Positions 1-63,155 of a stretch of 63,155 nucleotides of DNA are shown here, piece after piece. Position numbers and translations under genes: made by a program. The stretch spans positions 1-63,155 of the forward strand of contig SUSZ01000009.1 in the NCBI GenBank assembly GCA_015063165.1, given 5' to 3'. The first letter of the stretch is position 1; the number at the start of each line of letters is the position of its first letter. This DNA comes from Thermoplasmata archaeon (lineage in GTDB: Archaea > Thermoplasmatota > Thermoplasmata > Methanomassiliicoccales > Methanomethylophilaceae). The notes below the pieces were generated by a model. It saw nothing but the letters and a program-made list of their open reading frames with translations, made no database searches and was not told the DNA's origin.

Positions 1-137
1 CGAGACCCGGCTGGCCCATGACGAGACGGCTAAACGAACGGACGATCAGAAAGGACGGCGGTCGGTAGACATCCGTCCGCGACCGCATTCCGAACTATCG
101 GCTCGGCTGAGGTTGTTACACACAGTCTGTGACGGAC

Positions 138-152
138 AAAAAAGTATTAATG
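138..152 (+). promoter_or_regulatory. TATA-like promoter element of tRNA-Ser
   Basis: The A/T-rich stretch AAAAAAGTATTAATG ends 25 bases before the first base of the tRNA, about where an archaeal TATA box should lie. The preceding 137 bases hold nothing I can name. Confidence 0.5.
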
Positions 153-177
153 CGATAACCAGTTCCTCCCCCTTGAA

Positions 178-262
178 GCCGAGGTGGTCCAGCCCGGTAA
201 GGCGCGAGCCTGGAAAGCTCGTGGGAATCTTTCCCTCGGGAGTTCAAATCTCCCCCTCGGCG
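178..262 (+). tRNA. tRNA-Ser (GGA)
   Basis: The acceptor strands GCCGAGG and CCTCGGC pair completely. The anticodon stem CGAGC/GCTCG encloses the loop CTGGAAA, giving anticodon GGA. A long variable arm (GGGAATCTTTCCC region) is present as in class II serine tRNAs, and the T arm reads GGGAGTTCAAATCTCCC. No CCA is encoded and there is no intron. Confidence 0.95.
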
Positions 263-335
263 CTTCTCTATTCTGTTATCTCATAACACAGATTATTAAC
301 GTATTCGTTAATTGGGTGCTATACTGGTGTCGAAT

Positions 336-830
336 ATGATCGTCAACGCAGAACTGTTCGTCAAAGACCTGCCCGGACAGCTGGTAGGCTCCCTTGAACC
401 GATCTCCTTGCTGGACGGCAACATCGTTGAGGTCGTCCATAACCGCGAGAGGATCATCAACCACAGGATATGCATCAACGTCACCTTCGAGATGGAGGAC
501 AAGGAGCAGCTTTGCAGGCTCAAGGACGTGTGGAGATCCAAGGACATCATCATCTCCAGGCTCGGATCCGTCTACCAGACCTATTCCATGGAGTACATGC
601 TCATCGGGAACTTCGACGGAGGCATGATAGAGGACATGATGAAGGAGGCAGGGCAGACGATCAGCCTCGACGCCACGGACATCAGATACTCCTCCAAGGC
701 CGGAACCTCGGTCAGACGCACCGCCATGATAGCGGCGAAGACCCGCAGCGAGGAGGACCTGGACATGCTGGACAGGTTCCTCGACGAGAAATGCAAGGAA
801 GCAGACATCACCTATGTCAGGGGTGTCTGA
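336..830 (+). CDS. ACT-domain amino-acid-binding protein
   Basis: A protein of about 164 residues starting MIVNAELFVKDLPGQLVGSL. The N-terminal part has the alternating pattern of an ACT domain (small-molecule binding, usually amino acids). It lies directly upstream of homoserine dehydrogenase: the stop at 828-830 is one base before the hom ATG. That position suggests a detached regulatory domain sensing an aspartate-family amino acid such as threonine; this role is inference from context. The frame is open to a TTG at 312 and also offers GTG at 327. I chose ATG 336 because it begins the recognisable domain. Confidence 0.7.
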   Translation: MIVNAELFVKDLPGQLVGSLEPISLLDGNIVEVVHNRERIINHRICINVTFEMEDKEQLCRLKDVWRSKDIIISRLGSVYQTYSMEYMLIGNFDGGMIEDMMKEAGQTISLDATDIRYSSKAGTSVRRTAMIAAKTRSEEDLDMLDRFLDEKCKEADITYVRGV

Positions 831-831
831 G

Positions 832-1959
832 ATGAGGATATTCATCTGCGGCTTCGGAACCGTCGGCCAAGGATTCGCGGAGGTTCTCCACGACAGGAAG
901 GAATTCCTCAGCAAGAGGTTCGGCGACGATGCCGCAATAGTCGGAGCCATGGACTCGAAGAGCTACGTGTACGACCCCGCCGGGCTGGATCCCCTCGGGC
1001 TCGTATCCACGAAGAGGGATTCCGGAAGGGTCGGAGCGTCCGCCTACGCGGATTCCACCAAGGTCCTCTCCGAAGCCGATTACGACGTCCTGGTCGAGGT
1101 AAGCCCCACCGACGTGAAGACCGGAGGCGTAGGGCTGAAGAACATCGTCTGCGCCCTTGAGCACAAGAAGGACGTCATCACCGTCAACAAGGGGCCTTTA
1201 GCGCTGAAGTACAGGGACCTCATGGACCTGGCGAAGAAGAACGATTGCCTCCTGAGGTTCGAGGGATCCGTCGGCGGAGCCATGCCCATCATCAACCTGT
1301 GCACCGAGGACCTCATGGGGGAGAAGATCATCTCCATACGCGGGATCTTCAACGGGACCTGCAACTACATCCTCAGCAAGATGGACAAAGGGCAGCCCTT
1401 CGACCAGGCTCTGAAGGAGGCGCAGCAGCTCGGTTATGCCGAGACCGACCCTACCAACGACATCGAGGGGTACGACAGCGCATGCAAGGTCGCCATCCTG
1501 GCCAACTCGGTCTTCGGAAGGAACGTCACCTTCGACGACGTCAAGATCACCGGTATAACTTCGATAACGGACGAGGCTGTGGCGATGGCCGCTTCCCGCA
1601 ACATGGTCATAAGGCTCATCGGAGAGGTCACCGACACCAAGCTGGAGGTCGGACCCAGGCTCATACCCAAAGGACACCCTCTGAGCATATCCGGAACCCT
1701 GAACACCGCGCAGATCCTCACCGACATGGCCGGACCTGTCACGGTGTCCGGACGCGGAGCAGGACGCAAGGAGACGGCATCGGCCATACTCAGCGACCTG
1801 ATAGCGATAATGGACAAGAGGCACCGAGCGGATGAGCAGGATCTTCCTTTACGATACCACCCTCAGGGACGGCGCCCAGACGGAAGGGGTGTCGTTCTCC
1901 TGCAGGGACAAGGTCGAGATACTGAAGAGGCTCGACGCCTTCGGGATGGACTTCGTTGA
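832..1959 (+). CDS. hom: homoserine dehydrogenase, C-terminus overruns the next gene
   Basis: Catalyses NAD(P)-dependent conversion of aspartate semialdehyde to homoserine, the branch point to threonine, methionine and isoleucine. Seen: Rossmann loop GFGTVGQG at residues 5-12, the NGTCNYIL motif near 180 and the family signature around ETDPTNDIEGYDSACK near 210. There is no fused C-terminal ACT domain, in line with the separate ACT gene upstream. Start ATG 832 has GGTG upstream. Homologues normally end shortly after the GAGRKETASAILSDLIAIM region. Here no in-frame stop appears there and the frame runs 128 bases into cimA, adding about 42 arginine-rich, shadow-like residues. A TGA in the neighbouring frame at 1833 would form an ATGA overlap with cimA, so a one-base indel is likely. 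Confidence 0.9.
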   Translation: MRIFICGFGTVGQGFAEVLHDRKEFLSKRFGDDAAIVGAMDSKSYVYDPAGLDPLGLVSTKRDSGRVGASAYADSTKVLSEADYDVLVEVSPTDVKTGGVGLKNIVCALEHKKDVITVNKGPLALKYRDLMDLAKKNDCLLRFEGSVGGAMPIINLCTEDLMGEKIISIRGIFNGTCNYILSKMDKGQPFDQALKEAQQLGYAETDPTNDIEGYDSACKVAILANSVFGRNVTFDDVKITGITSITDEAVAMAASRNMVIRLIGEVTDTKLEVGPRLIPKGHPLSISGTLNTAQILTDMAGPVTVSGRGAGRKETASAILSDLIAIMDKRHRADEQDLPLRYHPQGRRPDGRGVVLLQGQGRDTEEARRLRDGLR

Positions 1960-3397
1960 GGGCGGGTGGCCCGGTTCCAACCCGCGCGACGACGAATTCT
2001 TCAAGGAGGCTTCGAAGCTCGAGCTGAAAAGCTCCAGGCTCGTGGCCTTCGGGAGCACCTGCAAGCACGGGAACATCCCGAAGGACGACCCGAACCTCAT
2101 GGCTCTGGCCACCTGCGGAGCGGACTGGTGCTGCATATTCGGAAAGACCTGGGACTTCCATGTCACCGAAGCCCTCAAGATAAGCCTCAAAGACAACATC
2201 AGGCTCATCAGGGACAGCGTGTCGTTCCTGAAAAGGTCCGGAAAGAAAGTCATATTCGATGCCGAGCACTTCTTCGACGGGTTCTTCAGGAACAAAGAGT
2301 ACGCCCTGGAGACGATCGTGGCGGCGGCGGACGCTGGCGCGGACTGGATAGTCCTGTGCGACACCAACGGCGGCACCCTTCCCGAGGAAATCGAGAAGGC
2401 TGTGAAAGAAGTGTCCGAGGCGATGAAGACGCCGCTGGGCATACACTGCCACAACGACTCCGACCTGGCCACCTCCTGCAGCCTGGCAGCTGTGCGCGCA
2501 GGATGCACCATGGTCCAAGGGACGATCAACGGCATCGGAGAGAGGTGCGGGAACGCTAACCTGTGCACCGTAGCCCCCAACCTGTCGCTGAAGATGGACA
2601 TGGACCTCGGCAAGGCGGACATCGCCGGGATCACCGAGCTCTCCAGATACGTAGGCGAGATAGCGAACATGGTCCCCAATCCGGGAATGCCCTATGTGGG
2701 CAGCCGCGCGTTCGCTCACAAGGGCGGCATCCACGTGTCCGCGCTGACCAAGGACCCCCGCACCTACGAGCATGTTGAGCCTTCGTCCGTGGGGAACAAG
2801 CGCCGCATCCTGGTCTCCGACATGGCCGGAAGGGCCAGCATCTCCGAGAAGCTCCGCGAGCTGGGGATGGACGAGAGCAACGACGACCGCAGGATCATGG
2901 AGATCGTCAAGGACCTGGAGTCCAGAGGATACCAGTTTGAGGGAGCGGACGCCAGCTTCGAGCTCCTGGTCAAGAGGCTCAGAGGGGAGCTGGAGCCGAA
3001 GTTCGACATAATAGGGTTCAGGGTCTACACCGACGACGACGGGAGCGACGGCTCCCTTTCGGAAGCCAGCATAAAGGTCTCCGACAGGAAGGGCCACATG
3101 GAGCACACCGCCGCAGACGGTAACGGACCCGTGAACGCGTTGGACAACGCCCTCCGCAAGGGCATAGCCAGCTTCTACCCGGAGCTGGACGACGTCAGGC
3201 TCATAGACTACAAGGTCCGTGTGCTCGACGAAGGAGAGGGGACCAGGACAGGGGTCCGCGTCCTCATACGCTCCACCGACGGAAAGGAGGACTGGACCAC
3301 GGTGGGAGTGTCGGTCAATATCATAGAGGCCAGCCTGGTCGCGCTGAAGGACTCGGTGGAGTACGCGCTGATGAGGCAGCCGAAATCAGAAAGGTGA
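1832..3397 (+). CDS. cimA: (R)-citramalate synthase (2-isopropylmalate synthase family)
   Basis: Condenses acetyl-CoA with pyruvate to citramalate, the threonine-independent entry to isoleucine. The 521 residues match the length of the GSU1798-type citramalate synthases. Seen: TIM-barrel signature DTTLRDGAQ at residues 8-16, GGWPGSNPRDDEFF near 45, the metal-binding HCHNDSDLA near 206 and NGIGERCGNANL near 234, followed by the C-terminal regulatory LeuA dimer domain. The homologous 2-isopropylmalate synthase is the alternative, but the N-terminal motifs fit this citramalate subfamily better. It is translationally coupled to hom. Confidence 0.88.
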   Translation: MSRIFLYDTTLRDGAQTEGVSFSCRDKVEILKRLDAFGMDFVEGGWPGSNPRDDEFFKEASKLELKSSRLVAFGSTCKHGNIPKDDPNLMALATCGADWCCIFGKTWDFHVTEALKISLKDNIRLIRDSVSFLKRSGKKVIFDAEHFFDGFFRNKEYALETIVAAADAGADWIVLCDTNGGTLPEEIEKAVKEVSEAMKTPLGIHCHNDSDLATSCSLAAVRAGCTMVQGTINGIGERCGNANLCTVAPNLSLKMDMDLGKADIAGITELSRYVGEIANMVPNPGMPYVGSRAFAHKGGIHVSALTKDPRTYEHVEPSSVGNKRRILVSDMAGRASISEKLRELGMDESNDDRRIMEIVKDLESRGYQFEGADASFELLVKRLRGELEPKFDIIGFRVYTDDDGSDGSLSEASIKVSDRKGHMEHTAADGNGPVNALDNALRKGIASFYPELDDVRLIDYKVRVLDEGEGTRTGVRVLIRSTDGKEDWTTVGVSVNIIEASLVALKDSVEYALMRQPKSER

Positions 3398-3402
3398 GTT
3401 CA

Positions 3403-3675
3403 ATGAACAGAGTCATAGTGACGCTTGTAGGAAAAGACAGAGTAGGCCTCATCGCCAAGGTCTGCACGTTCTTCGCGGACAACAACATAAACATACTGGA
3501 TATCAAACAGACCACCGTCCAGGAGTTCATCAACATGATGATGATCGTCGACATGGACGGCTACGACGGAACCTTCGAGTCCATGGAGAAAGGGCTGGAA
3601 GGCGTCGGGAAGGAGATCGGCTGCACCATCAGAGCGCAGCGCGAGGACATCTTCAACATGATGTACAGGATCTGA
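3403..3675 (+). CDS. ACT-domain protein, UPF0237 family
   Basis: A 90-residue single ACT domain (MNRVIVTLVGKDRVGLIAKV...). The ATG at 3403 has AAGGTGAG upstream; a GTG at 3394 is less well placed. UPF0237 genes are habitually next to UPF0210 genes, as here, and the pair is conserved across bacteria and archaea. A ligand is not known from sequence. Gap to the next gene is 9 bases. Confidence 0.85.
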   Translation: MNRVIVTLVGKDRVGLIAKVCTFFADNNINILDIKQTTVQEFINMMMIVDMDGYDGTFESMEKGLEGVGKEIGCTIRAQREDIFNMMYRI

Positions 3676-3684
3676 GGTGTCCCG

Positions 3685-5049
3685 ATGATCGAGCTTAAGG
3701 AAGTCTTCGAGACCAACGACATGGTCCTGCACGAGAACCTCGATGTCAGAACCATAACCATGGGGATAAGCCTCCTGGACTGCATCGACCCGGACCTCGA
3801 CAGGCTCTGCGAGAAGATCTACGACAAGATCGCCACCTACGCCAAAGACCTGGTCAAGGTGGGCGACGACATCGGCCTGGAGTACGGAGTCCCCGTCATC
3901 AACAAGAGGATATCCATCACCCCTGCGGCCCTCGTCGGAGGAGCGGCATGCAAGTCGCCCGAGGACTTCGTGAGGATAGCGGAGACCTTGGACGCGGCTG
4001 CCAAGAAGGTAGGCGTCAACTTCATCGGAGGATTCTCCGCCCTCGTCCAGAAAGGCATGACGCCTGCGGACAGGAACCTCATCGCGTCCATTCCCGAAGC
4101 GCTGGCACGCACCGAGAGGGTGTGCTCGTCCGTAAGCCTGGGATCCACCAAGGCCGGGATCAACATGGACGCCGTCAGGCTGATGGGGGACATCGTGAAG
4201 GCCACCGCCGAGCGCACCAAGGAGAACGACTCCCTGGGATGCGCCAAGCTCGTGGTGTTCTGCAACCCCGCCGACGACAACCCGTTCATGGCAGGAGCCT
4301 TCCATGGGGTCACCGAGGCGGACTGCGTCCTCAACGTGGGAGTGAGCGGGCCCGGAGTCGTCAAGACCGCCCTCTCCAAGGTGAGAGGAGAGAGCTTCGA
4401 GGTTCTCTGCGAGACCATCAAAAAGACCGCGTTCAAGATCACCAGGATAGGCCAGCTGTACGCCAAGGAGGCCTCCAAGAGGCTCGGAGTGCCCTTCGGG
4501 ATAGTGGACCTCTCGCTCGCCCCCACGCCCGCCGTAGGGGACAGCATTGCGGACATCATCTGCGAGATGGGGATGGAGTATGCCGGAGCTCCCGGAACCA
4601 CCGCCGCGCTGGCCATCCTCAACGACCAGGTGAAGAAGGGAGGAATCATGGCATCCTCGTACGTCGGAGGGCTCAGCGGAGCCTTCATACCCGTCAGCGA
4701 GGACAGGTCCATGGCCGAAGCCGCTCAAATCGGCGCCCTCACCCTGGAGAAGCTCGAGGCGATGACCTGCGTATGCTCGGTAGGCCTCGACATGATCGCC
4801 ATACCCGGCGACACCCCTGCGACCACCATCTCCGGAATAATAGCGGACGAGATGGCCATAGGGATGATCAACCAGAAGACCACGGCCGTCAGGGTCATCC
4901 CCGTGATAGGCAAGGGGGTCGGAGACACCGCCGAGTTCGGAGGACTCCTCGGAGACGCCCGCATAATGCCTGTGAACAGGTACGGCTGCGCCGGATTCGT
5001 CGACCGCGGCGGAAGGATCCCCGCTCCGGTCCACAGCTTCAAGAACTGA
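3685..5049 (+). CDS. UPF0210 (DUF711/PFL-type) family protein
   Basis: A 454-residue soluble protein, full length for UPF0210. It opens [20 protein letters not shown] and includes the conserved [20 protein letters not shown] region near 150 and a glycine-rich C-terminal half. The fold is related to pyruvate-formate-lyase-like barrels, but no reaction is established. Co-occurrence with the ACT protein 9 bases upstream suggests that the ACT partner regulates it. Last gene of this operon; a hairpin follows. Confidence 0.85.
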
Positions 5050-5072
5050 GGGCACCCGCCCTCCCTTTACCA

Positions 5073-5097
5073 TTCGTCCCATCTTTTTCGGGACGAA
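5073..5097 (+). terminator. hairpin downstream of UPF0210 gene
   Basis: A perfect 8-bp inverted repeat, TTCGTCCC / GGGACGAA, with a T-rich loop 24 bases after the stop. It also lies between convergent transcription units, so it may serve either strand. Confidence 0.5.
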
Positions 5098-5214
5098 CAC
5101 GCTATCCATCAGGCTTCCGGACGTGAAGCATGACCCTGCGGAACAAATTGCTGAAAAATTGTGAAAAGGGTTGACGGCACACGAAGTGCCAAAGAGAAAG
5201 TAAAGATGCGTAGG

Positions 5215-5386
5215 TGGGGGCAGAGGGATTTGAACCCTCGTCAGCGGGTTTCCACTACGGGGGGAGCTACCCCCCGCGGAATTAAATGAGTCATCGCTCC
5301 AGTTATTCATCAACTGTCAGCAAACCCATTTACAATCACTCTCAATAACTGGAGCCCACCAGTCTGCCAGGTTAGCCTATACCCCC
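5215..5386 (-). tRNA. tRNA-Trp (CCA) with a 99-nt intron
   Basis: On the minus strand the acceptor GGGGGTA pairs with TGCCCCC (one G-T) and the T arm is GAGGG-TTCAAAT-CCCTC. The anticodon stem GTGGG/CCCGC is split by an intron. The loop starts CTCCAG, giving anticodon CCA (5352-5350). The intron, placed between positions 37 and 38 as usual in archaea, spans 5348-5250. Exact ends rest on the canonical site, not on a full bulge-helix-bulge fold. Confidence 0.92.
5250..5348 (-). ncRNA. box C/D 2'-O-methylation guide RNA inside the tRNA-Trp intron
   Basis: On the minus strand the intron shows box C-like GTGATTG (5339-5333), box D' CTGA (5320-5317), box C' TTGATGA (5313-5307) and a box D variant ATGA (5294-5291). 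The guide before D' (GGGTTT) pairs with AAACCC at the 3' splice region and puts C39 opposite the fifth base upstream of D'. The guide before D pairs over about 12 bp with GCTCCAGTTATT at the 5' splice region and puts C34 at the fifth base upstream of D. Methylation at 34 and 39 by the tRNA-Trp intron is known in other euryarchaea. An extra 7-bp hairpin, CGGGGGG/CCCCCCG (5258-5276), lies between the guide and the 3' exon. Confidence 0.85.
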
Positions 5387-5409
5387 TTGAGTGTGATAGC
5401 GAGTTGCGA

Positions 5410-5517
5410 TCACTTCTTACGCATCTTCGCTGCTCTCTTTCTTCTTCTCATTTTCTTCTTGCGCCATTTCCAACGCTGGTTACCGCGTTTCTTCCAGGCG
5501 CGTGAGCCTCTCTTCAT
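5410..5517 (-). CDS. rpl41e: 50S ribosomal protein eL41
   Basis: A 35-residue, extremely basic protein. Its C-terminal half contains KWRKKKMRRRKRAAKMRKK, matching the KWRKKRMRRLKRKRRKM pattern of eukaryotic and archaeal L41, one of the smallest ribosomal proteins. The start has a good Shine-Dalgarno sequence (AAGGAAGGTCACATG) and the stop is TGA. It sits between two tRNA genes on the same strand, a fitting translation-gene context. The N-terminal MKRGSRAWKKRGNQRW is longer than in eukaryotes. Confidence 0.85.
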   Translation of the reverse strand: MKRGSRAWKKRGNQRWKWRKKKMRRRKRAAKMRKK

Positions 5518-5566
5518 GTGACCTTCCTTCCTGAATGCTTCATCACTCAGGGTGATGCATCCTTGG

Positions 5567-5641
5567 CGGGCCCGTCGGGATTCGAACCCGAGGCGTCTGG
5601 CTTAGAAGGCCAGCGCTATATCCTGGCTAAGCCACGAGCCC
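5567..5641 (-). tRNA. tRNA-Arg (TCT)
   Basis: On the minus strand the acceptor GGGCTCG pairs with CGGGCCC. The anticodon stem CTGGC/GCCAG encloses CTTCTAA, giving anticodon TCT. The T arm is CTCGGGTTCGAATCCCGA. No intron and no encoded CCA. Confidence 0.95.
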
Positions 5642-5671
5642 ACTCTGAGTTCCGCCATCGTCTACTATGAT

Positions 5672-6286
5672 TTAAAGGTTTAGATTAAGAGCGTCCTTAA
5701 CCTGATTCATGTCCAGGTAATCGAATACGGAACCATATCCTAGGAACATCAATCCAGCTTCCGCGATGCACACCAATCCGAGGATGAACAGGATCGGCCA
5801 GCAGTTCAGAAGCTTTCCGAAGAACTTGACTATGGCCTCGGCGAACCTGCAGAGCCCGTAGATGAACGCGCCTGCGACGAAGGCTATACCTATGCGGATC
5901 CACCCTTGTGAAAGCGGGGTCAGGTCTATCTGGTCGTACAGAACCATTCCCTCGAAGCTCCCGAGCCAGATGAAGACGAAGGCCATTATCATCATCGCCG
6001 CTATGATGGAGAAATTGACGTTACGGAACGGACGGATTATCAGCGTGAAGGCCGTCAGAGCGATCAGGATCGAAGTGACAGAGCGCCAGGTGGTGTACAT
6101 CGTCAGAGACTCGTACAGCATGGCTACACCGAACAACAATCCGAGAAACATCAGGGCCTTGTATTTCCCGCCGTCCTTGTCCTTGGCGTAAGCCACGGCT
6201 ATGCAGACTGCCAGAAGGCCTCCGATCAGCAGAATGGTCTGCGGCAGGTTATCGCGGACCCAATCCAGAATCTGTTCAATTTCCAT
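5672..6286 (-). CDS. six-helix membrane protein, function unknown
   Basis: 204 residues from ATG 6286 (MEIEQILDWVRDNL). About six hydrophobic helices can be seen, near residues 15-35, 42-60, 66-84, 92-112, 130-150 and 163-185, with only short loops. I recognise no motif. The frame is open 33 codons upstream to 6385, but that extension is not membrane-like and I rejected it. The stop is TAA, 30 bases before tRNA-Arg, so it may share a transcript with the tRNA/eL41 cluster. Confidence 0.75.
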   Translation of the reverse strand: MEIEQILDWVRDNLPQTILLIGGLLAVCIAVAYAKDKDGGKYKALMFLGLLFGVAMLYESLTMYTTWRSVTSILIALTAFTLIIRPFRNVNFSIIAAMMIMAFVFIWLGSFEGMVLYDQIDLTPLSQGWIRIGIAFVAGAFIYGLCRFAEAIVKFFGKLLNCWPILFILGLVCIAEAGLMFLGYGSVFDYLDMNQVKDALNLNL

Positions 6287-6419
6287 CGGTCTGTAATCGA
6301 CGGACTGCGTTAATAAGGTTGTCAGAAAGGAGCAACGACAGCCCGGAAAGGAGCCTTCATAGATTCTCGCGACGTCCCGAATCACCAGGCGATCATCGTC
6401 GGCCGCTGTTTGGGCCGAT

Positions 6420-6511
6420 ACCCATGTAATGAGACATTACGTATGTATTATCTAATTTAATAACCTTATAATCGATACATTTTATTTATATTCTCTACTA
6501 TTTTTTAACAT
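6420..6511 (+). promoter_or_regulatory. A/T-rich promoter region
   Basis: A strikingly A/T-rich stretch in a GC-rich neighbourhood, with a TATA-like TTTTATTTATA about 25-35 bases before the ATG at 6512. It also serves as spacer to the divergent membrane-protein gene. Confidence 0.5.
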
Positions 6512-7396
6512 ATGATGAATGACGAATTCGACAAAAAGGAATCGCCTGTCCAAGACATCTCATTCAGATATCTGGACGAGGCTGTGTGGAACAAACAGCA
6601 CGTGAGCTACACCGGCCTGGAAGGGACCCACACCGATGACGGCAGCTACAGCAACTTCGCCCTGATGCTGTCGGACGAATGCCCCTGGAGGACGGAGGTC
6701 CTGACCGGAGAAGGCAACATGCTGATACTGGACGGCCCGATCATAAAGCAGTATTATGACGCGCTGGAAGTCCTGAACTGCCTGAACGGAACCCTTCCCG
6801 GCAAGAAGTACATGGTGGAGAAGTATCCGTCCAAGATCATCAGGGAAGCGCTGGTGAACGCGTTCGTCCACCGCGACTACTCCAACGACAGGCCCATAAC
6901 CATCAGCGCAGGGTCCGAGACCATGGAGATATCCTCTCCAGGTGGGATCTGGGTCCCGGAGATCTGCACCCACGAAGATCTCTACAACATCAGGAATACC
7001 GAGGTGGCCAGGTTCTTCCGCTCCATGGAAGGCTTCAGGTTCCGCGGCAACGGCATAACCACGATCAAGCAGTACTACAAGCTCACCCCGCAGGTTCCGA
7101 CGGTAAACTTCGACGACACCTCGTTCACCATGCGCCTCCCGGCGATAAGCGCGATCTCCAACAAGTACGAGGTCAGGAGAGACAAGGTCGCCAGCATCAT
7201 CAGGACCTTCCGCGGCGCCTCGGTCAGGACGATAGCAGACAACACCATGTTCTCCGCCCAGTACGTGAGACGCCTGCTGAAGCGCATGGAGGGGGACGGG
7301 ATCGTGTTCAGCACGGGATGCGGGAAGAAGAACATCTACTACCTCTACGACTACGGCGACTGCTCTGGGTCAAAACAGAAGACGCTTTTCGACTAA
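6512..7396 (+). CDS. RecG-C-like (HATPase_c_4/AlbA-type) putative transcription regulator
   Basis: 294 residues. The core IIREALVNAFVHRDYS near 105-120 is the signature of the GHKL-like domain found in AlbA_2-containing regulators once called RecG C-terminal. It is followed by SPGG near 143 and a winged-helix-like C-terminus (RTIADNTMFSAQYVRRLLKR). The N-terminal DNA-binding AlbA_2 domain is shortened: only about 85 residues precede the core. The tail KTLFD resembles a PIP-box-like ending, which may be chance. Two ATGs in tandem, 6512 and 6515. Confidence 0.65.
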   Translation: MMNDEFDKKESPVQDISFRYLDEAVWNKQHVSYTGLEGTHTDDGSYSNFALMLSDECPWRTEVLTGEGNMLILDGPIIKQYYDALEVLNCLNGTLPGKKYMVEKYPSKIIREALVNAFVHRDYSNDRPITISAGSETMEISSPGGIWVPEICTHEDLYNIRNTEVARFFRSMEGFRFRGNGITTIKQYYKLTPQVPTVNFDDTSFTMRLPAISAISNKYEVRRDKVASIIRTFRGASVRTIADNTMFSAQYVRRLLKRMEGDGIVFSTGCGKKNIYYLYDYGDCSGSKQKTLFD

Positions 7397-7493
7397 GCAT
7401 CCATGGATAACAGTTTAAACGCAACCCCCTATTATGAGCCGATATCATGCGTTCCGAATATTCGGGAATTCACAGAAGCACGGAGGTGCAGCT

Positions 7494-8294
7494 TTGAGCA
7501 ACGTTAGAGTAGGACTTCTCGGAGCCTGCGGAAGGATGGGGAACCTCATCATCCGCCGCGTGCTGGCGACCGAGGGCATGGAGCTCTCCGCCGCCTTCGA
7601 TATAGTGAACATCGGCAAGGACATCGGAGAGGTCGTCGGCGTCGGGGCCCTCGGCGTCCCCGTCTCCGACTCCAAGAACCTCGTGGAAGTCCTGAAGTCC
7701 TCCAAGACCGATGTCCTCATCGACTTCACCATCGCGGCCGCCACCGCCGTCAACGCCCCTGCAGCGGCATCCGCCGGCGTCAACCTCATCATAGGCACCA
7801 CCGGACTCTCCGCCGAACAGAAGACCAACATCACCGACGCGGTCATCAAGAACAACGTCGCAGCGGTCATCTCCTCCAACTACTCCATCGGAGTGGGCGT
7901 CTTCTTCAAGCTGATCAAGAACGCCGCCGAGTACCTCGGAAACGACTACGACGTCGAGATCATAGAGGCTCACCACAACCAGAAGAAGGACGCTCCCAGC
8001 GGAACCGCCGTCACCGCGGCCGAGATCATCAGCAAGGCCATGGGCGGAAAGGAGACCGTCTGCGGAAGGGAGGGCGTCTGCCCCCGCGGAAAGGAGATTG
8101 GGATCCACTCCATCAGGGGAGGGGACATCGTCGGAGACCACACCGTCATGTTCATCGGCAACTCCGAGCGCATCGAGATCCGCCACCAGGCGCACTCCAG
8201 AGAGATCTTCGTCGGCGGAGCCGTCATGGCCGCCAAGTGGGTCGTCTCCCAGAAGAAGGGAGTCGTCTACGAGATGTCGGACGTCCTCAGCTGA
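7494..8294 (+). CDS. dapB: 4-hydroxy-tetrahydrodipicolinate reductase
   Basis: Reduces 4-hydroxy-tetrahydrodipicolinate in the lysine/diaminopimelate pathway with NAD(P)H. Seen: nucleotide loop GACGRMG near residue 11, GTTGLS near 103 and the signature EAHHNQKKDAPSGTA near 158 with the catalytic His-His and Lys. I chose the TTG at 7494 because GGAGGTG (7482-7488) is ideally spaced and the DapB N-terminus begins exactly there (SNVRVGLLGACGRMG). An ATG at 7434 would add 20 unrelated residues. Monocistronic; the next gene starts 150 bases on. Confidence 0.92.
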   Translation: MSNVRVGLLGACGRMGNLIIRRVLATEGMELSAAFDIVNIGKDIGEVVGVGALGVPVSDSKNLVEVLKSSKTDVLIDFTIAAATAVNAPAAASAGVNLIIGTTGLSAEQKTNITDAVIKNNVAAVISSNYSIGVGVFFKLIKNAAEYLGNDYDVEIIEAHHNQKKDAPSGTAVTAAEIISKAMGGKETVCGREGVCPRGKEIGIHSIRGGDIVGDHTVMFIGNSERIEIRHQAHSREIFVGGAVMAAKWVVSQKKGVVYEMSDVLS

Positions 8295-8445
8295 AACCAT
8301 GGGGGTAATCCCCCTCTTTTCACACTTCCCCATCTGTAGCCTGCGTTGGCTCCGATGGCCTCTTTTTTCAAAGAATGGATTTTTGATTCATCCAGTCCCA
8401 GACACCTACATTACGGATAAATCCTCTTTCGAAATATCTGATACC

Positions 8446-9705
8446 ATGTCTGGCGATGACGAATCTGTAGGGGAGATCATAGCTTCGCTCGCCGCAGACA
8501 TGCTATGCCTGGACATGCGCTTCCTGGCATCCGTGGTGCTGTCTCTGGACATCGTGGTCGATCCAGGAGACGGCGACCCGTCGTGCGACGGCGAGACGAT
8601 GAGATTCCATGAGGAGAAGATATCCTCCGACTACTCGTCATGCCACAACTTGCCCACCAGACAGCTGGCCCACTGCGCCCTTCACCTTATGCTGGGACAC
8701 TGCGGCGCCCCTGTCTCCGACTCCCGGTCCCTGGCCGAGGACATGGTGGTGGAATACGTCCTGGACTCCATAGACACTCCCCACACGTCGATTCCCGGAA
8801 GAGACGACAGGATGTACGCCTGCGAGAGGATCTTCAAGCTGGCGGGCTCTCCGATACCCAAGCTGATGGAGGAACATGTCGTCACGATGGCCGACTGGAA
8901 ACGCACCACGCACGAGAGCATGTTCAGAAGGGACGACCACCGTGTCCGCGCCCCGGAGGACCTGGGGAAATGGTCGGAGATGGCCCAGCAGGCCATGACT
9001 GAGATGGAAGGGTTCATCAGGAAGAGCGGAGACGGCTCAGAGGCCCTCCTGTCCGTCCTGAGGATAAGGAACAGGAGGAGGTACGACTACCGCACGTTCC
9101 TGAGGAAGTTCATGTCCCGCAGAGGCTCCATAAAAGAGAATCCGGACGAGTTCGATCCGATATACTACTCCTACGGCCTGGCCACCTACGGGAACATCCC
9201 GCTGGTGGATTCGCTGGAATCGTCGGAGCACCCGATGCTGGACGAGTTCGTCATAGCCATAGATACGTCCGGTTCCACTATGCAGGGGCTGGTCATAAGA
9301 TTCCTGGAAGAGGCATTCTCGGCTCTGTACCAGTCCGGAAGCGGGGAGAGGGGCAACATCCATGTCATCCAGTGCGACGAGTTCGTGCGCAGGGACGATG
9401 TAGTTCGTTCCGAAGCGGACATGAACAGGCTCACAAACGATTTCAAGCTCGAAGGAGGCGGAGGAACGGATTTCCGTCCGGTGTTCTACTACGTGGACGA
9501 CCTCGTCAACAAAGGAGACCTCCGCAACCTGAAAGGACTGATGTATTTCACAGATGGAATAGGAGAATACCCTGAGAAGCGTCCGAAATACGACACCGTG
9601 TTCGTGTTCTGTGACGACCGCTGCAGGGAACGCGAGATCCCTCCTTGGGCCATGAGGCTCGACATCGAGACCAAGGATCTCAGAGAGGAAGAGGCACGAT
9701 TATGA
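8446..9705 (+). CDS. VWA-like / DUF2201-type metallopeptidase-like protein
   Basis: 419 residues. The N-terminal half carries HCALHLMLGH near 75 (H-x3-H-x4-H), typical of the putative metallopeptidase domain of DUF2201 proteins. The C-terminal half is a von Willebrand A-like domain with the metal-site motif DTSGST near 270 and GGGGTDFRP near 340. Such proteins pair with MoxR ATPases, and here the MoxR gene overlaps this stop by four bases (ATGA). A chaperone-like or regulatory complex is inferred. Start ATG 8446; the frame is open further upstream into dapB but without coding character. Confidence 0.8.
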   Translation: MSGDDESVGEIIASLAADMLCLDMRFLASVVLSLDIVVDPGDGDPSCDGETMRFHEEKISSDYSSCHNLPTRQLAHCALHLMLGHCGAPVSDSRSLAEDMVVEYVLDSIDTPHTSIPGRDDRMYACERIFKLAGSPIPKLMEEHVVTMADWKRTTHESMFRRDDHRVRAPEDLGKWSEMAQQAMTEMEGFIRKSGDGSEALLSVLRIRNRRRYDYRTFLRKFMSRRGSIKENPDEFDPIYYSYGLATYGNIPLVDSLESSEHPMLDEFVIAIDTSGSTMQGLVIRFLEEAFSALYQSGSGERGNIHVIQCDEFVRRDDVVRSEADMNRLTNDFKLEGGGGTDFRPVFYYVDDLVNKGDLRNLKGLMYFTDGIGEYPEKRPKYDTVFVFCDDRCREREIPPWAMRLDIETKDLREEEARL

Positions 9706-11099
9706 ACATACAGGAAGCGAAAGACTGCGTGAGGGACGCTGTTTCATCGTACCTCAGCAAAGACCGCAGCGGAAGATATGTCATACCCAGGGAGAAGCAG
9801 AGGCCGTTGGTCATCATGGGCCCTCCCGGGCTCGGAAAGACAGCGATCATGTCGCAGGTGGCTTCCGAGCTAAGCATAGGGTACGTCGGATACGCTATGA
9901 CACACCACACCCGCCAATCGGCTATCGGGCTGCCTATGATAGAGAAGGCGAGCTTCGGCGGAACGGAGATGTCGGTAACCCGCTACACCATGAGCGAGAT
10001 CGTCGCATCGGTGTACGACGAGATGGAAAGGAGCGGCAAAAAGGAAGGAATCCTCTTCGTCGACGAGATAAACTGCGTGTCCGAGACCCTGTCGGCCGCC
10101 ATGCTCGACCTGCTGCAGAACAAGAAGCTCGGACCGCACAGGATCCCCGACGGATGGGTGCTGGTCGCAGCCGGGAACCCTCCGGAGTACAACTCCTCCG
10201 CCAGGGAGTTCGATGTTGCAACCTCGGACAGGATAAGGCTGATAGAGGTGGAGCCGGACACCGACGTGTGGCTAAGATACGCCGCCAGCGCCGGAGTCCA
10301 CGACGCCGTCAGATACTATCTTACGATCAAGCCGGGAAGGCTCATGTCCATGGAGAACACGCCGGAAGGCCCCAGGTTCGCCACCCCGCGTTCCTGGGAG
10401 GACCTGTCCACGGTGATGAAGGAGCATGACAACCTTGGCCTCCCCACGGACCTACCGCTGATTTCCCAGTACATCAGGGACCCAGACATAGCCGCGGAGT
10501 TCAAGAGATACCTGGACTTCCACAAGAAGTACCGCGAGGAGCACGATGTGGCATCCATACTCGACGGAAGAGCCGAAGGGAAGTCCATGGACACAGCTGA
10601 CGCCGAGGAGAAGCTGTCCGTCATGTCCGTGATCGTCGGAAGTCTCAACACCGAGGCGGAGGAAGGGCTTCTCCTCGAGGAGATATCCGAGGCCCTATCG
10701 AAAGTCGACTTGAACGATATCGACGGTTCCGTGTCGTCCATCTGCGAGTCCCTGTCGTCCGATTCCCAGGACGGAAATCTGTCAAAAACCGCCTCGTTCT
10801 GCCTGAACTCTCTCAGGAGCTTGGGCAGGACCCGCGAGGAGGCTGAAGCGGCAGTGAAGGATGCCAAGGCGAGAAGCCGCTCCCATCAGGAGACGTTCGA
10901 CGTCCACGTGGACAACGCCATGAGGTTCGTGGAAACGTCCGGAAGCCACGGGGCCGTTCCTCTGCTATCGAGCCTCATCGGCTGCTACTCCGTCGTCATG
11001 TACTCCAAGCCCGATGGGCCGCTGTACAGATACAACAACGAGCTCCTGTCGGAAGGACGCGACATAAGGCTCGGAAAGACCATGGGGGCATCGCCATGA
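9702..11099 (+). CDS. MoxR-family AAA+ ATPase
   Basis: 465 residues. Walker A GPPGLGKT at 40-47, Walker B ILFVDEIN near 113 and sensor-like VAAGNPPEYNSSAREFD near 148 are clear MoxR features. The C-terminal 230 residues are alpha-helical and unassigned. It is coupled to the VWA gene upstream (ATGA overlap) and to the LRR/ankyrin-like gene downstream (stop 11097-11099, start 11096). A MoxR-VWA remodelling pair with a third, protein-binding subunit is the likely arrangement. Confidence 0.88.
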   Translation: MNIQEAKDCVRDAVSSYLSKDRSGRYVIPREKQRPLVIMGPPGLGKTAIMSQVASELSIGYVGYAMTHHTRQSAIGLPMIEKASFGGTEMSVTRYTMSEIVASVYDEMERSGKKEGILFVDEINCVSETLSAAMLDLLQNKKLGPHRIPDGWVLVAAGNPPEYNSSAREFDVATSDRIRLIEVEPDTDVWLRYAASAGVHDAVRYYLTIKPGRLMSMENTPEGPRFATPRSWEDLSTVMKEHDNLGLPTDLPLISQYIRDPDIAAEFKRYLDFHKKYREEHDVASILDGRAEGKSMDTADAEEKLSVMSVIVGSLNTEAEEGLLLEEISEALSKVDLNDIDGSVSSICESLSSDSQDGNLSKTASFCLNSLRSLGRTREEAEAAVKDAKARSRSHQETFDVHVDNAMRFVETSGSHGAVPLLSSLIGCYSVVMYSKPDGPLYRYNNELLSEGRDIRLGKTMGASP

Positions 11100-11791
11100 T
11101 GCAGAGAATCGAGCACGAGGCCGTCGATAATGGCGTAAGAATCACGTCTATACTGTCCACGGACAAGGTCATCAACATACCCGAAAGCGTCAACGGCAAG
11201 CCTGTGACATCTCTGGGGCCCCGCCTGCTGTACAGGTCGCAGGGAGTCCAGGGGAGGACCCTCAGGATACCTTCGTCCGTCGTGGATATCGACAGCGACG
11301 TATTCGAGGGGGCGACAGGCCTCATAGCCATCGAGTACGGAAACAGCGTAGAGCTGTTCTCCTCTTTCGAGATAGTGTCGTCTGACGACTGCAACGTCAC
11401 ATTCGGAGACGGATTCTCCTTCGACTTCAAAAGAGGCGTTCCCATAGGCTTCCCAGCATTCGACAAGGTCATGATGGGCTTCGCGTCGGGCCTCACGCTG
11501 GAGACCGCCGTGATGAGGCTGTCGAACCCTGTAGGCCTCACGGACGAGAGCAGGGAGGGTTACGAGCGCTTCGTATCGGACAGGATCATGCCAAGGGCCG
11601 AACGTGCGGTCGCGTCCGGGGACACGGGTGCGATCAAGGAACTCCTCTCCACAGGAATGGTCAGCGACGAGGACCTCAGGCGCCTTCTTCATAGGTCGGC
11701 CCGCTCGGGAAAGGTCTCGGTCACGAGCATGCTGATGTCGGAGATATCATCCCGTTACAGCAAAAACAATATGTTAGACTGTCCTAAATAA
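11096..11791 (+). CDS. LRR (BspA-like) plus ankyrin-like protein
   Basis: 231 residues, no signal peptide. Residues 15-80 have a BspA-like leucine-rich pattern (VINIPESVNGKPVTSLGPRL... LRIPSSVVDIDSDVF). The last 60 look ankyrin-like (AVASGDTGAIKELLSTGM..LRRLLHRSARSGKVSVTSML). Both are protein-interaction modules. Third gene of the VWA/MoxR operon, so it may be the client adaptor. The start overlaps the MoxR stop; an ATG at 11099 is equally possible. Confidence 0.6.
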   Translation: MMQRIEHEAVDNGVRITSILSTDKVINIPESVNGKPVTSLGPRLLYRSQGVQGRTLRIPSSVVDIDSDVFEGATGLIAIEYGNSVELFSSFEIVSSDDCNVTFGDGFSFDFKRGVPIGFPAFDKVMMGFASGLTLETAVMRLSNPVGLTDESREGYERFVSDRIMPRAERAVASGDTGAIKELLSTGMVSDEDLRRLLHRSARSGKVSVTSMLMSEISSRYSKNNMLDCPK

Positions 11792-11868
11792 ATTTAGGAT
11801 AACCAAAATAATAATAAACGGGACAGTCGTTCATCGTCTTCAAGCCGCACTGCGGCGCAGTGATAGAC

Positions 11869-12279
11869 ATGACAACAGCGATTGTATTCAGCTCGCAGAC
11901 CGGAAACACGGAAATGATGGCAGAACAGATCAAAGCGGGAGCGGAAGCTGCAGGAAAAGAGGTCCTGTATTGCGACCTCAGCGAGGGCGTCGACGAGAGC
12001 GCCGTCCTCGCCGCCGACCTGATCATCCTCGGATCTCCCGCCATGGGGGACGAGATCCTCGACGACCCCATGGAGGACTTCTACTCCAGCATCGAAGGGA
12101 AGCTCTCCGGAAAGAAGGTAGCCATCTTCGGCTCCTACGACTGGGGAGACGGCCAGTGGCTCAGGGACTGGGCCGACAGGATAAACGCTGCAGGAGCCAC
12201 CGTGGTCAACGGAGAGGGCCTCAAGAACCACCTCGACGAGATCGAGGATTCCGCCTGCCAGGCTCTCGGCGCGCTCTGA
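11869..12279 (+). CDS. flavodoxin
   Basis: 136 residues, a complete short-chain flavodoxin. The FMN phosphate loop SSQTGNTEMMAEQI is near residue 8. SPAMGDEIL near 55 and FGSYDWGDGQW near 86 match the flavin-contacting loops. An electron carrier in the cytoplasm; the partner cannot be told from context. A GTG at 11860 is an alternative start three codons upstream. Convergent with the next minus-strand gene. Confidence 0.88.
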   Translation: MTTAIVFSSQTGNTEMMAEQIKAGAEAAGKEVLYCDLSEGVDESAVLAADLIILGSPAMGDEILDDPMEDFYSSIEGKLSGKKVAIFGSYDWGDGQWLRDWADRINAAGATVVNGEGLKNHLDEIEDSACQALGAL

Positions 12280-12343
12280 ACCAGCTCCTGGAATCGATAA
12301 ACCCCTTACCTTTCTCCTGTCATTCCAACCTTGAATGAAAGAT

Positions 12344-14677
12344 TCACTCACCTTTGGGCTTGAGAATCTCCGATTTGCAGACGACCGTGGCTCCTGGAGG
12401 AACATCCCTCGCCACGTTCGCGCCAGCGGCTATGACCGCACCCTCGCCAATGGTGACAGCCCCGATTATATTGGCACCAGCGCCGATGAACACATGATCG
12501 GATATGACAGGAGCGCCTTTGAACTCGTGTCCAGGCATCTTGTTGGAACCTATCGTCACGTTCTGGTAGATGGTGCACGACATGCCGATGACCGCACGGT
12601 CCGAGATGAATATGTTCATGAGCCCATGGGGGAAGAACGGCTTCCCTTTGAACCTGGAATAGATGCCTATCCAGCTGCCGTGCGACTCCAGTATCTTGTA
12701 GTACCTGTTCACGTACGGGCGCGGATATCTAAGCCTCTGTATCTCCCTGCGCATCTCGAAGATGTAGTCCGTGAAGTAATGGATCCTGTCTCCGTTCTCC
12801 AAGGACCGATTCATGTAGTCTATCGATACGTCTACATCTGGATCCACGCCGATTCCTCTGAGGTACATTACAGCCAGGAGATACTCGGCATACGGGTCCT
12901 GCGTCTCGTTGAAGTAGCTGCTGCATTCGATGAACGCCTCCTTCCTGTCGGCTTTGCCCCCGTTCTCCATCAGAGACTTTATCAAAGTCACCCGGGAAGC
13001 GTCGTTACCCTTGCTGGCAGCCAGGCGGAAGCATCTTTTCGCTTCGGGTATGTCCCTGGCTGTACCCTTGCCTTCGATGTACATCTGACCAAGAAGCTCC
13101 ATCGCACGGGCTTCTCCAGCATCCGAAAGAAGGGAGCAGATCCTGAAGGCTTCTGCTCTCTCCTCGTCCGTGCCGTCCTTCAGCACGTTGGATGCCAGCT
13201 GTACGCCGGCCTCGGTATTGCCTTCGGATGCGGCTTTGCGCAGCCATGACTTGGCCTCCGTTACGTTCTTGGGAACGGCTGTTCCCTCCAGGTACATGTT
13301 CCCCAGCGCCAGCATAGCCTCCGGGTTCCCTTCGGCCGCCATGTCGCTACATATGGTGAAAGCCCTCTTCCTTTCCGCAGCGGATCCGCTCTTCTTCAGG
13401 ATCTCAGCCAGCATGAGGCGGCCCTTCTGCGTGCCGCTCTCTTCGAGTATCTCCAATCCTTCAGAACGCTCGTTCGGGTCGGAGCTCGTGACCATGTATC
13501 TGGCGTAATGAAGGGCCGCCCTTTCGGATTCTCCGACATACCTCTCCAAGATCGACTTTCTTTCCGAGACGGGAATGCCAACACGGTCGATGGCCCCATC
13601 TATCTTGGATGCCGCTGAGAACGCCTCGCGATACCCTTCGTCATCCGTCCGGCTCATCGAGCCTTTGATGTCCTCCAGAAGATCGTTCTCGTCCGATTCC
13701 AGAAGGCTCAGGAGCCTGGACGTGCGCTCTTCCTTGTACGACTCCACATCGAAGGTTCCGCTGAATCCGTCCAACGCTCCGAATGCATCCGCCGCCCACA
13801 GCGTCTCCAGACAACTCCGACAGACTCCGCAATTCCTGCCCTTGCCTTCGGAGCAAGCGTACAGGCAACCGGTCGTCAAGGCCGAAGACTTCATATCCCC
13901 GAACTTCTGCAGCCTGCTCCTGCCTACGCCTTCGGGCAGCAGACGGATCGAGCGTCCCGAGAGGTATGACAGCAGCTTCTCACGGAGGCTATAGTCTTCG
14001 AACATGCTCCTCTCAGGATGCATGGAAACGAAGAAGACGGACCATAGCCCTCCCAAGAGGAAAGCTCCGGACAGGTCCCGGAAAAGGTCCGTGTCGGTTC
14101 CGGCGATGCTGCCGAGATTGGTGACGACGTCTATGACGGTCAGCCCGCCGAACGCCGATGGGTTCGCGGGATAGCCCGAGGGTTGACAATCGATTTCAGA
14201 ACCGCTGGAATACCTTACCAGATGGGTGAGACCGAAAGTATGGTCGTCCTTGTAGCGCCAGACAGAATGCAGATGATCGATATCGGAATCGAGGACCGCG
14301 CCTACGCCGTCAGGGATGCTGGAACGCCTGGGCTCTGGCTTCGTTTCCGCCCTGATGCAGAAATCGCACCTGTATTTCTTCGACATCAAAGGCAAGACAT
14401 ACTCGGAGATGTTGTGCATGAGACCAGCGGAGATCGGCATCTCCGATTGGATGTTGCAGCCGTTCCTGGCGCAGAACCCCGTCATCGCTACGACCGCTGG
14501 ATCGCAACGGTCTAGGCAGCAGGATCCTTCCAGCTCGGAAGGGAACGAGAAAAAGAGGCTGCAGGCCTATTGGTCCTTCGACCCATCCGCCTTCAGAACG
14601 AGATTGTATAGCACTGCAGTCCTACAATCTTTCCTGGTGACATCTGGCTTCTGTATCGTCAGGATCTTGCTGCTCAT
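12344..14677 (-). CDS. PP-loop-like / Sel1-repeat / hexapeptide-transferase fusion with in-frame UAG
   Basis: 777 residues if the UAG at codon 37 (14569-14567) is read through; otherwise a 713-residue ORF from ATG 14485. Residues 1-320 resemble QueC/asparagine-synthase-like PP-loop proteins of capsule loci: LDRCDPAVVA, and a zinc cluster CLYACSEGKGRNCGVCRSC. The loop motif is degenerate (LDSDID where SCGxDS is expected). Next come Sel1-type repeats (e.g. AMLALGNMYLEG), then a left-handed beta-helix acetyltransferase domain (VFIGAGANIIGAVTIGEGAV). ATG 14677 follows the CapA-SGNH stop by nine bases. The sequence on both sides of the UAG is coding-like and continues the conserved N-terminus, so I take the longer form as real. 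Confidence 0.7.
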
Positions 14678-14686
14678 CTCGCCGCC

Positions 14687-16885
14687 TCACGATTTCCTCT
14701 CCGATGCATCATGCATGCATTCCAGGAACAGCCTGGAATACATCTCCGTCCCTTTCGCTGTGGGATGGATGTGGTCCACCAGCATGGGAGAATTGAGGTT
14801 GAACTCGAAATACTCCCGTATCGCAGGATATGGATCGCTGTACATCAGATTCTTAAAGATGCAATAATCCTTCAGTGCTTTGGAGTAAGCATCGTAAAGT
14901 TCGTGTTTGGTCCTCTCTGGAACCGGGCAGAAAGGATCGAATCTAGTGGAGGGCCAAGGGGTCACCAAGACGATCTGCTTCGCCTTCTTCCTGAGCACCG
15001 AGACCATCGATTCGATTGCGACGACATAGCCTTCAGGCGTCAGCGCGCCGGCTCTGGAACGATAGCGGACGTCGTTACAGCCCACAGCTATCACCGCGAC
15101 ATCGACATCGAAGCGAGCCTTCGATACCAGAGGAAGCAAGCCCTTGGACGTTATGCCACCCTTGGAGACGTTGACGACCTTGAGGTTAGGATAATTGGAC
15201 ACGATCGGCTCGTACCACGGTATCCCGCCGTTGGACGTCCCCTCCGTAACGGAGTCTCCGACGAAGCATACCGAATCCGCCTTCTCCAGCATCTCCAGGA
15301 AAAGATTTCCCTTCATTCCGGCCAGATCCAACGGTCTGACTATAGTTCTTCCATTTCCTTCCTCGGTGACCACCGGCCTGCAGGAATAATAGTCGTAAGC
15401 GGGCATGTCGATGCCGGTCATGATCCGGGTGACCATCTCGGAGGCCCTCTCGATCTGCCTCTTCTCCATGAAGCTGATCCTGCGGCAGATATCCTCCCCG
15501 TTGTAAAGGTCGGGTATGGGGACGGCGCATCCGGTTCCTTCCGAGTCGAAATGGGTTATTATCGGGACCACGGACGACGCCACGACCTTCTTGCTGGCGA
15601 TGTCTACATACGCCTCGATTATCGCGTTGGAGTCCCCGTCGAAGCTCACGATGCTGTTCATGTAGTTGCCAGGACAGAACGCCCTGAGCTTCCCTTCCTT
15701 TATCGTGACCTTTTTGACGGCGTGTGCATGGCAGTTGAACATGATGTCCGCCCCTGCATCCATGAACAGGTCCGACCACGCCTGCTCGTACTTGGATACC
15801 CTGTGGGTGAAATCCTTCCCCATATGCGATAGGACGACGACTATGTCGCATGACCCTTTGAGCTCGACGATCTCGCTCACGACATCCATGCTGACCGATT
15901 CGAACGCAGGGTCGTCTATGTTAACGATCTTGCGCGTGTACGGGGCCCATTTCCCATCGATGTTGTACGCGGCCTTGTTGAACCCGTAGGAATATGCTAT
16001 GAACCCGACCTTGACCCCTTTGATGTCCTTGATGAACTTCCTCGAGCTCTCCTCCTTGTTCCTGTAGGTGCCGACATGGTCGAGGCCCACGGCATCCAGG
16101 TTGTCCAACGTGTCCAGGAGCCCTTCCAGGCCTCTGTCGAAAGCGTGGTTGTTGCACGTGGTCACCAACCCTATGCCGGCATCCTTGATGTCCTTAAGGT
16201 ACTGCTTCGGGAAGTTCAGGGACAGAGGGGCCCTGTCGTCGAAATTGCCTTGGGTATATGTTCCCTCGTTGCTGCAAGAACCTTCCAGGACGCCTATGGA
16301 CAGGTCGCTGTCCTCGAGGTATTTCTTGGTGTATCTGAACATGTGGGAGAAATCGTACCCTCCGTCCTGCTTCCTCGCTGATTTGACCATGTTCTCCAGA
16401 AGGATCAGGTCTCCGACGAACGACAGCTTGATGCAGCCGTCCTTGACCTTCTCGGGCGAGTCTAAGACGGACCTCACGACCTTCGGGCGTGCCGGATCCT
16501 TGTTCAAAGAATCGTCGAAGGGACAAACGACCCTGTCCGAGTCTATCTTCTTGATGGCTTTGAGATAGTAGGCCTCGGACTCGGGAGGAGTCGCGGACAG
16601 AAGGACTACCGAGTCGTCGTAATATTCGGTAGGGATGAAATCCTCGTAGCCCATTATGTCAGGATTGTACTTGGACTTGCCAGTGTCCACGATCAGGGCC
16701 TCTTTGATTCCGTAGGCGGTGTTCAGTATGTTCTTCACCTGAAGTCCGTTCTCTCCGAACGGGAAGATTATGAACTTGCGATATCCGTTGTCCAGGCAGT
16801 GCCTTATCGTCTTATCGATCTTCCAATACGCCGACGCATTTGGCAACGGGTCAACGGGCTTCAGCATGCTGGTTCGTAAACACAT
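14687..16885 (-). CDS. CapA-like metallophosphatase fused to SGNH/GDSL hydrolase
   Basis: 732 residues. About 130 N-terminal residues are unassigned and nucleotide-sugar-domain-like. Residues 150-450 are a PGA_cap/CapA domain (SFVGDLILLEN, TCNNHAFDRG, VVLSHMGKDF, FNCHAHAVKK), the metallophosphatase fold linked to poly-gamma-glutamate or capsule synthesis. Residues 530-732 are an SGNH hydrolase: GDSVTEG block I, VGCNDVRYR block III, DHIHPTAKG block V. A secreted or surface ester hydrolase acting on an envelope polymer is likely, though no clear signal peptide is seen. In tandem with the acetyltransferase fusion nine bases downstream, which would add the acyl groups; that pairing is inference. 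Start may instead be ATG 16867. Confidence 0.75.
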   Translation of the reverse strand: MCLRTSMLKPVDPLPNASAYWKIDKTIRHCLDNGYRKFIIFPFGENGLQVKNILNTAYGIKEALIVDTGKSKYNPDIMGYEDFIPTEYYDDSVVLLSATPPESEAYYLKAIKKIDSDRVVCPFDDSLNKDPARPKVVRSVLDSPEKVKDGCIKLSFVGDLILLENMVKSARKQDGGYDFSHMFRYTKKYLEDSDLSIGVLEGSCSNEGTYTQGNFDDRAPLSLNFPKQYLKDIKDAGIGLVTTCNNHAFDRGLEGLLDTLDNLDAVGLDHVGTYRNKEESSRKFIKDIKGVKVGFIAYSYGFNKAAYNIDGKWAPYTRKIVNIDDPAFESVSMDVVSEIVELKGSCDIVVVLSHMGKDFTHRVSKYEQAWSDLFMDAGADIMFNCHAHAVKKVTIKEGKLRAFCPGNYMNSIVSFDGDSNAIIEAYVDIASKKVVASSVVPIITHFDSEGTGCAVPIPDLYNGEDICRRISFMEKRQIERASEMVTRIMTGIDMPAYDYYSCRPVVTEEGNGRTIVRPLDLAGMKGNLFLEMLEKADSVCFVGDSVTEGTSNGGIPWYEPIVSNYPNLKVVNVSKGGITSKGLLPLVSKARFDVDVAVIAVGCNDVRYRSRAGALTPEGYVVAIESMVSVLRKKAKQIVLVTPWPSTRFDPFCPVPERTKHELYDAYSKALKDYCIFKNLMYSDPYPAIREYFEFNLNSPMLVDHIHPTAKGTEMYSRLFLECMHDASERKS

Positions 16886-16946
16886 GCTGGTATAATATCA
16901 TCGTCAAGGCCTGATTAAGACGGATTTACCAGACAGCGAGATGACA

Positions 16947-17276
16947 TCATCCTCTCTCCAGCAGCCTTCTTACGTATTCGGTGTACATCAGGAGCTTCTC
17001 CTCTGCAGGACCTTTGAACTCTTTGTTCCACTCGCGGTCCCTCAGCGGATATTGGACAGCCTGATAGCTGATCAGCACCACACCTTTCTTGTTAGGATAG
17101 ACCATGGTGCAGAAATTGAACGTGGCAGGAAGCTCGATATACCTGCCGATATGCGGCCATCTATCGAACTCCTTCGGAAGGACGCTGACGCTCTCGTCCC
17201 AGTTGTCGCGAAGGAAGGCCAGAAGCTCGTCGAACTCCCAAATCTTGTCTGTACGAATGACCTGTCTTCCTTTCAT
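16947..17276 (-). CDS. conserved-looking small protein, unknown
   Basis: 109 residues, acidic/basic balanced, with many aromatic residues and no membrane segment or signal. I do not recognise it. Lower GC than its neighbours. It may be transcribed separately from an A/T-rich region at 17277-17330. Confidence 0.6.
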   Translation of the reverse strand: MKGRQVIRTDKIWEFDELLAFLRDNWDESVSVLPKEFDRWPHIGRYIELPATFNFCTMVYPNKKGVVLISYQAVQYPLRDREWNKEFKGPAEEKLLMYTEYVRRLLERG

Positions 17277-17652
17277 GATGATGACAAGAATTCAGAATTA
17301 ATAGAGAATGTCTTGATACAACGAAACCGTTGAAGAAACACAGTCAAAGTAGGAGAAAGGTGGACAGGGCGAGACCCACCAAGGGTCTTAGCCAGCACCT
17401 ATCGCCGTAACCTATCAAATCCGGAAAAAACCATAATTCGACTACCTCCGATAGCCACTAATTTACAATGTAATCTATTGCAAGATACAGGTTAGATTGG
17501 CGGTGAATGACGTTTCATTTTATCATCCTGTTTTGACAACTATCGTTGCTGTTTCTACAATGTAACTCGCTCTTCAAACCCATTACGAACCATCTCCTAA
17601 ACCCCTTTGAAAACCGCTTAACAAACCATTTCAGAAACAGGAGAGAAACAAC
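17277..17652. other. A/T-rich intergenic boundary of the accessory element
   Basis: No gene. It holds a hairpin AGACCC/GGGTCT with a short loop (17372-17388), two copies of ACAATGTAA (17465-17473 and 17557-17565) and an A/T-rich approach to the element's first gene. This is the abrupt composition change between the chromosomal genes and the GC-rich element. No att repeat could be matched to the other side by eye. Confidence 0.5.
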
Positions 17653-18045
17653 ATGGCAGAAACTGCACAGAATCAGAAGAGCTTAGCAAACAACATCAAG
17701 TCCCAGTTCGGGCAGGCCGCCCAGGCCGGATCGGCCGTCCCCACGGACGGCACCACCAAGACCAACATCCTCGACTTCAGGGGAGGCCAGGTCTACATCG
17801 CCCTCAAGGCCGTGACCGCGGTCGACGAGGCCACCGGCCAGACCAGGGACCTCACGCCCCAGCTGCTCTGCATGTTCGGGGGCCACTACGTGGACCTCCC
17901 GATCAACGGCAGGTGGTGGAAGGAGTTCGCCGACTTCGCCACCAGGCTCGCGGACACCTTCGAGGGCGTCTCGCTGGAGAACATCAGGACGAACGGCGAC
18001 GCGGCCAACGCCAAGCGCCTCATGTCCAAGTTCAGGTCCGCATGA
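17653..18045 (+). CDS. hypothetical protein, first gene of accessory element
   Basis: 130 residues, soluble. The N-terminal 35 residues are rich in Gln, Ala and Ser and look disordered; the rest is a compact domain (NILDFRGGQVYIALKAV...). I recognise no family. It is coupled to the next gene by an ATGA overlap at 18042-18045. Confidence 0.65.
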   Translation: MAETAQNQKSLANNIKSQFGQAAQAGSAVPTDGTTKTNILDFRGGQVYIALKAVTAVDEATGQTRDLTPQLLCMFGGHYVDLPINGRWWKEFADFATRLADTFEGVSLENIRTNGDAANAKRLMSKFRSA

Positions 18046-18326
18046 CCGAGGACAGGGAGTACGCGATCGACAGGTGGTACTTCGCCGGCCACGCCGAGGC
18101 CCGCGTGTCACGCTGCAGGGCGAGCACGCTGGAGGAGGCTACGGCCAAGGCGGAGCGCCTCGTCTCGCTGCCCGGCACCACCAGGGTCAGGATCTCCAGG
18201 CGCGGCCCGCGCGGGAGGTTCTCGGCCGTGAGGGTCTGGGCGCTCCGACGCCATGCAGGGGGCCGCATCCCCATCCCTTCCCGCGGCCCCCGGCGGCGGG
18301 GAGGCCATCCCCTCCTCCCCGCCTGA
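18042..18326 (+). CDS. small basic hypothetical protein
   Basis: 94 residues, strongly arginine-rich toward the C-terminus (ISRRGPRGRFSAVRVWALRR). Residues 1-55 look ordered. Nucleic-acid binding is possible from the charge, not shown. Start ATG overlaps the preceding stop. Confidence 0.5.
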   Translation: MTEDREYAIDRWYFAGHAEARVSRCRASTLEEATAKAERLVSLPGTTRVRISRRGPRGRFSAVRVWALRRHAGGRIPIPSRGPRRRGGHPLLPA

Positions 18327-18380
18327 ACTTCCCCCGCCCGGAGGGAGCAATTCCGGGCTCTAACCGATCAGGTGAGATAA

Positions 18381-19553
18381 ATGGCTTCGAAAAACAGCTT
18401 AAAGGAACCGCAGAAGCTCACGCCCTCCGAGGTCACCCGCATGTTCAGCGGCATGACCCCCCTCCAGAGGACGAGATACTACAACAAGTGCATGACCAAC
18501 CCCAACACCCCACCCGCCAACGTGAGCCTGCTGATGCAGTACAGGGCGCAGAACGCCGACCTGTTCCTCACCGAGGAGCAGATGGCTGGATCCAGGAAGT
18601 CCAAGGGCTCCTGGGTCGCGGGGAAGGGGTTCTCCGGAGGATGGCGCGACGGGTCGAACGGCCGCGTCTACACGTCCTCCGGATACTCCTACGACAACAG
18701 CGGGAAGTACTACGACCCCTCCGGCAACGAGGCCGGCGGATGGCACGACGGGGGCCCCGACCCCGACGAGTACGGCTTCGTCTACGGCGACGACTTCATC
18801 AGGGGCAAGAGGTCAGCGCCCTTCCAGGGCGGCGGAAGGATCCGCCGCCAGCGCAAGCCCATCGACCAGCCCAGGTCCTCCCTGGAGCTCGTGGAGACCA
18901 TCAAGGCCTTCAACAGCCCCGTGAGGAGCAGGCGCTACCTCGACAGCATCGTCCAGAACGAGGGCTCGCACCCCGAGACCGTGGAGAACGCCAGGAAGCT
19001 CCTGGCCGGCAACAGCCCGCTCATCGCCAACGACGAGCAGATGGCCGCGTGGACCCCCAAGCCCCGCTCCGGTTCCGGCAGGGGAATCTTCTCCAGGAGG
19101 CCCGTCAACGAGGCCCGCTCCGCCGAGGACATCGCGGGGCTCATGGGCAGGCTCAGGAGCAACGTCGCGAGGACCAGGTACTACGACAAGGTCATAGGAA
19201 ACCCGGAGTCCAACGAGCAGACCGTCAGCAACCTCATGGCCTTCAGGAGCGCCAACCAGGGCATGTTCGCCTCCGACGAGGAGGCGCAGGCCGCTCCCCG
19301 CGGAACAGGCAGGAGGGCGTCCTTCTGGAAGTCCAAGGAGGAGTTCGACGGCATGTCCCCCAGGAAGAAGTACTTCTTCGTGGGGGCGGTCCACAGGAAC
19401 AGCCGCTCCAAGAACACCGCCTACGGGCTCCGCGTCATCACGGATCCCGACACGACCCCCGACGACAGGGAGGCCATGACCCAGGTGGTCAGGGAGAACC
19501 CCCTCCTGTTCTTCAGGAGGGCGAAGTCCGGAAAGGGCCAGAGAGGGCAGTGA
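18381..19553 (+). CDS. four-repeat hypothetical protein
   Basis: 390 residues with four diverged copies of a 45-50 residue helical module: starting near residue 20 (FSGMTPLQRTRYYNKCMTNP), 172 (TIKAFNSPVRSRRYLDSIVQ), 255 (MGRLRSNVARTRYYDKVIGN) and 316 (FDGMSPRKKYFFVGAVHRNS). Common elements are an R-x-RYY/RRY core, a D/N-P turn and a final NxxLF. A Gly/Tyr/Ser-rich linker separates copies 1 and 2. No signal or membrane segment. An internal structural or nucleic-acid-organising role is possible; function unknown. Confidence 0.65.
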   Translation: MASKNSLKEPQKLTPSEVTRMFSGMTPLQRTRYYNKCMTNPNTPPANVSLLMQYRAQNADLFLTEEQMAGSRKSKGSWVAGKGFSGGWRDGSNGRVYTSSGYSYDNSGKYYDPSGNEAGGWHDGGPDPDEYGFVYGDDFIRGKRSAPFQGGGRIRRQRKPIDQPRSSLELVETIKAFNSPVRSRRYLDSIVQNEGSHPETVENARKLLAGNSPLIANDEQMAAWTPKPRSGSGRGIFSRRPVNEARSAEDIAGLMGRLRSNVARTRYYDKVIGNPESNEQTVSNLMAFRSANQGMFASDEEAQAAPRGTGRRASFWKSKEEFDGMSPRKKYFFVGAVHRNSRSKNTAYGLRVITDPDTTPDDREAMTQVVRENPLLFFRRAKSGKGQRGQ

Positions 19554-19554
19554 G

Positions 19555-21780
19555 ATGGCCCCCAGGACCCTTCTGGCCGGCCTGCTGGCCGCGTTCCTCC
19601 TGGTGCTCGTCCCCGCGCTGGCCGAGGGGTCCGAAGCGTACGCGAACACCTACGCCCTCGACTACGAGTGCGGCCAGGACGTCGACACCGACCTGACCTC
19701 GATCGTCGGCAGGCCGATCCTCTTCGTCTACTCGGGCGAGCTACCCTCCGGCCTGAGAATCGACATAGACTCGTCCTCGTCCGGATGGTTCGCCAGCCAC
19801 CGCTCGTTCCTCCGCGGCACCCTCACTGCGCCTGCCGGATCCTACACCTTCGTGCTGTCCGACGACACCCAGTTCTACGAGTTCACAGCCCTCGTCACGG
19901 CCGGGACCTGCACCGTCGCCTACGACGCCGGCATCGGCCTGGTCAAGGGCGAGAGGACCTGGTCCGAAACGATCTCCAAGGGGTCCTACGCGTCCCTCCC
20001 TTCCGCCACCCATTCATCGGGAGCGTACACGTTCCTCGGATGGGCCGAGAAGGCGGGCTCCCAGTACGCCCTGGACTCCTACGTGGCCGTCAAGGACTGC
20101 ACTCTGCACGCGGTGTGGAAGAGGAACTCCGTGTCCATCTCGGACTCCTCCGCCACCGTCACCAGCGGCCAGACAGCGACCCTGCCCATCAGCACCAATC
20201 CCAGGGACGCCTCCATCACCGTCGTCTCCCGCGGATCGCTCCCCGCCGGAGCGGTCTCCGTGGAAGGCCATGACCTCGTCCTGAACATGGCGAACGTCCA
20301 GCCCGGCACCTACTACATCACCCTCACGGCCGGTTCCACCGGGTACATCTCCGGCGAGTCCACGGTCACCGTGAGGGTCCCGATAACCATCGTGAAGCCC
20401 ATCGAGTACGTGCTGCACGAGGGCGACCCCTTCTCCTACACCCCCGTCACCAACCCCTCCAACGCCGACGTGACCATCGTAGAGGTCTCCAGGGACGGCA
20501 CCGTCCTCGGAGCCCACGGCGGCCTGTCGGTCGACGGGAGGACCATCACAGGGACCATGCAGGAGGATGGCACGTACTCCGTGACCTACACGGCTTCCCT
20601 GGAAGGATACGTCGAGGTCACCTCCAGCGTGCTGATCGAGGTGCTGGAGAGGGAGGAGGACCCCGCCGTGCAGCTGCCAGCCCCGGTCATGGGGAGCATC
20701 ACCATCTCCCCCAGGGCTGGGGAGCCCAGGGTCTTCGACCTCGTCCTCTCCGGGTACGGCAACGCCTCGAACATCGAGTGGCTCGTCGGCGGGAGGCTGA
20801 TCGCTTCCTCGTCCCCGACCGCCGTGTGCGAGCTCCCCGCCTCCGGAGTGCACACCGTCACCTGCAGGCTCACCGGCCTCGACGGCTCCGTCCTCACCGA
20901 GGATAAGGAGCTCGTGTGCAGGGACAACTACCACAGGGAGGCCGCATGGGCCGGCGTCGCCTACGGGTACGTCGCCACCGACGAGGTCCAAGTGGAGATA
21001 GAGGACGGGTCCCCGTTCACCGCGGCGCCTGCCAAGCTGGAGGGAAAGGGGTACGTCACGGTATCCGGGACCCCGTCGGAGTCCGACGTAGGCAGGACGT
21101 TCCATATAAGGGCTGGCCAGGACTCCTGGGCGGTCACCGTGTACAGTGCCGAGGCCTTCGCGCCCGTCGCCCTGTTCGACGCCGAGGTGCTTGATGACAA
21201 CAGGACCGTCAGGGTCTCCTTCACGGGGGACCATGCTTCCGCCTACTCCTTCGACTTCGACGGCGACGGCATACCCGAGCCCGGGAACGAGTTCGCCTAC
21301 CCCGACTCCGGAAGGCACGCCATCGTGTGCACAGCTTTCAACAACGTCTCCGAGACGTCGCATACGAGGATGGTCGAGCTGCCTTCGGAGAGGACGGAGG
21401 ATGTCCGCGTGATCTCCCTGACCGACTTCCGCATGGAGGCCGGCGAGAGGATGGACATACTCGTCTCCACGGACTCCGGCGACCGCCTCACTGTGTCTGG
21501 CACCGCGGCTAAATTCGTCAAGGTGGACGGCGGGTCCATCGAGGTGGAGCCCACCGAGAAGGGGGTCTTCGACCTCGTAGTCACCGTCTCCCACTCCGAC
21601 GGGTCGACCGAATCCAAGACGGTGAAGGTCACCGTCGAGGGGTCCGAGGTTGACGATTTGAAAGAGGACAGGCACGACCTGACCACGGTCCTGGCCGTGT
21701 TCTTCGTGATGGCCGTGATCGCAGTCGCATTGCTAGTGCTCGGCGACTCCGGCCGTTTGAAGAGGAGGGCCAGGAGATGA
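19555..21780 (+). CDS. membrane-anchored secreted protein, Ig/InlB-type (candidate spike)
   Basis: 741 residues. Signal peptide at 1-23, a divergent InlB-type segment near 125-190 (GAYTFLGWAEKAG...LHAVWKR), then Ig-like domains with putative-Ig features (ADVTIVEVSRDGT, VTVSGTPSESDVG), a PKD-like stretch (YSFDFDGDGIPE) and one C-terminal helix near 715-735 followed by KRRARR. It would project outside the cell with a short basic cytoplasmic tail. That topology is also that of spike proteins of pleomorphic archaeal viruses. Coupled by overlap to the next gene. Confidence 0.75.
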   Translation: MAPRTLLAGLLAAFLLVLVPALAEGSEAYANTYALDYECGQDVDTDLTSIVGRPILFVYSGELPSGLRIDIDSSSSGWFASHRSFLRGTLTAPAGSYTFVLSDDTQFYEFTALVTAGTCTVAYDAGIGLVKGERTWSETISKGSYASLPSATHSSGAYTFLGWAEKAGSQYALDSYVAVKDCTLHAVWKRNSVSISDSSATVTSGQTATLPISTNPRDASITVVSRGSLPAGAVSVEGHDLVLNMANVQPGTYYITLTAGSTGYISGESTVTVRVPITIVKPIEYVLHEGDPFSYTPVTNPSNADVTIVEVSRDGTVLGAHGGLSVDGRTITGTMQEDGTYSVTYTASLEGYVEVTSSVLIEVLEREEDPAVQLPAPVMGSITISPRAGEPRVFDLVLSGYGNASNIEWLVGGRLIASSSPTAVCELPASGVHTVTCRLTGLDGSVLTEDKELVCRDNYHREAAWAGVAYGYVATDEVQVEIEDGSPFTAAPAKLEGKGYVTVSGTPSESDVGRTFHIRAGQDSWAVTVYSAEAFAPVALFDAEVLDDNRTVRVSFTGDHASAYSFDFDGDGIPEPGNEFAYPDSGRHAIVCTAFNNVSETSHTRMVELPSERTEDVRVISLTDFRMEAGERMDILVSTDSGDRLTVSGTAAKFVKVDGGSIEVEPTEKGVFDLVVTVSHSDGSTESKTVKVTVEGSEVDDLKEDRHDLTTVLAVFFVMAVIAVALLVLGDSGRLKRRARR

Positions 21781-21998
21781 GCGAGGTAGTGGTCCCCGTG
21801 ACCACCTTCTGGGACATACTAGCCGCCACCCTGGACGACATATGGTTCTGGCTTCTCTCTGCCTCCACCATGGTCGCCATGGCGCTGTACATCCGCCTGA
21901 GGCTCCACGGGAGGCTGCTCCGATGGTCCCCGCGATCATCCCCGCGCTCGTGTCGATCCTCGGCTGGGTCGGCATCGACCTCGGCATCTCCTGGCTGA
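21777..21998 (+). CDS. small membrane protein
   Basis: 73 residues with one hydrophobic helix (WFWLLSASTMVAMALYI). The last 25 residues are Arg/Ser-rich and overlap the next gene, so they may have no selected function. ATGA overlap with the preceding stop. Confidence 0.5.
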   Translation: MSEVVVPVTTFWDILAATLDDIWFWLLSASTMVAMALYIRLRLHGRLLRWSPRSSPRSCRSSAGSASTSASPG

Positions 21999-22159
21999 CC
22001 AGGGAGCAGTCCGAGGCCGTCTATGTTATGGGCATGGGCCCCCAGGAGTTCCTGGACACCCACTGGCTCCCCTTGGTCCTATACCTTCTGATGGCCGCCT
22101 CTGCGGTCTCGCTGGCCCTGCCCAAGCGCAGGAAGAACGACGGGCGCGCGTCCCCGTGA
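21923..22159 (+). CDS. small membrane protein
   Basis: 78 residues from ATG 21923 (GGGAGG upstream). Two hydrophobic segments (IIPALVSILGWVGIDLGISWL and WLPLVLYLLMAASAVSLAL) and a basic tail PKRRKN. Unknown family. Confidence 0.6.
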   Translation: MVPAIIPALVSILGWVGIDLGISWLTREQSEAVYVMGMGPQEFLDTHWLPLVLYLLMAASAVSLALPKRRKNDGRASP

Positions 22160-22191
22160 AAGAAAGCCGCGCATCCAAACAGGTTGAGAAA

Positions 22192-23652
22192 ATGTTTTTC
22201 GCAAACAGAATCATGGCAGCCGCAGCGCTCGCCGTGGTCTTCATAATGGCCCTTTCCGCCGTCCCCGCATCGGACGCCATCGGCGAGGACCTCTCCGGGA
22301 CCTACGGGTCCCCCACGAACATCGACATAGCGCCCGGCTACCAATGGCGCTACACCGCCGAGTTCCCCAGCGACCTTACGGAGTACGTCACCGTGTCGCT
22401 GAAGGTCAACGACGGGAACATAGGCTCCGTGTCCGGCAAATCCGTGACCGTCACCATACCCAAGACCGCCACCGTCGGCACCGTCTACAACGTGGTCATC
22501 AAGGCTTCGATGACCCAGCCCGTCTCCCAGACCAGCTACCAGTACGTCACCTTCACCGTCGTCGCCGGCCTGAGCGTCTCCGGTACCATCAACGACATCA
22601 TCAAGGGATCCGCCATCAGCTTCACCCCCACCGGGACCTCCAGCATGGGCTCCGTCGTCTGGACCGTTACCAGCGGACATACGCTTCCCGTAGGCCTCAG
22701 TCTGAGCAACGGCAAGGTCACCGGGACCCCCACGAACCTCGGCCTCCAGACCGTGTACCTCACCGCGACGGCCAACGGCCAGTCCGCGACCCTCGAGGTC
22801 TCCTTCACCGTCTACAGCAAGATCGTAGGCGGATCCGCGCAGACCATCAGCTCCTATGGAACTGCTGTCTCTTCGGACGCCATAACCAACGGCTCCGACA
22901 TCAAGGTCACCTGGAAGGTGACGTCCGGGACCCTGCCCGCCGGCTTCACCCTCAACAAGGACACCGGGGTCGTCTCCGGATCCTCCACCGCCGTCAAGAG
23001 CACCACCGTGACCATCACCGGGACCGCCGGCGAGGGGCCCGCCCAGACCGCCACCAAGAAGATAACCATCAGGTCTGAGCCCGCCCTCACCCTCACCGCG
23101 TCCGCCAGCAAGATCCTCACCTACAAGGGCAACGCCGCCGAAAAGACCGTCACCATCGACACGCCCGGCACCTCGAACCTCACCTGGACCGTCACCTCCG
23201 TCGAGGGCGTCTCCATAGACGACGGGGTCCTCAAGGTCAAGAGCCCCACGAAGGCCGGCATGAGCCAGAGCCTGACCGTCACCTGCAAGTCGGCCTACGG
23301 CCAGACCAAGACCGTGAAGGTCACCCTCGCCGTCGAGGACACCCTGTCCGCCACCGGGGACTCGAGGCTCTCCGTCACCGCAGGGACCGAGGGCTCCACA
23401 TCGGCCTTCGACGTCTCCGGAGGGTCCGGGGTGACCTACAAGGCCTCCACAACGGCCAGCGGCCTCACCGTCAGGATGGCCGACGGCAAGCTCTACGCCA
23501 AGGGCACCGCGGCTGCCAAGGACCTTCCAGTCGTGGTCACCATATCCTCCGCCGCCGGCCAGACCGTCACGAAGGACGTCACCGTCGACGTCTACAGCAA
23601 GCTCGTCTTCACCTCCCTGCCCACCGGAGGGGCGATCATCTACGCGGTGTGA
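22192..23652 (+). CDS. secreted Ig-like repeat protein with GGAIIYAV C-terminus
   Basis: 486 residues from ATG 22192; a GTG at 22156, overlapping the previous stop, would add 12 residues. Signal peptide of about 28 residues ending SAVPASDA, then five or six Ig-like (putative-Ig) domains rich in Thr, Ser and Val. There is no C-terminal membrane helix. The last residues TSLPTGGAIIYAV match the end of the next protein, so the shared tail may be an assembly or sorting signal. Probable surface or virion protein. Confidence 0.75.
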   Translation: MFFANRIMAAAALAVVFIMALSAVPASDAIGEDLSGTYGSPTNIDIAPGYQWRYTAEFPSDLTEYVTVSLKVNDGNIGSVSGKSVTVTIPKTATVGTVYNVVIKASMTQPVSQTSYQYVTFTVVAGLSVSGTINDIIKGSAISFTPTGTSSMGSVVWTVTSGHTLPVGLSLSNGKVTGTPTNLGLQTVYLTATANGQSATLEVSFTVYSKIVGGSAQTISSYGTAVSSDAITNGSDIKVTWKVTSGTLPAGFTLNKDTGVVSGSSTAVKSTTVTITGTAGEGPAQTATKKITIRSEPALTLTASASKILTYKGNAAEKTVTIDTPGTSNLTWTVTSVEGVSIDDGVLKVKSPTKAGMSQSLTVTCKSAYGQTKTVKVTLAVEDTLSATGDSRLSVTAGTEGSTSAFDVSGGSGVTYKASTTASGLTVRMADGKLYAKGTAAAKDLPVVVTISSAAGQTVTKDVTVDVYSKLVFTSLPTGGAIIYAV

Positions 23653-23656
23653 TGCC

Positions 23657-25774
23657 ATGACCCCCAAGTCGTTCGCGCTCCTCGCGGCCGCCATCATGTG
23701 CGCCTGCGCCTGGTGCGCGTGCATCACCAACGAGTCGGAGGCGGCCGTCCAGCACGGCTCGTCCTCCTCCCCCCTCTGGTCCCTGAGCCTGTCGGCCTAC
23801 GACCTTCAGACGGACTCGAACAAGACGTATCACGTGTACGTCGGGGCGGCCGTCACGATCCTCTCCGAGGGCGACGAGGGAGGCAACGACGAGTTCGCCT
23901 ACAACGTGGACTCCGTCACCTCCGGGTACGGGCTGACCTACGACTCGTCCTACGGGGACTACGCCTACCGCGGCAAGGTCTCCGGGACCGTCTCCAAGGC
24001 GGGGACGATCCAGGTCGGGTACAGCGGCTACAACGGCCCCAGCTTCAGCGGCAGCGCCACCATCAAGGCCTACGCGGCCAGCTACGGGACCGCGTCCGCG
24101 CCCCTGTCCTCCCTGGACGTGGACGCCTACGACCTCCACTACCGCCCCGCCAAGGAGTACTACGTGTACGTGGGTTCCCCTGTCACCATTGTCTCCGTCG
24201 GGGACGAGGGAGGCTTCGGCGAGTTCGCCTACAACGTGGACTCCGTCACATCCGGCTACGGCCTCACGTACGACTCCAGCTACGGAGGCGAGGTCTACAG
24301 CGGGAAGGTGTCCGGGACGATCTCGAAGGCGGGGGATATCTCCGTCCGCATCAGCGGCTACAACGGCCCCTCGTTCTCCGAGACGGTCACCATCCACGCT
24401 ATCGCCAAGTCCACGGCCGTCACCGGGGTGACACTGGACAGGACCTCCGCCACCCTCGCGGTCGGGAGCACCCTGAAGCTCACGCCCACGGTCTCCCCCT
24501 CGGGTGCGTCGGACAAGACGGTCACCTGGAAGTCCAGCAACAAAAACGTCGCGACCGTCAGCTCCTCAGGGGTCGTCACAGCCAAGGCGGCGGGGACCAC
24601 GACGATCACCGTCACGACCAACGACGGCGGCAAGACGGCCACCTGCCAGGTCACCGTCACGTCTGCCTCCATCCCCGTAACCGGGATCACCCTGGACCAG
24701 TCCCAGATAAGCGTCAACGACGGCGGCAGCTACGCCTTCGTCGCCACGGTCTCCCCGTCCAACGCCACCAACAAGGCCGTGACCTGGAGCACCAGCGACT
24801 CCTCGATCGTGTCCATAACCACCGGCGGGGTCGCCAGAGGGGTCTCCCCCGGGACCGCCACGATCACCGCCACCACCTCCGACGGCGGCAAGACGGCCAC
24901 CTGCCAGGTGACAGTCCTCAGCCCGACCTACAAGGTCACCGTGAAGGTCGGGGCGTACGACTGCTTCAAGATGTACTCCCCGAGCTCGGCCTCCGGCACG
25001 TACTACCAGGACACCACATTCGACGTGTCCGCGGGCGAGAAGGTCGACGTCGACTGGATCAAGGACCCCGTCACGACCGAGTACCCCACGTACACCGTCA
25101 CGACCACCTACAAGAAGTGCGGCTCCGAGAAGGCCGATTCTACCGTCTGGAACGACGGCGGCTACCCCACCTCGAACTGCACCGTAACACCGGCCACGGC
25201 CACCCCAGCCGTGGAGTCCTCGACAACATCCTACAGGTTCACCCTGACCTACGACGGCAACGGCTCCACCTCGGGGACCGTGCCCTCGCAGCAGACGGCC
25301 ACCGACTCCTCGCAGACGCATTCGTTCACCCTGGCTTCCAAGGGGACGATGGCCAGGTCCGGCTACAAGTTCCTCGGCTGGTCAGAGACCAAGACCGCGA
25401 CCACCGCTAGCTACAAGGCCGGGGCCAGCTACAGCATGACGGCCGGCGAGAAGACGCTGTACGCCGTCTGGCAGAAGAACGCTCTAGTCGTCTCCGGGAC
25501 CCCCGAGCCCTACGGCGTCGTCGGCACAGCCTGGAGCTACAAGCCCACCGTCAACGTCACCTCGTACACCATGACGGTCTCCGGGGCCTCCTGGCTCGTG
25601 GCCAGCTCGGGCATGGTGTCGGGAACTCCCGACGCCCCCGGCGAGTACGACATAACCCTGACCTTCAAGAGGTCCGGGTACACCAGCGCCACCCAGTCGT
25701 TCAAGGTCACCGTCCTCTCGGCGCTGACCTTCGACTCCAACCCTAGAGGAGGAGCGATCATCTATGCAGTCTGA
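23657..25774 (+). CDS. secreted Ig2/InlB-domain protein with GGAIIYAV C-terminus
   Basis: 705 residues. Signal peptide to about residue 29. Two tandem about 100-residue repeats at 38-140 and 145-245, each containing VDSVTSGYGLTYDSSYG. Two bacterial Ig-like group 2 domains (SSNKNVATVSSSGVVTAKA..TTTITV) near 255-420, an InlB-type repeat near 525-600 (KFLGWSETKT..TLYAVW) and a last Ig-like domain ending SNPRGGAIIYAV. No membrane anchor. Its stop overlaps the next start. Confidence 0.75.
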   Translation: MTPKSFALLAAAIMCACAWCACITNESEAAVQHGSSSSPLWSLSLSAYDLQTDSNKTYHVYVGAAVTILSEGDEGGNDEFAYNVDSVTSGYGLTYDSSYGDYAYRGKVSGTVSKAGTIQVGYSGYNGPSFSGSATIKAYAASYGTASAPLSSLDVDAYDLHYRPAKEYYVYVGSPVTIVSVGDEGGFGEFAYNVDSVTSGYGLTYDSSYGGEVYSGKVSGTISKAGDISVRISGYNGPSFSETVTIHAIAKSTAVTGVTLDRTSATLAVGSTLKLTPTVSPSGASDKTVTWKSSNKNVATVSSSGVVTAKAAGTTTITVTTNDGGKTATCQVTVTSASIPVTGITLDQSQISVNDGGSYAFVATVSPSNATNKAVTWSTSDSSIVSITTGGVARGVSPGTATITATTSDGGKTATCQVTVLSPTYKVTVKVGAYDCFKMYSPSSASGTYYQDTTFDVSAGEKVDVDWIKDPVTTEYPTYTVTTTYKKCGSEKADSTVWNDGGYPTSNCTVTPATATPAVESSTTSYRFTLTYDGNGSTSGTVPSQQTATDSSQTHSFTLASKGTMARSGYKFLGWSETKTATTASYKAGASYSMTAGEKTLYAVWQKNALVVSGTPEPYGVVGTAWSYKPTVNVTSYTMTVSGASWLVASSGMVSGTPDAPGEYDITLTFKRSGYTSATQSFKVTVLSALTFDSNPRGGAIIYAV

Positions 25775-26930
25775 CAAGCTTTTCATGACATTGGCAGCGG
25801 CCGCGGCCATGATCGCGGCCTTCGCCCTGGTCTCGTCCGACGCGGACGCGCTCCAGGACTACACGAGGGACTACGGGGACTTCTACTCGTACACCCTCCA
25901 GTTCGTATTCGACGGCTCCGACGCCCAGTCCATCGAGTGGGACTTCGGGGACGGTACAGCGAAATCCACCGAGTGGAACCCCAGGCACGTCTACGCGGCC
26001 AAGGGGACCTACTACGTGACCCAGACCACACAGAACACCAACGGCGAGACCGTCGAGATATACAAGGTCAACGTCCTCGGCTTCCCCGTCGTCTCCTTCG
26101 AGAGCAACGGAGGTTCCTCCGTCCCCTCGATCGAGATGGACGCCTACTCCGTGCCCATATCCAGGCCCGCCGACCCCACCAAGGAGGGCTACACCTTCGC
26201 CGGATGGTTCCTCGACGAGGCCCTGGAGCAGGAGTTCGACTTCGGCTCCGAGGTCGTCAGGACCATGACCCTCTACGCCAAGTGGAATGTCGCCTCCCAG
26301 CCCTCCGATCCCGACCCTCCTACTCCGACAGTGGAGGAGTTCGAGGTCATGTTCGACTCCGACGGGGGCTCCTACGTCCAGACCCAGACCGTGAAGAAGG
26401 GCGCGAAGGTCGTCAGGCCCTCCGATCCCGCCAAGAACGGCTTCAGGTTCGACGGATGGTACAGGCAGGGCGCCCTCTACGACTTCTCCTCGCCCGTGTC
26501 CAGCGACATGACCCTCAGGGCGTCGTGGACGCAGAGCGAGCCCGGCTCCGCCTGGTGCATCGTCACCTTCGACGTGGACGGCGGCTCCGTCGCCGTCGTC
26601 CAGCAGAAGATGACCGCCGGGTCCCTCCTGGTCTTCCCCGCCTACGACGGCGTGAAGGAGGGCTTCGAGTTCTCCGGCTGGCTCTGCGGCGGATACACCT
26701 ACCAGCCCGGACAGTCCACGGCTATCGTCACCGACACCGTGGTCAAGGTCGTCTGGCAGGAGTCCGGCTCCGGCGACGGGGACGACGGGAAGGTCTCATT
26801 CTTCGAGGACCCCGTCGGATGGTTCAAGGGATTCGTCAAGGAGCCCTACGGCATAGCGATCCTGATCGCCCTGCTGATCCTGCTGCTCCTCCTGGCCTAC
26901 AGGGAGTACAGGAAGAGGAGGGGGTGCTGA
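25764..26930 (+). CDS. membrane-anchored PKD/InlB-repeat surface protein
   Basis: 388 residues. Signal peptide to about 28, a PKD domain (SIEWDFGDGTAKSTEWNPRH) near 50-95, three InlB B-repeats (e.g. GYTFAGWFLDEALEQEFDF) near 105-330 and a C-terminal helix (GIAILIALLILLLLLAYREY) with basic tail. Extracellular, anchored by its C-terminus; adhesion-like. Starts 11 bases inside the preceding gene. Confidence 0.75.
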   Translation: MQSDKLFMTLAAAAAMIAAFALVSSDADALQDYTRDYGDFYSYTLQFVFDGSDAQSIEWDFGDGTAKSTEWNPRHVYAAKGTYYVTQTTQNTNGETVEIYKVNVLGFPVVSFESNGGSSVPSIEMDAYSVPISRPADPTKEGYTFAGWFLDEALEQEFDFGSEVVRTMTLYAKWNVASQPSDPDPPTPTVEEFEVMFDSDGGSYVQTQTVKKGAKVVRPSDPAKNGFRFDGWYRQGALYDFSSPVSSDMTLRASWTQSEPGSAWCIVTFDVDGGSVAVVQQKMTAGSLLVFPAYDGVKEGFEFSGWLCGGYTYQPGQSTAIVTDTVVKVVWQESGSGDGDDGKVSFFEDPVGWFKGFVKEPYGIAILIALLILLLLLAYREYRKRRGC

Positions 26931-26932
26931 GA

Positions 26933-27424
26933 ATGCCCGGCTGGAGCGGCATAGCCAACGCCCTCCGCGGGCTCTTCCGCTCCGGAGGCTCCGCCGCCAC
27001 ATGGACCAAGACCTGGACGGCGAACGGCGTCAGGAACGTCCAGACGGTGACCACGGCCGCCGGCAGCGCCCTGGGCTCCGCCGGCACCACGGTCCTCACC
27101 TGGGGGAACGCGGCGAAGGTCGCCATCGTCGGCGCCTTCTCCTACCTGTTCCTCACAGGTGGGGCCTCCAACGTCGTGTCGCACGCGCTGGGGATCTCCC
27201 CCGAGGCCGCCCAGATCCTGATCATCTTCGGGTTCGTGGTCATCATGATACTGGCGACGCGCTACGTCGTCAACTGGATGGTCGCGAGGTACGGCCTCGA
27301 CAGGGAGAACCTCGACAAGCCGATCATCAGGCGCTTCGGGAACGTCTTCTGGGACGAGGACAGCGGGAAGTGGATCAGGAGGAGGAGCCGATGTACTGGG
27401 TACCTCTGCTGGCGGGCATACTGA
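26933..27424 (+). CDS. two-helix membrane protein
   Basis: 163 residues. Two hydrophobic segments near 63-85 and 100-118, with basic and acidic tails. It starts two bases after the previous stop and its last 11 codons overlap the next gene. Unknown family; the size and topology fit a small virion membrane protein or a channel-like component. Confidence 0.6.
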   Translation: MPGWSGIANALRGLFRSGGSAATWTKTWTANGVRNVQTVTTAAGSALGSAGTTVLTWGNAAKVAIVGAFSYLFLTGGASNVVSHALGISPEAAQILIIFGFVVIMILATRYVVNWMVARYGLDRENLDKPIIRRFGNVFWDEDSGKWIRRRSRCTGYLCWRAY

Positions 27425-27675
27425 ACGCTGCCTTCATCCTCGACCTGGTGTCGACCCTCACCACCGGCGAGTCCCTCGGGTCCCTCATCGGAGGGGCCTC
27501 GGGCAACTCCGTCGCCTCGGCGATTGTGAACGCCATACCCACGGACCCCCTGGTGTTCTGGACGGCCGCGGGCTTCATCCTGCTGTTCGTCTGCGCCATG
27601 GAGTGCCTGGTAATCTACGTAGCACTATATTCCGGAGCCGACAGGTGTAGCTGCGAGAGGGAGGCGATTCAATGA
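27391..27675 (+). CDS. two-helix membrane protein
   Basis: 94 residues from ATG 27391 with GGAGGAG just upstream. Hydrophobic segments at 3-20 and 58-80, cysteine-containing tail (DRCSCEREAIQ). Stop overlaps the next ATG. Confidence 0.6.
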   Translation: MYWVPLLAGILNAAFILDLVSTLTTGESLGSLIGGASGNSVASAIVNAIPTDPLVFWTAAGFILLFVCAMECLVIYVALYSGADRCSCEREAIQ

Positions 27676-27929
27676 ACGGAATACACCGCATTGTCCTAGG
27701 CCTCCTGCTCTTCGTGCTGGCCGCATGGATGTCGCCTTTCATGGCCGACGTCCTGGACGTGGATGACACTATAGTCTATCTGACGTTCGGTGGGACCCTC
27801 TCCTTCGTCGCAGGGATGCTGTTCTACTCGGGGGTGAGGACGTGGAACCGATCCCGATTAACCGCCGCATGGCCTCCGAGATCGCATCGCTCGGAGGAGG
27901 GCCAGACTACCAGGACGACGGAAAGGTAA
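27672..27929 (+). CDS. two-helix membrane protein
   Basis: 85 residues with hydrophobic segments at 6-24 and 34-52. The last 28 residues are Arg/Ser/Thr-rich and overlap the following gene, so the functional part probably ends near residue 57. Confidence 0.55.
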   Translation: MNGIHRIVLGLLLFVLAAWMSPFMADVLDVDDTIVYLTFGGTLSFVAGMLFYSGVRTWNRSRLTAAWPPRSHRSEEGQTTRTTER

Positions 27930-28072
27930 CACTATAGTTCGCCCTGGTTCCGATAGACATGGCCGTGGTCGACGACAAGGAAGCCGACGCATGGAAGGAC
28001 TACACAGAGGACTACATCGAGATCGACGGGGAGCGCTACGTCCCCGTCCTCCTCGGGGAGGCTTGCAGATGA
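27842..28072 (+). CDS. small acidic protein with in-frame UAG
   Basis: A 76-codon frame from GTG 27842 (GGGGTGAGG just upstream) to TGA 28070, interrupted by TAG at 27935-27937 (codon 32). It reads EPIPINRRMASEIASLGGGP before the UAG and FALVPIDMAVVDDKEADAWK after it. Its TGA forms a perfect ATGA overlap with the next gene, as elsewhere in this operon, which argues that ribosomes do pass the UAG. An internal ATG at 27959 could start a 37-residue protein instead, but it lacks a Shine-Dalgarno sequence. Confidence 0.5.
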
Positions 28073-28179
28073 GCGTCGCCGTCCCCATCCTGATGCTCCT
28101 CGTGGCCGTGTGGTTCTTCCGCAGGGCCTTCCTCAGGACCAAGGACAGGATGGACACGGAGGTGAAGGATGTCGTCTGA
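28069..28179 (+). CDS. 36-residue single-helix membrane protein
   Basis: MSVAVPILMLLVAVWFFRRA followed by a short charged tail. One membrane helix, basic on one side. ATGA overlap with the preceding frame, and its stop overlaps the next ATG (28169). Confidence 0.5.
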   Translation: MSVAVPILMLLVAVWFFRRAFLRTKDRMDTEVKDVV

Positions 28180-28929
28180 GAACGCCGGCCGCACCCCGGA
28201 CCCTCCCGAGATCGACGAGGAGGAGGAGCTCCAGCCCCTCCCGCAGGACTACTATTCCGACCCCGCCCCGCGCAGGAGCATATGGGAGACCATACGCAGA
28301 TGGCTGCTCCCCGCTTCTCTCTGCGTAACCGCCGTCTCGGTCAGCTGCCTAGCATTCGGCACCGACGCCGTGGTGGCGTTCCTGCAGGAGTGCTGGCCGG
28401 TGGCCCTCGCCCCCTTCGCCGGATGGCTCCTGGGGATCTGGGCGGCGAAGACCCTCTACGTCCCCACGGGAAGGATCGTCGCCACGATAGACCCGGAGAG
28501 CCACCTGTTCCGCGCGGTCTTCATCCCCGACGCGATGTTCAGGCTCTTCGAGCAATCCGGGAACAACGTCCTGTACCACACCCCCTCGGGGATGCCGGTG
28601 TACCTCGCCGAGGGCATCGACACCGAGAGGGGGACGATAGCGTACAGCTGGATCCACGAGCTCGGGGCGTTCGAGGTCATGACCAGGGAGGAGGCCTTCG
28701 TTAACTGGAGGCAGACCCTCGAGGAGGTCCTCAGGGAGAACCTGCAGCTCATGGACCACCCCCACGTCATCGGCCTCGGATTCGCCAGGAGATGCCTCAG
28801 GGACCAGCTCGACTCTATCGCGGAGGCCCTCGGCCTGACAGGGACCAACTTCTGGAGGGACAGGACCCCGGAATCTCCGGGCCTCTCAGACCCTCAAATG
28901 CCGCATTTCGAGGAGGATCCGCAGAATGA
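28169..28929 (+). CDS. membrane protein preceding the ATPase; stop missing or frameshifted
   Basis: About 253 residues: an acidic N-terminus, two hydrophobic segments near 48-68 and 72-92, then a soluble domain with VPTGRIVATIDPESHLFRAV and LGFARRCLRDQLDS. No family recognised. The frame has no stop near the ATPase start and stays open to 30013, but beyond 28930 the translation is a typical Arg/Gly/Pro/His shadow of the ATPase. In the -1 frame there is TGA at 28927, giving an ATGA overlap. One extra base in the CCCC run near 28863 would restore it. Indel or frameshift; the end given is that TGA. Confidence 0.55.
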
Positions 28930-29540
28930 GCAGGGCCGTCGAGTACGTCTCCGAGATGGAGCACGGCCTCGTCATAGCCGTGGGGTCCGGGAAGCAGGGC
29001 AAGTCCTGCTCCCTGCACTCGCTCATCGCAATGTGCTGGCCCGGGAGGCCGGTCTACATGCTGGACCCGATGGAGTACGACGTCTCCATGTTCCCCGGCT
29101 ACCGCCGGGTCGCGGAGGCGAAAGAGATCCCAGTAGGGGCCGTGGTCGTCATCGAGGACGTGAACCGCATCTTCCACTCCCGCGGCTCCTCCAAGAACAC
29201 CGACATCCAGGGGTGGCTGTCGATCATCTCCCACAGGAGCAACGTCGTGTGCCTCACGACGCAGAACATGGCCGACACAGACATCGCGTTCGTCCGCAGC
29301 CAGGACGTCGTGGTGATGAACAAGCGCATGCACGAGGAGGACCTGATGTTCGAGAGGCCGGAGTTCAAGGACTCCCAGGCGACGGCGAACTTCTGGATCG
29401 ACCGCGCCTGCGCCCTCCACCCGGGGACGGACCGCAGGGCCTGGTGCTTCTTCCCCAGGTTCCGCGAGTGCGTCTCCATACCGAAGGTCCCGTGGTGGTC
29501 CTACAGGAACAGCCACATGCTGAGGGACGTGGCGCTGTGA
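28926..29540 (+). CDS. FtsK/HerA-like P-loop ATPase (packaging-type)
   Basis: 204 residues. Walker A GSGKQGKS at 20-27, Walker B VVVIED at 73-78, then VVCLTTQN near 105-112 with the polar Gln after strand 4 expected of the FtsK-HerA superfamily. The small size resembles genome-packaging ATPases of archaeal and PRD1-like viruses (about 200 residues) and also Zot-like assembly ATPases of filamentous phages. In this operon it is the likely motor for DNA translocation or virion assembly. Overlaps the next start by GTGA. Confidence 0.7.
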   Translation: MSRAVEYVSEMEHGLVIAVGSGKQGKSCSLHSLIAMCWPGRPVYMLDPMEYDVSMFPGYRRVAEAKEIPVGAVVVIEDVNRIFHSRGSSKNTDIQGWLSIISHRSNVVCLTTQNMADTDIAFVRSQDVVVMNKRMHEEDLMFERPEFKDSQATANFWIDRACALHPGTDRRAWCFFPRFRECVSIPKVPWWSYRNSHMLRDVAL

Positions 29541-30013
29541 CCGTCCGCGTCGCGTCCGACTCCGAGACGGACAGGATCCTCTCGATGAGGGCCTCGTCCC
29601 TCATCCCCCTGCCGCCGGAGGTCTGCCTAGCCGACCCCGCGGAGTCCAGGGGCTACTTCCGCATGGCGGCCTTCTACGGCGCCTACGGCCTCGGGTCCCA
29701 CCCCGTGGTCGCATTGCTGAAAGACGAGCGCGTCGGCTCGATGATGGCCTCCGCGCTCTCCAGGGCGGACCACCTGGACCGCGTGTCGCACTACGGCGCA
29801 TGGCTGGGGAGGTCCACCGTCGTCATCGAGGACCTCGCTGGCCCGACCGTCGACGACCCGTCCCCTGCGGGAAGGGGCGCCGGTCCCGGCCGCCCGCAGG
29901 GCGGGGATCCGGAGGCGGAGGCGCAGCCGGAGCCGGGCCACGGACCGCCCTCCGGGGGCTGTCCTGACCGCGCGTCCGGCGAGAGCGCAGCGAGCGCCGG
30001 CCCTTCGCCCTGA
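29537..30013 (+). CDS. hypothetical protein with disordered Pro/Gly-rich tail
   Basis: 158 residues from GTG 29537, which overlaps the ATPase stop. Residues 1-105 look folded (RGYFRMAAFYGAYGLGSH). From about 106 on, the protein is Gly/Pro/Ala/Glu-rich and probably disordered, or extends into non-coding GC-rich DNA. Unknown function. Confidence 0.5.
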   Translation: MTVRVASDSETDRILSMRASSLIPLPPEVCLADPAESRGYFRMAAFYGAYGLGSHPVVALLKDERVGSMMASALSRADHLDRVSHYGAWLGRSTVVIEDLAGPTVDDPSPAGRGAGPGRPQGGDPEAEAQPEPGHGPPSGGCPDRASGESAASAGPSP

Positions 30014-30180
30014 GGCTCCGCCGAGGGGCGCGGGAGCCGCGGCGAAAACAGGCCGCGCGGCCGCCGAGAGGGCGCACGCCCCGGCGGACGCCGGCCGCCT
30101 TCCCAACGGCGACGCAGTCGCCGCTTCCAGCCCCTTCTTCGCAGGGGCGCATCACGATCATATCGGTCCAAGGGGCCCCG
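30014..30180. other. GC-rich non-coding block upstream of rep, candidate origin
   Basis: 167 bases without a convincing gene, immediately before the replication initiator. It is dense in CG inverted repeats, including the 12-bp palindrome GGCCGCGCGGCC at 30051-30062, preceded by an A-run (GCGAAAACA). Rolling-circle origins often lie beside their rep gene; the nick site cannot be identified by eye. Confidence 0.35.
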
Positions 30181-31719
30181 ATGAAAGGCCCCCATCGTAC
30201 AGACATGCAGCAGACCCTCGAGTACTACGACTCGCGCATGGAGCAGCAGAGGCTCCGCGCTCTGGAGAGGAAGTTCCAGCAGTTCGAGCGCCAGGGCATC
30301 GCCGAGCAGGCCGCCCTCGCCGAGCACCCCGTGGTGCGCTTCGTCAAGAGCCTCCCCGTGGAGGACCCCAGGTATCCTGCCATAGAGTACCTTAGACTTG
30401 CGCAGCAGGTCGGAAGGGACGTGTGGGAGGTCTTCAACGAGGTCCAGGAAGGGAGGAGGGAGTTCTCAGGAAGGGACGGCACTCAAATCCGTTTCGACCC
30501 CGTCCCCCACGAGTTCGTCACATGGTCCATGCCCGCCCACGACCTCCGCCGCCCCGAGGACAAGAAGTGCGGCTTCATCCGCTCCCCCTCCGGCTCCATC
30601 GTCTACACCATGTGCCCGGACCACCCGGAGCACTACCTCAAGGGCAAGAGGAGGCACTGCTGGTCCCTCCACTGCCCCAGCTGCATGAACGACACGGCTC
30701 TCAAGCACGGGGTAAAAATCGAGAGGCAGCTCCTCGTGTATCAGAAATTATGCGAGAAACAGGGAGTTGACGTCGGCCGCATAGGCCACTGGGTGATCTC
30801 CCCTCCCCAGGAATTAGCCAAGTGCATGATGCAGACCTACGAGGACTTCGACATCCTCCAGAGGTACGTCGACGACACGATCCTCGAGCTCGGAGGCAAG
30901 GCCGGCGTCACCGTGTTCCATCCCTGGCGCCAGAAGGAGGACTTCTGGGAGCTCTCGCCGCACTTCCACGTCCTCTGCTACGGCTTCCTGAGGACGAAGA
31001 GGTTCCTGAAGTAGAACCCGGGCTGGATCATTAAGAAGGTGCATCCCAGGGAGCGCATCAGGAGCATACGCCACACCGCCGCCTACCTGTCCACGCACAT
31101 GGGCCTCGGCCTCGTGGAGCAATCCTCCGAGGACGTCGACTGGGACCTCGACCTCCTGGACCACATGGTCCCCGGCATAAAGTCCCCTGGAGCCAAATTC
31201 TCAGAAAAGGACTACGAGGAGCTTTCAGAGGGGAAGGGCAGGATGTGCGGCGACCTATCCAGCATGGATTGGACCAGGTGGGCCGAGGACCGCCTGTACA
31301 GGGAGACCCGCATCCGCTACTGGGGAGGCGCCGCCCGCAACAGGATAAGGCTTGTGGGGATCCACCGCCAGTACAAGATCCGCGTCTGCCAGGAGTGCGG
31401 CGAGATGCTCCGCACGTACGAGGGCGCCGACGATTCCGTCGGCAATTACGTGAGGTACATCCAGGACAACCCGGTCCTCTCCTTCGCGGAGCACTTCGAG
31501 CAGGTGAAGACCGTCTACCTCAGGTTCAAGGACGACCTGAAAACCGAGGGCATGACCCTGTCGGACTTCTCGTCCCTCATACCTTTCGCGGTGTCTACGC
31601 TCGAGCTAGGTCTCTCCAGCGTATGCGACCTCGTGATGGACGGGCCCTTTCAGGAGCCGGACAGCTTCTTCCTGGAAAGACAGAAGGCCTCGTACCCGGG
31701 GCGGTCCATCGACCTATGA
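30181..31719 (+). CDS. HUH-type replication initiator (Rep) with in-frame UAG
   Basis: 512 residues with UAG read through at codon 278 (31012-31014). Zinc-binding region near 140-180 (CPDHPEHY...HCPSC). HUH motif SPHFHVLCYG with His261 and His263. After the UAG the sequence continues at once as NPGWIIKKVHPRERIRSIRH and HTAAYLSTHMGLG, where Tyr302 is the candidate catalytic tyrosine. A second Cys pair CQECG lies near 400. Stopping at UAG would give a 277-residue protein lacking the nicking tyrosine. No Shine-Dalgarno or start suits a separate downstream protein; GTG 31039 lacks one. Rep would nick the element's origin for rolling-circle replication. ATG 30205 is an alternative start. Confidence 0.8.
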
Positions 31720-31804
31720 AATTTCGATGCATCCGCCATCATAGCACCATTGTTGACAATCATAAAATAGCGGCAAGACGTTTGGCGTGCAGGGAGGAAT
31801 CGGA

Positions 31805-31978
31805 ATGGCGACCAAATCATTCTACGAGACCATGGTCATCGACACGCAGGAGGCCGGAGCGAATCTGGCCAGGGCCATAGAGGATTACGAGAAGTACGGG
31901 CCGTACGTCCCCGGGCCGGTCCAGGGCGTCACCGAGGATCCTGAGGACCTGGATAAATTCATGGGCGTGTCTCGTTGA
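31805..31978 (+). CDS. small MATKSF protein, antitoxin-like partner of GNAT (copy 1)
   Basis: 57 residues, acidic (MATKSFYETMVIDTQEAGAN). It shares the pattern MATxSF-x5-I-x-T-x-EA with proteins at 56198 and 59037, each followed directly by a GNAT-type gene. Here the TGA overlaps the TTG start of the acetyltransferase (TTGA). GGAGG (31795-31799) precedes the ATG. An antitoxin role is inferred from size, charge and pairing. Confidence 0.65.
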   Translation: MATKSFYETMVIDTQEAGANLARAIEDYEKYGPYVPGPVQGVTEDPEDLDKFMGVSR

Positions 31979-32505
31979 GCTACAAGATCGTCAGGCTGTC
32001 GTCCCTGCTGTCTTCCTACGGCGAAGACGAGGTCTTGGCGAGGCTGTCCTCCTTCGAGCCGGCCCGCGAGTCCTCCAATGATTCTTTCCTCACGGATAAC
32101 GCGATCCCGATGGAGAAGAGGAGCGAGTGCAGGACCTACATCGCCTACGACTCGGACACCCAGGCAATCATGGGCTTCTTCTCCATAGGGTTCAGATGCC
32201 TGGAGGTCCCCGACGTATGCGGCCTCTCCAAGACGATGCTCCGGAAGCTCAACAGATCTTATGAAGGCGTCGCTCAGGCGTACCTTCTCGGCCAGCTGTC
32301 GAGGGCCAAGGGGTTCAAGGGCTTCGGGAAGACGCTCATCGACGAGGCCATGTCGAGGATCAGGGCCGCCCAGGACATCGTCGGGTGCAGGGTCGTCCGC
32401 TTGGACTGCGCCGACGGCCTCGTCGGGTATTACGAGGAGTACGGGTTCCATTTCGTCAAGAAGAATGCCGACAAGGACCTGAACCAGATGGTCATGATCT
32501 TCTGA
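31975..32505 (+). CDS. GNAT-family acetyltransferase, toxin-like (copy 1)
   Basis: 176 residues from TTG 31975. GNAT features: GFFSIGF strand near 64, QLSRAKGFKGFGKTLIDEAM near 101-120 (acetyl-CoA loop region) and the C-terminal VVRLDCADGLVGYYEEYGF. Toxin-type GNATs acetylate aminoacyl-tRNA in bacteria; whether this one does is not shown. N-terminus SSLLSSYGEDEVLARLSSF is shared with the decayed copy at 59218. Confidence 0.75.
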   Translation: MSYKIVRLSSLLSSYGEDEVLARLSSFEPARESSNDSFLTDNAIPMEKRSECRTYIAYDSDTQAIMGFFSIGFRCLEVPDVCGLSKTMLRKLNRSYEGVAQAYLLGQLSRAKGFKGFGKTLIDEAMSRIRAAQDIVGCRVVRLDCADGLVGYYEEYGFHFVKKNADKDLNQMVMIF

Positions 32506-32597
32506 TCGCTCCGCATGAGGGGAATCATTGCTGATCTTTTCGGAAACGGTCCCGTCTTAAGGGTAATCCCCTGGCCTCATATGGCGGAGATCGGATG

Positions 32598-32748
32598 GGA
32601 CAGAGGCCGCCGACGCCGCCCGCATCGCCTGCGCCACGTCGCCGGATGCGATTACCTGACAACCACCGACGGTAGGATGCTCGGATTCAAGGACCGAAGG
32701 ATGAAGGCGATGGCCCCGGCCGACATGGCGTGCCTTAGGGCGGCATGA
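32598..32748 (+). pseudogene. frameshifted PIN-domain toxin remnant
   Basis: One frame gives EAADAARIACA, the adjacent frame HVAGCDYLTTTDGRMLGF. Joined, they form the C-terminal PIN-ribonuclease pattern (D-A-x2-I-A-C-A...GCDYLTTTD). The N-terminal half of a PIN domain is absent. A one-base shift near 32637 breaks it. Confidence 0.5.
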
Positions 32749-32770
32749 GGATGGACGCCCGCCTCCGCGT

Positions 32771-33142
32771 ATGCGCCCCGACGAGACGGCGGCCCTCGGG
32801 ATGAAGTGCCTGGTCGACAACTTCGGCATCGTCGACGCGGAGCCGTCCGTCTATTCGGCCAGGGCAGAGCGTCCCGACTACACCCACTGGGGAAGACAGG
32901 CCAGCGACGGCATGACCATGGACGACATCTTCAGGATGGCCAGGGAGGATTTCGAGGGCAATCCTTTCGAGAGGCTGGAGCGCCGGGGCCATAGATTCGG
33001 CCCGATTCGATCGTTCACATATTCCTCGCGAGGCTTTTCCGCCGCCAACCGTGCCCTCGGGCCAGCGGACCGAAGGAAGACATCCACACCAAATACGATA
33101 CCGGACGCGGAGACGTTTCCGGGCAGCCATCGGCCGCGATAG
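32771..33142 (+). CDS. DETAALG-type small protein, possible antitoxin
   Basis: Up to 123 residues; residues 1-75 (DETAALGMKCLVDNFGIVDA, PDYTHWGRQASDGMTMDDIF) look like a small family often encoded beside toxins. The remaining 48 residues have no such character and the frame ends in TAG, unlike every solid gene here, so the tail is probably not coding or the gene is decayed. It lies just after the PIN remnant, which may have been its partner. Confidence 0.4.
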   Translation: MRPDETAALGMKCLVDNFGIVDAEPSVYSARAERPDYTHWGRQASDGMTMDDIFRMAREDFEGNPFERLERRGHRFGPIRSFTYSSRGFSAANRALGPADRRKTSTPNTIPDAETFPGSHRPR

Positions 33143-33289
33143 GCTGCACGCGTCCGCCTGAAAGAGCCGGCATCGCACGAGAGGCAGGATACCCGGATCG
33201 CAACATATGCTGCCACTGGCCAGGCCCTCCCGGCAGATGGCATCATGTTCCAACACGATTATAAGGGAGTTTACAGCCCAATAAATAAT

Positions 33290-33422
33290 GCTTTCTGTAT
33301 CATCCAAATCTTTATACGCTCTGAGGAGCCTCCCATCATTGACGGCGAGGTCCGCATCCGGCGTCCATCCGGAACGGAGAGCAAGTCATCTTGGATACGG
33401 ACCGTGGCCGCGAGGTGAAGCT
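33290..33422 (+). promoter_or_regulatory. promoter region of surface-protein gene
   Basis: A/T-rich segments AATAAATAATG (around 33280) and ATCTTTATACGC (33309-33320) lie upstream, with the Shine-Dalgarno sequence GAGGTGA seven bases before ATG 33423. Confidence 0.4.
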
Positions 33423-34331
33423 ATGAATAACAAATTCATATCCGCACTCGTAGTCATCATGATGGTGGCTACCGTCGTCCCGTTCATGGCTCCGTCGGAG
33501 GAATCCGACGCCGTCCCTGCGCAGGGCGTCAACATGTCTCTGAACACGGACCGTGCGATCGTCTACATCGCATCGGGTACCGGCCACTCCCACACTTTCA
33601 CCGCGTCCTTCACGGACAGCTACACCGGAGAGATCACGTGGGTTGTATATGACCTTGGAATGGGCGGCAACCTCGTCTCCTTCGACGACACCAACAACGT
33701 CTACACCACGACCGGCGACTCCGCCACCATATACGGCAAGATCAAGGGATACGTCCAGATTTCCGCCTACGCCACCAACGATCCAATCAACCACAACGTC
33801 TCCGTCACCGTCAGGGTGCTCGACGCCCCCAACGCGGTCGCCACTGAGTTCTACTTCTGGTTCCAAGTCGACGGAACTGACACGACTGCCACGACATACG
33901 TAAACACCTACGGCACCAACACAATCAAATCGAACATCACAACCTGGAACAACGGGTTCTGGATCAAGGTCACCGCCTCGCAGGTGCACACTTACTACGA
34001 CACCACAGATTTCAACGCCAGACTCGCGCTTCAGTATATCGTGGATACGACTACTGACTGGACTGTCACCTTCTCGACCGGCGGATGGATTACCAATTTC
34101 ATGGGCCTCGGAACGTACAGCATCATTCCTGATCCCGCTCATCCTGAAATCAAGCATTACTACTACTGGGCGCAGTACCACAGCACCGCCACCGACGGGT
34201 CCTGGGGATTCAACGACTACACGCTCGAATCTCTTACTACTCAGGAGTACGAATTCATCGGAATGGTGTTCTGGAAGTCCGAGAGTGCTACTTCGACCCC
34301 TGCCCTGCCTCCGAGCTTGCCTGCATTCTGA
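33423..34331 (+). CDS. secreted protein, unknown fold
   Basis: 302 residues. Signal peptide to about residue 32 (ALVVIMMVATVVPFM..EESDA). The mature part is rich in Thr, Tyr, Trp and Asn with repeated aromatic patterns (YYYWAQYH, FYFWFQVDG) and probably beta-structured. No C-terminal anchor. Start ATG 33423 has a good Shine-Dalgarno sequence; the longer frame to 33288 is rejected. 27 bases before the next surface-protein gene, so co-transcribed. Confidence 0.65.
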   Translation: MNNKFISALVVIMMVATVVPFMAPSEESDAVPAQGVNMSLNTDRAIVYIASGTGHSHTFTASFTDSYTGEITWVVYDLGMGGNLVSFDDTNNVYTTTGDSATIYGKIKGYVQISAYATNDPINHNVSVTVRVLDAPNAVATEFYFWFQVDGTDTTATTYVNTYGTNTIKSNITTWNNGFWIKVTASQVHTYYDTTDFNARLALQYIVDTTTDWTVTFSTGGWITNFMGLGTYSIIPDPAHPEIKHYYYWAQYHSTATDGSWGFNDYTLESLTTQEYEFIGMVFWKSESATSTPALPPSLPAF

Positions 34332-34358
34332 AGATCATAGGAAAGATTAGGAGCAGAC

Positions 34359-37313
34359 ATGATCAAGAAAGAGTATGCGAGCGTCCTCATTGCATTCATG
34401 GCCGTCATCCTGGCCTGTTCATTCGTTGCCTCCGATTCCGACGCTTTTACGCTTACGGAAGATGGTGTAGAATACGAATTAATGGAAGGGGGGGGGGCAT
34501 ATTATGCAGAGGCTGTCGCCTATGATGGACATTCGCAGTCCGTAGTTATAAAAGCATCCGTCACTTACGACGGCATAGAATATCCCGTTGAATCTGTGGC
34601 GGAGAACTCGTTCAACCGCCTCGATTACTACTCCGAAGCACAGCCCGGAACGTCGGAGGAGGACAAGGCCAAAAGGAGCAACATAACGTCCATCACCATC
34701 GAGGGCAACGTGAATCTGCAATTGCCCCCGTCGACTTTTAAGGGTCTGAACAATCTCGAGTCTATCGAGATAGGGGAGGGTTTGACCGAGCTTCCTGACG
34801 AATTCATCATGAATTGCAGCAAGCTCTCTTCAGTCGTGCTCCCGTCTACCCTCGAAAGAATAGGCGATTATGCATTCACAAAGAACAGCAAGCTGTATAG
34901 TGTCGATTTAAAAGAGGTTGAAGAAATAGGGGCTTTTGCGTTTAGTCAGTCAGGCCTTGCGAGCATCGTCATCCCGGGAAGTGTGACTAAAATCGGATCT
35001 AGCGCCTTCAGTAACTGCTCTTCCCTTGCAAATGTCACCCTGGAAGAAGGCGTCGAGATTATTGCTGCTTCAGCATTTAAAGGCACATATCTCACCTCCA
35101 TCCACATGCCGTCCACAGTTTCTGTGATAGGTACTGAGGTGTTCCCGAAGTCTTTGAAATCCTTTACCGTGTCCGAAGACAGCGATGTCTTCTATGCGGA
35201 GGACGGCATTCTTTACACCAAAGCAGACGACCACATCTACTATTACCCTGCATCCAGAACGGGAGAGGTCACGATCGGCTACGATGTTCCGGATTCGTTG
35301 TTGTCTGGAACTGGATTAACCAAGGTCATACTACTCGACGGCGTCACCAGCATCGGGCAGATGGCTTTCTCCCAGTGCACGGGCCTGAAGGAGGTCGTCA
35401 TGTCCGACTCGGTTGCCAGCATTGGGGACATGGCTTTCTACCGGTGCACGGCCTTGGAAACTGTAACGATGTCTAAGAACGTCACCCAGCTGCCTAACAA
35501 CTGTTTCGACGGATGCTCCAATTTGATGGACATCGATCTTTCGAACCTGACATCTATCGGAAAAGGCTCTATGCAGTTCTGCAGTTCGCTGGCCATGGAT
35601 GCGCTCCCTGACGGCCTGACGTCCATAGGCGAGCTCGCCTTCCGCGGATGCACCAGAGTGACCATCGATGCGATCCCTGCCGGCGTCGTCTCCATAGAGT
35701 GGAGCGCGTTTAGGGACACGGGCATCGAGTGCATCGTCGTAGGTGAGTCAGACAACACCGTAACACTCGACTGCAGCAGCTATCCCGTGTTCGGAGGCTC
35801 CGCTCTGCGCTCGGTCGCGCTCGACAACGTCGTGCTGACGGACGGGTCCAATGCTAGTGGCTTCATCGACTTCCAGGCTTCTTCCAGCCTCGAGAAAATC
35901 GTGCTAGGAACCGGACTCACGGACTCCTTCATATCCGATGTCGCCGATGCTTTCTCCTCTGTACGTCCTGACAAATTCATCGAGACTGTCGTGGAGGACG
36001 GCATCACCACCTTAAGCGCCATCGAGAGGATCGGGGCATCCGTTGTTTCCGATGGCCTTGTGTACAAGGTGACCAAACTGGAGCCGATGCAGTGTTCCGT
36101 CATCGGTTATGAAGGATCTCTGACCTCCATTACAATACCCGAGTCCGTCGACTTCTACGGTTCGGAGGCGCAGGTCGTGTCGATAGGCGCCAAGGCGTTC
36201 TACGGGTGCGACACCCTCGTCTCGGCCGACCTCGGCAGCGTCACCTCCGTGGGGATGAAGGCCTTCGCCCACTGCGTCAAGCTCACGACTCTCGATGTCG
36301 GAGACTCGCTCAAGACTATCAGCGCTTATGCATTCTACAGATGCCTGAAGCTCGCCGACATCAACCTTGACGATTCCATCGCGACCCTGAAGACCTACGG
36401 CTCCTACTCCTTCTACAAGTGTGGGAAGCTTTCTTCGATGGTCGTTCCGTCCACAATGTCCACCATAGGCACCAAGGCCTTCACCATGACCTTCGCCGAC
36501 GAGAACGGCGCCGCACTCGAGGCCTCCCTCGCCTCCCTCAAGGGATACGAGTACAGCAACGTCGACGGCGTCCTGGTCCGCCAGGCCGGGCCTGAAATCG
36601 GCTCCGAGTTCACGTCGGGCAAGCTCGTCTTCAGAGTGTCGTCCGCCCTACCCAACGAGGTGGAGGTCGTGGGCTATTCGGGCAAGATTACCTCTCTGGA
36701 CCTTTCCGAGGACGTCACCGACGGGGAGTTCACCTATTCCGTTACCGCCATCGGCGAGAACGCGTTCTACAAGTGCAGGACGCTTACCAGCGCGAACCTC
36801 GGCGACGTCAAAGTCATCGGGACGAAGGCGTTCTACGGATGCAACAAGCTGACATCCGTGGAAGCCGACAGGCTCGTCAAAGTTGGGATCAAGGCGTTCG
36901 CATACTGCTACGCCCTGTCGACCCTGGACCTTGGAGACAGCCTGAAGACCATCTGCGCCTACGGGTTCTACAGATGCGAGTCGCTCACGTCGTTCGACGC
37001 TCCCTACACCCTGAAGACGATCGGGTCGTACGCCTTCTACAAGTGCACCGCCCTCGGGGAGTTCCACTCCTACGGCTCATCCCTGAAGACGATCGGGAGC
37101 AAGGCGTTCGGCCTCTGCTCGTCGATAACCTACATGGACTTCCCCACGACCCTCAAGGATGTGAAATCTGATTCCTTCGACGGAATCACATTTAAAACTC
37201 TGGGCCTACTGCCCTGGTTGCCTGAGCCGGAGCACAATGCGGCGTACTTCGCCGGATACAAGTTCACCGGAACATACACACTCTTCTATCGGAGTAACCA
37301 GCCGTTAAGCTAA
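34359..37313 (+). CDS. BspA-like leucine-rich-repeat surface protein
   Basis: 984 residues. Signal peptide to about 29. The body is made of LRR_5/BspA-type repeats (e.g. GSVTKIGSSAFSNCSSLANV, VTSIGQMAFSQCTGLKEV), in at least three blocks separated by linkers near 590 and 780 that restart with similar segments (VEVVGYSGKITSLDLSEDV). No membrane anchor at the C-terminus (FTGTYTLFYRSNQPLS). Such proteins mediate adhesion or host and matrix contact. A run of eight G at 34489-34496 is a possible phase-variation or error site. Confidence 0.8.
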   Translation: MIKKEYASVLIAFMAVILACSFVASDSDAFTLTEDGVEYELMEGGGAYYAEAVAYDGHSQSVVIKASVTYDGIEYPVESVAENSFNRLDYYSEAQPGTSEEDKAKRSNITSITIEGNVNLQLPPSTFKGLNNLESIEIGEGLTELPDEFIMNCSKLSSVVLPSTLERIGDYAFTKNSKLYSVDLKEVEEIGAFAFSQSGLASIVIPGSVTKIGSSAFSNCSSLANVTLEEGVEIIAASAFKGTYLTSIHMPSTVSVIGTEVFPKSLKSFTVSEDSDVFYAEDGILYTKADDHIYYYPASRTGEVTIGYDVPDSLLSGTGLTKVILLDGVTSIGQMAFSQCTGLKEVVMSDSVASIGDMAFYRCTALETVTMSKNVTQLPNNCFDGCSNLMDIDLSNLTSIGKGSMQFCSSLAMDALPDGLTSIGELAFRGCTRVTIDAIPAGVVSIEWSAFRDTGIECIVVGESDNTVTLDCSSYPVFGGSALRSVALDNVVLTDGSNASGFIDFQASSSLEKIVLGTGLTDSFISDVADAFSSVRPDKFIETVVEDGITTLSAIERIGASVVSDGLVYKVTKLEPMQCSVIGYEGSLTSITIPESVDFYGSEAQVVSIGAKAFYGCDTLVSADLGSVTSVGMKAFAHCVKLTTLDVGDSLKTISAYAFYRCLKLADINLDDSIATLKTYGSYSFYKCGKLSSMVVPSTMSTIGTKAFTMTFADENGAALEASLASLKGYEYSNVDGVLVRQAGPEIGSEFTSGKLVFRVSSALPNEVEVVGYSGKITSLDLSEDVTDGEFTYSVTAIGENAFYKCRTLTSANLGDVKVIGTKAFYGCNKLTSVEADRLVKVGIKAFAYCYALSTLDLGDSLKTICAYGFYRCESLTSFDAPYTLKTIGSYAFYKCTALGEFHSYGSSLKTIGSKAFGLCSSITYMDFPTTLKDVKSDSFDGITFKTLGLLPWLPEPEHNAAYFAGYKFTGTYTLFYRSNQPLS

Positions 37314-37321
37314 GACCTCAA

Positions 37322-37340
37322 CGCCCGGTCTTTCCGGGCG
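37322..37340 (+). terminator. hairpin CGCCCGG/CCGGGCG
   Basis: Perfect 7-bp stem with a five-base loop, eight bases after the TAA of the BspA-like gene. Probable transcription terminator; a second hairpin with the reversed motif follows at 37362. Confidence 0.55.
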
Positions 37341-37361
37341 AAACCTATTCCAAACGTTTTC

Positions 37362-37378
37362 CCGCCCTTTCCGGGCGG
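37362..37378 (+). terminator. hairpin CCGCCC/GGGCGG
   Basis: A second short GC stem with loop TTTCC, just upstream of the giant gene. It uses nearly the same bases as the first hairpin, so the two could pair alternatively. Confidence 0.4.
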
Positions 37379-37404
37379 CTTCCGTTTCATTGGAGGACGA
37401 GACG

Positions 37405-40400
37405 TTGTTTAAAGGACTTCTTCCTGGAATCATCATGCTGCTGTCAGTGCTGGCTTTGTGCGTCGGAGCGTGCGGGCCGGGATGCGCAGGCGATTCGCCA
37501 GGGACCATCGTCACATCATGCGATCACGGGGCCATCGTCGACGCTGAGACGGGCAAAGAATACTACGGGGGCCCCTTCCAGGGCGGCCTCGTTCTGAGGT
37601 GCGTGCCGGATGCAGGGTTCGAGTTCGTCGGATGGTCCGTCGAGGGGACGGCCCAGATTACGCAGGACGGCGACACAATCGCAGTGTCGTCCGCGGAGGG
37701 GGCCGTCCGCATAACGGCGGAGTGCAGGAACTACTCCCCGTCTACGAGCCTCACCCCCGTCGTCGACGAGGACGACGTCCTGATGCCCGGGGAGGAGATG
37801 TTCATGAACTGGTCGTTCAAGAGCGCCGACCTCTATATGAGCGGCGGGACCTGGCTCGGCATGCCCAGCACGCCCCTCATCGTGGGCGACGTCGTCTACG
37901 TCCGCGCCGGGAGCTACCTCTATGCCCTGGACATCGACAGCGGGACCGTCCTCCACGCCGTCAAGTCCGAGGGCTTCGGCGTGGACTTCTACCACTACGT
38001 CAGCTACGGGAACGGGGTCATCTTCGACACCACCGGCTACAAGGCCTACGACCTCGAGCTGAACTACCTCTACGACATCCCCAAGAACCTCCGGTTCGTG
38101 ACCTATCACGACGGCTACTTCTACGGCTGCACCACTTCATCCGTACACAACAACGTCACCTACTACTCCATGTTCAAGACCTCCCTCGACGTCGACTCCG
38201 ACCTGGTCAACGGTGTCAAGACGAACCTCTTCGAGGGGAGGGACGAGTTCCCTCTCTTCTCCCAGTGGGGGCAGTACTCCGCGTTCATAATCAGGGACGG
38301 CTGGGCGTTCTTCCTGGAAGGAGACAGGGAAGCCAGGACCGTCGACGGATACAGGGGCATCACCGCCTTCAACATCGAGACCGAGGAGCATGTCACCCTC
38401 GACCTCACGCCGCTCATCGGCGGCATGTCCTGGGACGACGGCTGGCTCACCTACGACGACGGATACCTCTACCTCACAGCGTACATCGCCGGTCTGTTCA
38501 ACGGCGTCGGCCCGGGGTTCGAGAACAGGAACGACGCGGTCTGCTGGGTGAAGTTCGACTTCGAGAAGGGCTGCTTCGAGGCACCCCATTGCAAGGACAT
38601 AGAGTCCCCCTCACACGAGAAGTTCAAAGGTATAACCTCAGGATTCGTCGTCAAGGACGGCCACGGCTACATCAACGCCAGGGCCCTGGGGACGGAGACG
38701 CAGGACGGAGTCGACAACACCGGGACCCGCATGATATCCTTCGACATCGGCGAGGATGGGGAGCCCATCCCCGTGGACTCCGCCGCCAGCCTCATGAGCC
38801 ACGGCGGGATAGTCCTCAACACGGCCTTCGGCGACGTCAGGTACGTCTACCTCATCCCCTACAACGCCAAGGAGCAGGGCGTATACATATTCACGGACCG
38901 TCTGGCGGGCGGGAAGTGGACCCTCGACGAGGAGCCCTACCGCGCGATGAGCGACCCCGCCAGGCAGACGTTCTGCTCGCAGGGGGTCCGCATCGGCCCC
39001 GACGCGCAGTTCGTCTACTACGTGGACAGCGGCTACCTGGACTGCTACATCCCGGTCGACCGCTTCAGGCTGACCGCCATCATGGTGGAGGACGACAGCG
39101 CCACTGCCCAGGTCGGCTACGGAGGCAACGCGAAGAAGATCCTCTCCGAGATGTATCCGGGATCGTTCATTTCCGGGAACAGGATGATCATAGACGGAAA
39201 GACGTACACATTCCTGGGCCTGAACGAAGTGACCATGGTCTGGGAGAAGATAGCGGATATAGAGAAGAGCACCTACAGCGGAAAGACGCGCTCCACCAAG
39301 GCGATAACCGAGGCGTACTACCGCTACGTCATGCTGGTCGCCGACGGCTCCGAAGCCCACACCGACAACAGGTCCAACACGGGCGACATGGGCTGGTACG
39401 TCCTCTCAGGAGGGGAGTACCAGAAGCGCGCGGTGTACCTCTCTGAGACCTGGGACGAGGTCGTCGGGAAGGGCGCCGTGTACTCCACGACCAAGCCGTC
39501 CGCGCCCGCCGGCGTATTCACGATCTCCTTCGACTCCAGCGGCGGAAGCGCCGTTCCCAGCATCACCCAGGCCGCAGGCTCCCCCGTCAGCGTCCCCTCC
39601 CCTCCGACCAGGGAGGGGTACTCGTTCTCCGGATGGGATCCCTCCTTGCCGTCTTCCATGCCCGCCCAGGACATGACCATTGTCGCTAGATGGGCTGTCA
39701 ACAGCTACACCATAACGTTCGATCCGAACGGCGGAAACGCCGTCCCGAGCATCACCCAGGCCTACGGCACCGCCGTCAAGGCGCCTGCGGACCCCGTGAG
39801 GGAAGGCTACTTCTTCTCCGGCTGGAGCCCCGCGCTCCCGTCCGCGATGCCCGCCAAGGACCTCTCGGTCAGGGCGACGTGGACCAAGCTGGCCCCCCGC
39901 TTGTCAACGATCTCGTTCGACTCCAACGGCGGAAGCGCCGTTCCCAGCATCACGCAGGAGGCCGGCTCCCCGGTCAAAGCGCCCGCGGACCCAGTAAGGG
40001 AGGGCCATTCCTTCTCCGGATGGAGCCCCGCGCTCCCGGCGACCATGCCGGACCGCGACGTCACGGTCACGGCTGTGTGGACCGTAAACAGCTACACGAT
40101 CTCGTTCGACTCCAGCGGCGGCAGCGCCGTCCCGAGCATCACCCAGGCCTACGGCACCGCCGTCAGGGCCCCCTCCGACCCGATCAGGGAAGGGCATACG
40201 TTTGCGGGCTGGGAGCCTTCCCTCCCGGCGACGATGCTATCGCACGACATGACCCTGGTGGCCAGATGGTCCGTCAACATGTACACCATCACGTTCGACT
40301 CCGCAGGTGGCAGCCTGGTGCCGAGCATGAAACTGGACTACGGCTCGCCCGTTGCAGCCCCTTCCAGCCCGGTGAGGGAAGGGTACGCGTTCTCCGGCTG

Positions 40401-43400
40401 GAGCCCCTCCCTCCCGGCGACCATGCCCGCCATGGACCTTTTGTTAAAGGCCTCATGGGAAAAGCTGGCCCCGAAGGTCTTCACCATCACTTTCGACTCC
40501 GCTGGCGGCAGCCCTGTCCAGAGCATCTCGCTTGAGGTCGGCGCCACCATCAGGGCCCCCTCGGAGCCTGTCAGGACAGGGTACACGTTCAGTGGCTGGG
40601 AACCCTCGCTCCCGCAGACCATGCCGGACCGCGATGTCGAAGTCGTCGCCAAGTGGGACGTCAACAGTTACACCATCACGTTCGACTCAGCGGGCGGCAG
40701 CCAGGTGCCGAGCATGAAACTGGACTACGGCTCGCCCGTTGCAGCCCCTTCCAGCCCGGTGAGGGAAGGGTACGTGTTCTCCGGCTGGAGCCCCTCCCTT
40801 CCGGCGACGATGCCTGCTGAGGACCTGTTGCTGACCGCTAGATGGGCCGCAAAGAGCTTCACGATAGCGTTCGACTCCGCAGGAGGGACAGCTGTACCGA
40901 GCATCACCCAGATGTACGGTTCTCCTGTCAGCGCCCCTCCGGATCCGACCAGGGAAGGGCACACGTTCGCGGGCTGGGAGCCCGCCATCCCGGCGACCAT
41001 GCCGGACCATGATGTCACGGTCACGGCTGGATGGTCCGTCAACAACTACACGATATCGTTCGATTCCAAGGGCGGCAGCCCCGTATCCGGGATCACCCAG
41101 GCCTACGGCACCCCGATCAGGGCGCCCTCCAATCCAACCAGGGAAGGTTATGCGTTCGCAGGCTGGGAGCCGTCCCTCCCCGCGACCATGCTCGCAGGGG
41201 ACCTGAGGCTAGCGGCGAGATGGGAGGCCAGAATCTATACCGTCACCTTCGACCCCGCCGGAGGGAGCGTCGTACCGAGCATCGTCCATGCCTACGGCAG
41301 CGCCGTCGAGGCGCCCTCGGACCCCGTCAGGGAAGGCTACTCCTTCGCGGGCTGGGAGCCCTCCGTCCCATCCACCATGCCCGCCAATGACGTAGTGGTC
41401 GTCGCCCAGTGGACGGCCAACAGCTACACGATATCCTTCGATTCGAACGGGGGGAGCCCCGTCCCTAGCATCACACAGAAATACGGGGCTGCTGTCGAGG
41501 CGCCCTCGGACCCCGTCAGGGAAGGCCATTCCTTCGCGGGCTGGGAGCCCTCGGTCCCCTCCACCATGCCCGCCGGCGACCTCAGGGTCGTGGCCCGGTG
41601 GACCGTCAACACGTACACCATATCCTTCGACTCCGCGGGAGGCAGCGAGGTCAAGAGCATCACCCAGGCCTACGGGACGGACGTCAAGGCGCCGGCCGAC
41701 CCCGCCAGGGAGGGATACGCCTTCGCGGGCTGGGAGCCCTCGGTCCCCTCCACCATGCCCGCCGGCGACCTTCGCGTTAAAGCCGTATGGGCCAAGCTCG
41801 CCCCGCGCATGTCCACCATATCGTTCGATCCGAACGGCGGAAGCTCCGTCGGGAGCATCATCCAGGAGGCTGGTACGACCGTATCCGTGCCTGCGGAGCC
41901 CACCAGGGCCGGACACACGTTCGCGGGCTGGGAGCCCTCCGTCCCCTCCACCATGCCCGCCGGCGACCTCAGGGTCGTGGCCAGATGGACCGTCAACACG
42001 TACACCATATCCTTCGACTCAGACGGAGGGAGCGAGGTCAAGAGCATCACCCAGGCCTACGGGACGGACGTCAAGGCGCCCTCGGACCCCGTCAGGGAGG
42101 GCCATTCCTTCGCGGGCTGGGAGCCGTCCCTCCCTGCGACCATGCCCGCCGGCGACATCTCGGTGATCGCCCGGTGGGCCGTCAACACGTACACCATATC
42201 CTTCGACTCCGCGGGCGGCAGCCATGTGTCCGGGATCGCCCAGGCATACGGCACCCCCATCAGGGCCCCCTCCGACCCGACCAGGGAGGGTTACACGTTC
42301 GCCGGATGGGAGCCTTCCGTCCCCTCCACCATGCCCGCCGGCAACCTCAGTGTCGTGGCCCTGTGGACCGTCAACACGTACACGATAACGTTCGACTCGG
42401 ACGGAGGCAGCGAAGTGCATAGCATCGCTCTGGACTTCGGAGCCGAAGTCGTGGCTCCCGCCGACCCAGTGAAGGACGGATACATCTTCATCAGGTGGGT
42501 CCCGGAGCTGCCTACGACCATGCCCGCCCGGGACGTGGAGGTCAAGGCCCTCTGGACCAAGCTGGCGCCGCGCATGTCCACCATTTCGTTCGACTCCACC
42601 GGCGGAAGCCCCGTGTCCGGCATCACCCAGGAGGCCGGGAGCCCCGTCGCCGCCCCACCGGACCCGGTCAAGGAGGGGCATACCTTCGCCGGATGGGACC
42701 CTGCCGTCCCTGCAGAGATGCCCGCCGAGAACGTCATCCTGAAGGCGAAGTGGAGTGTCAATTCCTACACGATAACGTTCGATCCGGACGGAGGCAGCGA
42801 GGTCCCGAGCATCATTCTGGACTACGGCGCCGACGTCGGGGCCCCCTCCGACCCAGTGAAGGATGGTTACAGGTTCCGCGGATGGGAGCCGTCCCTTCCC
42901 CGGACCATGCCCGCGATGGACGTCACAGCGGTCGCCGTTTGGGAGGCCGAATCTTACACGATCTCCTTCGACACGGACGGAGGCAGCGTGGTCCCGAGCA
43001 TCATCCTTGAATTCGGCGCCTCGGTCGAAGCGCCTGCGGATCCCCAGAAGGACGGGTACGCCTTCGTCGGATGGGCCCCGGAGCTGCCGTCGACCATGCC
43101 CGCCCGGGACGTGGGGGTCAAGGCCGTCTGGACCAAGCTCGCCCCGCGCATGTCCACCATATCGTTCGACCCCGCCGGCGGAAGCACTGTCCCAAGCATC
43201 ACACAGGAGGCCGGAAGCCCCGTAGTTGCCCCGCCGGAGCCTACTAGGGTCGGGTACGCGTTCGCCGGATGGTACCCTGCCGTCCCTGCGGAGATGCCCG
43301 CCGAGAACATCTCGTTGAAGGCCACATGGAGGGCCAACTCCTACACGATCCACTTCGACACGGGCGGAGGCAGCGCGGTCCCCAGCATCACGCAGGAGTA

Positions 43401-45351
43401 CGGCACCAGGGTCGTTCCCCCGTCGGACCCGACGAGGGACGGCTACGAGTTCGCCGGATGGGAGCCCTCCCTCCCGGCGACCATGCCAGCCCGGGACCTG
43501 ACCCTGGCCGCCGCATGGATTAGGACGGCCCCCAGCATACACACCATCACCTTCGACCCGGCCGGAGGGAGCGCGGTCCCCAGCATCACGAAAGAGACCG
43601 GCTCAGCTGTGGCAGCCCCGCCCTCTCCTGTAAAGACTGGCCACACGTTCGCCGGATGGGACCCGGCGCTCCCCTCCGTCATGCCGGACAGGGATGTGAC
43701 GCTCGTCGCCAGATGGGCCGTCAACAGCTACACCATAACGTTCAACCCAGCTGGAGGGAGCGCTGTCCCCAGCATAACCCAGGATTACGGCAGCGCCGTC
43801 AAGGCCCCCTCGGAGCCTGTCAGGACAGGGTACACGTTCAGTGGCTGGGAACCCTCGCTCCCGGCGACCATGCCCGCGAGTAACATGACCCTCGTCGCCA
43901 GGTGGGACGAATCCGCGAGCCTCGACGGCCTCCCAGGGAAGATCACGGTGGCCTACACCTCCATCGAGACGGTCGCGCTCCCGTCCGGCGCTTCATTCCG
44001 GATCGCGGACGCGTCAGTGGCCTCCGCCAGCATGGACGGGGCCTTCCTGGCCGTCACCGGCCTGGTGGAGGGATCCACCGACATCACGGTGTCATTGGGA
44101 GGCTCCGAGCGCACCGTCGCGGTCGAGGTGGTGCCTCTCACGTTCGTCAACGACAAGGGCAACACGGAGCGCCATTCGTGCAGGTCGTCCCCGGACGGCA
44201 GCGGAGGGTCCGTGGTCACCATCGAGGACACCGAGACCGGGGCCTCCGAGTACCTGTCGACCAGAACCGTCATGGAGAAGGACGCCAGCGGCAGGACGGT
44301 GCGCGAGACCGTATCCGCCATGGAGATGATCGACAGGGACTTCGAGAACCTCGACGAAAAGGGAGAGCCCATGTCCAGGAACTCGGAGTCGTTCACGGAG
44401 AGGGACGCCGAGGGAAACATAGTCGCGAGCACCGCGAAGATGCGCCTCTATTCGTCGTCCAGGTCCGGCGACGGGGTCATCTCGTCCACGGAGATAGTGT
44501 CCGAGTCCGACGCCCTCTCCGGCAGGAACGTGGTCACCACCACGTCCCTGACGTCCTACGCGTCCTTCGAGGAGAGCAGGGTCAAGGTGGACACCTACGT
44601 GGGCGACAGGCTCGAGTCCTCGGAGGCGTCGATGTCGGTGGAGCCCAAGGTTGACGGCCTCTCGATAGGCATCGACGGGAAGTCCGCCACCGTGGCCCTC
44701 ACCGGGGACGAGCCTATGGACATCGGGCAGCTGGTGGGGGTCCTCGCCGACATCGACGGGGTCCTCGACGTCACGGTCGAGAGCCATGTCCCGATATCCG
44801 GCGACGCCTTCAAGCACATCGCGGACGCCGGCGGGACGCTGGTGCTGCATTCCGGAGGCTCCTGGATATCCGTCGGCGAGGAGGCCCTGAGGTCCATGGC
44901 CGGCGGCGGCGAGCTGGAGTTCTCCGTCTCCGAGGCCAAGGACCTGAAGGCGAGGCAGAAGGAGGCGGCCGAAGGCGCCAAGGCGTTCACGATGGCGCTC
45001 TCCTACGGCGGGAGCGAGGTCCGCGACCTCGGCAGGTTCTCCGCCGCCATAGCCTGCGACGTGGACGTCCAGGAGGGGAAGGAGCTGAAGGTCTGGAGGA
45101 TCGACGGCTACGGTAAGAAGACCTACGCCGAGGGAGTCTCCTACTCGGACGGGCTGGTGTCCTTCGAGTCCGACCACCTGCCCCTGTTCGCGGTGGGGTA
45201 CGGGACCGAGGAGGAGCCCGAGCCCCAGGGGCCGTCCTCCGGCGGAGGGGACCTCACCGTCCCGCTGGCCGTCGGCGCCGCGATAGCGATAGCCGCCGTC
45301 CTGGCGGCCCTTATGCTGATCAGGTCCAGGAGGGGCCGATCGGGAGGATGA
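37405..45351 (+). CDS. giant InlB-repeat surface protein
   Basis: 2,648 residues from TTG 37405, chosen because TTGGAGG (37390-37396) is then correctly spaced and a signal peptide starts directly (MFKGLLPGIIMLLSVLALCV). Residues 40-115 hold a divergent InlB-like segment; about 130-690 is a PQQ/propeller-like region (PLIVGDVVYVRAGSYLYALD). Then come 23 tandem InlB B-repeats of about 63 residues (705-2168), a C-terminal segment (about 2175-2610) and a membrane helix with tail RSRRGRSGG. C-terminally anchored, extracellular. First gene of the corrinoid-type operon; three bases separate it from the BtuF-like gene. Confidence 0.85.
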   Translation: MFKGLLPGIIMLLSVLALCVGACGPGCAGDSPGTIVTSCDHGAIVDAETGKEYYGGPFQGGLVLRCVPDAGFEFVGWSVEGTAQITQDGDTIAVSSAEGAVRITAECRNYSPSTSLTPVVDEDDVLMPGEEMFMNWSFKSADLYMSGGTWLGMPSTPLIVGDVVYVRAGSYLYALDIDSGTVLHAVKSEGFGVDFYHYVSYGNGVIFDTTGYKAYDLELNYLYDIPKNLRFVTYHDGYFYGCTTSSVHNNVTYYSMFKTSLDVDSDLVNGVKTNLFEGRDEFPLFSQWGQYSAFIIRDGWAFFLEGDREARTVDGYRGITAFNIETEEHVTLDLTPLIGGMSWDDGWLTYDDGYLYLTAYIAGLFNGVGPGFENRNDAVCWVKFDFEKGCFEAPHCKDIESPSHEKFKGITSGFVVKDGHGYINARALGTETQDGVDNTGTRMISFDIGEDGEPIPVDSAASLMSHGGIVLNTAFGDVRYVYLIPYNAKEQGVYIFTDRLAGGKWTLDEEPYRAMSDPARQTFCSQGVRIGPDAQFVYYVDSGYLDCYIPVDRFRLTAIMVEDDSATAQVGYGGNAKKILSEMYPGSFISGNRMIIDGKTYTFLGLNEVTMVWEKIADIEKSTYSGKTRSTKAITEAYYRYVMLVADGSEAHTDNRSNTGDMGWYVLSGGEYQKRAVYLSETWDEVVGKGAVYSTTKPSAPAGVFTISFDSSGGSAVPSITQAAGSPVSVPSPPTREGYSFSGWDPSLPSSMPAQDMTIVARWAVNSYTITFDPNGGNAVPSITQAYGTAVKAPADPVREGYFFSGWSPALPSAMPAKDLSVRATWTKLAPRLSTISFDSNGGSAVPSITQEAGSPVKAPADPVREGHSFSGWSPALPATMPDRDVTVTAVWTVNSYTISFDSSGGSAVPSITQAYGTAVRAPSDPIREGHTFAGWEPSLPATMLSHDMTLVARWSVNMYTITFDSAGGSLVPSMKLDYGSPVAAPSSPVREGYAFSGWSPSLPATMPAMDLLLKASWEKLAPKVFTITFDSAGGSPVQSISLEVGATIRAPSEPVRTGYTFSGWEPSLPQTMPDRDVEVVAKWDVNSYTITFDSAGGSQVPSMKLDYGSPVAAPSSPVREGYVFSGWSPSLPATMPAEDLLLTARWAAKSFTIAFDSAGGTAVPSITQMYGSPVSAPPDPTREGHTFAGWEPAIPATMPDHDVTVTAGWSVNNYTISFDSKGGSPVSGITQAYGTPIRAPSNPTREGYAFAGWEPSLPATMLAGDLRLAARWEARIYTVTFDPAGGSVVPSIVHAYGSAVEAPSDPVREGYSFAGWEPSVPSTMPANDVVVVAQWTANSYTISFDSNGGSPVPSITQKYGAAVEAPSDPVREGHSFAGWEPSVPSTMPAGDLRVVARWTVNTYTISFDSAGGSEVKSITQAYGTDVKAPADPAREGYAFAGWEPSVPSTMPAGDLRVKAVWAKLAPRMSTISFDPNGGSSVGSIIQEAGTTVSVPAEPTRAGHTFAGWEPSVPSTMPAGDLRVVARWTVNTYTISFDSDGGSEVKSITQAYGTDVKAPSDPVREGHSFAGWEPSLPATMPAGDISVIARWAVNTYTISFDSAGGSHVSGIAQAYGTPIRAPSDPTREGYTFAGWEPSVPSTMPAGNLSVVALWTVNTYTITFDSDGGSEVHSIALDFGAEVVAPADPVKDGYIFIRWVPELPTTMPARDVEVKALWTKLAPRMSTISFDSTGGSPVSGITQEAGSPVAAPPDPVKEGHTFAGWDPAVPAEMPAENVILKAKWSVNSYTITFDPDGGSEVPSIILDYGADVGAPSDPVKDGYRFRGWEPSLPRTMPAMDVTAVAVWEAESYTISFDTDGGSVVPSIILEFGASVEAPADPQKDGYAFVGWAPELPSTMPARDVGVKAVWTKLAPRMSTISFDPAGGSTVPSITQEAGSPVVAPPEPTRVGYAFAGWYPAVPAEMPAENISLKATWRANSYTIHFDTGGGSAVPSITQEYGTRVVPPSDPTRDGYEFAGWEPSLPATMPARDLTLAAAWIRTAPSIHTITFDPAGGSAVPSITKETGSAVAAPPSPVKTGHTFAGWDPALPSVMPDRDVTLVARWAVNSYTITFNPAGGSAVPSITQDYGSAVKAPSEPVRTGYTFSGWEPSLPATMPASNMTLVARWDESASLDGLPGKITVAYTSIETVALPSGASFRIADASVASASMDGAFLAVTGLVEGSTDITVSLGGSERTVAVEVVPLTFVNDKGNTERHSCRSSPDGSGGSVVTIEDTETGASEYLSTRTVMEKDASGRTVRETVSAMEMIDRDFENLDEKGEPMSRNSESFTERDAEGNIVASTAKMRLYSSSRSGDGVISSTEIVSESDALSGRNVVTTTSLTSYASFEESRVKVDTYVGDRLESSEASMSVEPKVDGLSIGIDGKSATVALTGDEPMDIGQLVGVLADIDGVLDVTVESHVPISGDAFKHIADAGGTLVLHSGGSWISVGEEALRSMAGGGELEFSVSEAKDLKARQKEAAEGAKAFTMALSYGGSEVRDLGRFSAAIACDVDVQEGKELKVWRIDGYGKKTYAEGVSYSDGLVSFESDHLPLFAVGYGTEEEPEPQGPSSGGGDLTVPLAVGAAIAIAAVLAALMLIRSRRGRSGG
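39514..43908 (+). repeat. 23 tandem InlB B-repeats (about 190 bp units)
   Basis: Each unit encodes a pattern like TISFDSxGGSxVPSITQxYG..APxDPxREGYxFAGWEPSLPxTMPA. Unit borders alternate between short VNSYTI and longer KLAPRMSTI linkers. Several neighbouring units are nearly identical in DNA (around 41540-42200; also 40290-40450 versus 40670-40830), showing recent unit duplication or conversion. Confidence 0.9.
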
Positions 45352-45354
45352 GAC

Positions 45355-46773
45355 ATGCAAGCATCGACGATAAAGCTCCTGTCGGCCGCGGTCATAGCCG
45401 TGGTCGCGGTCGCGGCCGCCTCCGCGGTGGGTTTCACCGTGGACTCGACGGACGCGAGACAGGGCGTGATGATAGACTTCGCCTACTACGAAGTGGACTG
45501 GGTCGAGATGAGGTTCCCGGAGGGTATGACCGGCGACGGAGCCCTGGAGGCCGCCTGCTCGGAGAAGGGCTACGAGATAGTCAGGGACCCCGAGGGCTCG
45601 GTTTACTCCGTGGACGGGAGGACAAGGCTGCTGAACGTCGACTGGGGCATGTACGTCCTGGGGAGCGGCGGGGAGTGGGTGCAGGTCGAGGACCCGTCCA
45701 CCTACGTCGTCTCCGAGGACAGCATAGTCTCGTGGGCGCGCGCAGGGGCGGGCAGCGAGATGATGCCCGCGGTCGACCAGACCGGGTTCACCTACTACAG
45801 CTACGCGTCCGAGGGCAGGAACGCCCACGGCGAGCGCCTGAAGGTGGTCACCCTGGCCCCTTCGGTCACGGAGACCGTGTGCGCCGTAGGCGGCCTGGAC
45901 TACATAGTCGGAACCGACAGATACAGCGACTACCCCAACGCCCTCGTGGCGCGCCAGAACGACCGTACGATATCCCTGGTGGGCGGATATACGGACCCCA
46001 ACTACGAGAAGATAGTCGCGGTCAGCCCGGACATAGTCTTCCTGGACGGGGGCACCGGGGAGCACGTCGCGATGGCGGACAAGCTCCGCAAGTCCGGGGT
46101 GGGCTGCGTCGTCCTCTACGAGGCGGTGGACACCGACGACCTCCTGAAGAACCTGTGGATATGCTCGTCCGCCCTCGGCTTCCCCTGGGCGGGGAACGAG
46201 TACATCACGGACGTCGCCGAGGCGGTCGACAACATAAGCCGCATCGCGGACCTCCAGGGGAAGAAGGTGTTCGTCTCCCTCGGGGTGAGCGACACCCCGT
46301 ACACCGCGGGGTCCGGCACCTATGTGGACAGCATGCTGGAGTCCCTGGGCGCGAGGAACATCTTCGCGCAGGACTCGTCCTCGTGGTTCATGGCCTCCAA
46401 GGAGATGGTCTACGAGAGGCAGCCGGACATAATCGTGGTCATCTACGACACCGAGGAGATCACCTCCCAGAGGGAGTACCGCCTCCTCCTGTCCCATTTC
46501 AACGACCTGTGGAAGAAGACCCCCGCCTACAGGAACGGCGAGGTCTACGTCTTCTCCGGGGACGCCGCCAGCCTCCTCTCGAGGGCGGGTGCCAGGCTCC
46601 CGGAGGCGCTAGAGCTCCTGGCCAAGATAACGAGCCCGGAGCCCTTCATCATGGCCGACCCCACCGACGTGGTGGGCGTGAAGTACTACAACGACTCGTA
46701 TAACGACCCGGACAACGGGTACCTCCGCTACGTGAAGGCGCAGGGGCTGATGGAATGGCAAAGGGGATCCTGA
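45355..46773 (+). CDS. btuF: BtuF-like corrinoid/metal-chelate-binding protein with N-terminal DUF4430-like domain
   Basis: 472 residues. Signal peptide or anchor to about 30. Residues 35-130 resemble a transcobalamin-C-like (DUF4430) domain (VYSVDG...W-x-MYVL-x-SGGEWVQ). Residues 160-420 are a class III periplasmic-binding domain: VTLAPSVTETVCAVGGLDYI, then GTDRYSDYP, close to BtuF, and SPDIVFLDGG. Delivers substrate to the permease encoded two genes downstream. Siderophore binding is the alternative; the DUF4430-like neighbours and the YP motif favour corrinoid. Overlaps the next gene by 19 bases. Confidence 0.75.
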   Translation: MQASTIKLLSAAVIAVVAVAAASAVGFTVDSTDARQGVMIDFAYYEVDWVEMRFPEGMTGDGALEAACSEKGYEIVRDPEGSVYSVDGRTRLLNVDWGMYVLGSGGEWVQVEDPSTYVVSEDSIVSWARAGAGSEMMPAVDQTGFTYYSYASEGRNAHGERLKVVTLAPSVTETVCAVGGLDYIVGTDRYSDYPNALVARQNDRTISLVGGYTDPNYEKIVAVSPDIVFLDGGTGEHVAMADKLRKSGVGCVVLYEAVDTDDLLKNLWICSSALGFPWAGNEYITDVAEAVDNISRIADLQGKKVFVSLGVSDTPYTAGSGTYVDSMLESLGARNIFAQDSSSWFMASKEMVYERQPDIIVVIYDTEEITSQREYRLLLSHFNDLWKKTPAYRNGEVYVFSGDAASLLSRAGARLPEALELLAKITSPEPFIMADPTDVVGVKYYNDSYNDPDNGYLRYVKAQGLMEWQRGS

Positions 46774-48641
46774 TCCTGCTGGCCCTCCTCGCGGCCTCTG
46801 CGTCCCTCCTGACTGTGGCTGACGCCTCCTGTGCCGAGGGCCAGGACGCCCTGCTGATAGACTTCGGCAACGGCCATACTGAATGGTCGGACCTCCAGCG
46901 CGGGGGCACCATAGAGTCGGCGGTGTCCCTGTCCATCGGCGGCCGCGCCGCCTTCGCCGACTCCGATAGCGGGAGGAGCCTGGTCTCAGTGGACGGCGTC
47001 TCCGGGGTCGTCGTCGGGAAGGGCGCGGCCAGGCAGGCGTGCGGATGGCGCATATACGCATGGAACTCCGTGGAATGGGAGTTCCTCACCTCCGACGCCT
47101 CCGACAGGTACGCCGGAGGGCCGATAGCCCTGGGATACTACCCGAAGGACTCCGTGGTACCAGTGGCGAGCCCCGACTGCCGCGACGTCTGGACCTCGTT
47201 CCGCGGGAACTCCTCCTCGTCCGGTGTCAGCATGTCCGCCGGCCCGGAGCGCGTGGCGAGCCCCCTGGAGTGGTCCGTCACCTACGCCGGAGCCGTGGAC
47301 GCGTCCGTGCTCTACGCCGACGGCATGATCTACCACACAGTGGCGGGGAAGTACGGCGCCGTGGGCACCGACGGCCTGGCCAGGGTGTGCTGCCTCGACC
47401 CTGTCAACAGGGAGGTCCTCTGGTCCGTGACATACTCCAACTCGGGGAACACCGAGATAACGACCCCGGTGATCGTAGGGGGCCTGATAGTCGTCACCTC
47501 CGGGAACTGGCACGTCTACTGCCTGGACCGCTTCACCGGGGAGCCCGTCGCGGAGCTGGCCCCCTCGGGGGAGGACGGCGACATGTGCAGGGGATCCATG
47601 CTCTCAACCTACATACCCAGGAAGGGCGACGAGTCCGTCAGGAACGACAGGATACACCTAGAAGGGGGGATGACCAACGCCGTCTACGACTCCGGCGTGC
47701 TCTACTTCGGCACCTCCGACGGCATCCTGCGCTGCTTCTCGGTGGACCGCGAGGACGGGTTCAGGGAGATCTGGAACCATGTCCCGGCCTCCGACGTCAG
47801 GGGATGCTTCTACTACCATCCTCCCGTGGTGTGCGACCACGGCGGTGCGAAGCGCGTCCTCATCGGCAACTACGGCGGCGGTCTGGTCTGCGTGGACGGG
47901 CTGACGGGCTCCGGCCTGTGGTCCCAGAAGGTCACGGACGCGTCCGGGAAGGCCGTGGGCCAGGTCACGTCCATCACAGTATGCGAGGGCGGCAGGGCGC
48001 TGGTTTGCTACTCCGGGGGCGAGATGAGCTCCGCCGGCGGGGGGATCATGCTGATCGACGTGGAGGACGGCTCCGTCGTATGGAAGGAGGACGTCCGCTG
48101 CGGGAGGCCCGCCGTCTTCGGGGACAGGTTCTACTCGTACGTGTCCGCGCTCCCCGGCCAGACCGTCAAGGACTCCTCCACGGGAGCGGAGGTCCCCCTG
48201 GAGAGCGGGTACTGCTCCATGTGGGTCGACGACTGCAGCCTGCTCTGGCTCAGGCAGACCGACGCGCTCTCCATAGGGGGCGTGTCCTACTGCGGCGGCA
48301 GGGTGTACAGCATGGACTACTCGCCCGGCACCGAGGGGGCGAACGGCGGATGGGTCTGGTGCCTGGACGCAGACACCGGCTCGGTCGTCTGGAAGTGCCA
48401 GGTGTCCCCGTACAGCGGGAACTCGTACAGCATGTGCTCCCCGACGGTCGTGGACGGGAGGGTCCTGGTGGGGAACGACTACGGCGCTGTCTACGTCCTG
48501 TCGGAGAAGTCCGGGAGCGAGCGCTCCCAGAGCTCAGAGATCGACTACAGGTCCGAGGGGCTGGCGCACCCCTCGTGGATCGCATTCTTCGTGCTGGTGG
48601 CCGCGGTCATAGCCGTGTCCGTCCACGCGTACAGGCGCTGA
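46755..48641 (+). CDS. membrane-anchored PQQ-type beta-propeller with DUF4430-like domain
   Basis: 628 residues. Signal peptide to about 26, then an N-terminal domain of about 105 residues (TEWSDLQRGGTIESAVSLSI, SLVSVDG, CGWRIYAWNSVEWEF) with the W..YxW..xEW pattern seen in DUF4430 domains. Residues 150-590 contain propeller blades (e.g. GGLIVVTSGNWHVYCLDRFT and WVWCLDADTGSVVWK). C-terminal helix at about 606-624. Extracellular, anchored. In the operon it may hold or present corrinoid; no PQQ enzyme residues are evident. Confidence 0.75.
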   Translation: MAKGILILLALLAASASLLTVADASCAEGQDALLIDFGNGHTEWSDLQRGGTIESAVSLSIGGRAAFADSDSGRSLVSVDGVSGVVVGKGAARQACGWRIYAWNSVEWEFLTSDASDRYAGGPIALGYYPKDSVVPVASPDCRDVWTSFRGNSSSSGVSMSAGPERVASPLEWSVTYAGAVDASVLYADGMIYHTVAGKYGAVGTDGLARVCCLDPVNREVLWSVTYSNSGNTEITTPVIVGGLIVVTSGNWHVYCLDRFTGEPVAELAPSGEDGDMCRGSMLSTYIPRKGDESVRNDRIHLEGGMTNAVYDSGVLYFGTSDGILRCFSVDREDGFREIWNHVPASDVRGCFYYHPPVVCDHGGAKRVLIGNYGGGLVCVDGLTGSGLWSQKVTDASGKAVGQVTSITVCEGGRALVCYSGGEMSSAGGGIMLIDVEDGSVVWKEDVRCGRPAVFGDRFYSYVSALPGQTVKDSSTGAEVPLESGYCSMWVDDCSLLWLRQTDALSIGGVSYCGGRVYSMDYSPGTEGANGGWVWCLDADTGSVVWKCQVSPYSGNSYSMCSPTVVDGRVLVGNDYGAVYVLSEKSGSERSQSSEIDYRSEGLAHPSWIAFFVLVAAVIAVSVHAYRR

Positions 48642-48665
48642 ACGCATTTAGACGGAGAGATGACA

Positions 48666-49859
48666 ATGGCTGCGGAAGAAGCAGGCGGGCCGGAGGGCGG
48701 GGCGTCCCCGCCGGGCCCGGGGAAGGGCAGGAGGCTGAAGGGCCTCGTGTCCACGATGAAGAAGGGATACAGCGGCATGAGGGACGACATGTCCCCGGAG
48801 GACGACGACAGGAGCGAGATCTCCATCAAGCGCAGGAGGTTCGCCATAATAGTCCTCCTGGGGGCGTTCCTGTGCATCGCCATGTTCCTTGTCTCGATAT
48901 CGATAGCCTCCGGAGGCATAATACCGATAAGCGACGCAATATCGTCCCTGATATCGGCGATACAGAAGGGAGGTCAGGACCTCGACCTCACCGAGATGTA
49001 CATATTCCAGTCGCGCCTGCCGCGCACGATAGCGGCGATAGGGGTCGGCGCGGGCCTCGCCACTGCGGGGTGCATGTTCCAGGCGCTCATCAGGAACCCT
49101 CTGGTGGACCCGTACATCACCGGCGTGTCGTCCGGGGCAGGATGCACCGCGATAGCCGTCGTGGTCCTGGGGATATCCATATCCGCGCTGAGCGACTTCA
49201 GCAACTACATAATACCCGTCGCGGCCGTCCTCGGGGGCCTCCTGGCCTTCGGGATAACGCTGGCCGTGGCCGAGAGCGCCGGCGGGACGGCGACCAACTA
49301 CATCCTTTCCGGTACGATCGTCGGTTTCGCGTTCACCTCGGTCCAGACCATCTTCCTGTCGCTGGAGAAGGACAACCTCACCAACGTCATGTGGTGGCTC
49401 TACGGGAGCTTCGCCAACATAACCTGGGAGAACGCGTTCCTGGTGCTCATACCGGCGTTGGCCATATCGCTGATCGCGATGCTCTGGGCCAGGGAGTTCA
49501 ACCTCTTCATGACAGGGGAGGACCAGGCGAGGCAGTCCGGGCTGGAGGTCAGGAGGTTCAAGGCGGGCATGATGGTCGTCGCGTCGGTCCTGACCTCGGT
49601 CTGCGTCGCGTTCGTCGGGATAATCGGCTTCGTCGGGCTGGTGATACCGCACGCATGCCGCATGCTGATGGGCGGGGACCACCGCCTGATAATGCCCGCG
49701 TCGATAGTGCTGGGCGCGTGCCTTATGCTCTTCGCGGACCTGGCGGCCAGGGTGGCCATAGCCCCTCTGGAGATACCGGTCGGGGCCGTCACGGCGCTCA
49801 TCGGGACGCCGGTGTTCGCCTACATGCTCATAAGGAGGGGGCGCGACTATGACGGATGA
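48666..49859 (+). CDS. btuC: FecCD/BtuC-type ABC importer permease
   Basis: 397 residues. An acidic/basic cytoplasmic N-terminal extension of about 55 residues precedes about ten membrane helices. RLPRTIAAIGVGAGLATAGC and NPLVDPYITGVSSGAG match the conserved FecCD region, and GFVGLVIPHACRM the coupling-helix region. I prefer ATG 48666 over 48660 because GGAGAG then has normal spacing. Works with the ATPase whose gene overlaps its stop and with the BtuF-like protein. Confidence 0.88.
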   Translation: MAAEEAGGPEGGASPPGPGKGRRLKGLVSTMKKGYSGMRDDMSPEDDDRSEISIKRRRFAIIVLLGAFLCIAMFLVSISIASGGIIPISDAISSLISAIQKGGQDLDLTEMYIFQSRLPRTIAAIGVGAGLATAGCMFQALIRNPLVDPYITGVSSGAGCTAIAVVVLGISISALSDFSNYIIPVAAVLGGLLAFGITLAVAESAGGTATNYILSGTIVGFAFTSVQTIFLSLEKDNLTNVMWWLYGSFANITWENAFLVLIPALAISLIAMLWAREFNLFMTGEDQARQSGLEVRRFKAGMMVVASVLTSVCVAFVGIIGFVGLVIPHACRMLMGGDHRLIMPASIVLGACLMLFADLAARVAIAPLEIPVGAVTALIGTPVFAYMLIRRGRDYDG

Positions 49860-50637
49860 CGACGTATTGAGGGTGGAGGGCCTCGGCATAAGGTTCGGCG
49901 ACTTCGAGGCGCTGCACGACATAAGCTTCTCCCTGCCGAAGGGGCTGCTTGTAGGGCTGATCGGCCCCAACGGGTGCGGGAAGTCCACGATGATGAAGTG
50001 CATATCCAAGCTGCACACCGACTGGACGGGGAGGATCTCCGTCGCCGGCCAGGACATAGCCGGGTTCAGGGCCAAGGACGTCGCCAGGATGGTCGCGAAC
50101 GTCCCCGCAGAGCCCGGCCCGCTGTTCGGTACCACGGTCATGGAGCTGGTGATGCTCGGGAGGTACCCGTTCGTGAACAAGGTGTGGTGGGAGTCCAGGG
50201 AGGACGAAAGGCTGGTGCGCGAGGCCCTGCGGACGTTCGGGCTGGACCATCTCAGGCGCAAGGCGGTCGCCCTGTGCTCCTCCGGGGAGAAGCAGCGCGC
50301 GCTGATAGCGAAGGCGTACGTCCAGGACCCCAAGCTGATGCTCGTGGACGAGCCGACCTCCCACCTCGACATGAAGTACAAGCTGGAGGTCATGGAGTAC
50401 CTGCAGGGCATGTCGCGCAAGGACATGACCGTGCTTGTGGCCGAGCACGACATCTCGCTCATGGCCAGGTACTGCGACCTCTGCATAATCATGAAGGAGG
50501 GGAGGATAGTGACCATCGGGAATCCCAAGGAGGTCATAACCGAGGACCTCATCAGGGACGTCTACGAGGTGGACGCCCGCGTCGGGACGGACGTGGACGG
50601 GGAGATATACGTGCTCCCCAAGAAGTACATCCGGTGA
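49849..50637 (+). CDS. btuD: BtuD/FecE-type ABC importer ATPase
   Basis: 262 residues. Walker A GPNGCGKST near 39-47, signature CSSGEKQR (SSGE in place of SGGE) near 143, Walker B LMLVDEPTSHLD near 164-175, H-loop AEHD near 198. Energises the permease encoded upstream (11-base overlap). Complete for the family. Confidence 0.9.
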   Translation: MTDDDVLRVEGLGIRFGDFEALHDISFSLPKGLLVGLIGPNGCGKSTMMKCISKLHTDWTGRISVAGQDIAGFRAKDVARMVANVPAEPGPLFGTTVMELVMLGRYPFVNKVWWESREDERLVREALRTFGLDHLRRKAVALCSSGEKQRALIAKAYVQDPKLMLVDEPTSHLDMKYKLEVMEYLQGMSRKDMTVLVAEHDISLMARYCDLCIIMKEGRIVTIGNPKEVITEDLIRDVYEVDARVGTDVDGEIYVLPKKYIR

Positions 50638-50641
50638 TGCC

Positions 50642-53600
50642 ATGAGGCGCTTTCTCTTTCTCATCGCGATCGCGCTCGCCTTGGCCGCCGTGTGCGTGTC
50701 GGCGGACCAGTCGTCCGGAGCCGTGTGCGACGACGTGAGGGTGTTCGTCCTGGACGAGGACGGAGGCTACACCGAATCCACGGTGAGCGGGGTCCAGACC
50801 GTCAAGGGGGCCGTGGAGGCTGCCATGGAGGACCAGGGCCGCTCAATGGAGCTCAACATGACGAAGACCAGCATCCTGTCTGTGGACGGCCGCAGGGCCC
50901 CGGAGGACAGCTACTGGAGGGTGTTCCAGTGGCTTCCCGCGGGGACGTCGGGATGGGGGGTGCAGGCCTTCAACGCCTACTCCGACGGCAGGATGGCCAC
51001 CGGGACCTCCTACTGCGTCACCCTCTCCGAGATCCGCAACGTGAACGGCACGAACGTCTACTCGGTGCCGGACTTCGAGCCCGAATCCACGGGATACGTG
51101 TTCATAAGGTTCGCCAACGGCTTCTCCCCCGACAACGAGCACGTCCAGAAGGTCTTCACCCCGGAGATAAGGGAGAGCGGGTTCTGGATCGAGGGGAGGG
51201 GCTCCAACATGGGCGACGTCCTCAAGGACGCCATAGAGTCCAACTGGCCGGGCGAGATAGAGACGTTCACGGGGGACGCGGACGGCGTCGACGTGGCCGA
51301 ATGGATCTCCGTGCTGTTCGGCCTGGGCAACGAGAGGGCCGGCGACAACGCCTGGGCCTACTGGAGCCAGTGGAGCTGGGCGGACCACGAGTGGAGGTAC
51401 AACGACTGGACGCTGGGGTACTACGACCCGGCGGTCCACCCGTACCTTGAGTGCGTGTACCTGATATCCACCCCGGACCCCTACAGCGGCGAGTACGTCA
51501 TCGACAAGGGGGGCCCGGAGCCCGACCCCGACAGGGACGAGATCAGATGCATGAAGAACGTCCTGACGGCGGAGTTCAGGCTGGACGACGGCACCCTCTG
51601 GGACACCATGAAGGCGATGTACGGGGAGCGGGTGGACGCCAGCGGCGTCAGGGATCCTTCCGTCCAGGGCAAGGGCTTCGTCGGATGGGGCGACACCACC
51701 GCCCCCATGACCGAGGACGCGGTGTTCACCGCCTCGTTCGTCGACCTGGCCCCGGGCATGGTCCGCGTCAGGTACCTGGACGACAGGGGCGCGCTCATCG
51801 TGAACGAGTACCTGGCCCCTGGCGCCCCCGCCTCGTACGACGGCGTCCCCTCGAAGCCCAGCACGAAGGAGCAGGACTTCGTCTTCAGCGGATGGGACGC
51901 CGACCTGTCGTCCGTGACGGCCGACGTGACGGCCAGGCCCGTGTTCGAGGCCGTCCCCCGCAAGTACGAGGCGAGGTTCTTCGACTACGACAGGTCCCCC
52001 ATAGCGACGGCGGAGGCGGCCTACGGCTCCTATGCCCAGGCGCCTCCCGACCCGCATAGGGAGCCCACGGCGAGGTACCAGTACTCGTTCGCCGGGTGGA
52101 GCGCCACCCCCAACGGATACGTCCCGGTGGAGCTGGGCCCGGTGGAGGGGCCGATCTACGCCTATGCGTACTACGAGCCGGAGGCGAGGCCCTACACCCT
52201 GACATTCGTCGAGGGAGGCGCCGTGGTGCACGAATGCCAGGCGAGGTACGGCTCCTCCATAGGCGGGGCCCTGCCCGCGGAGGTCTTCGGCGGGTCCGCG
52301 CTGGCGAAGATGTACTCCGATCCCGGGTTGTCGAAGGACTGCCCCGTCAACCACATCGTCGTCGGGGACACCACGGTCTACGTGTCCAGGGTCGCCGGGT
52401 CTTACGAGGTCCCGCTGGACGCCGGCGGGGGCATGGCCGGGGACACCGTTTACGTGTCGTTCACCCAGGACCTGGCCCGGCAGGCCGCCGTGGAGGGCGG
52501 GGCCGTGGTCGTCTGCGACCTCTCCCAGTATCCAAACGGGACGGCAGCGTCCGTGGACAGGGAGTCGCTGTCCGCCCTCGCGTCCGCGCGCGGAGCGGGA
52601 TCCGAGGCGGTCATGATCGTGCCCCGCGGGTCCATCTCCATGCCCCTCTCGTCCATGCTGGAAGTCGTGGGGGACGGCGATTCGCTGCTGTTCTCGGTCC
52701 AGAACGGGCCGCTGAACGTGAAGATATCCACCGCCCTGAAGAAGGTGAACTACAGCGGGTTCTACCGCCTGAACCTCAGGGTGGACGGCGCACCGGTGAC
52801 CGACCTGGAGCCCCTCGGGGCGTCCGCCGCCGCCTCCCTCCTCCTGGAGCTGGACGAGGGGATGCACGCCGACGTCTGGAACATATCCCCCAACGGCGCC
52901 GTGACGCACCTGGAGCCCTCCTACGACGGGCGCTTCGCGACGTTCCGCACCAGCCTCATGCAGTTCTACGCGGTGGGGACCACGGATACCGCCTCCGTCC
53001 GTCAGACGGTCGTATGCCCCTACGGGGAGTGCGAGTACTCCGTAGAGGGCTCCGGGACAAGGGCCCTGTCGACCCTCGCGTCCATGTCATTGGACAACAT
53101 GGGCGGGACCCTGTTCGTGCCCTCCTGCTTCGGGGGAGGGACGCTCTCCAGGATAGAGGCGGGAGCCCTCAACGGCGTCGTCGACGCGCCCGCCGTCGTG
53201 GTGCCGGTGACGGTGGACAGCTTCTCCTGGGTCTCGTGGTCGAACGCGGGAATACGCGACGTGTACTTCCTGGGGGACGCCCCCGTGTTCGACGGGGCGC
53301 CGCCTGAGGGCCTGGCCGTCCACCATCCGGAAGGGGACGGATGGGACGTCGGGGAGTCCGACCTCGAGTTCCACACCTACAACGGTTCCTACCGCAAGGA
53401 CGTGTTCTCGTTCGTCTACTACGTGGTCGGCGACTCCGCCGTGGTGCACAGGTACCTGGGCGGCCCGTACGTCCAGATCCCCGAATCGGTCTCCGTGGGT
53501 GGAGCCGCGTATCCGGTCGCCTACATAGGGGACTCGGCCTTCATGGACTCCCAGGACCGCAGGGTCAGGGAGAGGCAGATGCTTGTGAACGAGGCCCCCT

Positions 53601-54418
53601 GCATGCTGGAGACGGTGGAGCTGGGCCCCCACGTCCGCGGCATACTGACCGGCGCCTTCGAGGGGTCCACCATCTCCAGCCTGTACTCCGCCGGCTCCGT
53701 CGCCCACGTGTGGGACAGGGCGTTCCGCGGATGTCATTCGCTGTCGAACGTCTCCTTCTCCGACGGCCTCGTCTTCGTCGGCGAGGAGGCCTTCGAGTCC
53801 TGCGACGGCAGGGCGTTCACCCGCTTCGACGCGCCGGCGACCCTCAGGGAGATGGGCAGGGGGGCGTTCTACGGATGCTCCAGCCTGTCGACCGTCACGC
53901 TGGGCGAGGGGCTGGGGGCCGTGCCCGAGGAGTGCTTCGGCTACTGCGTCGGACTGACGGACATGGAGCTCCCGCAGTCCGTGGCGTCGGTCGGGGACAG
54001 GGCGTTCTACGGATGCTCCGGCCTCCAGTACGTGGACCTGAAGGGCGTCTCGGAGGTCGGGAAGGACGCGTTCTACTCGCCGTACGGGGCCTCCGCCATG
54101 GAGTTCGCCGTCTTCGGGGAGAGCCTCAGGTCGCTCGGGCCCGGGGCGTTCGGAAACTGCTCTCGCATCTCCGAGCTGGAGGTCCACTGCGAGCTCTTCC
54201 CGTCCTTCGAGGGGGCCTTCACGGACGTGGACGTCGACGCCATTTCAGTCTACGCCTCGGACGGCGTGATCGGCTCGTGGTCGGGCTACGGCGCCGAGCC
54301 GATAGACGAGCCGGAGGTCAAGAAGGACGACTCCCTGCTCCTCTCCGTGGAGGCGGGGATGATCGTCTTCTTCGCCGCCCTGGGCGCGGCGGCGTTCTAC
54401 AGGAAGTCTAGGGCGTGA
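50642..54418 (+). CDS. BspA/InlB-like surface protein with two DUF4430-like domains
   Basis: 1,258 residues. Signal peptide to about 27. Residues 30-130 form a DUF4430-like domain (ILSVDGRRAPEDSYWRVFQW); residues 145-275 form a second (AWAYWSQWSWADHEWRYNDW). Three or four diverged InlB-like segments follow (GKGFVGWGDTTAPMTEDAVF, DFVFSGWDADL), then a ZU5/Ig-like region and BspA-type LRRs from about 980 (SLSNVSFSDGLVFVGEEAFE). C-terminal anchor helix at about 1232-1252 and tail RKSRA. Follows the ATPase by four bases. Likely outer capture component of the same uptake system. Confidence 0.8.
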   Translation: MRRFLFLIAIALALAAVCVSADQSSGAVCDDVRVFVLDEDGGYTESTVSGVQTVKGAVEAAMEDQGRSMELNMTKTSILSVDGRRAPEDSYWRVFQWLPAGTSGWGVQAFNAYSDGRMATGTSYCVTLSEIRNVNGTNVYSVPDFEPESTGYVFIRFANGFSPDNEHVQKVFTPEIRESGFWIEGRGSNMGDVLKDAIESNWPGEIETFTGDADGVDVAEWISVLFGLGNERAGDNAWAYWSQWSWADHEWRYNDWTLGYYDPAVHPYLECVYLISTPDPYSGEYVIDKGGPEPDPDRDEIRCMKNVLTAEFRLDDGTLWDTMKAMYGERVDASGVRDPSVQGKGFVGWGDTTAPMTEDAVFTASFVDLAPGMVRVRYLDDRGALIVNEYLAPGAPASYDGVPSKPSTKEQDFVFSGWDADLSSVTADVTARPVFEAVPRKYEARFFDYDRSPIATAEAAYGSYAQAPPDPHREPTARYQYSFAGWSATPNGYVPVELGPVEGPIYAYAYYEPEARPYTLTFVEGGAVVHECQARYGSSIGGALPAEVFGGSALAKMYSDPGLSKDCPVNHIVVGDTTVYVSRVAGSYEVPLDAGGGMAGDTVYVSFTQDLARQAAVEGGAVVVCDLSQYPNGTAASVDRESLSALASARGAGSEAVMIVPRGSISMPLSSMLEVVGDGDSLLFSVQNGPLNVKISTALKKVNYSGFYRLNLRVDGAPVTDLEPLGASAAASLLLELDEGMHADVWNISPNGAVTHLEPSYDGRFATFRTSLMQFYAVGTTDTASVRQTVVCPYGECEYSVEGSGTRALSTLASMSLDNMGGTLFVPSCFGGGTLSRIEAGALNGVVDAPAVVVPVTVDSFSWVSWSNAGIRDVYFLGDAPVFDGAPPEGLAVHHPEGDGWDVGESDLEFHTYNGSYRKDVFSFVYYVVGDSAVVHRYLGGPYVQIPESVSVGGAAYPVAYIGDSAFMDSQDRRVRERQMLVNEAPCMLETVELGPHVRGILTGAFEGSTISSLYSAGSVAHVWDRAFRGCHSLSNVSFSDGLVFVGEEAFESCDGRAFTRFDAPATLREMGRGAFYGCSSLSTVTLGEGLGAVPEECFGYCVGLTDMELPQSVASVGDRAFYGCSGLQYVDLKGVSEVGKDAFYSPYGASAMEFAVFGESLRSLGPGAFGNCSRISELEVHCELFPSFEGAFTDVDVDAISVYASDGVIGSWSGYGAEPIDEPEVKKDDSLLLSVEAGMIVFFAALGAAAFYRKSRA

Positions 54419-54420
54419 GC

Positions 54421-54460
54421 CCGGGCGGGGGGCCCCTAGAAGGGCCTCCCGCCAGCCCGG
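54421..54460 (+). terminator. strong GC hairpin ending the 17-kb operon
   Basis: CCGGGCGGGGGGCCC, six-base loop, GGGCCTCCCGCCAGCCCGG: a long, slightly imperfect stem two bases after the operon's last stop. Confidence 0.65.
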
Positions 54461-54502
54461 AACGCGTGTCCGTCTGCTGCCTGCGCCGCGAGCAGCCGAA
54501 GC

Positions 54503-54767
54503 ATGATGGACAGGCTCGCACATAACCATGGAAGGCGCGAGGACGGAGCGCGAAACGCACTTGACAACGTTCGACGATCTCGAGAAGGGCTGGAGGAAAG
54601 TCGGCAGGTCTCCGGTCCAGGTACGGATTCATCAGGACCCAGCACCTGTGGCGGTCCCCCTGGAAGACCCGGAGGAACCTCGTGGGCGATCTTCTATGAC
54701 GAAAATAATGAGAACGTCAAATTCGTCAGGATATCGGAAGTCAGGTGAATGTTCGATACGAAGGTGA
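54503..54767 (+). pseudogene. possible frameshifted small gene upstream of PemK-like protein
   Basis: Two adjacent frames each look coding over part of the stretch: ETHLTTFDDLEKGWRKVGRS (frame from 54528), then WAIFYDENNENVKFVRISEV (frame from 54503). No single frame covers both. It could be the broken antitoxin of the following PemK-like gene. Low confidence. Confidence 0.3.
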
Positions 54768-54771
54768 CATC

Positions 54772-55113
54772 ATGACCGACTACATGCTCCAGCACAAGCG
54801 CAACTTGAAAGCCGCCGAATCCTGCGGCAGAGGAACGCCGAAGCCGGGTGAGGTCAGGTGGGTCTCCAACCTGGACGGCATCAAGGATCGCCCGGTCCTG
54901 GTTCTCGAGCATTCCGGCAATAATATCAGATTCCGCAAATGCACTTCGAAGTCGAGCGCGGAATTCCAGTGCGACTTGATCGAGGACTACTATGAAGCGG
55001 GCCTAGTCAAGTCCACTTTCGTAGACAGAGAGGTACGCGTCATCGACAGGAATCGTCTGGTTAGGAAGATGGGATCGCTTTCCGACTATGACCGCGAGAA
55101 GTTCGGTTTCTAA
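54772..55113 (+). CDS. PemK/MazF-like beta-barrel protein
   Basis: 113 residues from ATG 54772 (AAGGTGA upstream). PGEVRWVSNLDGIKDRPVLV near 25-44 and LVKSTFVDREVRVIDRNRLV near 77-96 follow the PemK/MazF-type SH3-barrel pattern (Pro-Gly-Glu-Val-x-W, RPVLVL, then a late VD/I strand). These are usually mRNA interferases; the intact antitoxin is not evident. Ends in TAA before a terminator. Confidence 0.5.
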   Translation: MTDYMLQHKRNLKAAESCGRGTPKPGEVRWVSNLDGIKDRPVLVLEHSGNNIRFRKCTSKSSAEFQCDLIEDYYEAGLVKSTFVDREVRVIDRNRLVRKMGSLSDYDREKFGF

Positions 55114-55142
55114 TTTGTCTGTGTCATTTTTTAAGAGGTTTA

Positions 55143-55163
55143 GGGGCTTTCGCCCCGTTTTTT
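55143..55163 (+). terminator. GGGGC-TTTC-GCCCC hairpin with T-tract
   Basis: A 5-bp GC stem, four-base loop, then GTTTTTT, between convergent genes. On the minus strand it is preceded by the mirrored A-tract, so it could act in both directions. Confidence 0.6.
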
Positions 55164-55849
55164 CAGAGGGAGAATCCGTGATCCTCCATCCACTCGATGG
55201 TCCCGTCGAACCCGGGGTACCTGCTCAGGGCGTCCTCGACCTCCCTGTCCCTCCTCAGCGGCTCCGCGAGGAACCCCGCCCTGATCAGGGCCAGGTGCTT
55301 CAGGACCGCCAGGTCGAGGGCGGAGTCCGGGACCTCGTCGGAGTCCAGGCCCCTGTCGACGACGATCAGCCTCATCAGGACCGAGGACCTCGCGGCGCTC
55401 CCGCGCTCCTTCTCCTTCGACCAGCGGATCTCGATGCTGGGGTCCCTCTCGATCAGTCCGAGGCCCTCGAGCCTGCCCATGGAGGCCTCGATGCTCTTGC
55501 GCTCCCCTTCCGTTCCTCCGATCCTCTCGTCCCTCTCCAGGTACACCGGCCTGTGGGTCTCCGAGAACTCCGGAGCGGTCAGCCATGCGGTGGCCCTCTC
55601 GGTGTAGTCCCCTCCGCATCCGCGGATCCTCGCCATGATCGTCCTCGCCAGGTCCTCGATGACCCCCTCGGGCGCGTCCCTCAGGTAGTCGCTGACCCTG
55701 AACTCGGCCCAGTCGCTGGTCCTCACCCAGCGCACCTTCAGGTCGCTGAAGGCGGCGAACTCCGCCGACGCCCTCATCCCGCTCTCCTCCCCGATCCTCT
55801 CGAAGATCTCGTTCAACATCTGTTTCTTGCTCTCTGCGTTTTCACACAT
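55163..55849 (-). CDS. conserved-looking hypothetical protein
   Basis: 228 residues from ATG 55849 (MCENAESKKQMLNEIFERIG). Soluble. RVSDYLRDAPEGVIEDLART and HRPVYLERDERI recall degenerate SprT/YgjP-like proteins, but no HExxH motif is present, so no enzymatic role is claimed. The frame upstream of 55849 (to 55936) has no coding character. Confidence 0.55.
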   Translation of the reverse strand: MCENAESKKQMLNEIFERIGEESGMRASAEFAAFSDLKVRWVRTSDWAEFRVSDYLRDAPEGVIEDLARTIMARIRGCGGDYTERATAWLTAPEFSETHRPVYLERDERIGGTEGERKSIEASMGRLEGLGLIERDPSIEIRWSKEKERGSAARSSVLMRLIVVDRGLDSDEVPDSALDLAVLKHLALIRAGFLAEPLRRDREVEDALSRYPGFDGTIEWMEDHGFSL

Positions 55850-56197
55850 ATTCTTTCTCTCCCGGGGGCTCGCGCCCCGCAATGCAGAGGAGAAGGAGAG
55901 CGGGCTTACGCGGCTTCCACCGAGCAAAGACAGCATAAGGGCGAGGGGAAGGCACGATATGTCCCGCTCGACGTCGGAATGGAGGGGCGCAGACCCGGAG
56001 AGAAAGGATGCGGTCCCGGGTACTCCATCCTATCAGTTTGTCCGTGCGCGCTGCGGGCGTCGCGCGTCCTTATATCGTTCGCATCGGACTTCGAAGAACG
56101 ACCTGACAGACGAATGCGGATGACGGGGGCGGTCCGGAAGACGACAGGCAAAGACTTTAACTATGGGCATGCCCTCCTATAATAAGGAGGTCCGGGC
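55850..56197. other. intergenic region with two A/T-rich promoter-like patches
   Basis: 348 bases without a convincing gene. GGGGGCTCGCGCCCC-type inverted repeat near 55864; TATA-like CCTTATATCG near 56070; GACTTTAACTATGGGCATGCCC with the palindrome GGGCATGCCC (56165-56174) and CCTATAATAAGGAGG just before the small gene at 56198. Confidence 0.45.
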
Positions 56198-56368
56198 ATG
56201 GCAACGGAATCGTTCGATATGGCGCTTGAGATCAGGACGGAGGAGGGCGCGGCCAACTTTCTGAGGGCGATAGAGGAAGCTGATGCCAGGGGGCCTCTGG
56301 TCACGGAGGACCACTCCGAGGAGTTCCGCCGCGGCGAAGAGCTCCTGAGGAGAGGGCTGATCCCGTGA
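56198..56368 (+). CDS. small MATESF protein, antitoxin-like partner of GNAT (copy 2)
   Basis: 56 residues (MATESFDMALEIRTEEGAAN). Same pattern as the proteins at 31805 and 59037. Strong GGAGG (56186-56190), eight bases before ATG. The TGA overlaps the GTG start of the next gene (GTGA). Confidence 0.65.
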   Translation: MATESFDMALEIRTEEGAANFLRAIEEADARGPLVTEDHSEEFRRGEELLRRGLIP

Positions 56369-56904
56369 GGGGCGCCTTCGTCCGTCTCTCGTCCGTTCTG
56401 GAGAGGTATCCGAAGGAGGATGTGAAGAGGTTCCTCGGCACGTTCAGATGCTCCAAGGACACGGACCTCGAGGAGTTCCTTCATGACAAGGCGATCATGT
56501 TCGAGGACAAGGGGCGCTCCAGGACCTACCTGCTCCTGAACGACGAGGGGGACAACAGGATACTGGCGTACTTCACGCTGGCGCTGACGGAGATAACGGT
56601 CCCGGAGGATAACAGCCTCAGCAATTCCACCGTCAGGAGGATGGACCTCAGCGGCGGGAAGACGGTCGGATATCTGATAGGCCAGCTGGCCAAGGACGAT
56701 TCGGTCAAGGAGCACATAGGCCACTACCTCATGGATGCCGCAACCGAGCAGCTGAAGGTCAGCTACATGCAGAACGGCGGCCGCGTGATGTGCATCGACT
56801 GCAAGGAGCCCATGATCGGCTACTACGAGGACGAGGGCTTCGTCCTCGTCGAGCCCAGCCCCAACGGGAAGAACGGCCTGTACAGGCTCGTCCGCCTGTT
56901 CTGA
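56365..56904 (+). CDS. GNAT-family acetyltransferase, toxin-like (copy 2)
   Basis: 179 residues from GTG 56365. RLSSVLERYPKEDVKRFLGT at the N-terminus parallels SSLLSSYGEDEVLARLSSF of copy 1. GNAT core: LAYFTLALTEITV, VGYLIGQLAKDDSVKEHIGH (acetyl-CoA site region), VMCIDCKEPMIGYYEDEGFV. Diverged strongly from copy 1, so the pairs are old paralogues or separate acquisitions. Confidence 0.75.
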   Translation: MRGAFVRLSSVLERYPKEDVKRFLGTFRCSKDTDLEEFLHDKAIMFEDKGRSRTYLLLNDEGDNRILAYFTLALTEITVPEDNSLSNSTVRRMDLSGGKTVGYLIGQLAKDDSVKEHIGHYLMDAATEQLKVSYMQNGGRVMCIDCKEPMIGYYEDEGFVLVEPSPNGKNGLYRLVRLF

Positions 56905-57003
56905 CCTCGGACCGGCACGTCCGATCGATCCGGCAGATGGGCCCTCAGGCACTTTCGGTGGGGCGCCCGAACCGGTCAAATACCCTTTCGCTTTAGCCGG
57001 GGC

Positions 57004-57147
57004 ATGAAGTGCCCAACTTGCGGCCGGGACCCCGGCCTCAATCCCTTCTCGATATGCCAGTTCTGCGGGAACGCCCTGCAGCAGCCCGAGGACGGGATGG
57101 CGGACAACCCCGATGTCCAGCCGAAGAAGGCTTATATCAGCAGATGA
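57004..57147 (+). CDS. 47-residue zinc-ribbon protein
   Basis: MKCPTCGRDPGLNPFSICQF followed by CG, so two CxxC-type knuckles (CPTC and CQFC) in the first 23 residues and a polar tail ending KKAYISR. A/T-rich TTTCGCTTTA lies upstream. Small zinc ribbons act as nucleic-acid or protein adaptors; no specific role visible. Confidence 0.6.
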   Translation: MKCPTCGRDPGLNPFSICQFCGNALQQPEDGMADNPDVQPKKAYISR

Positions 57148-57351
57148 ATCACTTATTTGCAATGTAAAAGTTGCAACAAACACCCTTCATACCTCCTTCA
57201 AAGCTGTTATAGAGAAGAGAACCAGCATGCGCAGGTCACCTGCGGAGCAGCACCCTGAGCAAAGGCGCATGCCGGCGGCCGGCTCAGATCCCCGCGGGGT
57301 GCCGAGATTCCGCCATCCGTCATCAGGACCGGAAAAGTCCGGGAAGATACA

Positions 57352-58121
57352 ATGGCAGAAGACACTCTACTCGGGCTCCGCTCCGCCTCGGCGGCCGCGG
57401 AGGACTATCTGAACATCGAATACGGCGCCCGCGCCGGCAGGAACGCCGCGATCCTCAAGGACGTGGCCTCCGACATCTCCGACACCGCGGAGATGAGGCT
57501 CATCTCCCTCGCCCACGCATTCGTCTTCGAGTACTTCGAGGACGCCCATCCCGACCGCTCCCTCCAGGGATGCCTGCAGAGCTTCCTCAATCTCACGATG
57601 GAGACCCTGGAGGGCCTCTTCGACTACGACGAGTGGAACGGCGCGGTCGACTCGTACCTGCAGGCGTGCGAGTACATCTTCGACGGCTATTCCGAGGACA
57701 AGAACTTCGACCCCCGCATCCTTGCCGTCCCCTCGGACGCCGACCCTCTTCTGGACGACGACATGGCCGACAGGGATCCGAAGGGATGCGTCGAGGGACA
57801 TCTCCGCTGCGTCCCCGATTCTGAGCTCCAGCATCTCTACGAGACCGTCCAGTCCGTCATAGGGAAGTACGGCAAGGGGGACGTGGATCCCGCGCATCCC
57901 AACACAGAGGGCGCATTGGCCCTCCTCAGGTCTATCCGCCTCTCGGACGAGGAGCTCTCCGAGGAGGACGATCCCGAAGAGGAGGAAGCGCGCATCGACC
58001 TCCGTCCGGCCGTCCCCGGAGAGGGACCGGCTTCCGAGAAGGGCGGGAATAGCGTCCCCCGCTTCACAGCGTCCAGCGGCAGCGTCAAGGTCGAGTTCGT
58101 CTTCGGAGGCGATCCGGATGA
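57352..58121 (+). CDS. acidic hypothetical protein; stop missing or frameshifted
   Basis: About 256 residues, very acidic from 200 on (LSEEDDPEEEEARIDLR), helical before that. Unknown. The frame has no stop at its natural end and stays open to 58665, but after 58118 it reads as an Arg/His/Gln-rich shadow of the next gene. TGA in the -1 frame at 58119 would give an ATGA overlap with that gene; I placed the end there. Confidence 0.55.
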
Positions 58122-58483
58122 GGATCCGCAGGACCGAAGCCGAGCGCAACGGCCAGAGGCCCCCGGAGGGCTGGGTCTACCTCGCCAGGAGCCCCAAGTA
58201 CACCAAGGCCACGTTCACCGAGAGCTACCTCAACAGGAGGATGAACCGCACCAACACCATCGCCATGAACCAGCACTACGTGGAGAAGATCATGGAGAAC
58301 CCCCGCACTTCTTACTGGAACCGCATGTTCGTGGCGGAGTACGTCATGTCCCATCCGGAGAGGTTCATGCCCCTCAGCGACATGACCGACGACCCCGAGC
58401 TCAACGAGTTCGCCAGGAAGAAGAACGGCAACGCCAGCAGGAGCTTCCTGTCAGATTTCAGGAGGAGGTACGTGATAGGCTGA
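58118..58483 (+). CDS. small basic hypothetical protein
   Basis: 121 residues, basic (RMNRTNTIAMNQHYVEKIME, FARKKNGNASRSFLSDFRRR). It may bind nucleic acid or the acidic protein encoded just upstream; the acid/basic pairing is suggestive only. Confidence 0.55.
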   Translation: MRIRRTEAERNGQRPPEGWVYLARSPKYTKATFTESYLNRRMNRTNTIAMNQHYVEKIMENPRTSYWNRMFVAEYVMSHPERFMPLSDMTDDPELNEFARKKNGNASRSFLSDFRRRYVIG

Positions 58484-58592
58484 CCGGGCTCGTGCGATCT
58501 ATTTCATGCATATTACCTCCGCCCCCGGAGGACGTCTTCTTATGTCCCCGGGGGTCAACGCCATCCTGTCCTTTGCAACATCCGTTACAGAT

Positions 58593-58624
58593 GTACAGAT
58601 CCGAATACATGTACGGTTCTGTAC
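58593..58624 (+). promoter_or_regulatory. 32-bp palindrome GTACAGAtCCG/CGGtTCTGTAC
   Basis: Two 11-base arms with one mismatch around a 10-base A/T-rich centre, in a stretch that also repeats TGTAC. The symmetry and spacing resemble a dimeric-regulator operator upstream of the remnant at 58640. A CCTCCG/CGGAGG hairpin lies at 58516-58531. Confidence 0.45.
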
Positions 58625-58639
58625 GAGAAGCCTTATCCC

Positions 58640-58900
58640 CTGAACCTCTATGTCTAAGGCCATGACGTTCGAGTTCCACAGGAACCATACAGGTCGCCCC
58701 GCGGGCCAAGCGACGCCGCCGTGACGGTGAGGATGTCCAGGCCCTCAGCCACGACCTCAGCGCCCTGACCCTGGCGTACGAGGAGCCGAAGTACTCGGTC
58801 CTCCTGCGCATAATCGAGGAGTACGTCGACTCCCACCGGGAGGACGTCGAGAAGGGCCTTTGGCGGATGAGCCACTACTGCCCGGAAGGATGGGGCGACG
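58640..58900 (+). pseudogene. remnant of a small gene
   Basis: From about 58690 one frame reads GEDVQALSHDLSALTLAYEE and KYSVLLRIIEEYVDSHREDV, which looks coding, but it has no usable start: the ATG at 58662 is in another frame that ends after 21 residues. A frameshifted short gene under the 58593 palindrome. Confidence 0.35.
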
Positions 58901-59036
58901 AGCCTGCCGATGGCACCTGCGATCGCCGGACGGACGAGGATCGTGGGACGGTCAGGACATTCCAGCGATGCCGTCCCGTCCCGGATGCATGCCATTATAC
59001 GCACATTCCGCCATATCCATCTTCGGAGACACGGAC

Positions 59037-59213
59037 ATGGCAACGAAATCTTTCTACGAGGACCTCGTGATAGACACCTCCGAGGCCGCCGCCAGGTTCG
59101 CCGCGATTTTCGAGGAGAACAGGTCCTACGAGATCAGGGGCCCCATCATGAAGGAGTCCGACGCCTCCCTGCTCCGCGGCCTCGCCGAGGAGCTCGGGTA
59201 CAAAGAGATGTGA
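59037..59213 (+). CDS. small MATKSF protein, antitoxin-like (copy 3)
   Basis: 58 residues (MATKSFYEDLVIDTSEAAAR), close to copy 1 at 31805. Upstream GGAGA gives the ribosome site. The partner that follows four bases later is broken, so this is an orphaned antitoxin-like gene. Confidence 0.6.
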   Translation: MATKSFYEDLVIDTSEAAARFAAIFEENRSYEIRGPIMKESDASLLRGLAEELGYKEM

Positions 59214-59217
59214 GGGC

Positions 59218-59453
59218 ATGGCTGCGGACGGCTTCACGGTGATCAGCCTCTCCTCCCTGCTGTCCTCCTATGGAGACACTGTAGCCCAGGGCATCCTGGA
59301 CACCTTCGAGCCGTACGCGGACGGGAGCCGAAGGCCTCGTCCAACAATGGACAGTTCGAGATTCTGCCTACGGAACCGAAGGAAACTCGCTGTTCTTTGC
59401 ATAAGCCATTACCGAAGGATAATCAATGGTATGTATTGGCAGTAATAATATGA
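59218..59453 (+). pseudogene. truncated, frameshifted GNAT partner (copy 3)
   Basis: Starts MAADGFTVISLSSLLSSYGD, matching the N-terminus of copy 1. After FEPYADGS the coding signal jumps to the adjacent frame (SSNNGQFEILPTEPKETRCS), then stops at 59451. The acetyl-CoA-binding half is missing. Confidence 0.6.
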
Positions 59454-59527
59454 AAATGGTGGGCGGATATACATCCCCCCACTAAATGATTTATCAATAT
59501 CTATTGGACAGAATTCGATATTTATCA

Positions 59528-59767
59528 TTACAAAGACTTGAGCTTATTGTGAAATATCAGAACTAGGAGAAGCATTATAAAGCAGCAAATTGGAACTATC
59601 CAGTTTGCAATCCAGACACACCCATCGCCTAGTACTCCTTCTCTGACCAATACAGAGATACCTGAGGCGATCATGATAACGAGTATTATTGATGCAACAA
59701 TTGCCCATGCTTTCCACGTCCATCTTTCGCGAGTCAGTATTTCACCCTCTTCATCATTGAGGACGTA
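59528..59767 (-). CDS. two-helix membrane protein without clear start (immunity-like?)
   Basis: On the minus strand the frame reads ERWTWKAWAIVASIILVIMI and WIANWIVPICCFIMLLLVLI, two clear membrane helices, ending KSL-TAA at 59528. Between an upstream in-frame TAG (about 59767) and the first residues there is no ATG, GTG or TTG, so translation may depend on a shift from the ATGATG at the end of the preceding gene or on a non-standard start. Too short and irregular for ordinary gene calling. Directly downstream of the glycine-zipper protein, so it could be its immunity protein. Confidence 0.4.
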   Translation of the reverse strand, partial: YVLNDEEGEILTRERWTWKAWAIVASIILVIMIASGISVLVREGVLGDGCVWIANWIVPICCFIMLLLVLIFHNKLKSL

Positions 59768-60401
59768 TATCTACCAAACTCGGTGAACAGAAAAAGTCAA
59801 AGGTAAAGCCAAATATGGAGTATGAATCCATAATTTTAACTATAGCAACAATGCCGTCTTGCCAATCCAGTCCTTCCATAATGGCAGTAGTTAGGCCGCC
59901 TTCAATGGCAGCTAAAATAATGGCTCCCGCGGCACCACCTAAAACTGTGCCTAATGCGGGAACTACGCTCCCTACGGCAGCACCTATCGCAGCACCAATA
60001 GCGGCAGCACCTCCGCTCATTATCATTGATACAGAAACACTATCGAGATAGATATATAAGTCATGTCCATGAAGCTCGGCTCCAAATGAACCAGAACGAC
60101 TCTGCTCCGCAAATTCAACATTTACGATTCCGTTCTCTGACGTAATTGAAATGGAACTGCCCATGATTACGCTCATTATTAGAACGTAATCATCGTAGTT
60201 AATTCCATACTCTTTTCCAATGGTTAAATTGAAATCTTCTGCAGTATCATTTAAATACTGAGTTATCAGGCAGTTAATGTCAATTCTGTCGCCCTCGTCT
60301 CCTATAGCGTCAACCGATTGCCCAGTTGATGCTATTACAGGGACACACAGTATGACCATGACTGCAAAAACAGACATAACCATTCTGATCCCATTATTCA
60401 T
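59754..60401 (-). CDS. secreted glycine-zipper protein, bacteriocin-like
   Basis: 215 residues from ATG 60401 (GAGGTGA upstream). Signal peptide to about 32 (SVFAVMVILCVPVIASTGQS). Mature N-terminal domain of about 90 residues, then a Gly/Ala-rich zipper (GGAAAIGAAIGAAVGSVVPA, followed by LGTVLGGAAGAIILAAIEGG) typical of pore-forming peptides and membrane-inserting toxins. C-terminus FCSPSLVDIRPQ. Low GC, divergent from a TetR gene. Archaeocin-like activity is inference; a harmless surface protein is the alternative. Confidence 0.5.
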   Translation of the reverse strand: MNNGIRMVMSVFAVMVILCVPVIASTGQSVDAIGDEGDRIDINCLITQYLNDTAEDFNLTIGKEYGINYDDYVLIMSVIMGSSISITSENGIVNVEFAEQSRSGSFGAELHGHDLYIYLDSVSVSMIMSGGAAAIGAAIGAAVGSVVPALGTVLGGAAGAIILAAIEGGLTTAIMEGLDWQDGIVAIVKIMDSYSIFGFTFDFFCSPSLVDIRPQ

Positions 60402-60540
60402 GTAATCACCTCTTGAAACATTGCCCTCCAAGGGCTATGAAGATATTTGCTAGAGTTTATTTAAGAAAGAGTTACGTGGTGAATCACTAGTGAGTCTTCA
60501 CATACCATCATTTTTTATCAAACGCCACCTTTTTCATGAC
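60402..60540. promoter_or_regulatory. divergent promoter region
   Basis: A/T-rich spacer between the divergent glycine-zipper and TetR genes. TTTATTTAAG (60457-60466) is a TATA-like element. The TetR-type protein presumably binds here. Confidence 0.4.
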
Positions 60541-61116
60541 ATGGCTAATAAAAAAGACTCCATCCTAGAAACGACTATAAAACATATTGCGATATATGGA
60601 GATTCTTTTTCAACAGAAAGAATAGCAGGAGATGTTGGATGCTCGCAATCTCTTATATTCAGATACTATCACAATAAGGAAGAATTAATGAGAATGTGTT
60701 TTGATAACATCTGTCATGACATACTAGAGGTGCTAAAAAACATTTCCTTTCCATTGGAGGTAACTCCTGACTCCATAGATAATTACATATTGGAAATGTG
60801 GGACGCTTATATGATGTATCTCGAATCCAATGAGCATAAAGCAAAAACGTATGTGTTTTTCATAAACAGAGGATACAGATACCCGACAGGGTATCTTAAT
60901 CCGAACATGGTTGTCCGCAAGATCCTTGGAGATGAATATGACGTGGTTACGAAAATGTGTCCCGATTTCGTTTTTAAATCTGGATATATAATAATTATGT
61001 CGAATCTTATCGTGTCTAGCGATTTCAAAAAATGGTTTACGGACATCGAAGAACTCGATTTGAAAGTACGTAATGTGATAAGTCATGGCATTATGCACAA
61101 TAATCGAGAAGCATAA
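60541..61116 (+). CDS. TetR-family transcription regulator
   Basis: 191 residues. The N-terminal HTH FSTERIAGDVGCSQSLIFRY followed by YHNKEELM is a textbook TetR domain. The ligand-binding part is unassigned. ATG 60541 puts the usual 10 residues before helix 1; a GTG at 60490 is possible. A/T-rich with codon use unlike the GC-rich neighbours, so likely acquired with the glycine-zipper gene. Confidence 0.8.
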   Translation: MANKKDSILETTIKHIAIYGDSFSTERIAGDVGCSQSLIFRYYHNKEELMRMCFDNICHDILEVLKNISFPLEVTPDSIDNYILEMWDAYMMYLESNEHKAKTYVFFINRGYRYPTGYLNPNMVVRKILGDEYDVVTKMCPDFVFKSGYIIIMSNLIVSSDFKKWFTDIEELDLKVRNVISHGIMHNNREA

Positions 61117-61671
61117 ATGATGCTGCTGGCATAAACTACCTGTCCTTTCATCCGCGTTATTGTTTCAGTTCTTTATTCTCTATACAAAATCTTCCAGTTT
61201 TAACTCCGGCTATCCTCATCGAGTCGGCGCCCGCCCCGGGGCTCGCTGCGCTCGCCCGAGCCGTCCGCTGCCGTCCGGAGGGCCCATTGTATGGGATTGG
61301 GCAGCGCGTCCGCGATTGACAAATGCGAAGGAACATCGGTTATCCGGTGAAGAAAATGGATGGCTGCAGCTAAGGCAACAGAAAATAGAATACGGGCCGG
61401 AAATGGTCAAAGAGAAGAATGACCGAGCGTTAAGGAATGGGATTGTTGTGTGAAAGTCCCAGATTTATGCAGGCCTGGATGAGGAACGATGGAAATCATT
61501 CGCCTCCCTTTGCCTCTCGAGATTCCAAGCCGGTCTTGTCCGTGATGAGCCCATTTGCTTTCTTGTGGCAAGGCGCATTGCCATAATGACGCAATACCCT
61601 TTCCCTTTGGAAAGAGGATTGTCATCAAGGATTCCTTTAGGGGCTCGATCACGGCCTGGTAGTTGAACCAT
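61117..61671. other. region of degenerate coding fragments
   Basis: No intact gene. A GC inverted-repeat block lies near 61230-61270. On the minus strand, 61480-61680 shows coding-like pieces in three frames (EWFNYQAVIEPLKESL; KGKGYCVIMAMRLATRK; NGLITDKTGLESREAKGGE), as left by a decayed gene, perhaps a transposase, though I cannot name it. Confidence 0.35.
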
Positions 61672-62105
61672 TCAGGCCTGTTTTCCCAGAGTTTTCCTGT
61701 TGACGGAATCACAAAGCCACTGTTTTGTGTACTCCAGGGCGTCGCAGTAGTGGAAGGCTTGATCCCCCACGGTGGCCGCCATTGGCAGGTCCACGGTCTG
61801 AAGGGAGACGCAGTTGTTGAAGGCGCTAGCTCCCGCGGAGACGACTGTCCAGTCGACTTCGCCGAAGCACACCGTGCCGTACACATGCTTGGGGCTGCCC
61901 ACGCATTTGACTATCTCGACCTGGTGCGAGCCCTCGTCCGTCAACTCGTAGTCGATGCCGTCTACAGTGAACGCTTCGGCGTCCTCTGCGACGGATATGG
62001 CCGCTAGGGCGGCGACCAGGGCCAGCGTTAGCGCGACCCACGCGGCGAGCCCTCCCAGGCGGGGCGCCGCCTCGCCCCCTCCTTGACGCAGACTTCCTGT
62101 CCCAT
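61672..62105 (-). pseudogene. truncated BspA-like surface protein
   Basis: ATG 62105 begins MGQEVCVKEGARRRPAWEGS and soon hits a stop. The adjacent frame carries the signal peptide (WVALTLALVAALAAISVAED) and then EAFTVDGIDYELTDEGSHQV and ASAFNNCVSLQTVDLP with AFHYCDALEYTKQ, a BspA-type LRR. A frameshift near the start and loss of the rest of the repeats make it a remnant. Confidence 0.55.
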
Positions 62106-62980
62106 ACGTATCCGCCGAAGCATCCTCCGCACTGGTCCCTCCCCCAGCAGGGGTTGGACTCCCTCCAGTTGGAGCAGCCTCTCCGCAGGCATGACCTGCA
62201 CGTCCTCTCGTTAGGGTGCATCGAGAGGTTGGCTAGCGCGGGGACATCGCATTTAAGCTTCAGCCGTATCCCCGGTCTCTCCGCGCACTCGCATATCTGG
62301 GTGAACATGAGGTTCGGTTCCAGGATGCCTGGTATCCTCCCCATGAGATTGATTTTCTTCGCCTCATCCTCGGTCATCGTCCTGGAGAACGGCCTGAGGG
62401 CCGGCGTTCCGTACACGTAGTGCTCCCTCCACGCGAGCATCTCCTCCGGGAGCATGTTGCGGTAGCACTCAATCGCAAGGTGCTCCAGGTCGAAGGAAGG
62501 GTCGTAGGGGTGGCGATCGTACCTGCGGACCTCGTCGTCGCTGCGGATCTCCGCCGCCCACTCGCCGGACGGCAGGTCCAGGACGAGGACGTCGCCCTCG
62601 ATCCTCGCGCCCCTGACCTCCTGGTGCTCCAGGGGGCGGAACTGCCTTCCCTCGTGGTAGTAGTGGCTCAGCGGATAGGGGTCTATGAAGTCCTTCGCGT
62701 TCCCGTCGTGGTCCACGAGCTTCTCCAGCCCTATCCCGTTCTGCCACCATATCCTGGCGCTCCATCCCCTGCACCAGGAGTTGTATGTGGCATCCTTGTC
62801 TATCTCGAGGCACCTCAGCCACATGCCTTTGCCGTTGGGCATAGCGTTCAGCGACTCTACTATGGCCTCCGCGTCTGTCCTGCAGAGGCTGCGGCGTCCG
62901 TCGTATCCCTCGAGCCATCTCCTCCCTGCCGTCGCTTCTGTCGATTCGAAGGCCAGCAGGCTCGTCTGCACCGATCCCAT
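62028..62980 (-). CDS. hypothetical protein with Cys-rich C-terminus
   Basis: Starts at ATG 62980 with AGGTGATCAG upstream. About 295 residues look coding (SWCRGWSARIWWQNGIGLEK, REHYVYGTPALRPFSRTMTE), ending in a possible zinc knuckle set (CRSCLRRGC, CGGC). The same frame stays open to 61826, but the part after about 62090 is an Arg/Gly shadow of the BspA remnant. The end at 62028 assumes a shift to the frame that has TAA there; the true end is uncertain. Confidence 0.5.
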
Positions 62981-62998
62981 CTGATCACCTGTAAGGGT

Positions 62999-63020
62999 CC
63001 CCGCGGGTCTCCCCGCGGGG
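62999..63020. terminator. palindromic hairpin CCCCGCGG/CCGCGGGG
   Basis: Strong 8-bp stem between the hypothetical gene's start and the 3' end of the group II intron. On the minus strand it lies directly downstream of the intron, in the 3' exon. Confidence 0.5.
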
Positions 63021-63036
63021 TTTGATGGTCAGTCGA

Positions 63037-63155
63037 ATAAGGACAACCCCTCACGGGGTTGCCCTCTTCAAGGAACCGTACGTGATAGTTTCCCATCATA
63101 CGGCTCGGACCCAGAATAACCGTGTTTCTCACGGCGGTCATAGATAGTACCTCTT
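63037..63155 (-). mobile_element. 3' end of a group II intron (domains V and VI), runs off the window
   Basis: On the minus strand 63106-63073 is exactly 34 nt, starting GAGCCGTATGATGGGAAACT and ending ACGTACGGTTC. It has the AGC-type triad, GAAA tetraloop and the 5'/3' pairing of domain V. A 10-bp stem, GGGCAACCCC-GTGA-GGGGTTGTCC, follows as domain VI, and the intron probably ends TTAT at 63037. The catalytic upstream domains and any reverse transcriptase lie beyond 63155. Confidence 0.8.

What the first reader, a model, noticed from the sequence alone, without database searches (positions are those of the whole stretch)
30181..31719. Replication initiator whose HUH motif and candidate catalytic tyrosine are separated by an in-frame UAG
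The frame from 30181 runs to TAG at 31012 just after SPHFHVLCYG (HUH). It continues without a break as NPGWIIKKVHP and HTAAYLSTHMG to TGA at 31717. UAG as stop would give a Rep without its nicking tyrosine. If UAG is pyrrolysine, as in methylamine methyltransferases of Methanomassiliicoccales and Methanosarcina, replication of this element would depend on the host's pyrrolysine supply. That would be an unusual link between a mobile element and the genetic code. The element could only replicate in Pyl-decoding hosts.
Basis: partly seen in the sequence, partly recalled or inferred. Interest (0 to 1): 0.85.

Follow-up and report, generated by a model that had tools for sequence, protein, structure and literature searches.

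The report
Plasmid-style Rep gene reading through UAG
A virus-like element in a rumen methanogen has a replication gene interrupted by a UAG codon, and the evidence says its host reads UAG as the rare amino acid pyrrolysine in all its genes, so the gene very probably works and is one more case of a known habit of these archaea rather than a special genetic lock.

Summary
The frame 30181-31719 is open except for one TAG at 31012-31014 (codon 278), which separates an invariant HUH motif (H261-F-H263) from Y302, the only invariant tyrosine in 22 homologues. No homologue ends at 278. The residue there is variable, and it is GAG (Glu) in the closest copies, so one base change made the TAG. The host has tRNA-Pyl(CUA), pylS, pylB, pylC, pylD and an mtmB with in-frame TAG. 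In 683 kb of the host genome, 9 of 12 TAGs that follow coding sequence are followed by more coding sequence, against 3 of 314 for TGA/TAA; TAG is about 1% of terminators. The part after the TAG has been under purifying selection. Three other full-length Reps carry TAG at other positions (137, 215, 348), one of them in a complete genome. So UAG here is most likely read as pyrrolysine, giving a full-length Rep. The residue looks neutral, not functional. UAG-containing mobile-element genes are already published for Methanosarcina and Methanomassiliicoccales, so the 'unusual link' is the ordinary consequence of the host's code. The less described part is the element: a conserved block of surface proteins, Zot-like ATPase and HUH Rep, absent from the viral and family collections searched.

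The parts
30181..31719 (+). rep: 512-residue HUH-type replication initiator if UAG is read as sense; 277 residues if it stops
   Evidence: translation, 22-member alignment A1, homologue search
31012..31014 (+). in-frame TAG, codon 278; GAG (Glu) in the closest copies
30961..30969 (+). HUH motif H261-F262-H263, invariant
31084..31086 (+). Tyr302, the only tyrosine invariant in all 22 homologues; candidate nicking residue, downstream of the TAG
29537..30013 (+). conserved gene N directly upstream of rep, function unknown
   Evidence: syntenic in L069-L073, L075, L077, L078, L088, L118
28926..29540 (+). P-loop ATPase with GSGK(Q/T)xKS, weakly Zot-like
   Evidence: Pfam Zot E = 0.009, below cut-off; syntenic next to rep
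28169..28960 (+). conserved gene L with membrane segment (end approximate; no stop of its own before 30013)
27869..28072 (+). extra small ORF J with a second in-frame TAG at 27935-27937; no homologue in sister elements
26933..27929 (+). three small membrane proteins (G, H, I), conserved order
19555..26930 (+). four surface proteins with PKD, Ig-like and Flg_new repeats (C-F), conserved order
17653..19553 (+). genes A and B, left end of the conserved block
   Evidence: A and B also at the far end of the element in L118

Best explanation
The gene is the rolling-circle-type (HUH) replication initiator of an integrated virus- or plasmid-like element of about 14 kb (genes A to rep, about 17.6-31.7 kb) in a rumen-type Methanomethylophilaceae archaeon. 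A GAG codon in a variable loop between the HUH motif and the catalytic helix mutated to TAG. The host charges tRNA-Pyl(CUA) with pyrrolysine and reads UAG as sense throughout its genes, so the change behaves as Glu278 to Pyl and full-length Rep is made. Shown here: the frame, the homology on both sides, the variable site, the complete pyl cassette, and the genome-wide sense use of TAG. Inferred: that pyrrolysine is inserted at this codon, that the protein nicks DNA through Tyr302, and that this copy is still active.
For: All homologues run through position 278, with Glu, Gln, Asp, Leu, Ala or another sense residue there. tRNA-Pyl(CUA), pylS over cut-off, pylB, pylC, pylD and mtmB with TAG are in the same genome. 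Strict census: TAG followed by coding 9/12, TGA 3/298, TAA 0/16, Fisher p = 5e-13; same pattern in a complete relative (TAG 3/3, TGA+TAA 3/185). dN/dS downstream of the TAG 0.17 and 0.12; on the window branch 8 synonymous to 7 non-synonymous changes downstream, p = 0.009. Four of 23 full-length Reps carry an internal TAG, each at a different position, none an internal TGA or TAA. The element's gene order is kept in at least ten loci.
Against: No expression, proteomic or read data. Purifying selection on the branch includes time before the TAG arose. Taken alone, the all-TAG pattern in Reps is weak: 57% of one-step stop mutations in these genes would give TAG, so 4 of 4 has p = 0.10. No RNA structure after the UAG stands out (z = 0.17), though mtmB shows none either. 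The genome is in 67 contigs and a base error at this codon cannot be excluded. Gene L lacks its own stop in this copy. The structure models are of low confidence (pLDDT 38 and 58).
Confidence: 0.78

Rival explanations
1. The TAG is a recent inactivating nonsense mutation in a dying element copy; Rep is truncated and non-functional.
For: The genome holds several decayed rep copies with frameshifts, truncations and stops; this copy's gene L has lost its stop.
Against: The host reads TAG through elsewhere; the rest of rep and the A-to-N gene block are open; three other full-length Reps carry only TAG and never TGA or TAA internally; purifying selection on both sides.
Confidence: 0.13
2. UAG acts as a partial stop that makes two products, a 277-residue HUH domain and full-length Rep, to tune replication.
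For: A suppressor tRNA competes with release, so some truncated product is plausible (inference); the break lies between two functional motifs.
Against: The TAG sits at different positions in different copies and is absent from most, so its position is not conserved; for mtmB in Methanosarcina little termination product is seen (PMC2933860).
Confidence: 0.06
3. Sequencing or assembly error at one base.
For: Fragmented genome; no reads available.
Against: Independent TAG-containing Reps exist in other genomes, including a complete one, and TAG read-through is genome-wide.
Confidence: 0.03

Closest known systems
Transposases with in-frame amber codons in Methanosarcina acetivorans and M. mazei (PMC2933860)
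   Same: mobile-element enzyme gene with in-frame UAG in a Pyl-decoding archaeon; close relatives elsewhere lack the UAG
   Different: transposases with a conserved UAG position; here a HUH Rep and the position is not conserved
46 amber-containing genes of ISO4-H5, including 10 insertion sequences (PMC5011839), and the predicted Pyl proteins of Ca. M. alvus, including a prophage-like helicase (PMC4153887)
   Same: same order of archaea, same genome-wide tolerance of in-frame TAG, mobile genes included
   Different: no HUH Rep was named among them in the text read here
Pyrrolysine in Thg1 of M. acetivorans (described in PMC2933860)
   Same: sense codon replaced by UAG in one lineage, pyrrolysine not essential for activity
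   Different: cellular tRNA enzyme, incorporation shown by experiment
HUH endonucleases of rolling-circle replicons and alphapleolipoviruses
   Same: HUH motif, downstream invariant tyrosine, strand-helix order, neighbouring ATPase and surface proteins
   Different: no detectable sequence match to any Pfam or PHROG model; Rep-Arvir of betapleolipoviruses (PMC13107129) is described as distinct from the HUH superfamily

Membership tests
Pyrrolysine-containing protein | in-frame UAG with homology continuing on both sides | tested here: met
Pyrrolysine-containing protein | host has pylT(CUA), pylS, pylB, pylC, pylD | tested here: met
   (pylB, pylC, pylD assigned by reading the translations next to pylS)
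Pyrrolysine-containing protein | UAG not used as a general terminator by the host | tested here: met
   TAG about 1% of terminators at the strict setting, up to 5% at the loosest
Pyrrolysine-containing protein | pyrrolysine found at the residue by mass spectrometry | not testable with these tools
   no proteomic data
HUH endonuclease | H-hydrophobe-H motif | tested here: met
   H261-F-H263 invariant in 22 sequences
HUH endonuclease | conserved catalytic tyrosine in a following helix | tested here: met
   Y302 invariant, in a predicted helix in both models
HUH endonuclease | HUH fold | tested here: inconclusive
   model pLDDT 58; best PDB match is the HUH transposase of ISHp608, E = 7e-3; viral Rep proteins among weak matches
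HUH endonuclease | match to a known Rep family model | tested here: not met
   no Pfam or PHROG match for any of the 22 members that indicates a Rep
Inovirus- or pleolipovirus-like provirus | conserved block of rep, morphogenesis-type ATPase, small membrane proteins and surface proteins | tested here: met
   the Zot match is below cut-off
Inovirus- or pleolipovirus-like provirus | sequence relatives among known viruses | tested here: not met
   none in IMG/VR, phage or plasmid collections

The most novel reading that the evidence does not exclude
An undescribed family of HUH-Rep, Zot-like-ATPase archaeal viruses or plasmids is drifting into UAG dependence in its essential replication gene, so that individual lineages become locked into Pyl-decoding hosts and their replication follows the host's pyrrolysine supply.
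Probability: 0.25. Interest if true: 0.65.

Novelty: new member of a known kind. Interest (0 to 1): 0.4.

Why it matters
It shows that reading UAG as sense reaches into the replication gene of a mobile element, which matters for annotation: standard gene callers would split this Rep and call it broken. It also gives a testable case of an element whose key enzyme can be made only in hosts with the expanded code, and it points to an apparently undescribed element family that recurs in Methanomethylophilaceae, several of them rumen genomes.

Tried and rejected
A downstream RNA structure at the UAG (z = 0.17; mtmB z = 0.63): nothing distinctive. Rfam in 26-34 kb: no match. Flanking direct repeats or att sites for the element: only 11-13 base chance matches, so the ends are set by synteny alone. 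Relatives in IMG/VR, phage and plasmid collections: none. Whole-protein structure model: pLDDT 38, not used beyond its secondary structure. Bias of internal stops towards TAG as a test on its own: rejected as weak, p = 0.10. A first search with a wrong Rfam accession says nothing about tRNA-Pyl; ARAGORN settled it. A paper describing an archaeal code with all TAG as pyrrolysine is known to me from memory but was not found in the library, so it is not used as evidence.

Full report
Observation. The frame from ATG 30181 to TGA 31717-31719 has one internal stop, TAG at 31012-31014, codon 278.

Homologues. Twenty-five of 60 related genomes hold a match; most of the full-length ones have no internal stop. 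With position 278 masked, all alignments that reach it run through; the residue is Glu in the closest copies (codon GAG) and Gln, Asp, Ala, Leu, Asn or others elsewhere. None of the homologues ends there; all full-length ones end at TGA or TAA. In a 22-member alignment H261, F262, H263 and Y302 are invariant, and Y302 is the only invariant tyrosine. A product ending at 277 would keep the HUH and lose that tyrosine. The site itself is variable, so nothing suggests a functional role for pyrrolysine there.

Host code. The window is contig C12 of a 2.28 Mb, 67-contig genome; the named records closest to the Rep are Methanomethylophilaceae and related genomes, several from rumen. On contig C34 ARAGORN finds tRNA-Pyl with anticodon CUA; PylS scores over its cut-off; reading the neighbouring frames gives PylB, PylC, PylD and an MtmB with in-frame TAG (these names are from my reading of the translations). 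With a codon-usage score trained on the genome itself, 683 kb were surveyed for stops preceded by 60 coding codons. At the strict setting the next 30 codons are open and coding after 9 of 12 TAG, 3 of 298 TGA and 0 of 16 TAA. Looser settings add TAGs that look like antisense shadows of genes and lower the share to 12 of 33, still far above TGA and TAA (10 of 394). Non-followers at the strict threshold include the TAG of mtmB itself and two with more than 600 open codons behind them. A complete relative, G131, gives TAG 3 of 3 and TGA plus TAA 3 of 185. Published figures agree: 1.6% TAG among stops in Ca. M. alvus with 16 further predicted Pyl proteins (PMC4153887), and 46 amber-containing genes in ISO4-H5 including 10 insertion sequences (PMC5011839). 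G131 has 1,937,883 bases, ISO4-H5 1,937,882; they may be the same genome, but G131 is unnamed.

Selection. Against the two closest copies dN/dS downstream of the TAG is 0.17 and 0.12, upstream 0.10 and 0.13. With the 80% relative as outgroup, the window branch has 8 synonymous and 7 non-synonymous changes downstream, more synonymous than the neutral expectation, p = 0.009 (the script stopped with an error after printing this). This includes time before the TAG.

Other TAG copies. Full-length Reps with one internal TAG: window 278, G025 348 (L034), G028 215 (L019/L079), G131 137 (L115/L118); a truncated copy has one at 408. No full-length copy in this set has an internal TGA or TAA. Scattered positions in variable places are what neutral entry of a sense codon predicts.

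The element. Genes upstream of rep keep the same order in about ten loci: surface proteins, three small membrane proteins, gene L, a P-loop ATPase, gene N, rep, and in G131 with A and B at the far end. The ATPase matches Pfam Zot weakly, below cut-off. No relatives of rep were found in IMG/VR, phage or plasmid records and no family model recognises it. A domain model of modest confidence has the strand-helix order of HUH enzymes and its best PDB match is an HUH transposase, E = 7e-3. Element ends were not found. PylS is present in nearly all hosts, so host range says nothing about dependence.

Verdict. UAG is most likely read as pyrrolysine and Rep is made whole. This follows from the host's general use of UAG and adds an HUH Rep to a known list of amber-containing mobile-element genes (PMC2933860, PMC5011839). 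Dependence of this copy on a Pyl-decoding host follows if the copy is active, which is not shown.

Noticed in passing
window 17653-31719; L069-L078, L118: A conserved element of about 14 kb (A, B, surface proteins, small membrane proteins, Zot-like ATPase, N, HUH Rep) recurs in Methanomethylophilaceae and has no match in the viral collections searched. A 15,055-bp prophage reported in strain LGM-DZ1 (PMC10804542) is of similar size; not compared.
   Followed up: partly
window 28169-30013: Gene L has no stop of its own in this copy: its frame stays open through the overlapping ATPase gene into gene N, giving a 614-codon frame.
   Followed up: partly
window 27869-28072: A small orphan ORF with its own in-frame TAG (27935) lies between genes I and K, where sister elements have no room for it.
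   Followed up: partly
G000:C42 (L030/L085), C37, C39, C54: The genome holds several truncated, decayed or diverged rep copies besides the window copy, two of them side by side on C42.
   Followed up: partly
L059:3580, L063:8810, L067:7490, L098:7722, L102:7231, L107:7138 and 15870: Further TAGs inside well-scoring coding frames of the same genome; candidate pyrrolysine proteins, not identified.
   Followed up: no
window 31787-32505: Directly downstream of rep, a 63-residue ORF followed by a GNAT-type acetyltransferase, a layout seen in toxin-antitoxin pairs.
   Followed up: no
window 37390-45351: A 2653-residue protein with about 23 Flg_new repeats, next to a periplasmic-binding/FecCD/ABC transporter set (45355-50637) and large leucine-rich-repeat proteins.
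   Followed up: no

Follow-up and report, generated by a model that had tools for sequence, protein, structure and literature searches.

The C-terminal beta domain of transcobalamin, haptocorrin and intrinsic factor belongs to the transcobalamin-like clade of the SLBB superfamily. An earlier survey (Burroughs 2007, PMC1796856) described SLBB proteins whose genes accompany those of CbiO/CbiQ-type transporters, one of them a propeller fusion from Clostridium. Because the archaea concerned often make B12, its authors proposed that the archaeal members might serve to take up some distinct metabolite. In the Bacteroides BtuG/BtuB system, as far as the accessible text of PMC6143338 and PMC10404256 goes, a seven-bladed surface beta-propeller sits on an outer-membrane TonB transporter and serves the importer encoded alongside it. 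Strain LGM-RCC1 carries BtuFCD beside adhesin-like proteins, and specialised B12 capture was already suggested for this arrangement in 2024 (PMC10804542, available in part). In Streptococcus pyogenes, the use of heme involves an LRR adhesin, HupY (PMC6593403).

The operon described here, from a gut methanogen of the Methanomassiliicoccales, shares features with several of these systems. Its binding protein, FecCD permease and ATPase are of the same families as E. coli BtuFCD, but they scored under the equivalog cut-offs, the binding protein carries an SLBB domain, and an SLBB-propeller has been added that is permease-fused in most core relatives (defined below). The fold of the B12 carrier beta domains was found in the SLBB copy that was modelled, together with profile similarity; here, however, SLBB occurs attached to a substrate-binding protein of type III and to a propeller, and a Pfam scan of eight proteins revealed no toroid (alpha/alpha) domain. 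The likeness to BtuG would hold if the propeller binds a corrinoid; by sequence, though, the present propeller is of PQQ/BamB type, and it belongs to a cytoplasmic-membrane permease. SLBB-propellers with ECF-type importers, as in PMC1796856, were seen here in sister families, whereas the present importer is FecCD/BtuCD-type and its binding protein carries an SLBB domain. LGM-RCC1 belongs to the same taxonomic order and has a similar kind of gene neighbourhood; its account concerns adjacency, and the part of its main text that was available lacks the words 'propeller', 'DUF4430' and 'SLBB'. No description of SLBB domains joined as they are here was found in the open-access literature.

Operon layout and surface proteins

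The window (the whole stretch of DNA analysed, 63,155 nucleotides) contained six ORFs on one strand, spanning 37405-54418, whose products are an importer of the FecCD/BtuCD type and a group of surface proteins. Intergenic distances across the six genes were 3, -19, 18, -11 and 4 bp. The features of the operon and its upstream flank were as follows:

33423-34331, plus strand: small surface protein (reading frame open from 33288; start assigned by eye to 33423)
34359-37313, plus strand: BspA-type LRR surface protein (LRR_5, E 5e-133)
37362-37378, plus strand: GC-rich, terminator-like hairpin behind the LRR gene and ahead of the operon
37405-45351, plus strand: giant surface protein, 2648 aa (TTG start behind GGAGG; PF09479)
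45355-46773, plus strand: SLBB + BtuF-like substrate-binding protein, P0002 (Peripla_BP_2, E 8.6e-31)
46755-48641, plus strand: SLBB + PQQ/BamB-type beta-propeller protein, P0003 (PQQ_2, E 1.1e-20)
48660-49859, plus strand: FecCD/BtuC-type permease, P0004 (FecCD, E 2e-85)
49849-50637, plus strand: BtuD/FecE-type ATPase (ABC_tran, E 5.6e-28)
50642-54418, plus strand: last surface protein, P0006, 1258 aa (LRR_5, E 2.9e-38)

An earlier note on this DNA had proposed a single operon coupling a BtuFCD-type importer to three huge surface proteins. The six same-strand ORFs and the matches to Peripla_BP_2, FecCD and ABC_tran bear out the operon, and three surface proteins are present, but at 2648, 628 and 1258 aa 'huge' was an overstatement. 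The giant protein contained 23 stretches of Listeria-Bacteroides (InlB) repeats at about 39505-43854; a secretion signal, a C-terminal membrane anchor and a propeller-like N part were recognised by eye. Five distinct relatives of this N part measured 1153-1169 aa (eight ORFs, three contigs being present twice). The binding protein comprised an SLBB domain (45457-45804) and a Peripla_BP_2 domain (45844-46554). The propeller protein combined an SLBB domain at about 46833-47204 with a C-terminal membrane anchor (by eye), and a phmmer search with it listed BamB (E 1.5e-5) and a quinohemoprotein; nothing labelled BtuG appeared at E<=0.01. In the last protein, a pair of SLBB-like domains (about 50720-51091 and 51086-51487) was followed by a middle region, a BspA LRR region (about 53432-54241) and a C-terminal membrane anchor (by eye). 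Pyrrolysine read-through of the in-frame stop between P0003 and P0004 was considered and rejected; the codon is an ordinary TGA.

Transcobalamin-like domains

Four SLBB/DUF4430-like domains were found in the operon: one in the binding protein, one in the propeller protein and two in the last protein. Pfam PF14478 (DUF4430) matched none of them, with no hit at E<=1 in the eight proteins or the whole genome, and 0 of the 108 genomes matching DUF4430 came from the host's family. This silence was not counted as a refutation because PF14478 fails on these domains despite their relatedness. A profile built from binding-protein N-domains alone matched DUF4430 proteins in three of 30 DUF4430 loci (E 1.4e-6, 7.8e-6 and 5e-3). 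Against 28 archaeal DUF4430 domains, hhalign gave 96% for the binding protein, 83% for the propeller protein, and 65% and 58% for copies 1 and 2 of the last protein, in agreement with the four DUF4430-like segments placed there by the earlier note. Against the binding-protein SLBB, the propeller SLBB reached 98%, copy 1 of the last protein 97% and copy 2 94.6%; pairwise, the four SLBB sets matched at 94-98%, with members and segments not shared among sets. Control comparisons with two pieces of the binding-protein lobe gave at most 1% for DUF4430 and at most 3.2% for the SLBB sets, 20 column-permuted DUF4430 sets gave at most 4.3%, and comparing two control pieces of one lobe with each other gave 31%. 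The profile comparisons drew on 28 of the 30 DUF4430 loci and set A3 on 26; domain reference sets A2 and A4 held 58/59 and 56/57 references, respectively, plus the window. BLASTP of one SLBB domain pair yielded no match, and the SLBB profile found nothing relevant among PDB sequences. The archaeal DUF4430 profile matched only transcobalamins, intrinsic factor and RUMGNA_00854 in the PDB at E<=0.2.

An AlphaFold2 model of the binding-protein SLBB domain placed the beta domains of haptocorrin, transcobalamin and intrinsic factor at ranks 1-14 (Z 9.7-11.0), the haptocorrin match having Z 11.0 and rmsd 2.4 over 92 residues. RUMGNA_00854 followed the B12 carriers (Z 8.4), and the best unrelated fold reached Z 6.7. 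In Foldseek, B12 carriers occupied the first 11 rows, none of which reached E 0.001. The model of the whole binding protein had a pTM of 0.90. The SLBB model showed a beta-grasp fold in which the helix is followed by two additional strands: strands 8-12 and 18-22, helix 31-42, and strands 46-48, 54-57, 69-73, 79-82 and 95-99. In our own reading of the model, strands 46-48 and 54-57 would correspond to the insert described in PMC1796856. The transcobalamin-C identity proposed earlier thus held, by fold for the binding-protein copy and by profiles for the other three.

Relatives, corrinoid genes and substrate

Relatives of the operon were divided into a core and an expanded (window-type) form at 38% identity to the binding protein P0002. 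Among the loci examined that had at least 3.3 kb downstream, 46 of 79 distinct ones encoded the SLBB-propeller and the permease as a single fusion protein (43/48 core, 3/31 expanded), and an SLBB-propeller gene adjoined the SLBB-binding-protein gene in 75 of the 79. In the permease tree, core (54/56) and window-type (29/30) sequences formed one clade with support of 1.0, within which the permeases of the CbiZ/CbiB-linked loci L198 and L138 branched first (support 0.79 and 0.66). A core copy accompanied the expanded copy in 21 of 28 genomes; in the remaining seven, the window's included, the counted places comprised no core copy.

Core operons lay within 10 kb of the corrinoid salvage gene CbiZ in 18 of the 63 genomes holding both, in five genera, where chance would give about 1.7% per genome. 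Window-type operons did so at 0 of 38 places; in either group, linkage may go unseen where contigs are short. These counts covered 112 binding-protein places, excluding fragments and rows mainly covering the binding-protein lobe, and the main CbiZ rows, excluding lower partial matches; the genomes are not independent. Directly behind one core operon stood a salvage set of aminotransferase, CbiB, CbiZ, CobS and a CobY-like gene. With CbiZ, CbiB and CobS linked to the core form, corrinoid salvage is the straightforward hypothesis.

Three relatives (G005, G006 and G007) had no CbiD or CbiZ match and encoded B12-binding proteins. All of their FecCD matches (two, one and one, respectively) fell inside the SLBB-binding-protein operon, which lacked a propeller and was the only FecCD system detected; the G006 and G007 genomes are 79% complete. 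FeoB was present in both of these and had no match in G005, whose one FecCD system may take up iron. Their congener G004 had CbiD, CbiZ and 11 FecCD matches, without a full SLBB-binding protein. Together with the salvage-gene neighbours, the single FecCD systems leave a corrinoid role of the core relatives well supported.

Corrinoid proteins are central to methyl-reducing methanogenesis. The earlier claim that such methanogens need corrinoids was weakened by the CbiD gene of the window's genome, which can probably make the corrin. This genome also carried a minimum of 19 FecCD permeases, the number scored among 33 candidates, and another of its FecCD systems adjoins a CbiZ; it could therefore import corrinoids without the operon described here. 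The earlier note had also proposed looking upstream for a riboswitch; in Rfam searches there was no cobalamin riboswitch at gathering score in the window and no match at E<=1 in 32300-37800, an absence that is not decisive in an archaeon.

All three importer proteins scored below the NCBIfam equivalog cut-offs, with 74/234 (BtuF), 210/334 (BtuC) and 199/537 bits (corrinoid ATPase). The best names were PGF-CTERM binding protein, F420-0 permease and FecE, with FecE, F420-0 and corrinoid ATPase the best for the ATPase, all under cut-off. Heme and siderophore binders ranked first for the binding-protein fold and tied with BtuF, so that this fold, which did not separate B12, heme and siderophore binders, was rejected as uninformative about the substrate. 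The corrinoid role put forward by the earlier note is well supported in the core relatives; for the window operon it is an extrapolation, because window-type operons lie near cbiZ at none of the 38 places although the permease clade is shared. That shared descent and the domains suggest a corrinoid as the substrate here too, and the operon probably catches a B12-like molecule because its surface parts hold the fold that helps grip B12 in transcobalamin and intrinsic factor.

We consider it probable that this expanded, paralogous operon is a membrane-anchored capture-and-import system for corrinoids (cobamides). The SLBB domains on the binding protein, on the permease-associated beta-propeller and, twice, on the LRR surface protein would catch corrinoids outside the cell; SLBB domains and the BtuF-like lobe would pass them on to the BtuCD-type channel; and the giant InlB-repeat and LRR proteins would hold the apparatus at the cell surface or extend it outward. 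A more elaborate version is offered only tentatively. In it, the SLBB-propeller would be a corrinoid receptor for unrelated importers (ECF in sister families, BtuFCD type here, where it would be part of the permease), and the binding-protein SLBB and BtuF lobe would close on the corrinoid from two sides, in the way that transcobalamin does with its two domains. In the expanded form, InlB and LRR proteins would then carry further SLBB domains outward to cobamides from neighbours or host carriers.

It is unlikely, if less so than the other alternatives below, that only the core operon moves corrinoids and that the expanded copies have drifted to another ligand bound by SLBB, such as another tetrapyrrole, a corrinoid breakdown product or some other metabolite. 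Drift would fit the lack of CbiZ linkage in the expanded type, the frequent presence of a core copy in the same genome and the very high FecCD numbers in many genomes with expanded copies. It would also fit the distinct metabolite suggested in PMC1796856 and the result that, in L222, the S component of the ECF importer next to the SLBB-propeller matched the riboflavin family best. The two forms nevertheless share one set of SLBB, propeller and permease and one permease clade, and the seven genomes without a counted core copy also speak against drift.

An iron or heme importer with adhesins, as with HupY, is considerably less probable. FecCD importers commonly carry iron compounds, the binding-protein fold fits BtuF and the binders of heme and siderophores equally well, the NCBIfam HupY/LrrG model picks up the LRR proteins (far under cut-off), and G005 has a single FecCD system and no FeoB match. 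Against this, FeoB is present in G006 and G007, the core form is linked to salvage genes, and three operon proteins bear transcobalamin-like domains (by fold for one). Hardly credible is an adhesin-like cluster merely adjacent to a transporter, with the SLBB-like domains as structural spacers. Proteins with InlB or LRR repeats are known to act as adhesion factors in Methanomassiliicoccales (PMC7883539), but the gene order is tight and overlapping, SLBB occurs on the binding protein itself, and SLBB, propeller and permease are fused in most core loci. If corrinoid capture is correct, gut methanogens would have an apparatus for catching B12 whose building block is a domain that human transcobalamin and intrinsic factor also use. 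This bears on the question, left open in PMC1796856 in 2007, of the role of SLBB proteins in B12-making archaea.

Genes upstream of the operon

The gene at 33423-34331 may form a transcription unit apart from the operon. Between the adjoining LRR gene and the operon lie 91 bp with GC-rich hairpins; the one at 37362-37378 is weak as a terminator because the window contained four terminator-like sites against 3.3 expected by chance, and the promoter and terminator scan as a whole yielded near chance level. The small surface protein carries a domain of the same kind as copy 2 of the last operon protein, and queries with either gathered 16 segments in common. By hhalign this domain reached 0.6% against DUF4430 and 7% against the binding-protein SLBB; it is a possible fifth SLBB-like module. 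Homologues of both upstream genes occupied the same upstream place in loci L031 and L032.

Operon layout and neighboring genes

The earlier note had described an operon coupling surface proteins to an importer, and this description held: six genes of the expected families lay on the + strand, separated by successive gaps of 3, -19, 18, -11, and 4 bp, on contig 12 of a 2.28-Mb genome.

37405-54418, + strand: in order, a 2648-aa InlB-repeat protein, a BtuF-like binding protein (45355-46773), a 628-aa propeller protein (46755-48641), a FecCD permease, an ATPase, and a 1258-aa LRR protein (50642-54418)

The first, propeller, and last proteins carried C-terminal membrane anchors, as judged by eye. 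Two further surface genes were found upstream, with GC-rich hairpins between, and both were retained beside the operon at loci L031 and L032. Among the loci compared, five distinct relatives of the N-terminal part of the giant first protein were 1153-1169 aa long versus 2648 aa here; the long InlB repeat array therefore looks lineage-specific. In this order, InlB- and LRR-repeat proteins are already recognized as adhesion factors, according to passages of PMC7883539. The closest named relatives of the binding protein came from: Methanomassiliicoccaceae, Methanomethylophilaceae, Candidatus Methanomethylophilus sp. 1R26, Candidatus Methanoplasma, RumEn M2, and similar. Near the contig end, positions 63032-63108 (- strand) matched an Rfam group II intron (55.7 bits, cut-off 40).

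SLBB domains and their likeness to cobalamin carriers

Four DUF4430-like segments (SLBB domains; one in the binding protein, one in the propeller protein, two in the last protein) had been spotted by eye, correctly so. The Pfam DUF4430 model missed all four when the operon-region proteins and the whole genome were scanned. Aligned to DUF4430 with hhalign as four separate sets having no segment in common, the binding-protein set scored 96%, the propeller-protein set 83%, and the two last-protein copies 65% and 58%, while control profiles did not exceed 1% with DUF4430 or 3.2% with the SLBB sets, and permuted DUF4430 stayed at or below 4.3%. The weaker last-protein copies are tied in by their matches to the binding-protein profile (97% and 94.6%). 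When the binding-protein set was compared a second way with 26 DUF4430 domains, the result was 95.8% (E 6.6e-9). A profile built solely from binding-protein N-domains reached, among the ORFs compared, DUF4430 proteins of other archaea at three of 30 DUF4430 loci (E 1.4e-6, 7.8e-6, and 5e-3). Against the PDB at E<=0.2, an archaeal DUF4430 profile retrieved only transcobalamins, intrinsic factor, and RUMGNA_00854.

Structure prediction for the binding-protein copy gave a model (mean pLDDT 80, rising to about 94-97 in its best blocks) that matched the same carriers. Haptocorrin, transcobalamin, and intrinsic factor filled ranks 1-14 (Z 11.0 to 9.7 over 92-98 residues), followed by RUMGNA_00854 (Z 8.4) and then a fall to 6.7. 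In Foldseek these carriers made up the first 11 rows at E 0.002-0.012, with no row reaching 0.001.

Distribution and gene fusions among relatives

The binding protein had matches at E<=1e-5 in 87 of 102 family genomes, some covering the binding-protein lobe only. Across the order, the SLBB profile matched 104 of 147 genomes; a hand count of the rows put 81 of these among the family's 102 genomes and 23 among the other 45. Operons of relatives were split at 38% identity to the binding protein into a core type and an expanded type, to which the window operon belongs. Among the loci compared, the SLBB-propeller was fused to the permease in 43 of 48 distinct core loci, split in one, and without propeller in four; propeller and permease were split in 28 of 31 expanded loci and fused in three. 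Propeller and permease formed a single 1059-aa ORF in L032, a locus closely related to the window operon. These fusions argue that the propeller would serve the permease channel. In BtuG the propeller face is the corrinoid binding site, as stated in passages of PMC10404256.

Passages of a 2007 paper (PMC1796856) described SLBB domains, their B12 link, a Clostridium propeller fusion, and operons with CbiO/CbiQ. Neither an SLBB-BtuF fusion nor an SLBB-propeller-BtuC fusion was found described in the open-access text searched.

Five sister-family loci (L221, L222, L223, L227, and L228) encoded an SLBB-propeller gene, a stand-alone DUF4430 gene, and an ABC ATPase gene, in that order. L221, L222, and L227 contained a Pfam-confirmed CbiQ (E 1.3e-23 to 7.2e-26); L223 and L228 were assigned by the ATPase match alone. 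In L222 there was also a double ECF ATPase, together with an S component whose best match was the riboflavin S family (E 8.7e-14) and which scored 28 of 99 bits, far below cut-off, in the NCBIfam riboflavin model. Given its association with FecCD-type systems and with these ECF-type systems, the SLBB-propeller accompanies two predicted importers that are unrelated.

A second operon copy on contig 32 of the same genome (L035) encoded a binding protein 71% identical, and there the last protein's two N-terminal SLBB-like domains lay on a separate 581-aa ORF ahead of the binding protein, an arrangement that is, as read from sequence, module shuffling between operon copies. An 874-aa ORF elsewhere (L101:10001-12622), with two SLBB domains ~420 residues apart, looks like two SLBB-binding proteins joined in tandem.

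Corrinoid linkage, substrate, and proposed mechanism

Some core operons had corrinoid genes as neighbors. Directly behind the operon in L194 were an aminotransferase, CbiB (E 3.6e-78), CbiZ (4.2e-49), CobS (7.5e-37), and a CobY-like nucleotidyltransferase; L053 carried CbiB and CbiZ, and L199 an aminotransferase and CbiB. CbiZ is a corrinoid-salvage enzyme; among the 63 genomes that have both it and core places, 18 had the two <=10 kb apart, across five genera (chance ~1.7% per genome, kinship uncorrected). Three genomes (G005, G006, and G007) had no CbiD or CbiZ match and retained 2-3 B12-binding proteins; their FecCD matches (2, 1, and 1) were all within the SLBB-binding-protein operon, from which the propeller was absent. 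This argument for a corrinoid substrate is suggestive only, because G006 and G007 (FeoB present) are 79% complete, G005 (96% complete) had no FeoB match, and the congener G004 differs, with CbiD, CbiZ, and 11 FecCD matches. Core systems very likely import corrinoids.

The earlier reading of the window operon as a B12-capture system stood in part. In its favor are the SLBB domains, the salvage linkage of the core form, and a shared permease clade: when 122 permeases were placed in a tree, all but two of the 56 core sequences (54) and all but one of the 30 expanded ones (29) grouped with three others in one clade of 86 (support 1.0), within which CbiZ- or CbiB-linked L198 and L138 branched first (support 0.79 and 0.66). 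Passages of a 2024 paper (PMC10804542) reported that BtuC is abundant in the order, placed BtuFCD beside adhesin-like genes, and suggested B12 capture. Against it, CbiZ was within 10 kb of the expanded operon in none of 38 places in 28 genomes, and the whole binding-protein model (pLDDT 93.3, pTM 0.90) resembled heme, siderophore, and B12 binders equally, with iron and heme binders ranking first. The importer proteins fell short of the NCBIfam equivalog thresholds (BtuF, BtuC, and corrinoid ATPase models), with other names scoring highest, and Rfam gave no riboswitch in the window or in the region upstream of the operon. The genome has CbiD and, near a CbiZ, a separate FecCD system with a dockerin-bearing protein. 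The 2007 paper remarked that archaeal SLBB proteins might scavenge something else. On balance, the window operon probably imports corrinoids.

From the SLBB domains on the binding, propeller, and last proteins and the permease fusion in relatives, a mechanism can be proposed. Corrinoids would be caught by the SLBB domains and propeller, enclosed between SLBB and BtuF lobe, which may be fixed relative to each other given the high pTM, and handed to the permease. The complex may be held or projected by the InlB and LRR proteins.

The same genome contained at least 19 FecCD permease matches in 2.28 Mb (33 first-look candidates, 19 scored), an unusual expansion present in several relatives too. 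On contig 58, near CbiZ, a dockerin type I protein (L191:12821-14293) directly ahead of a FecCD permease and ATPase is perhaps the binding protein of another corrinoid importer.
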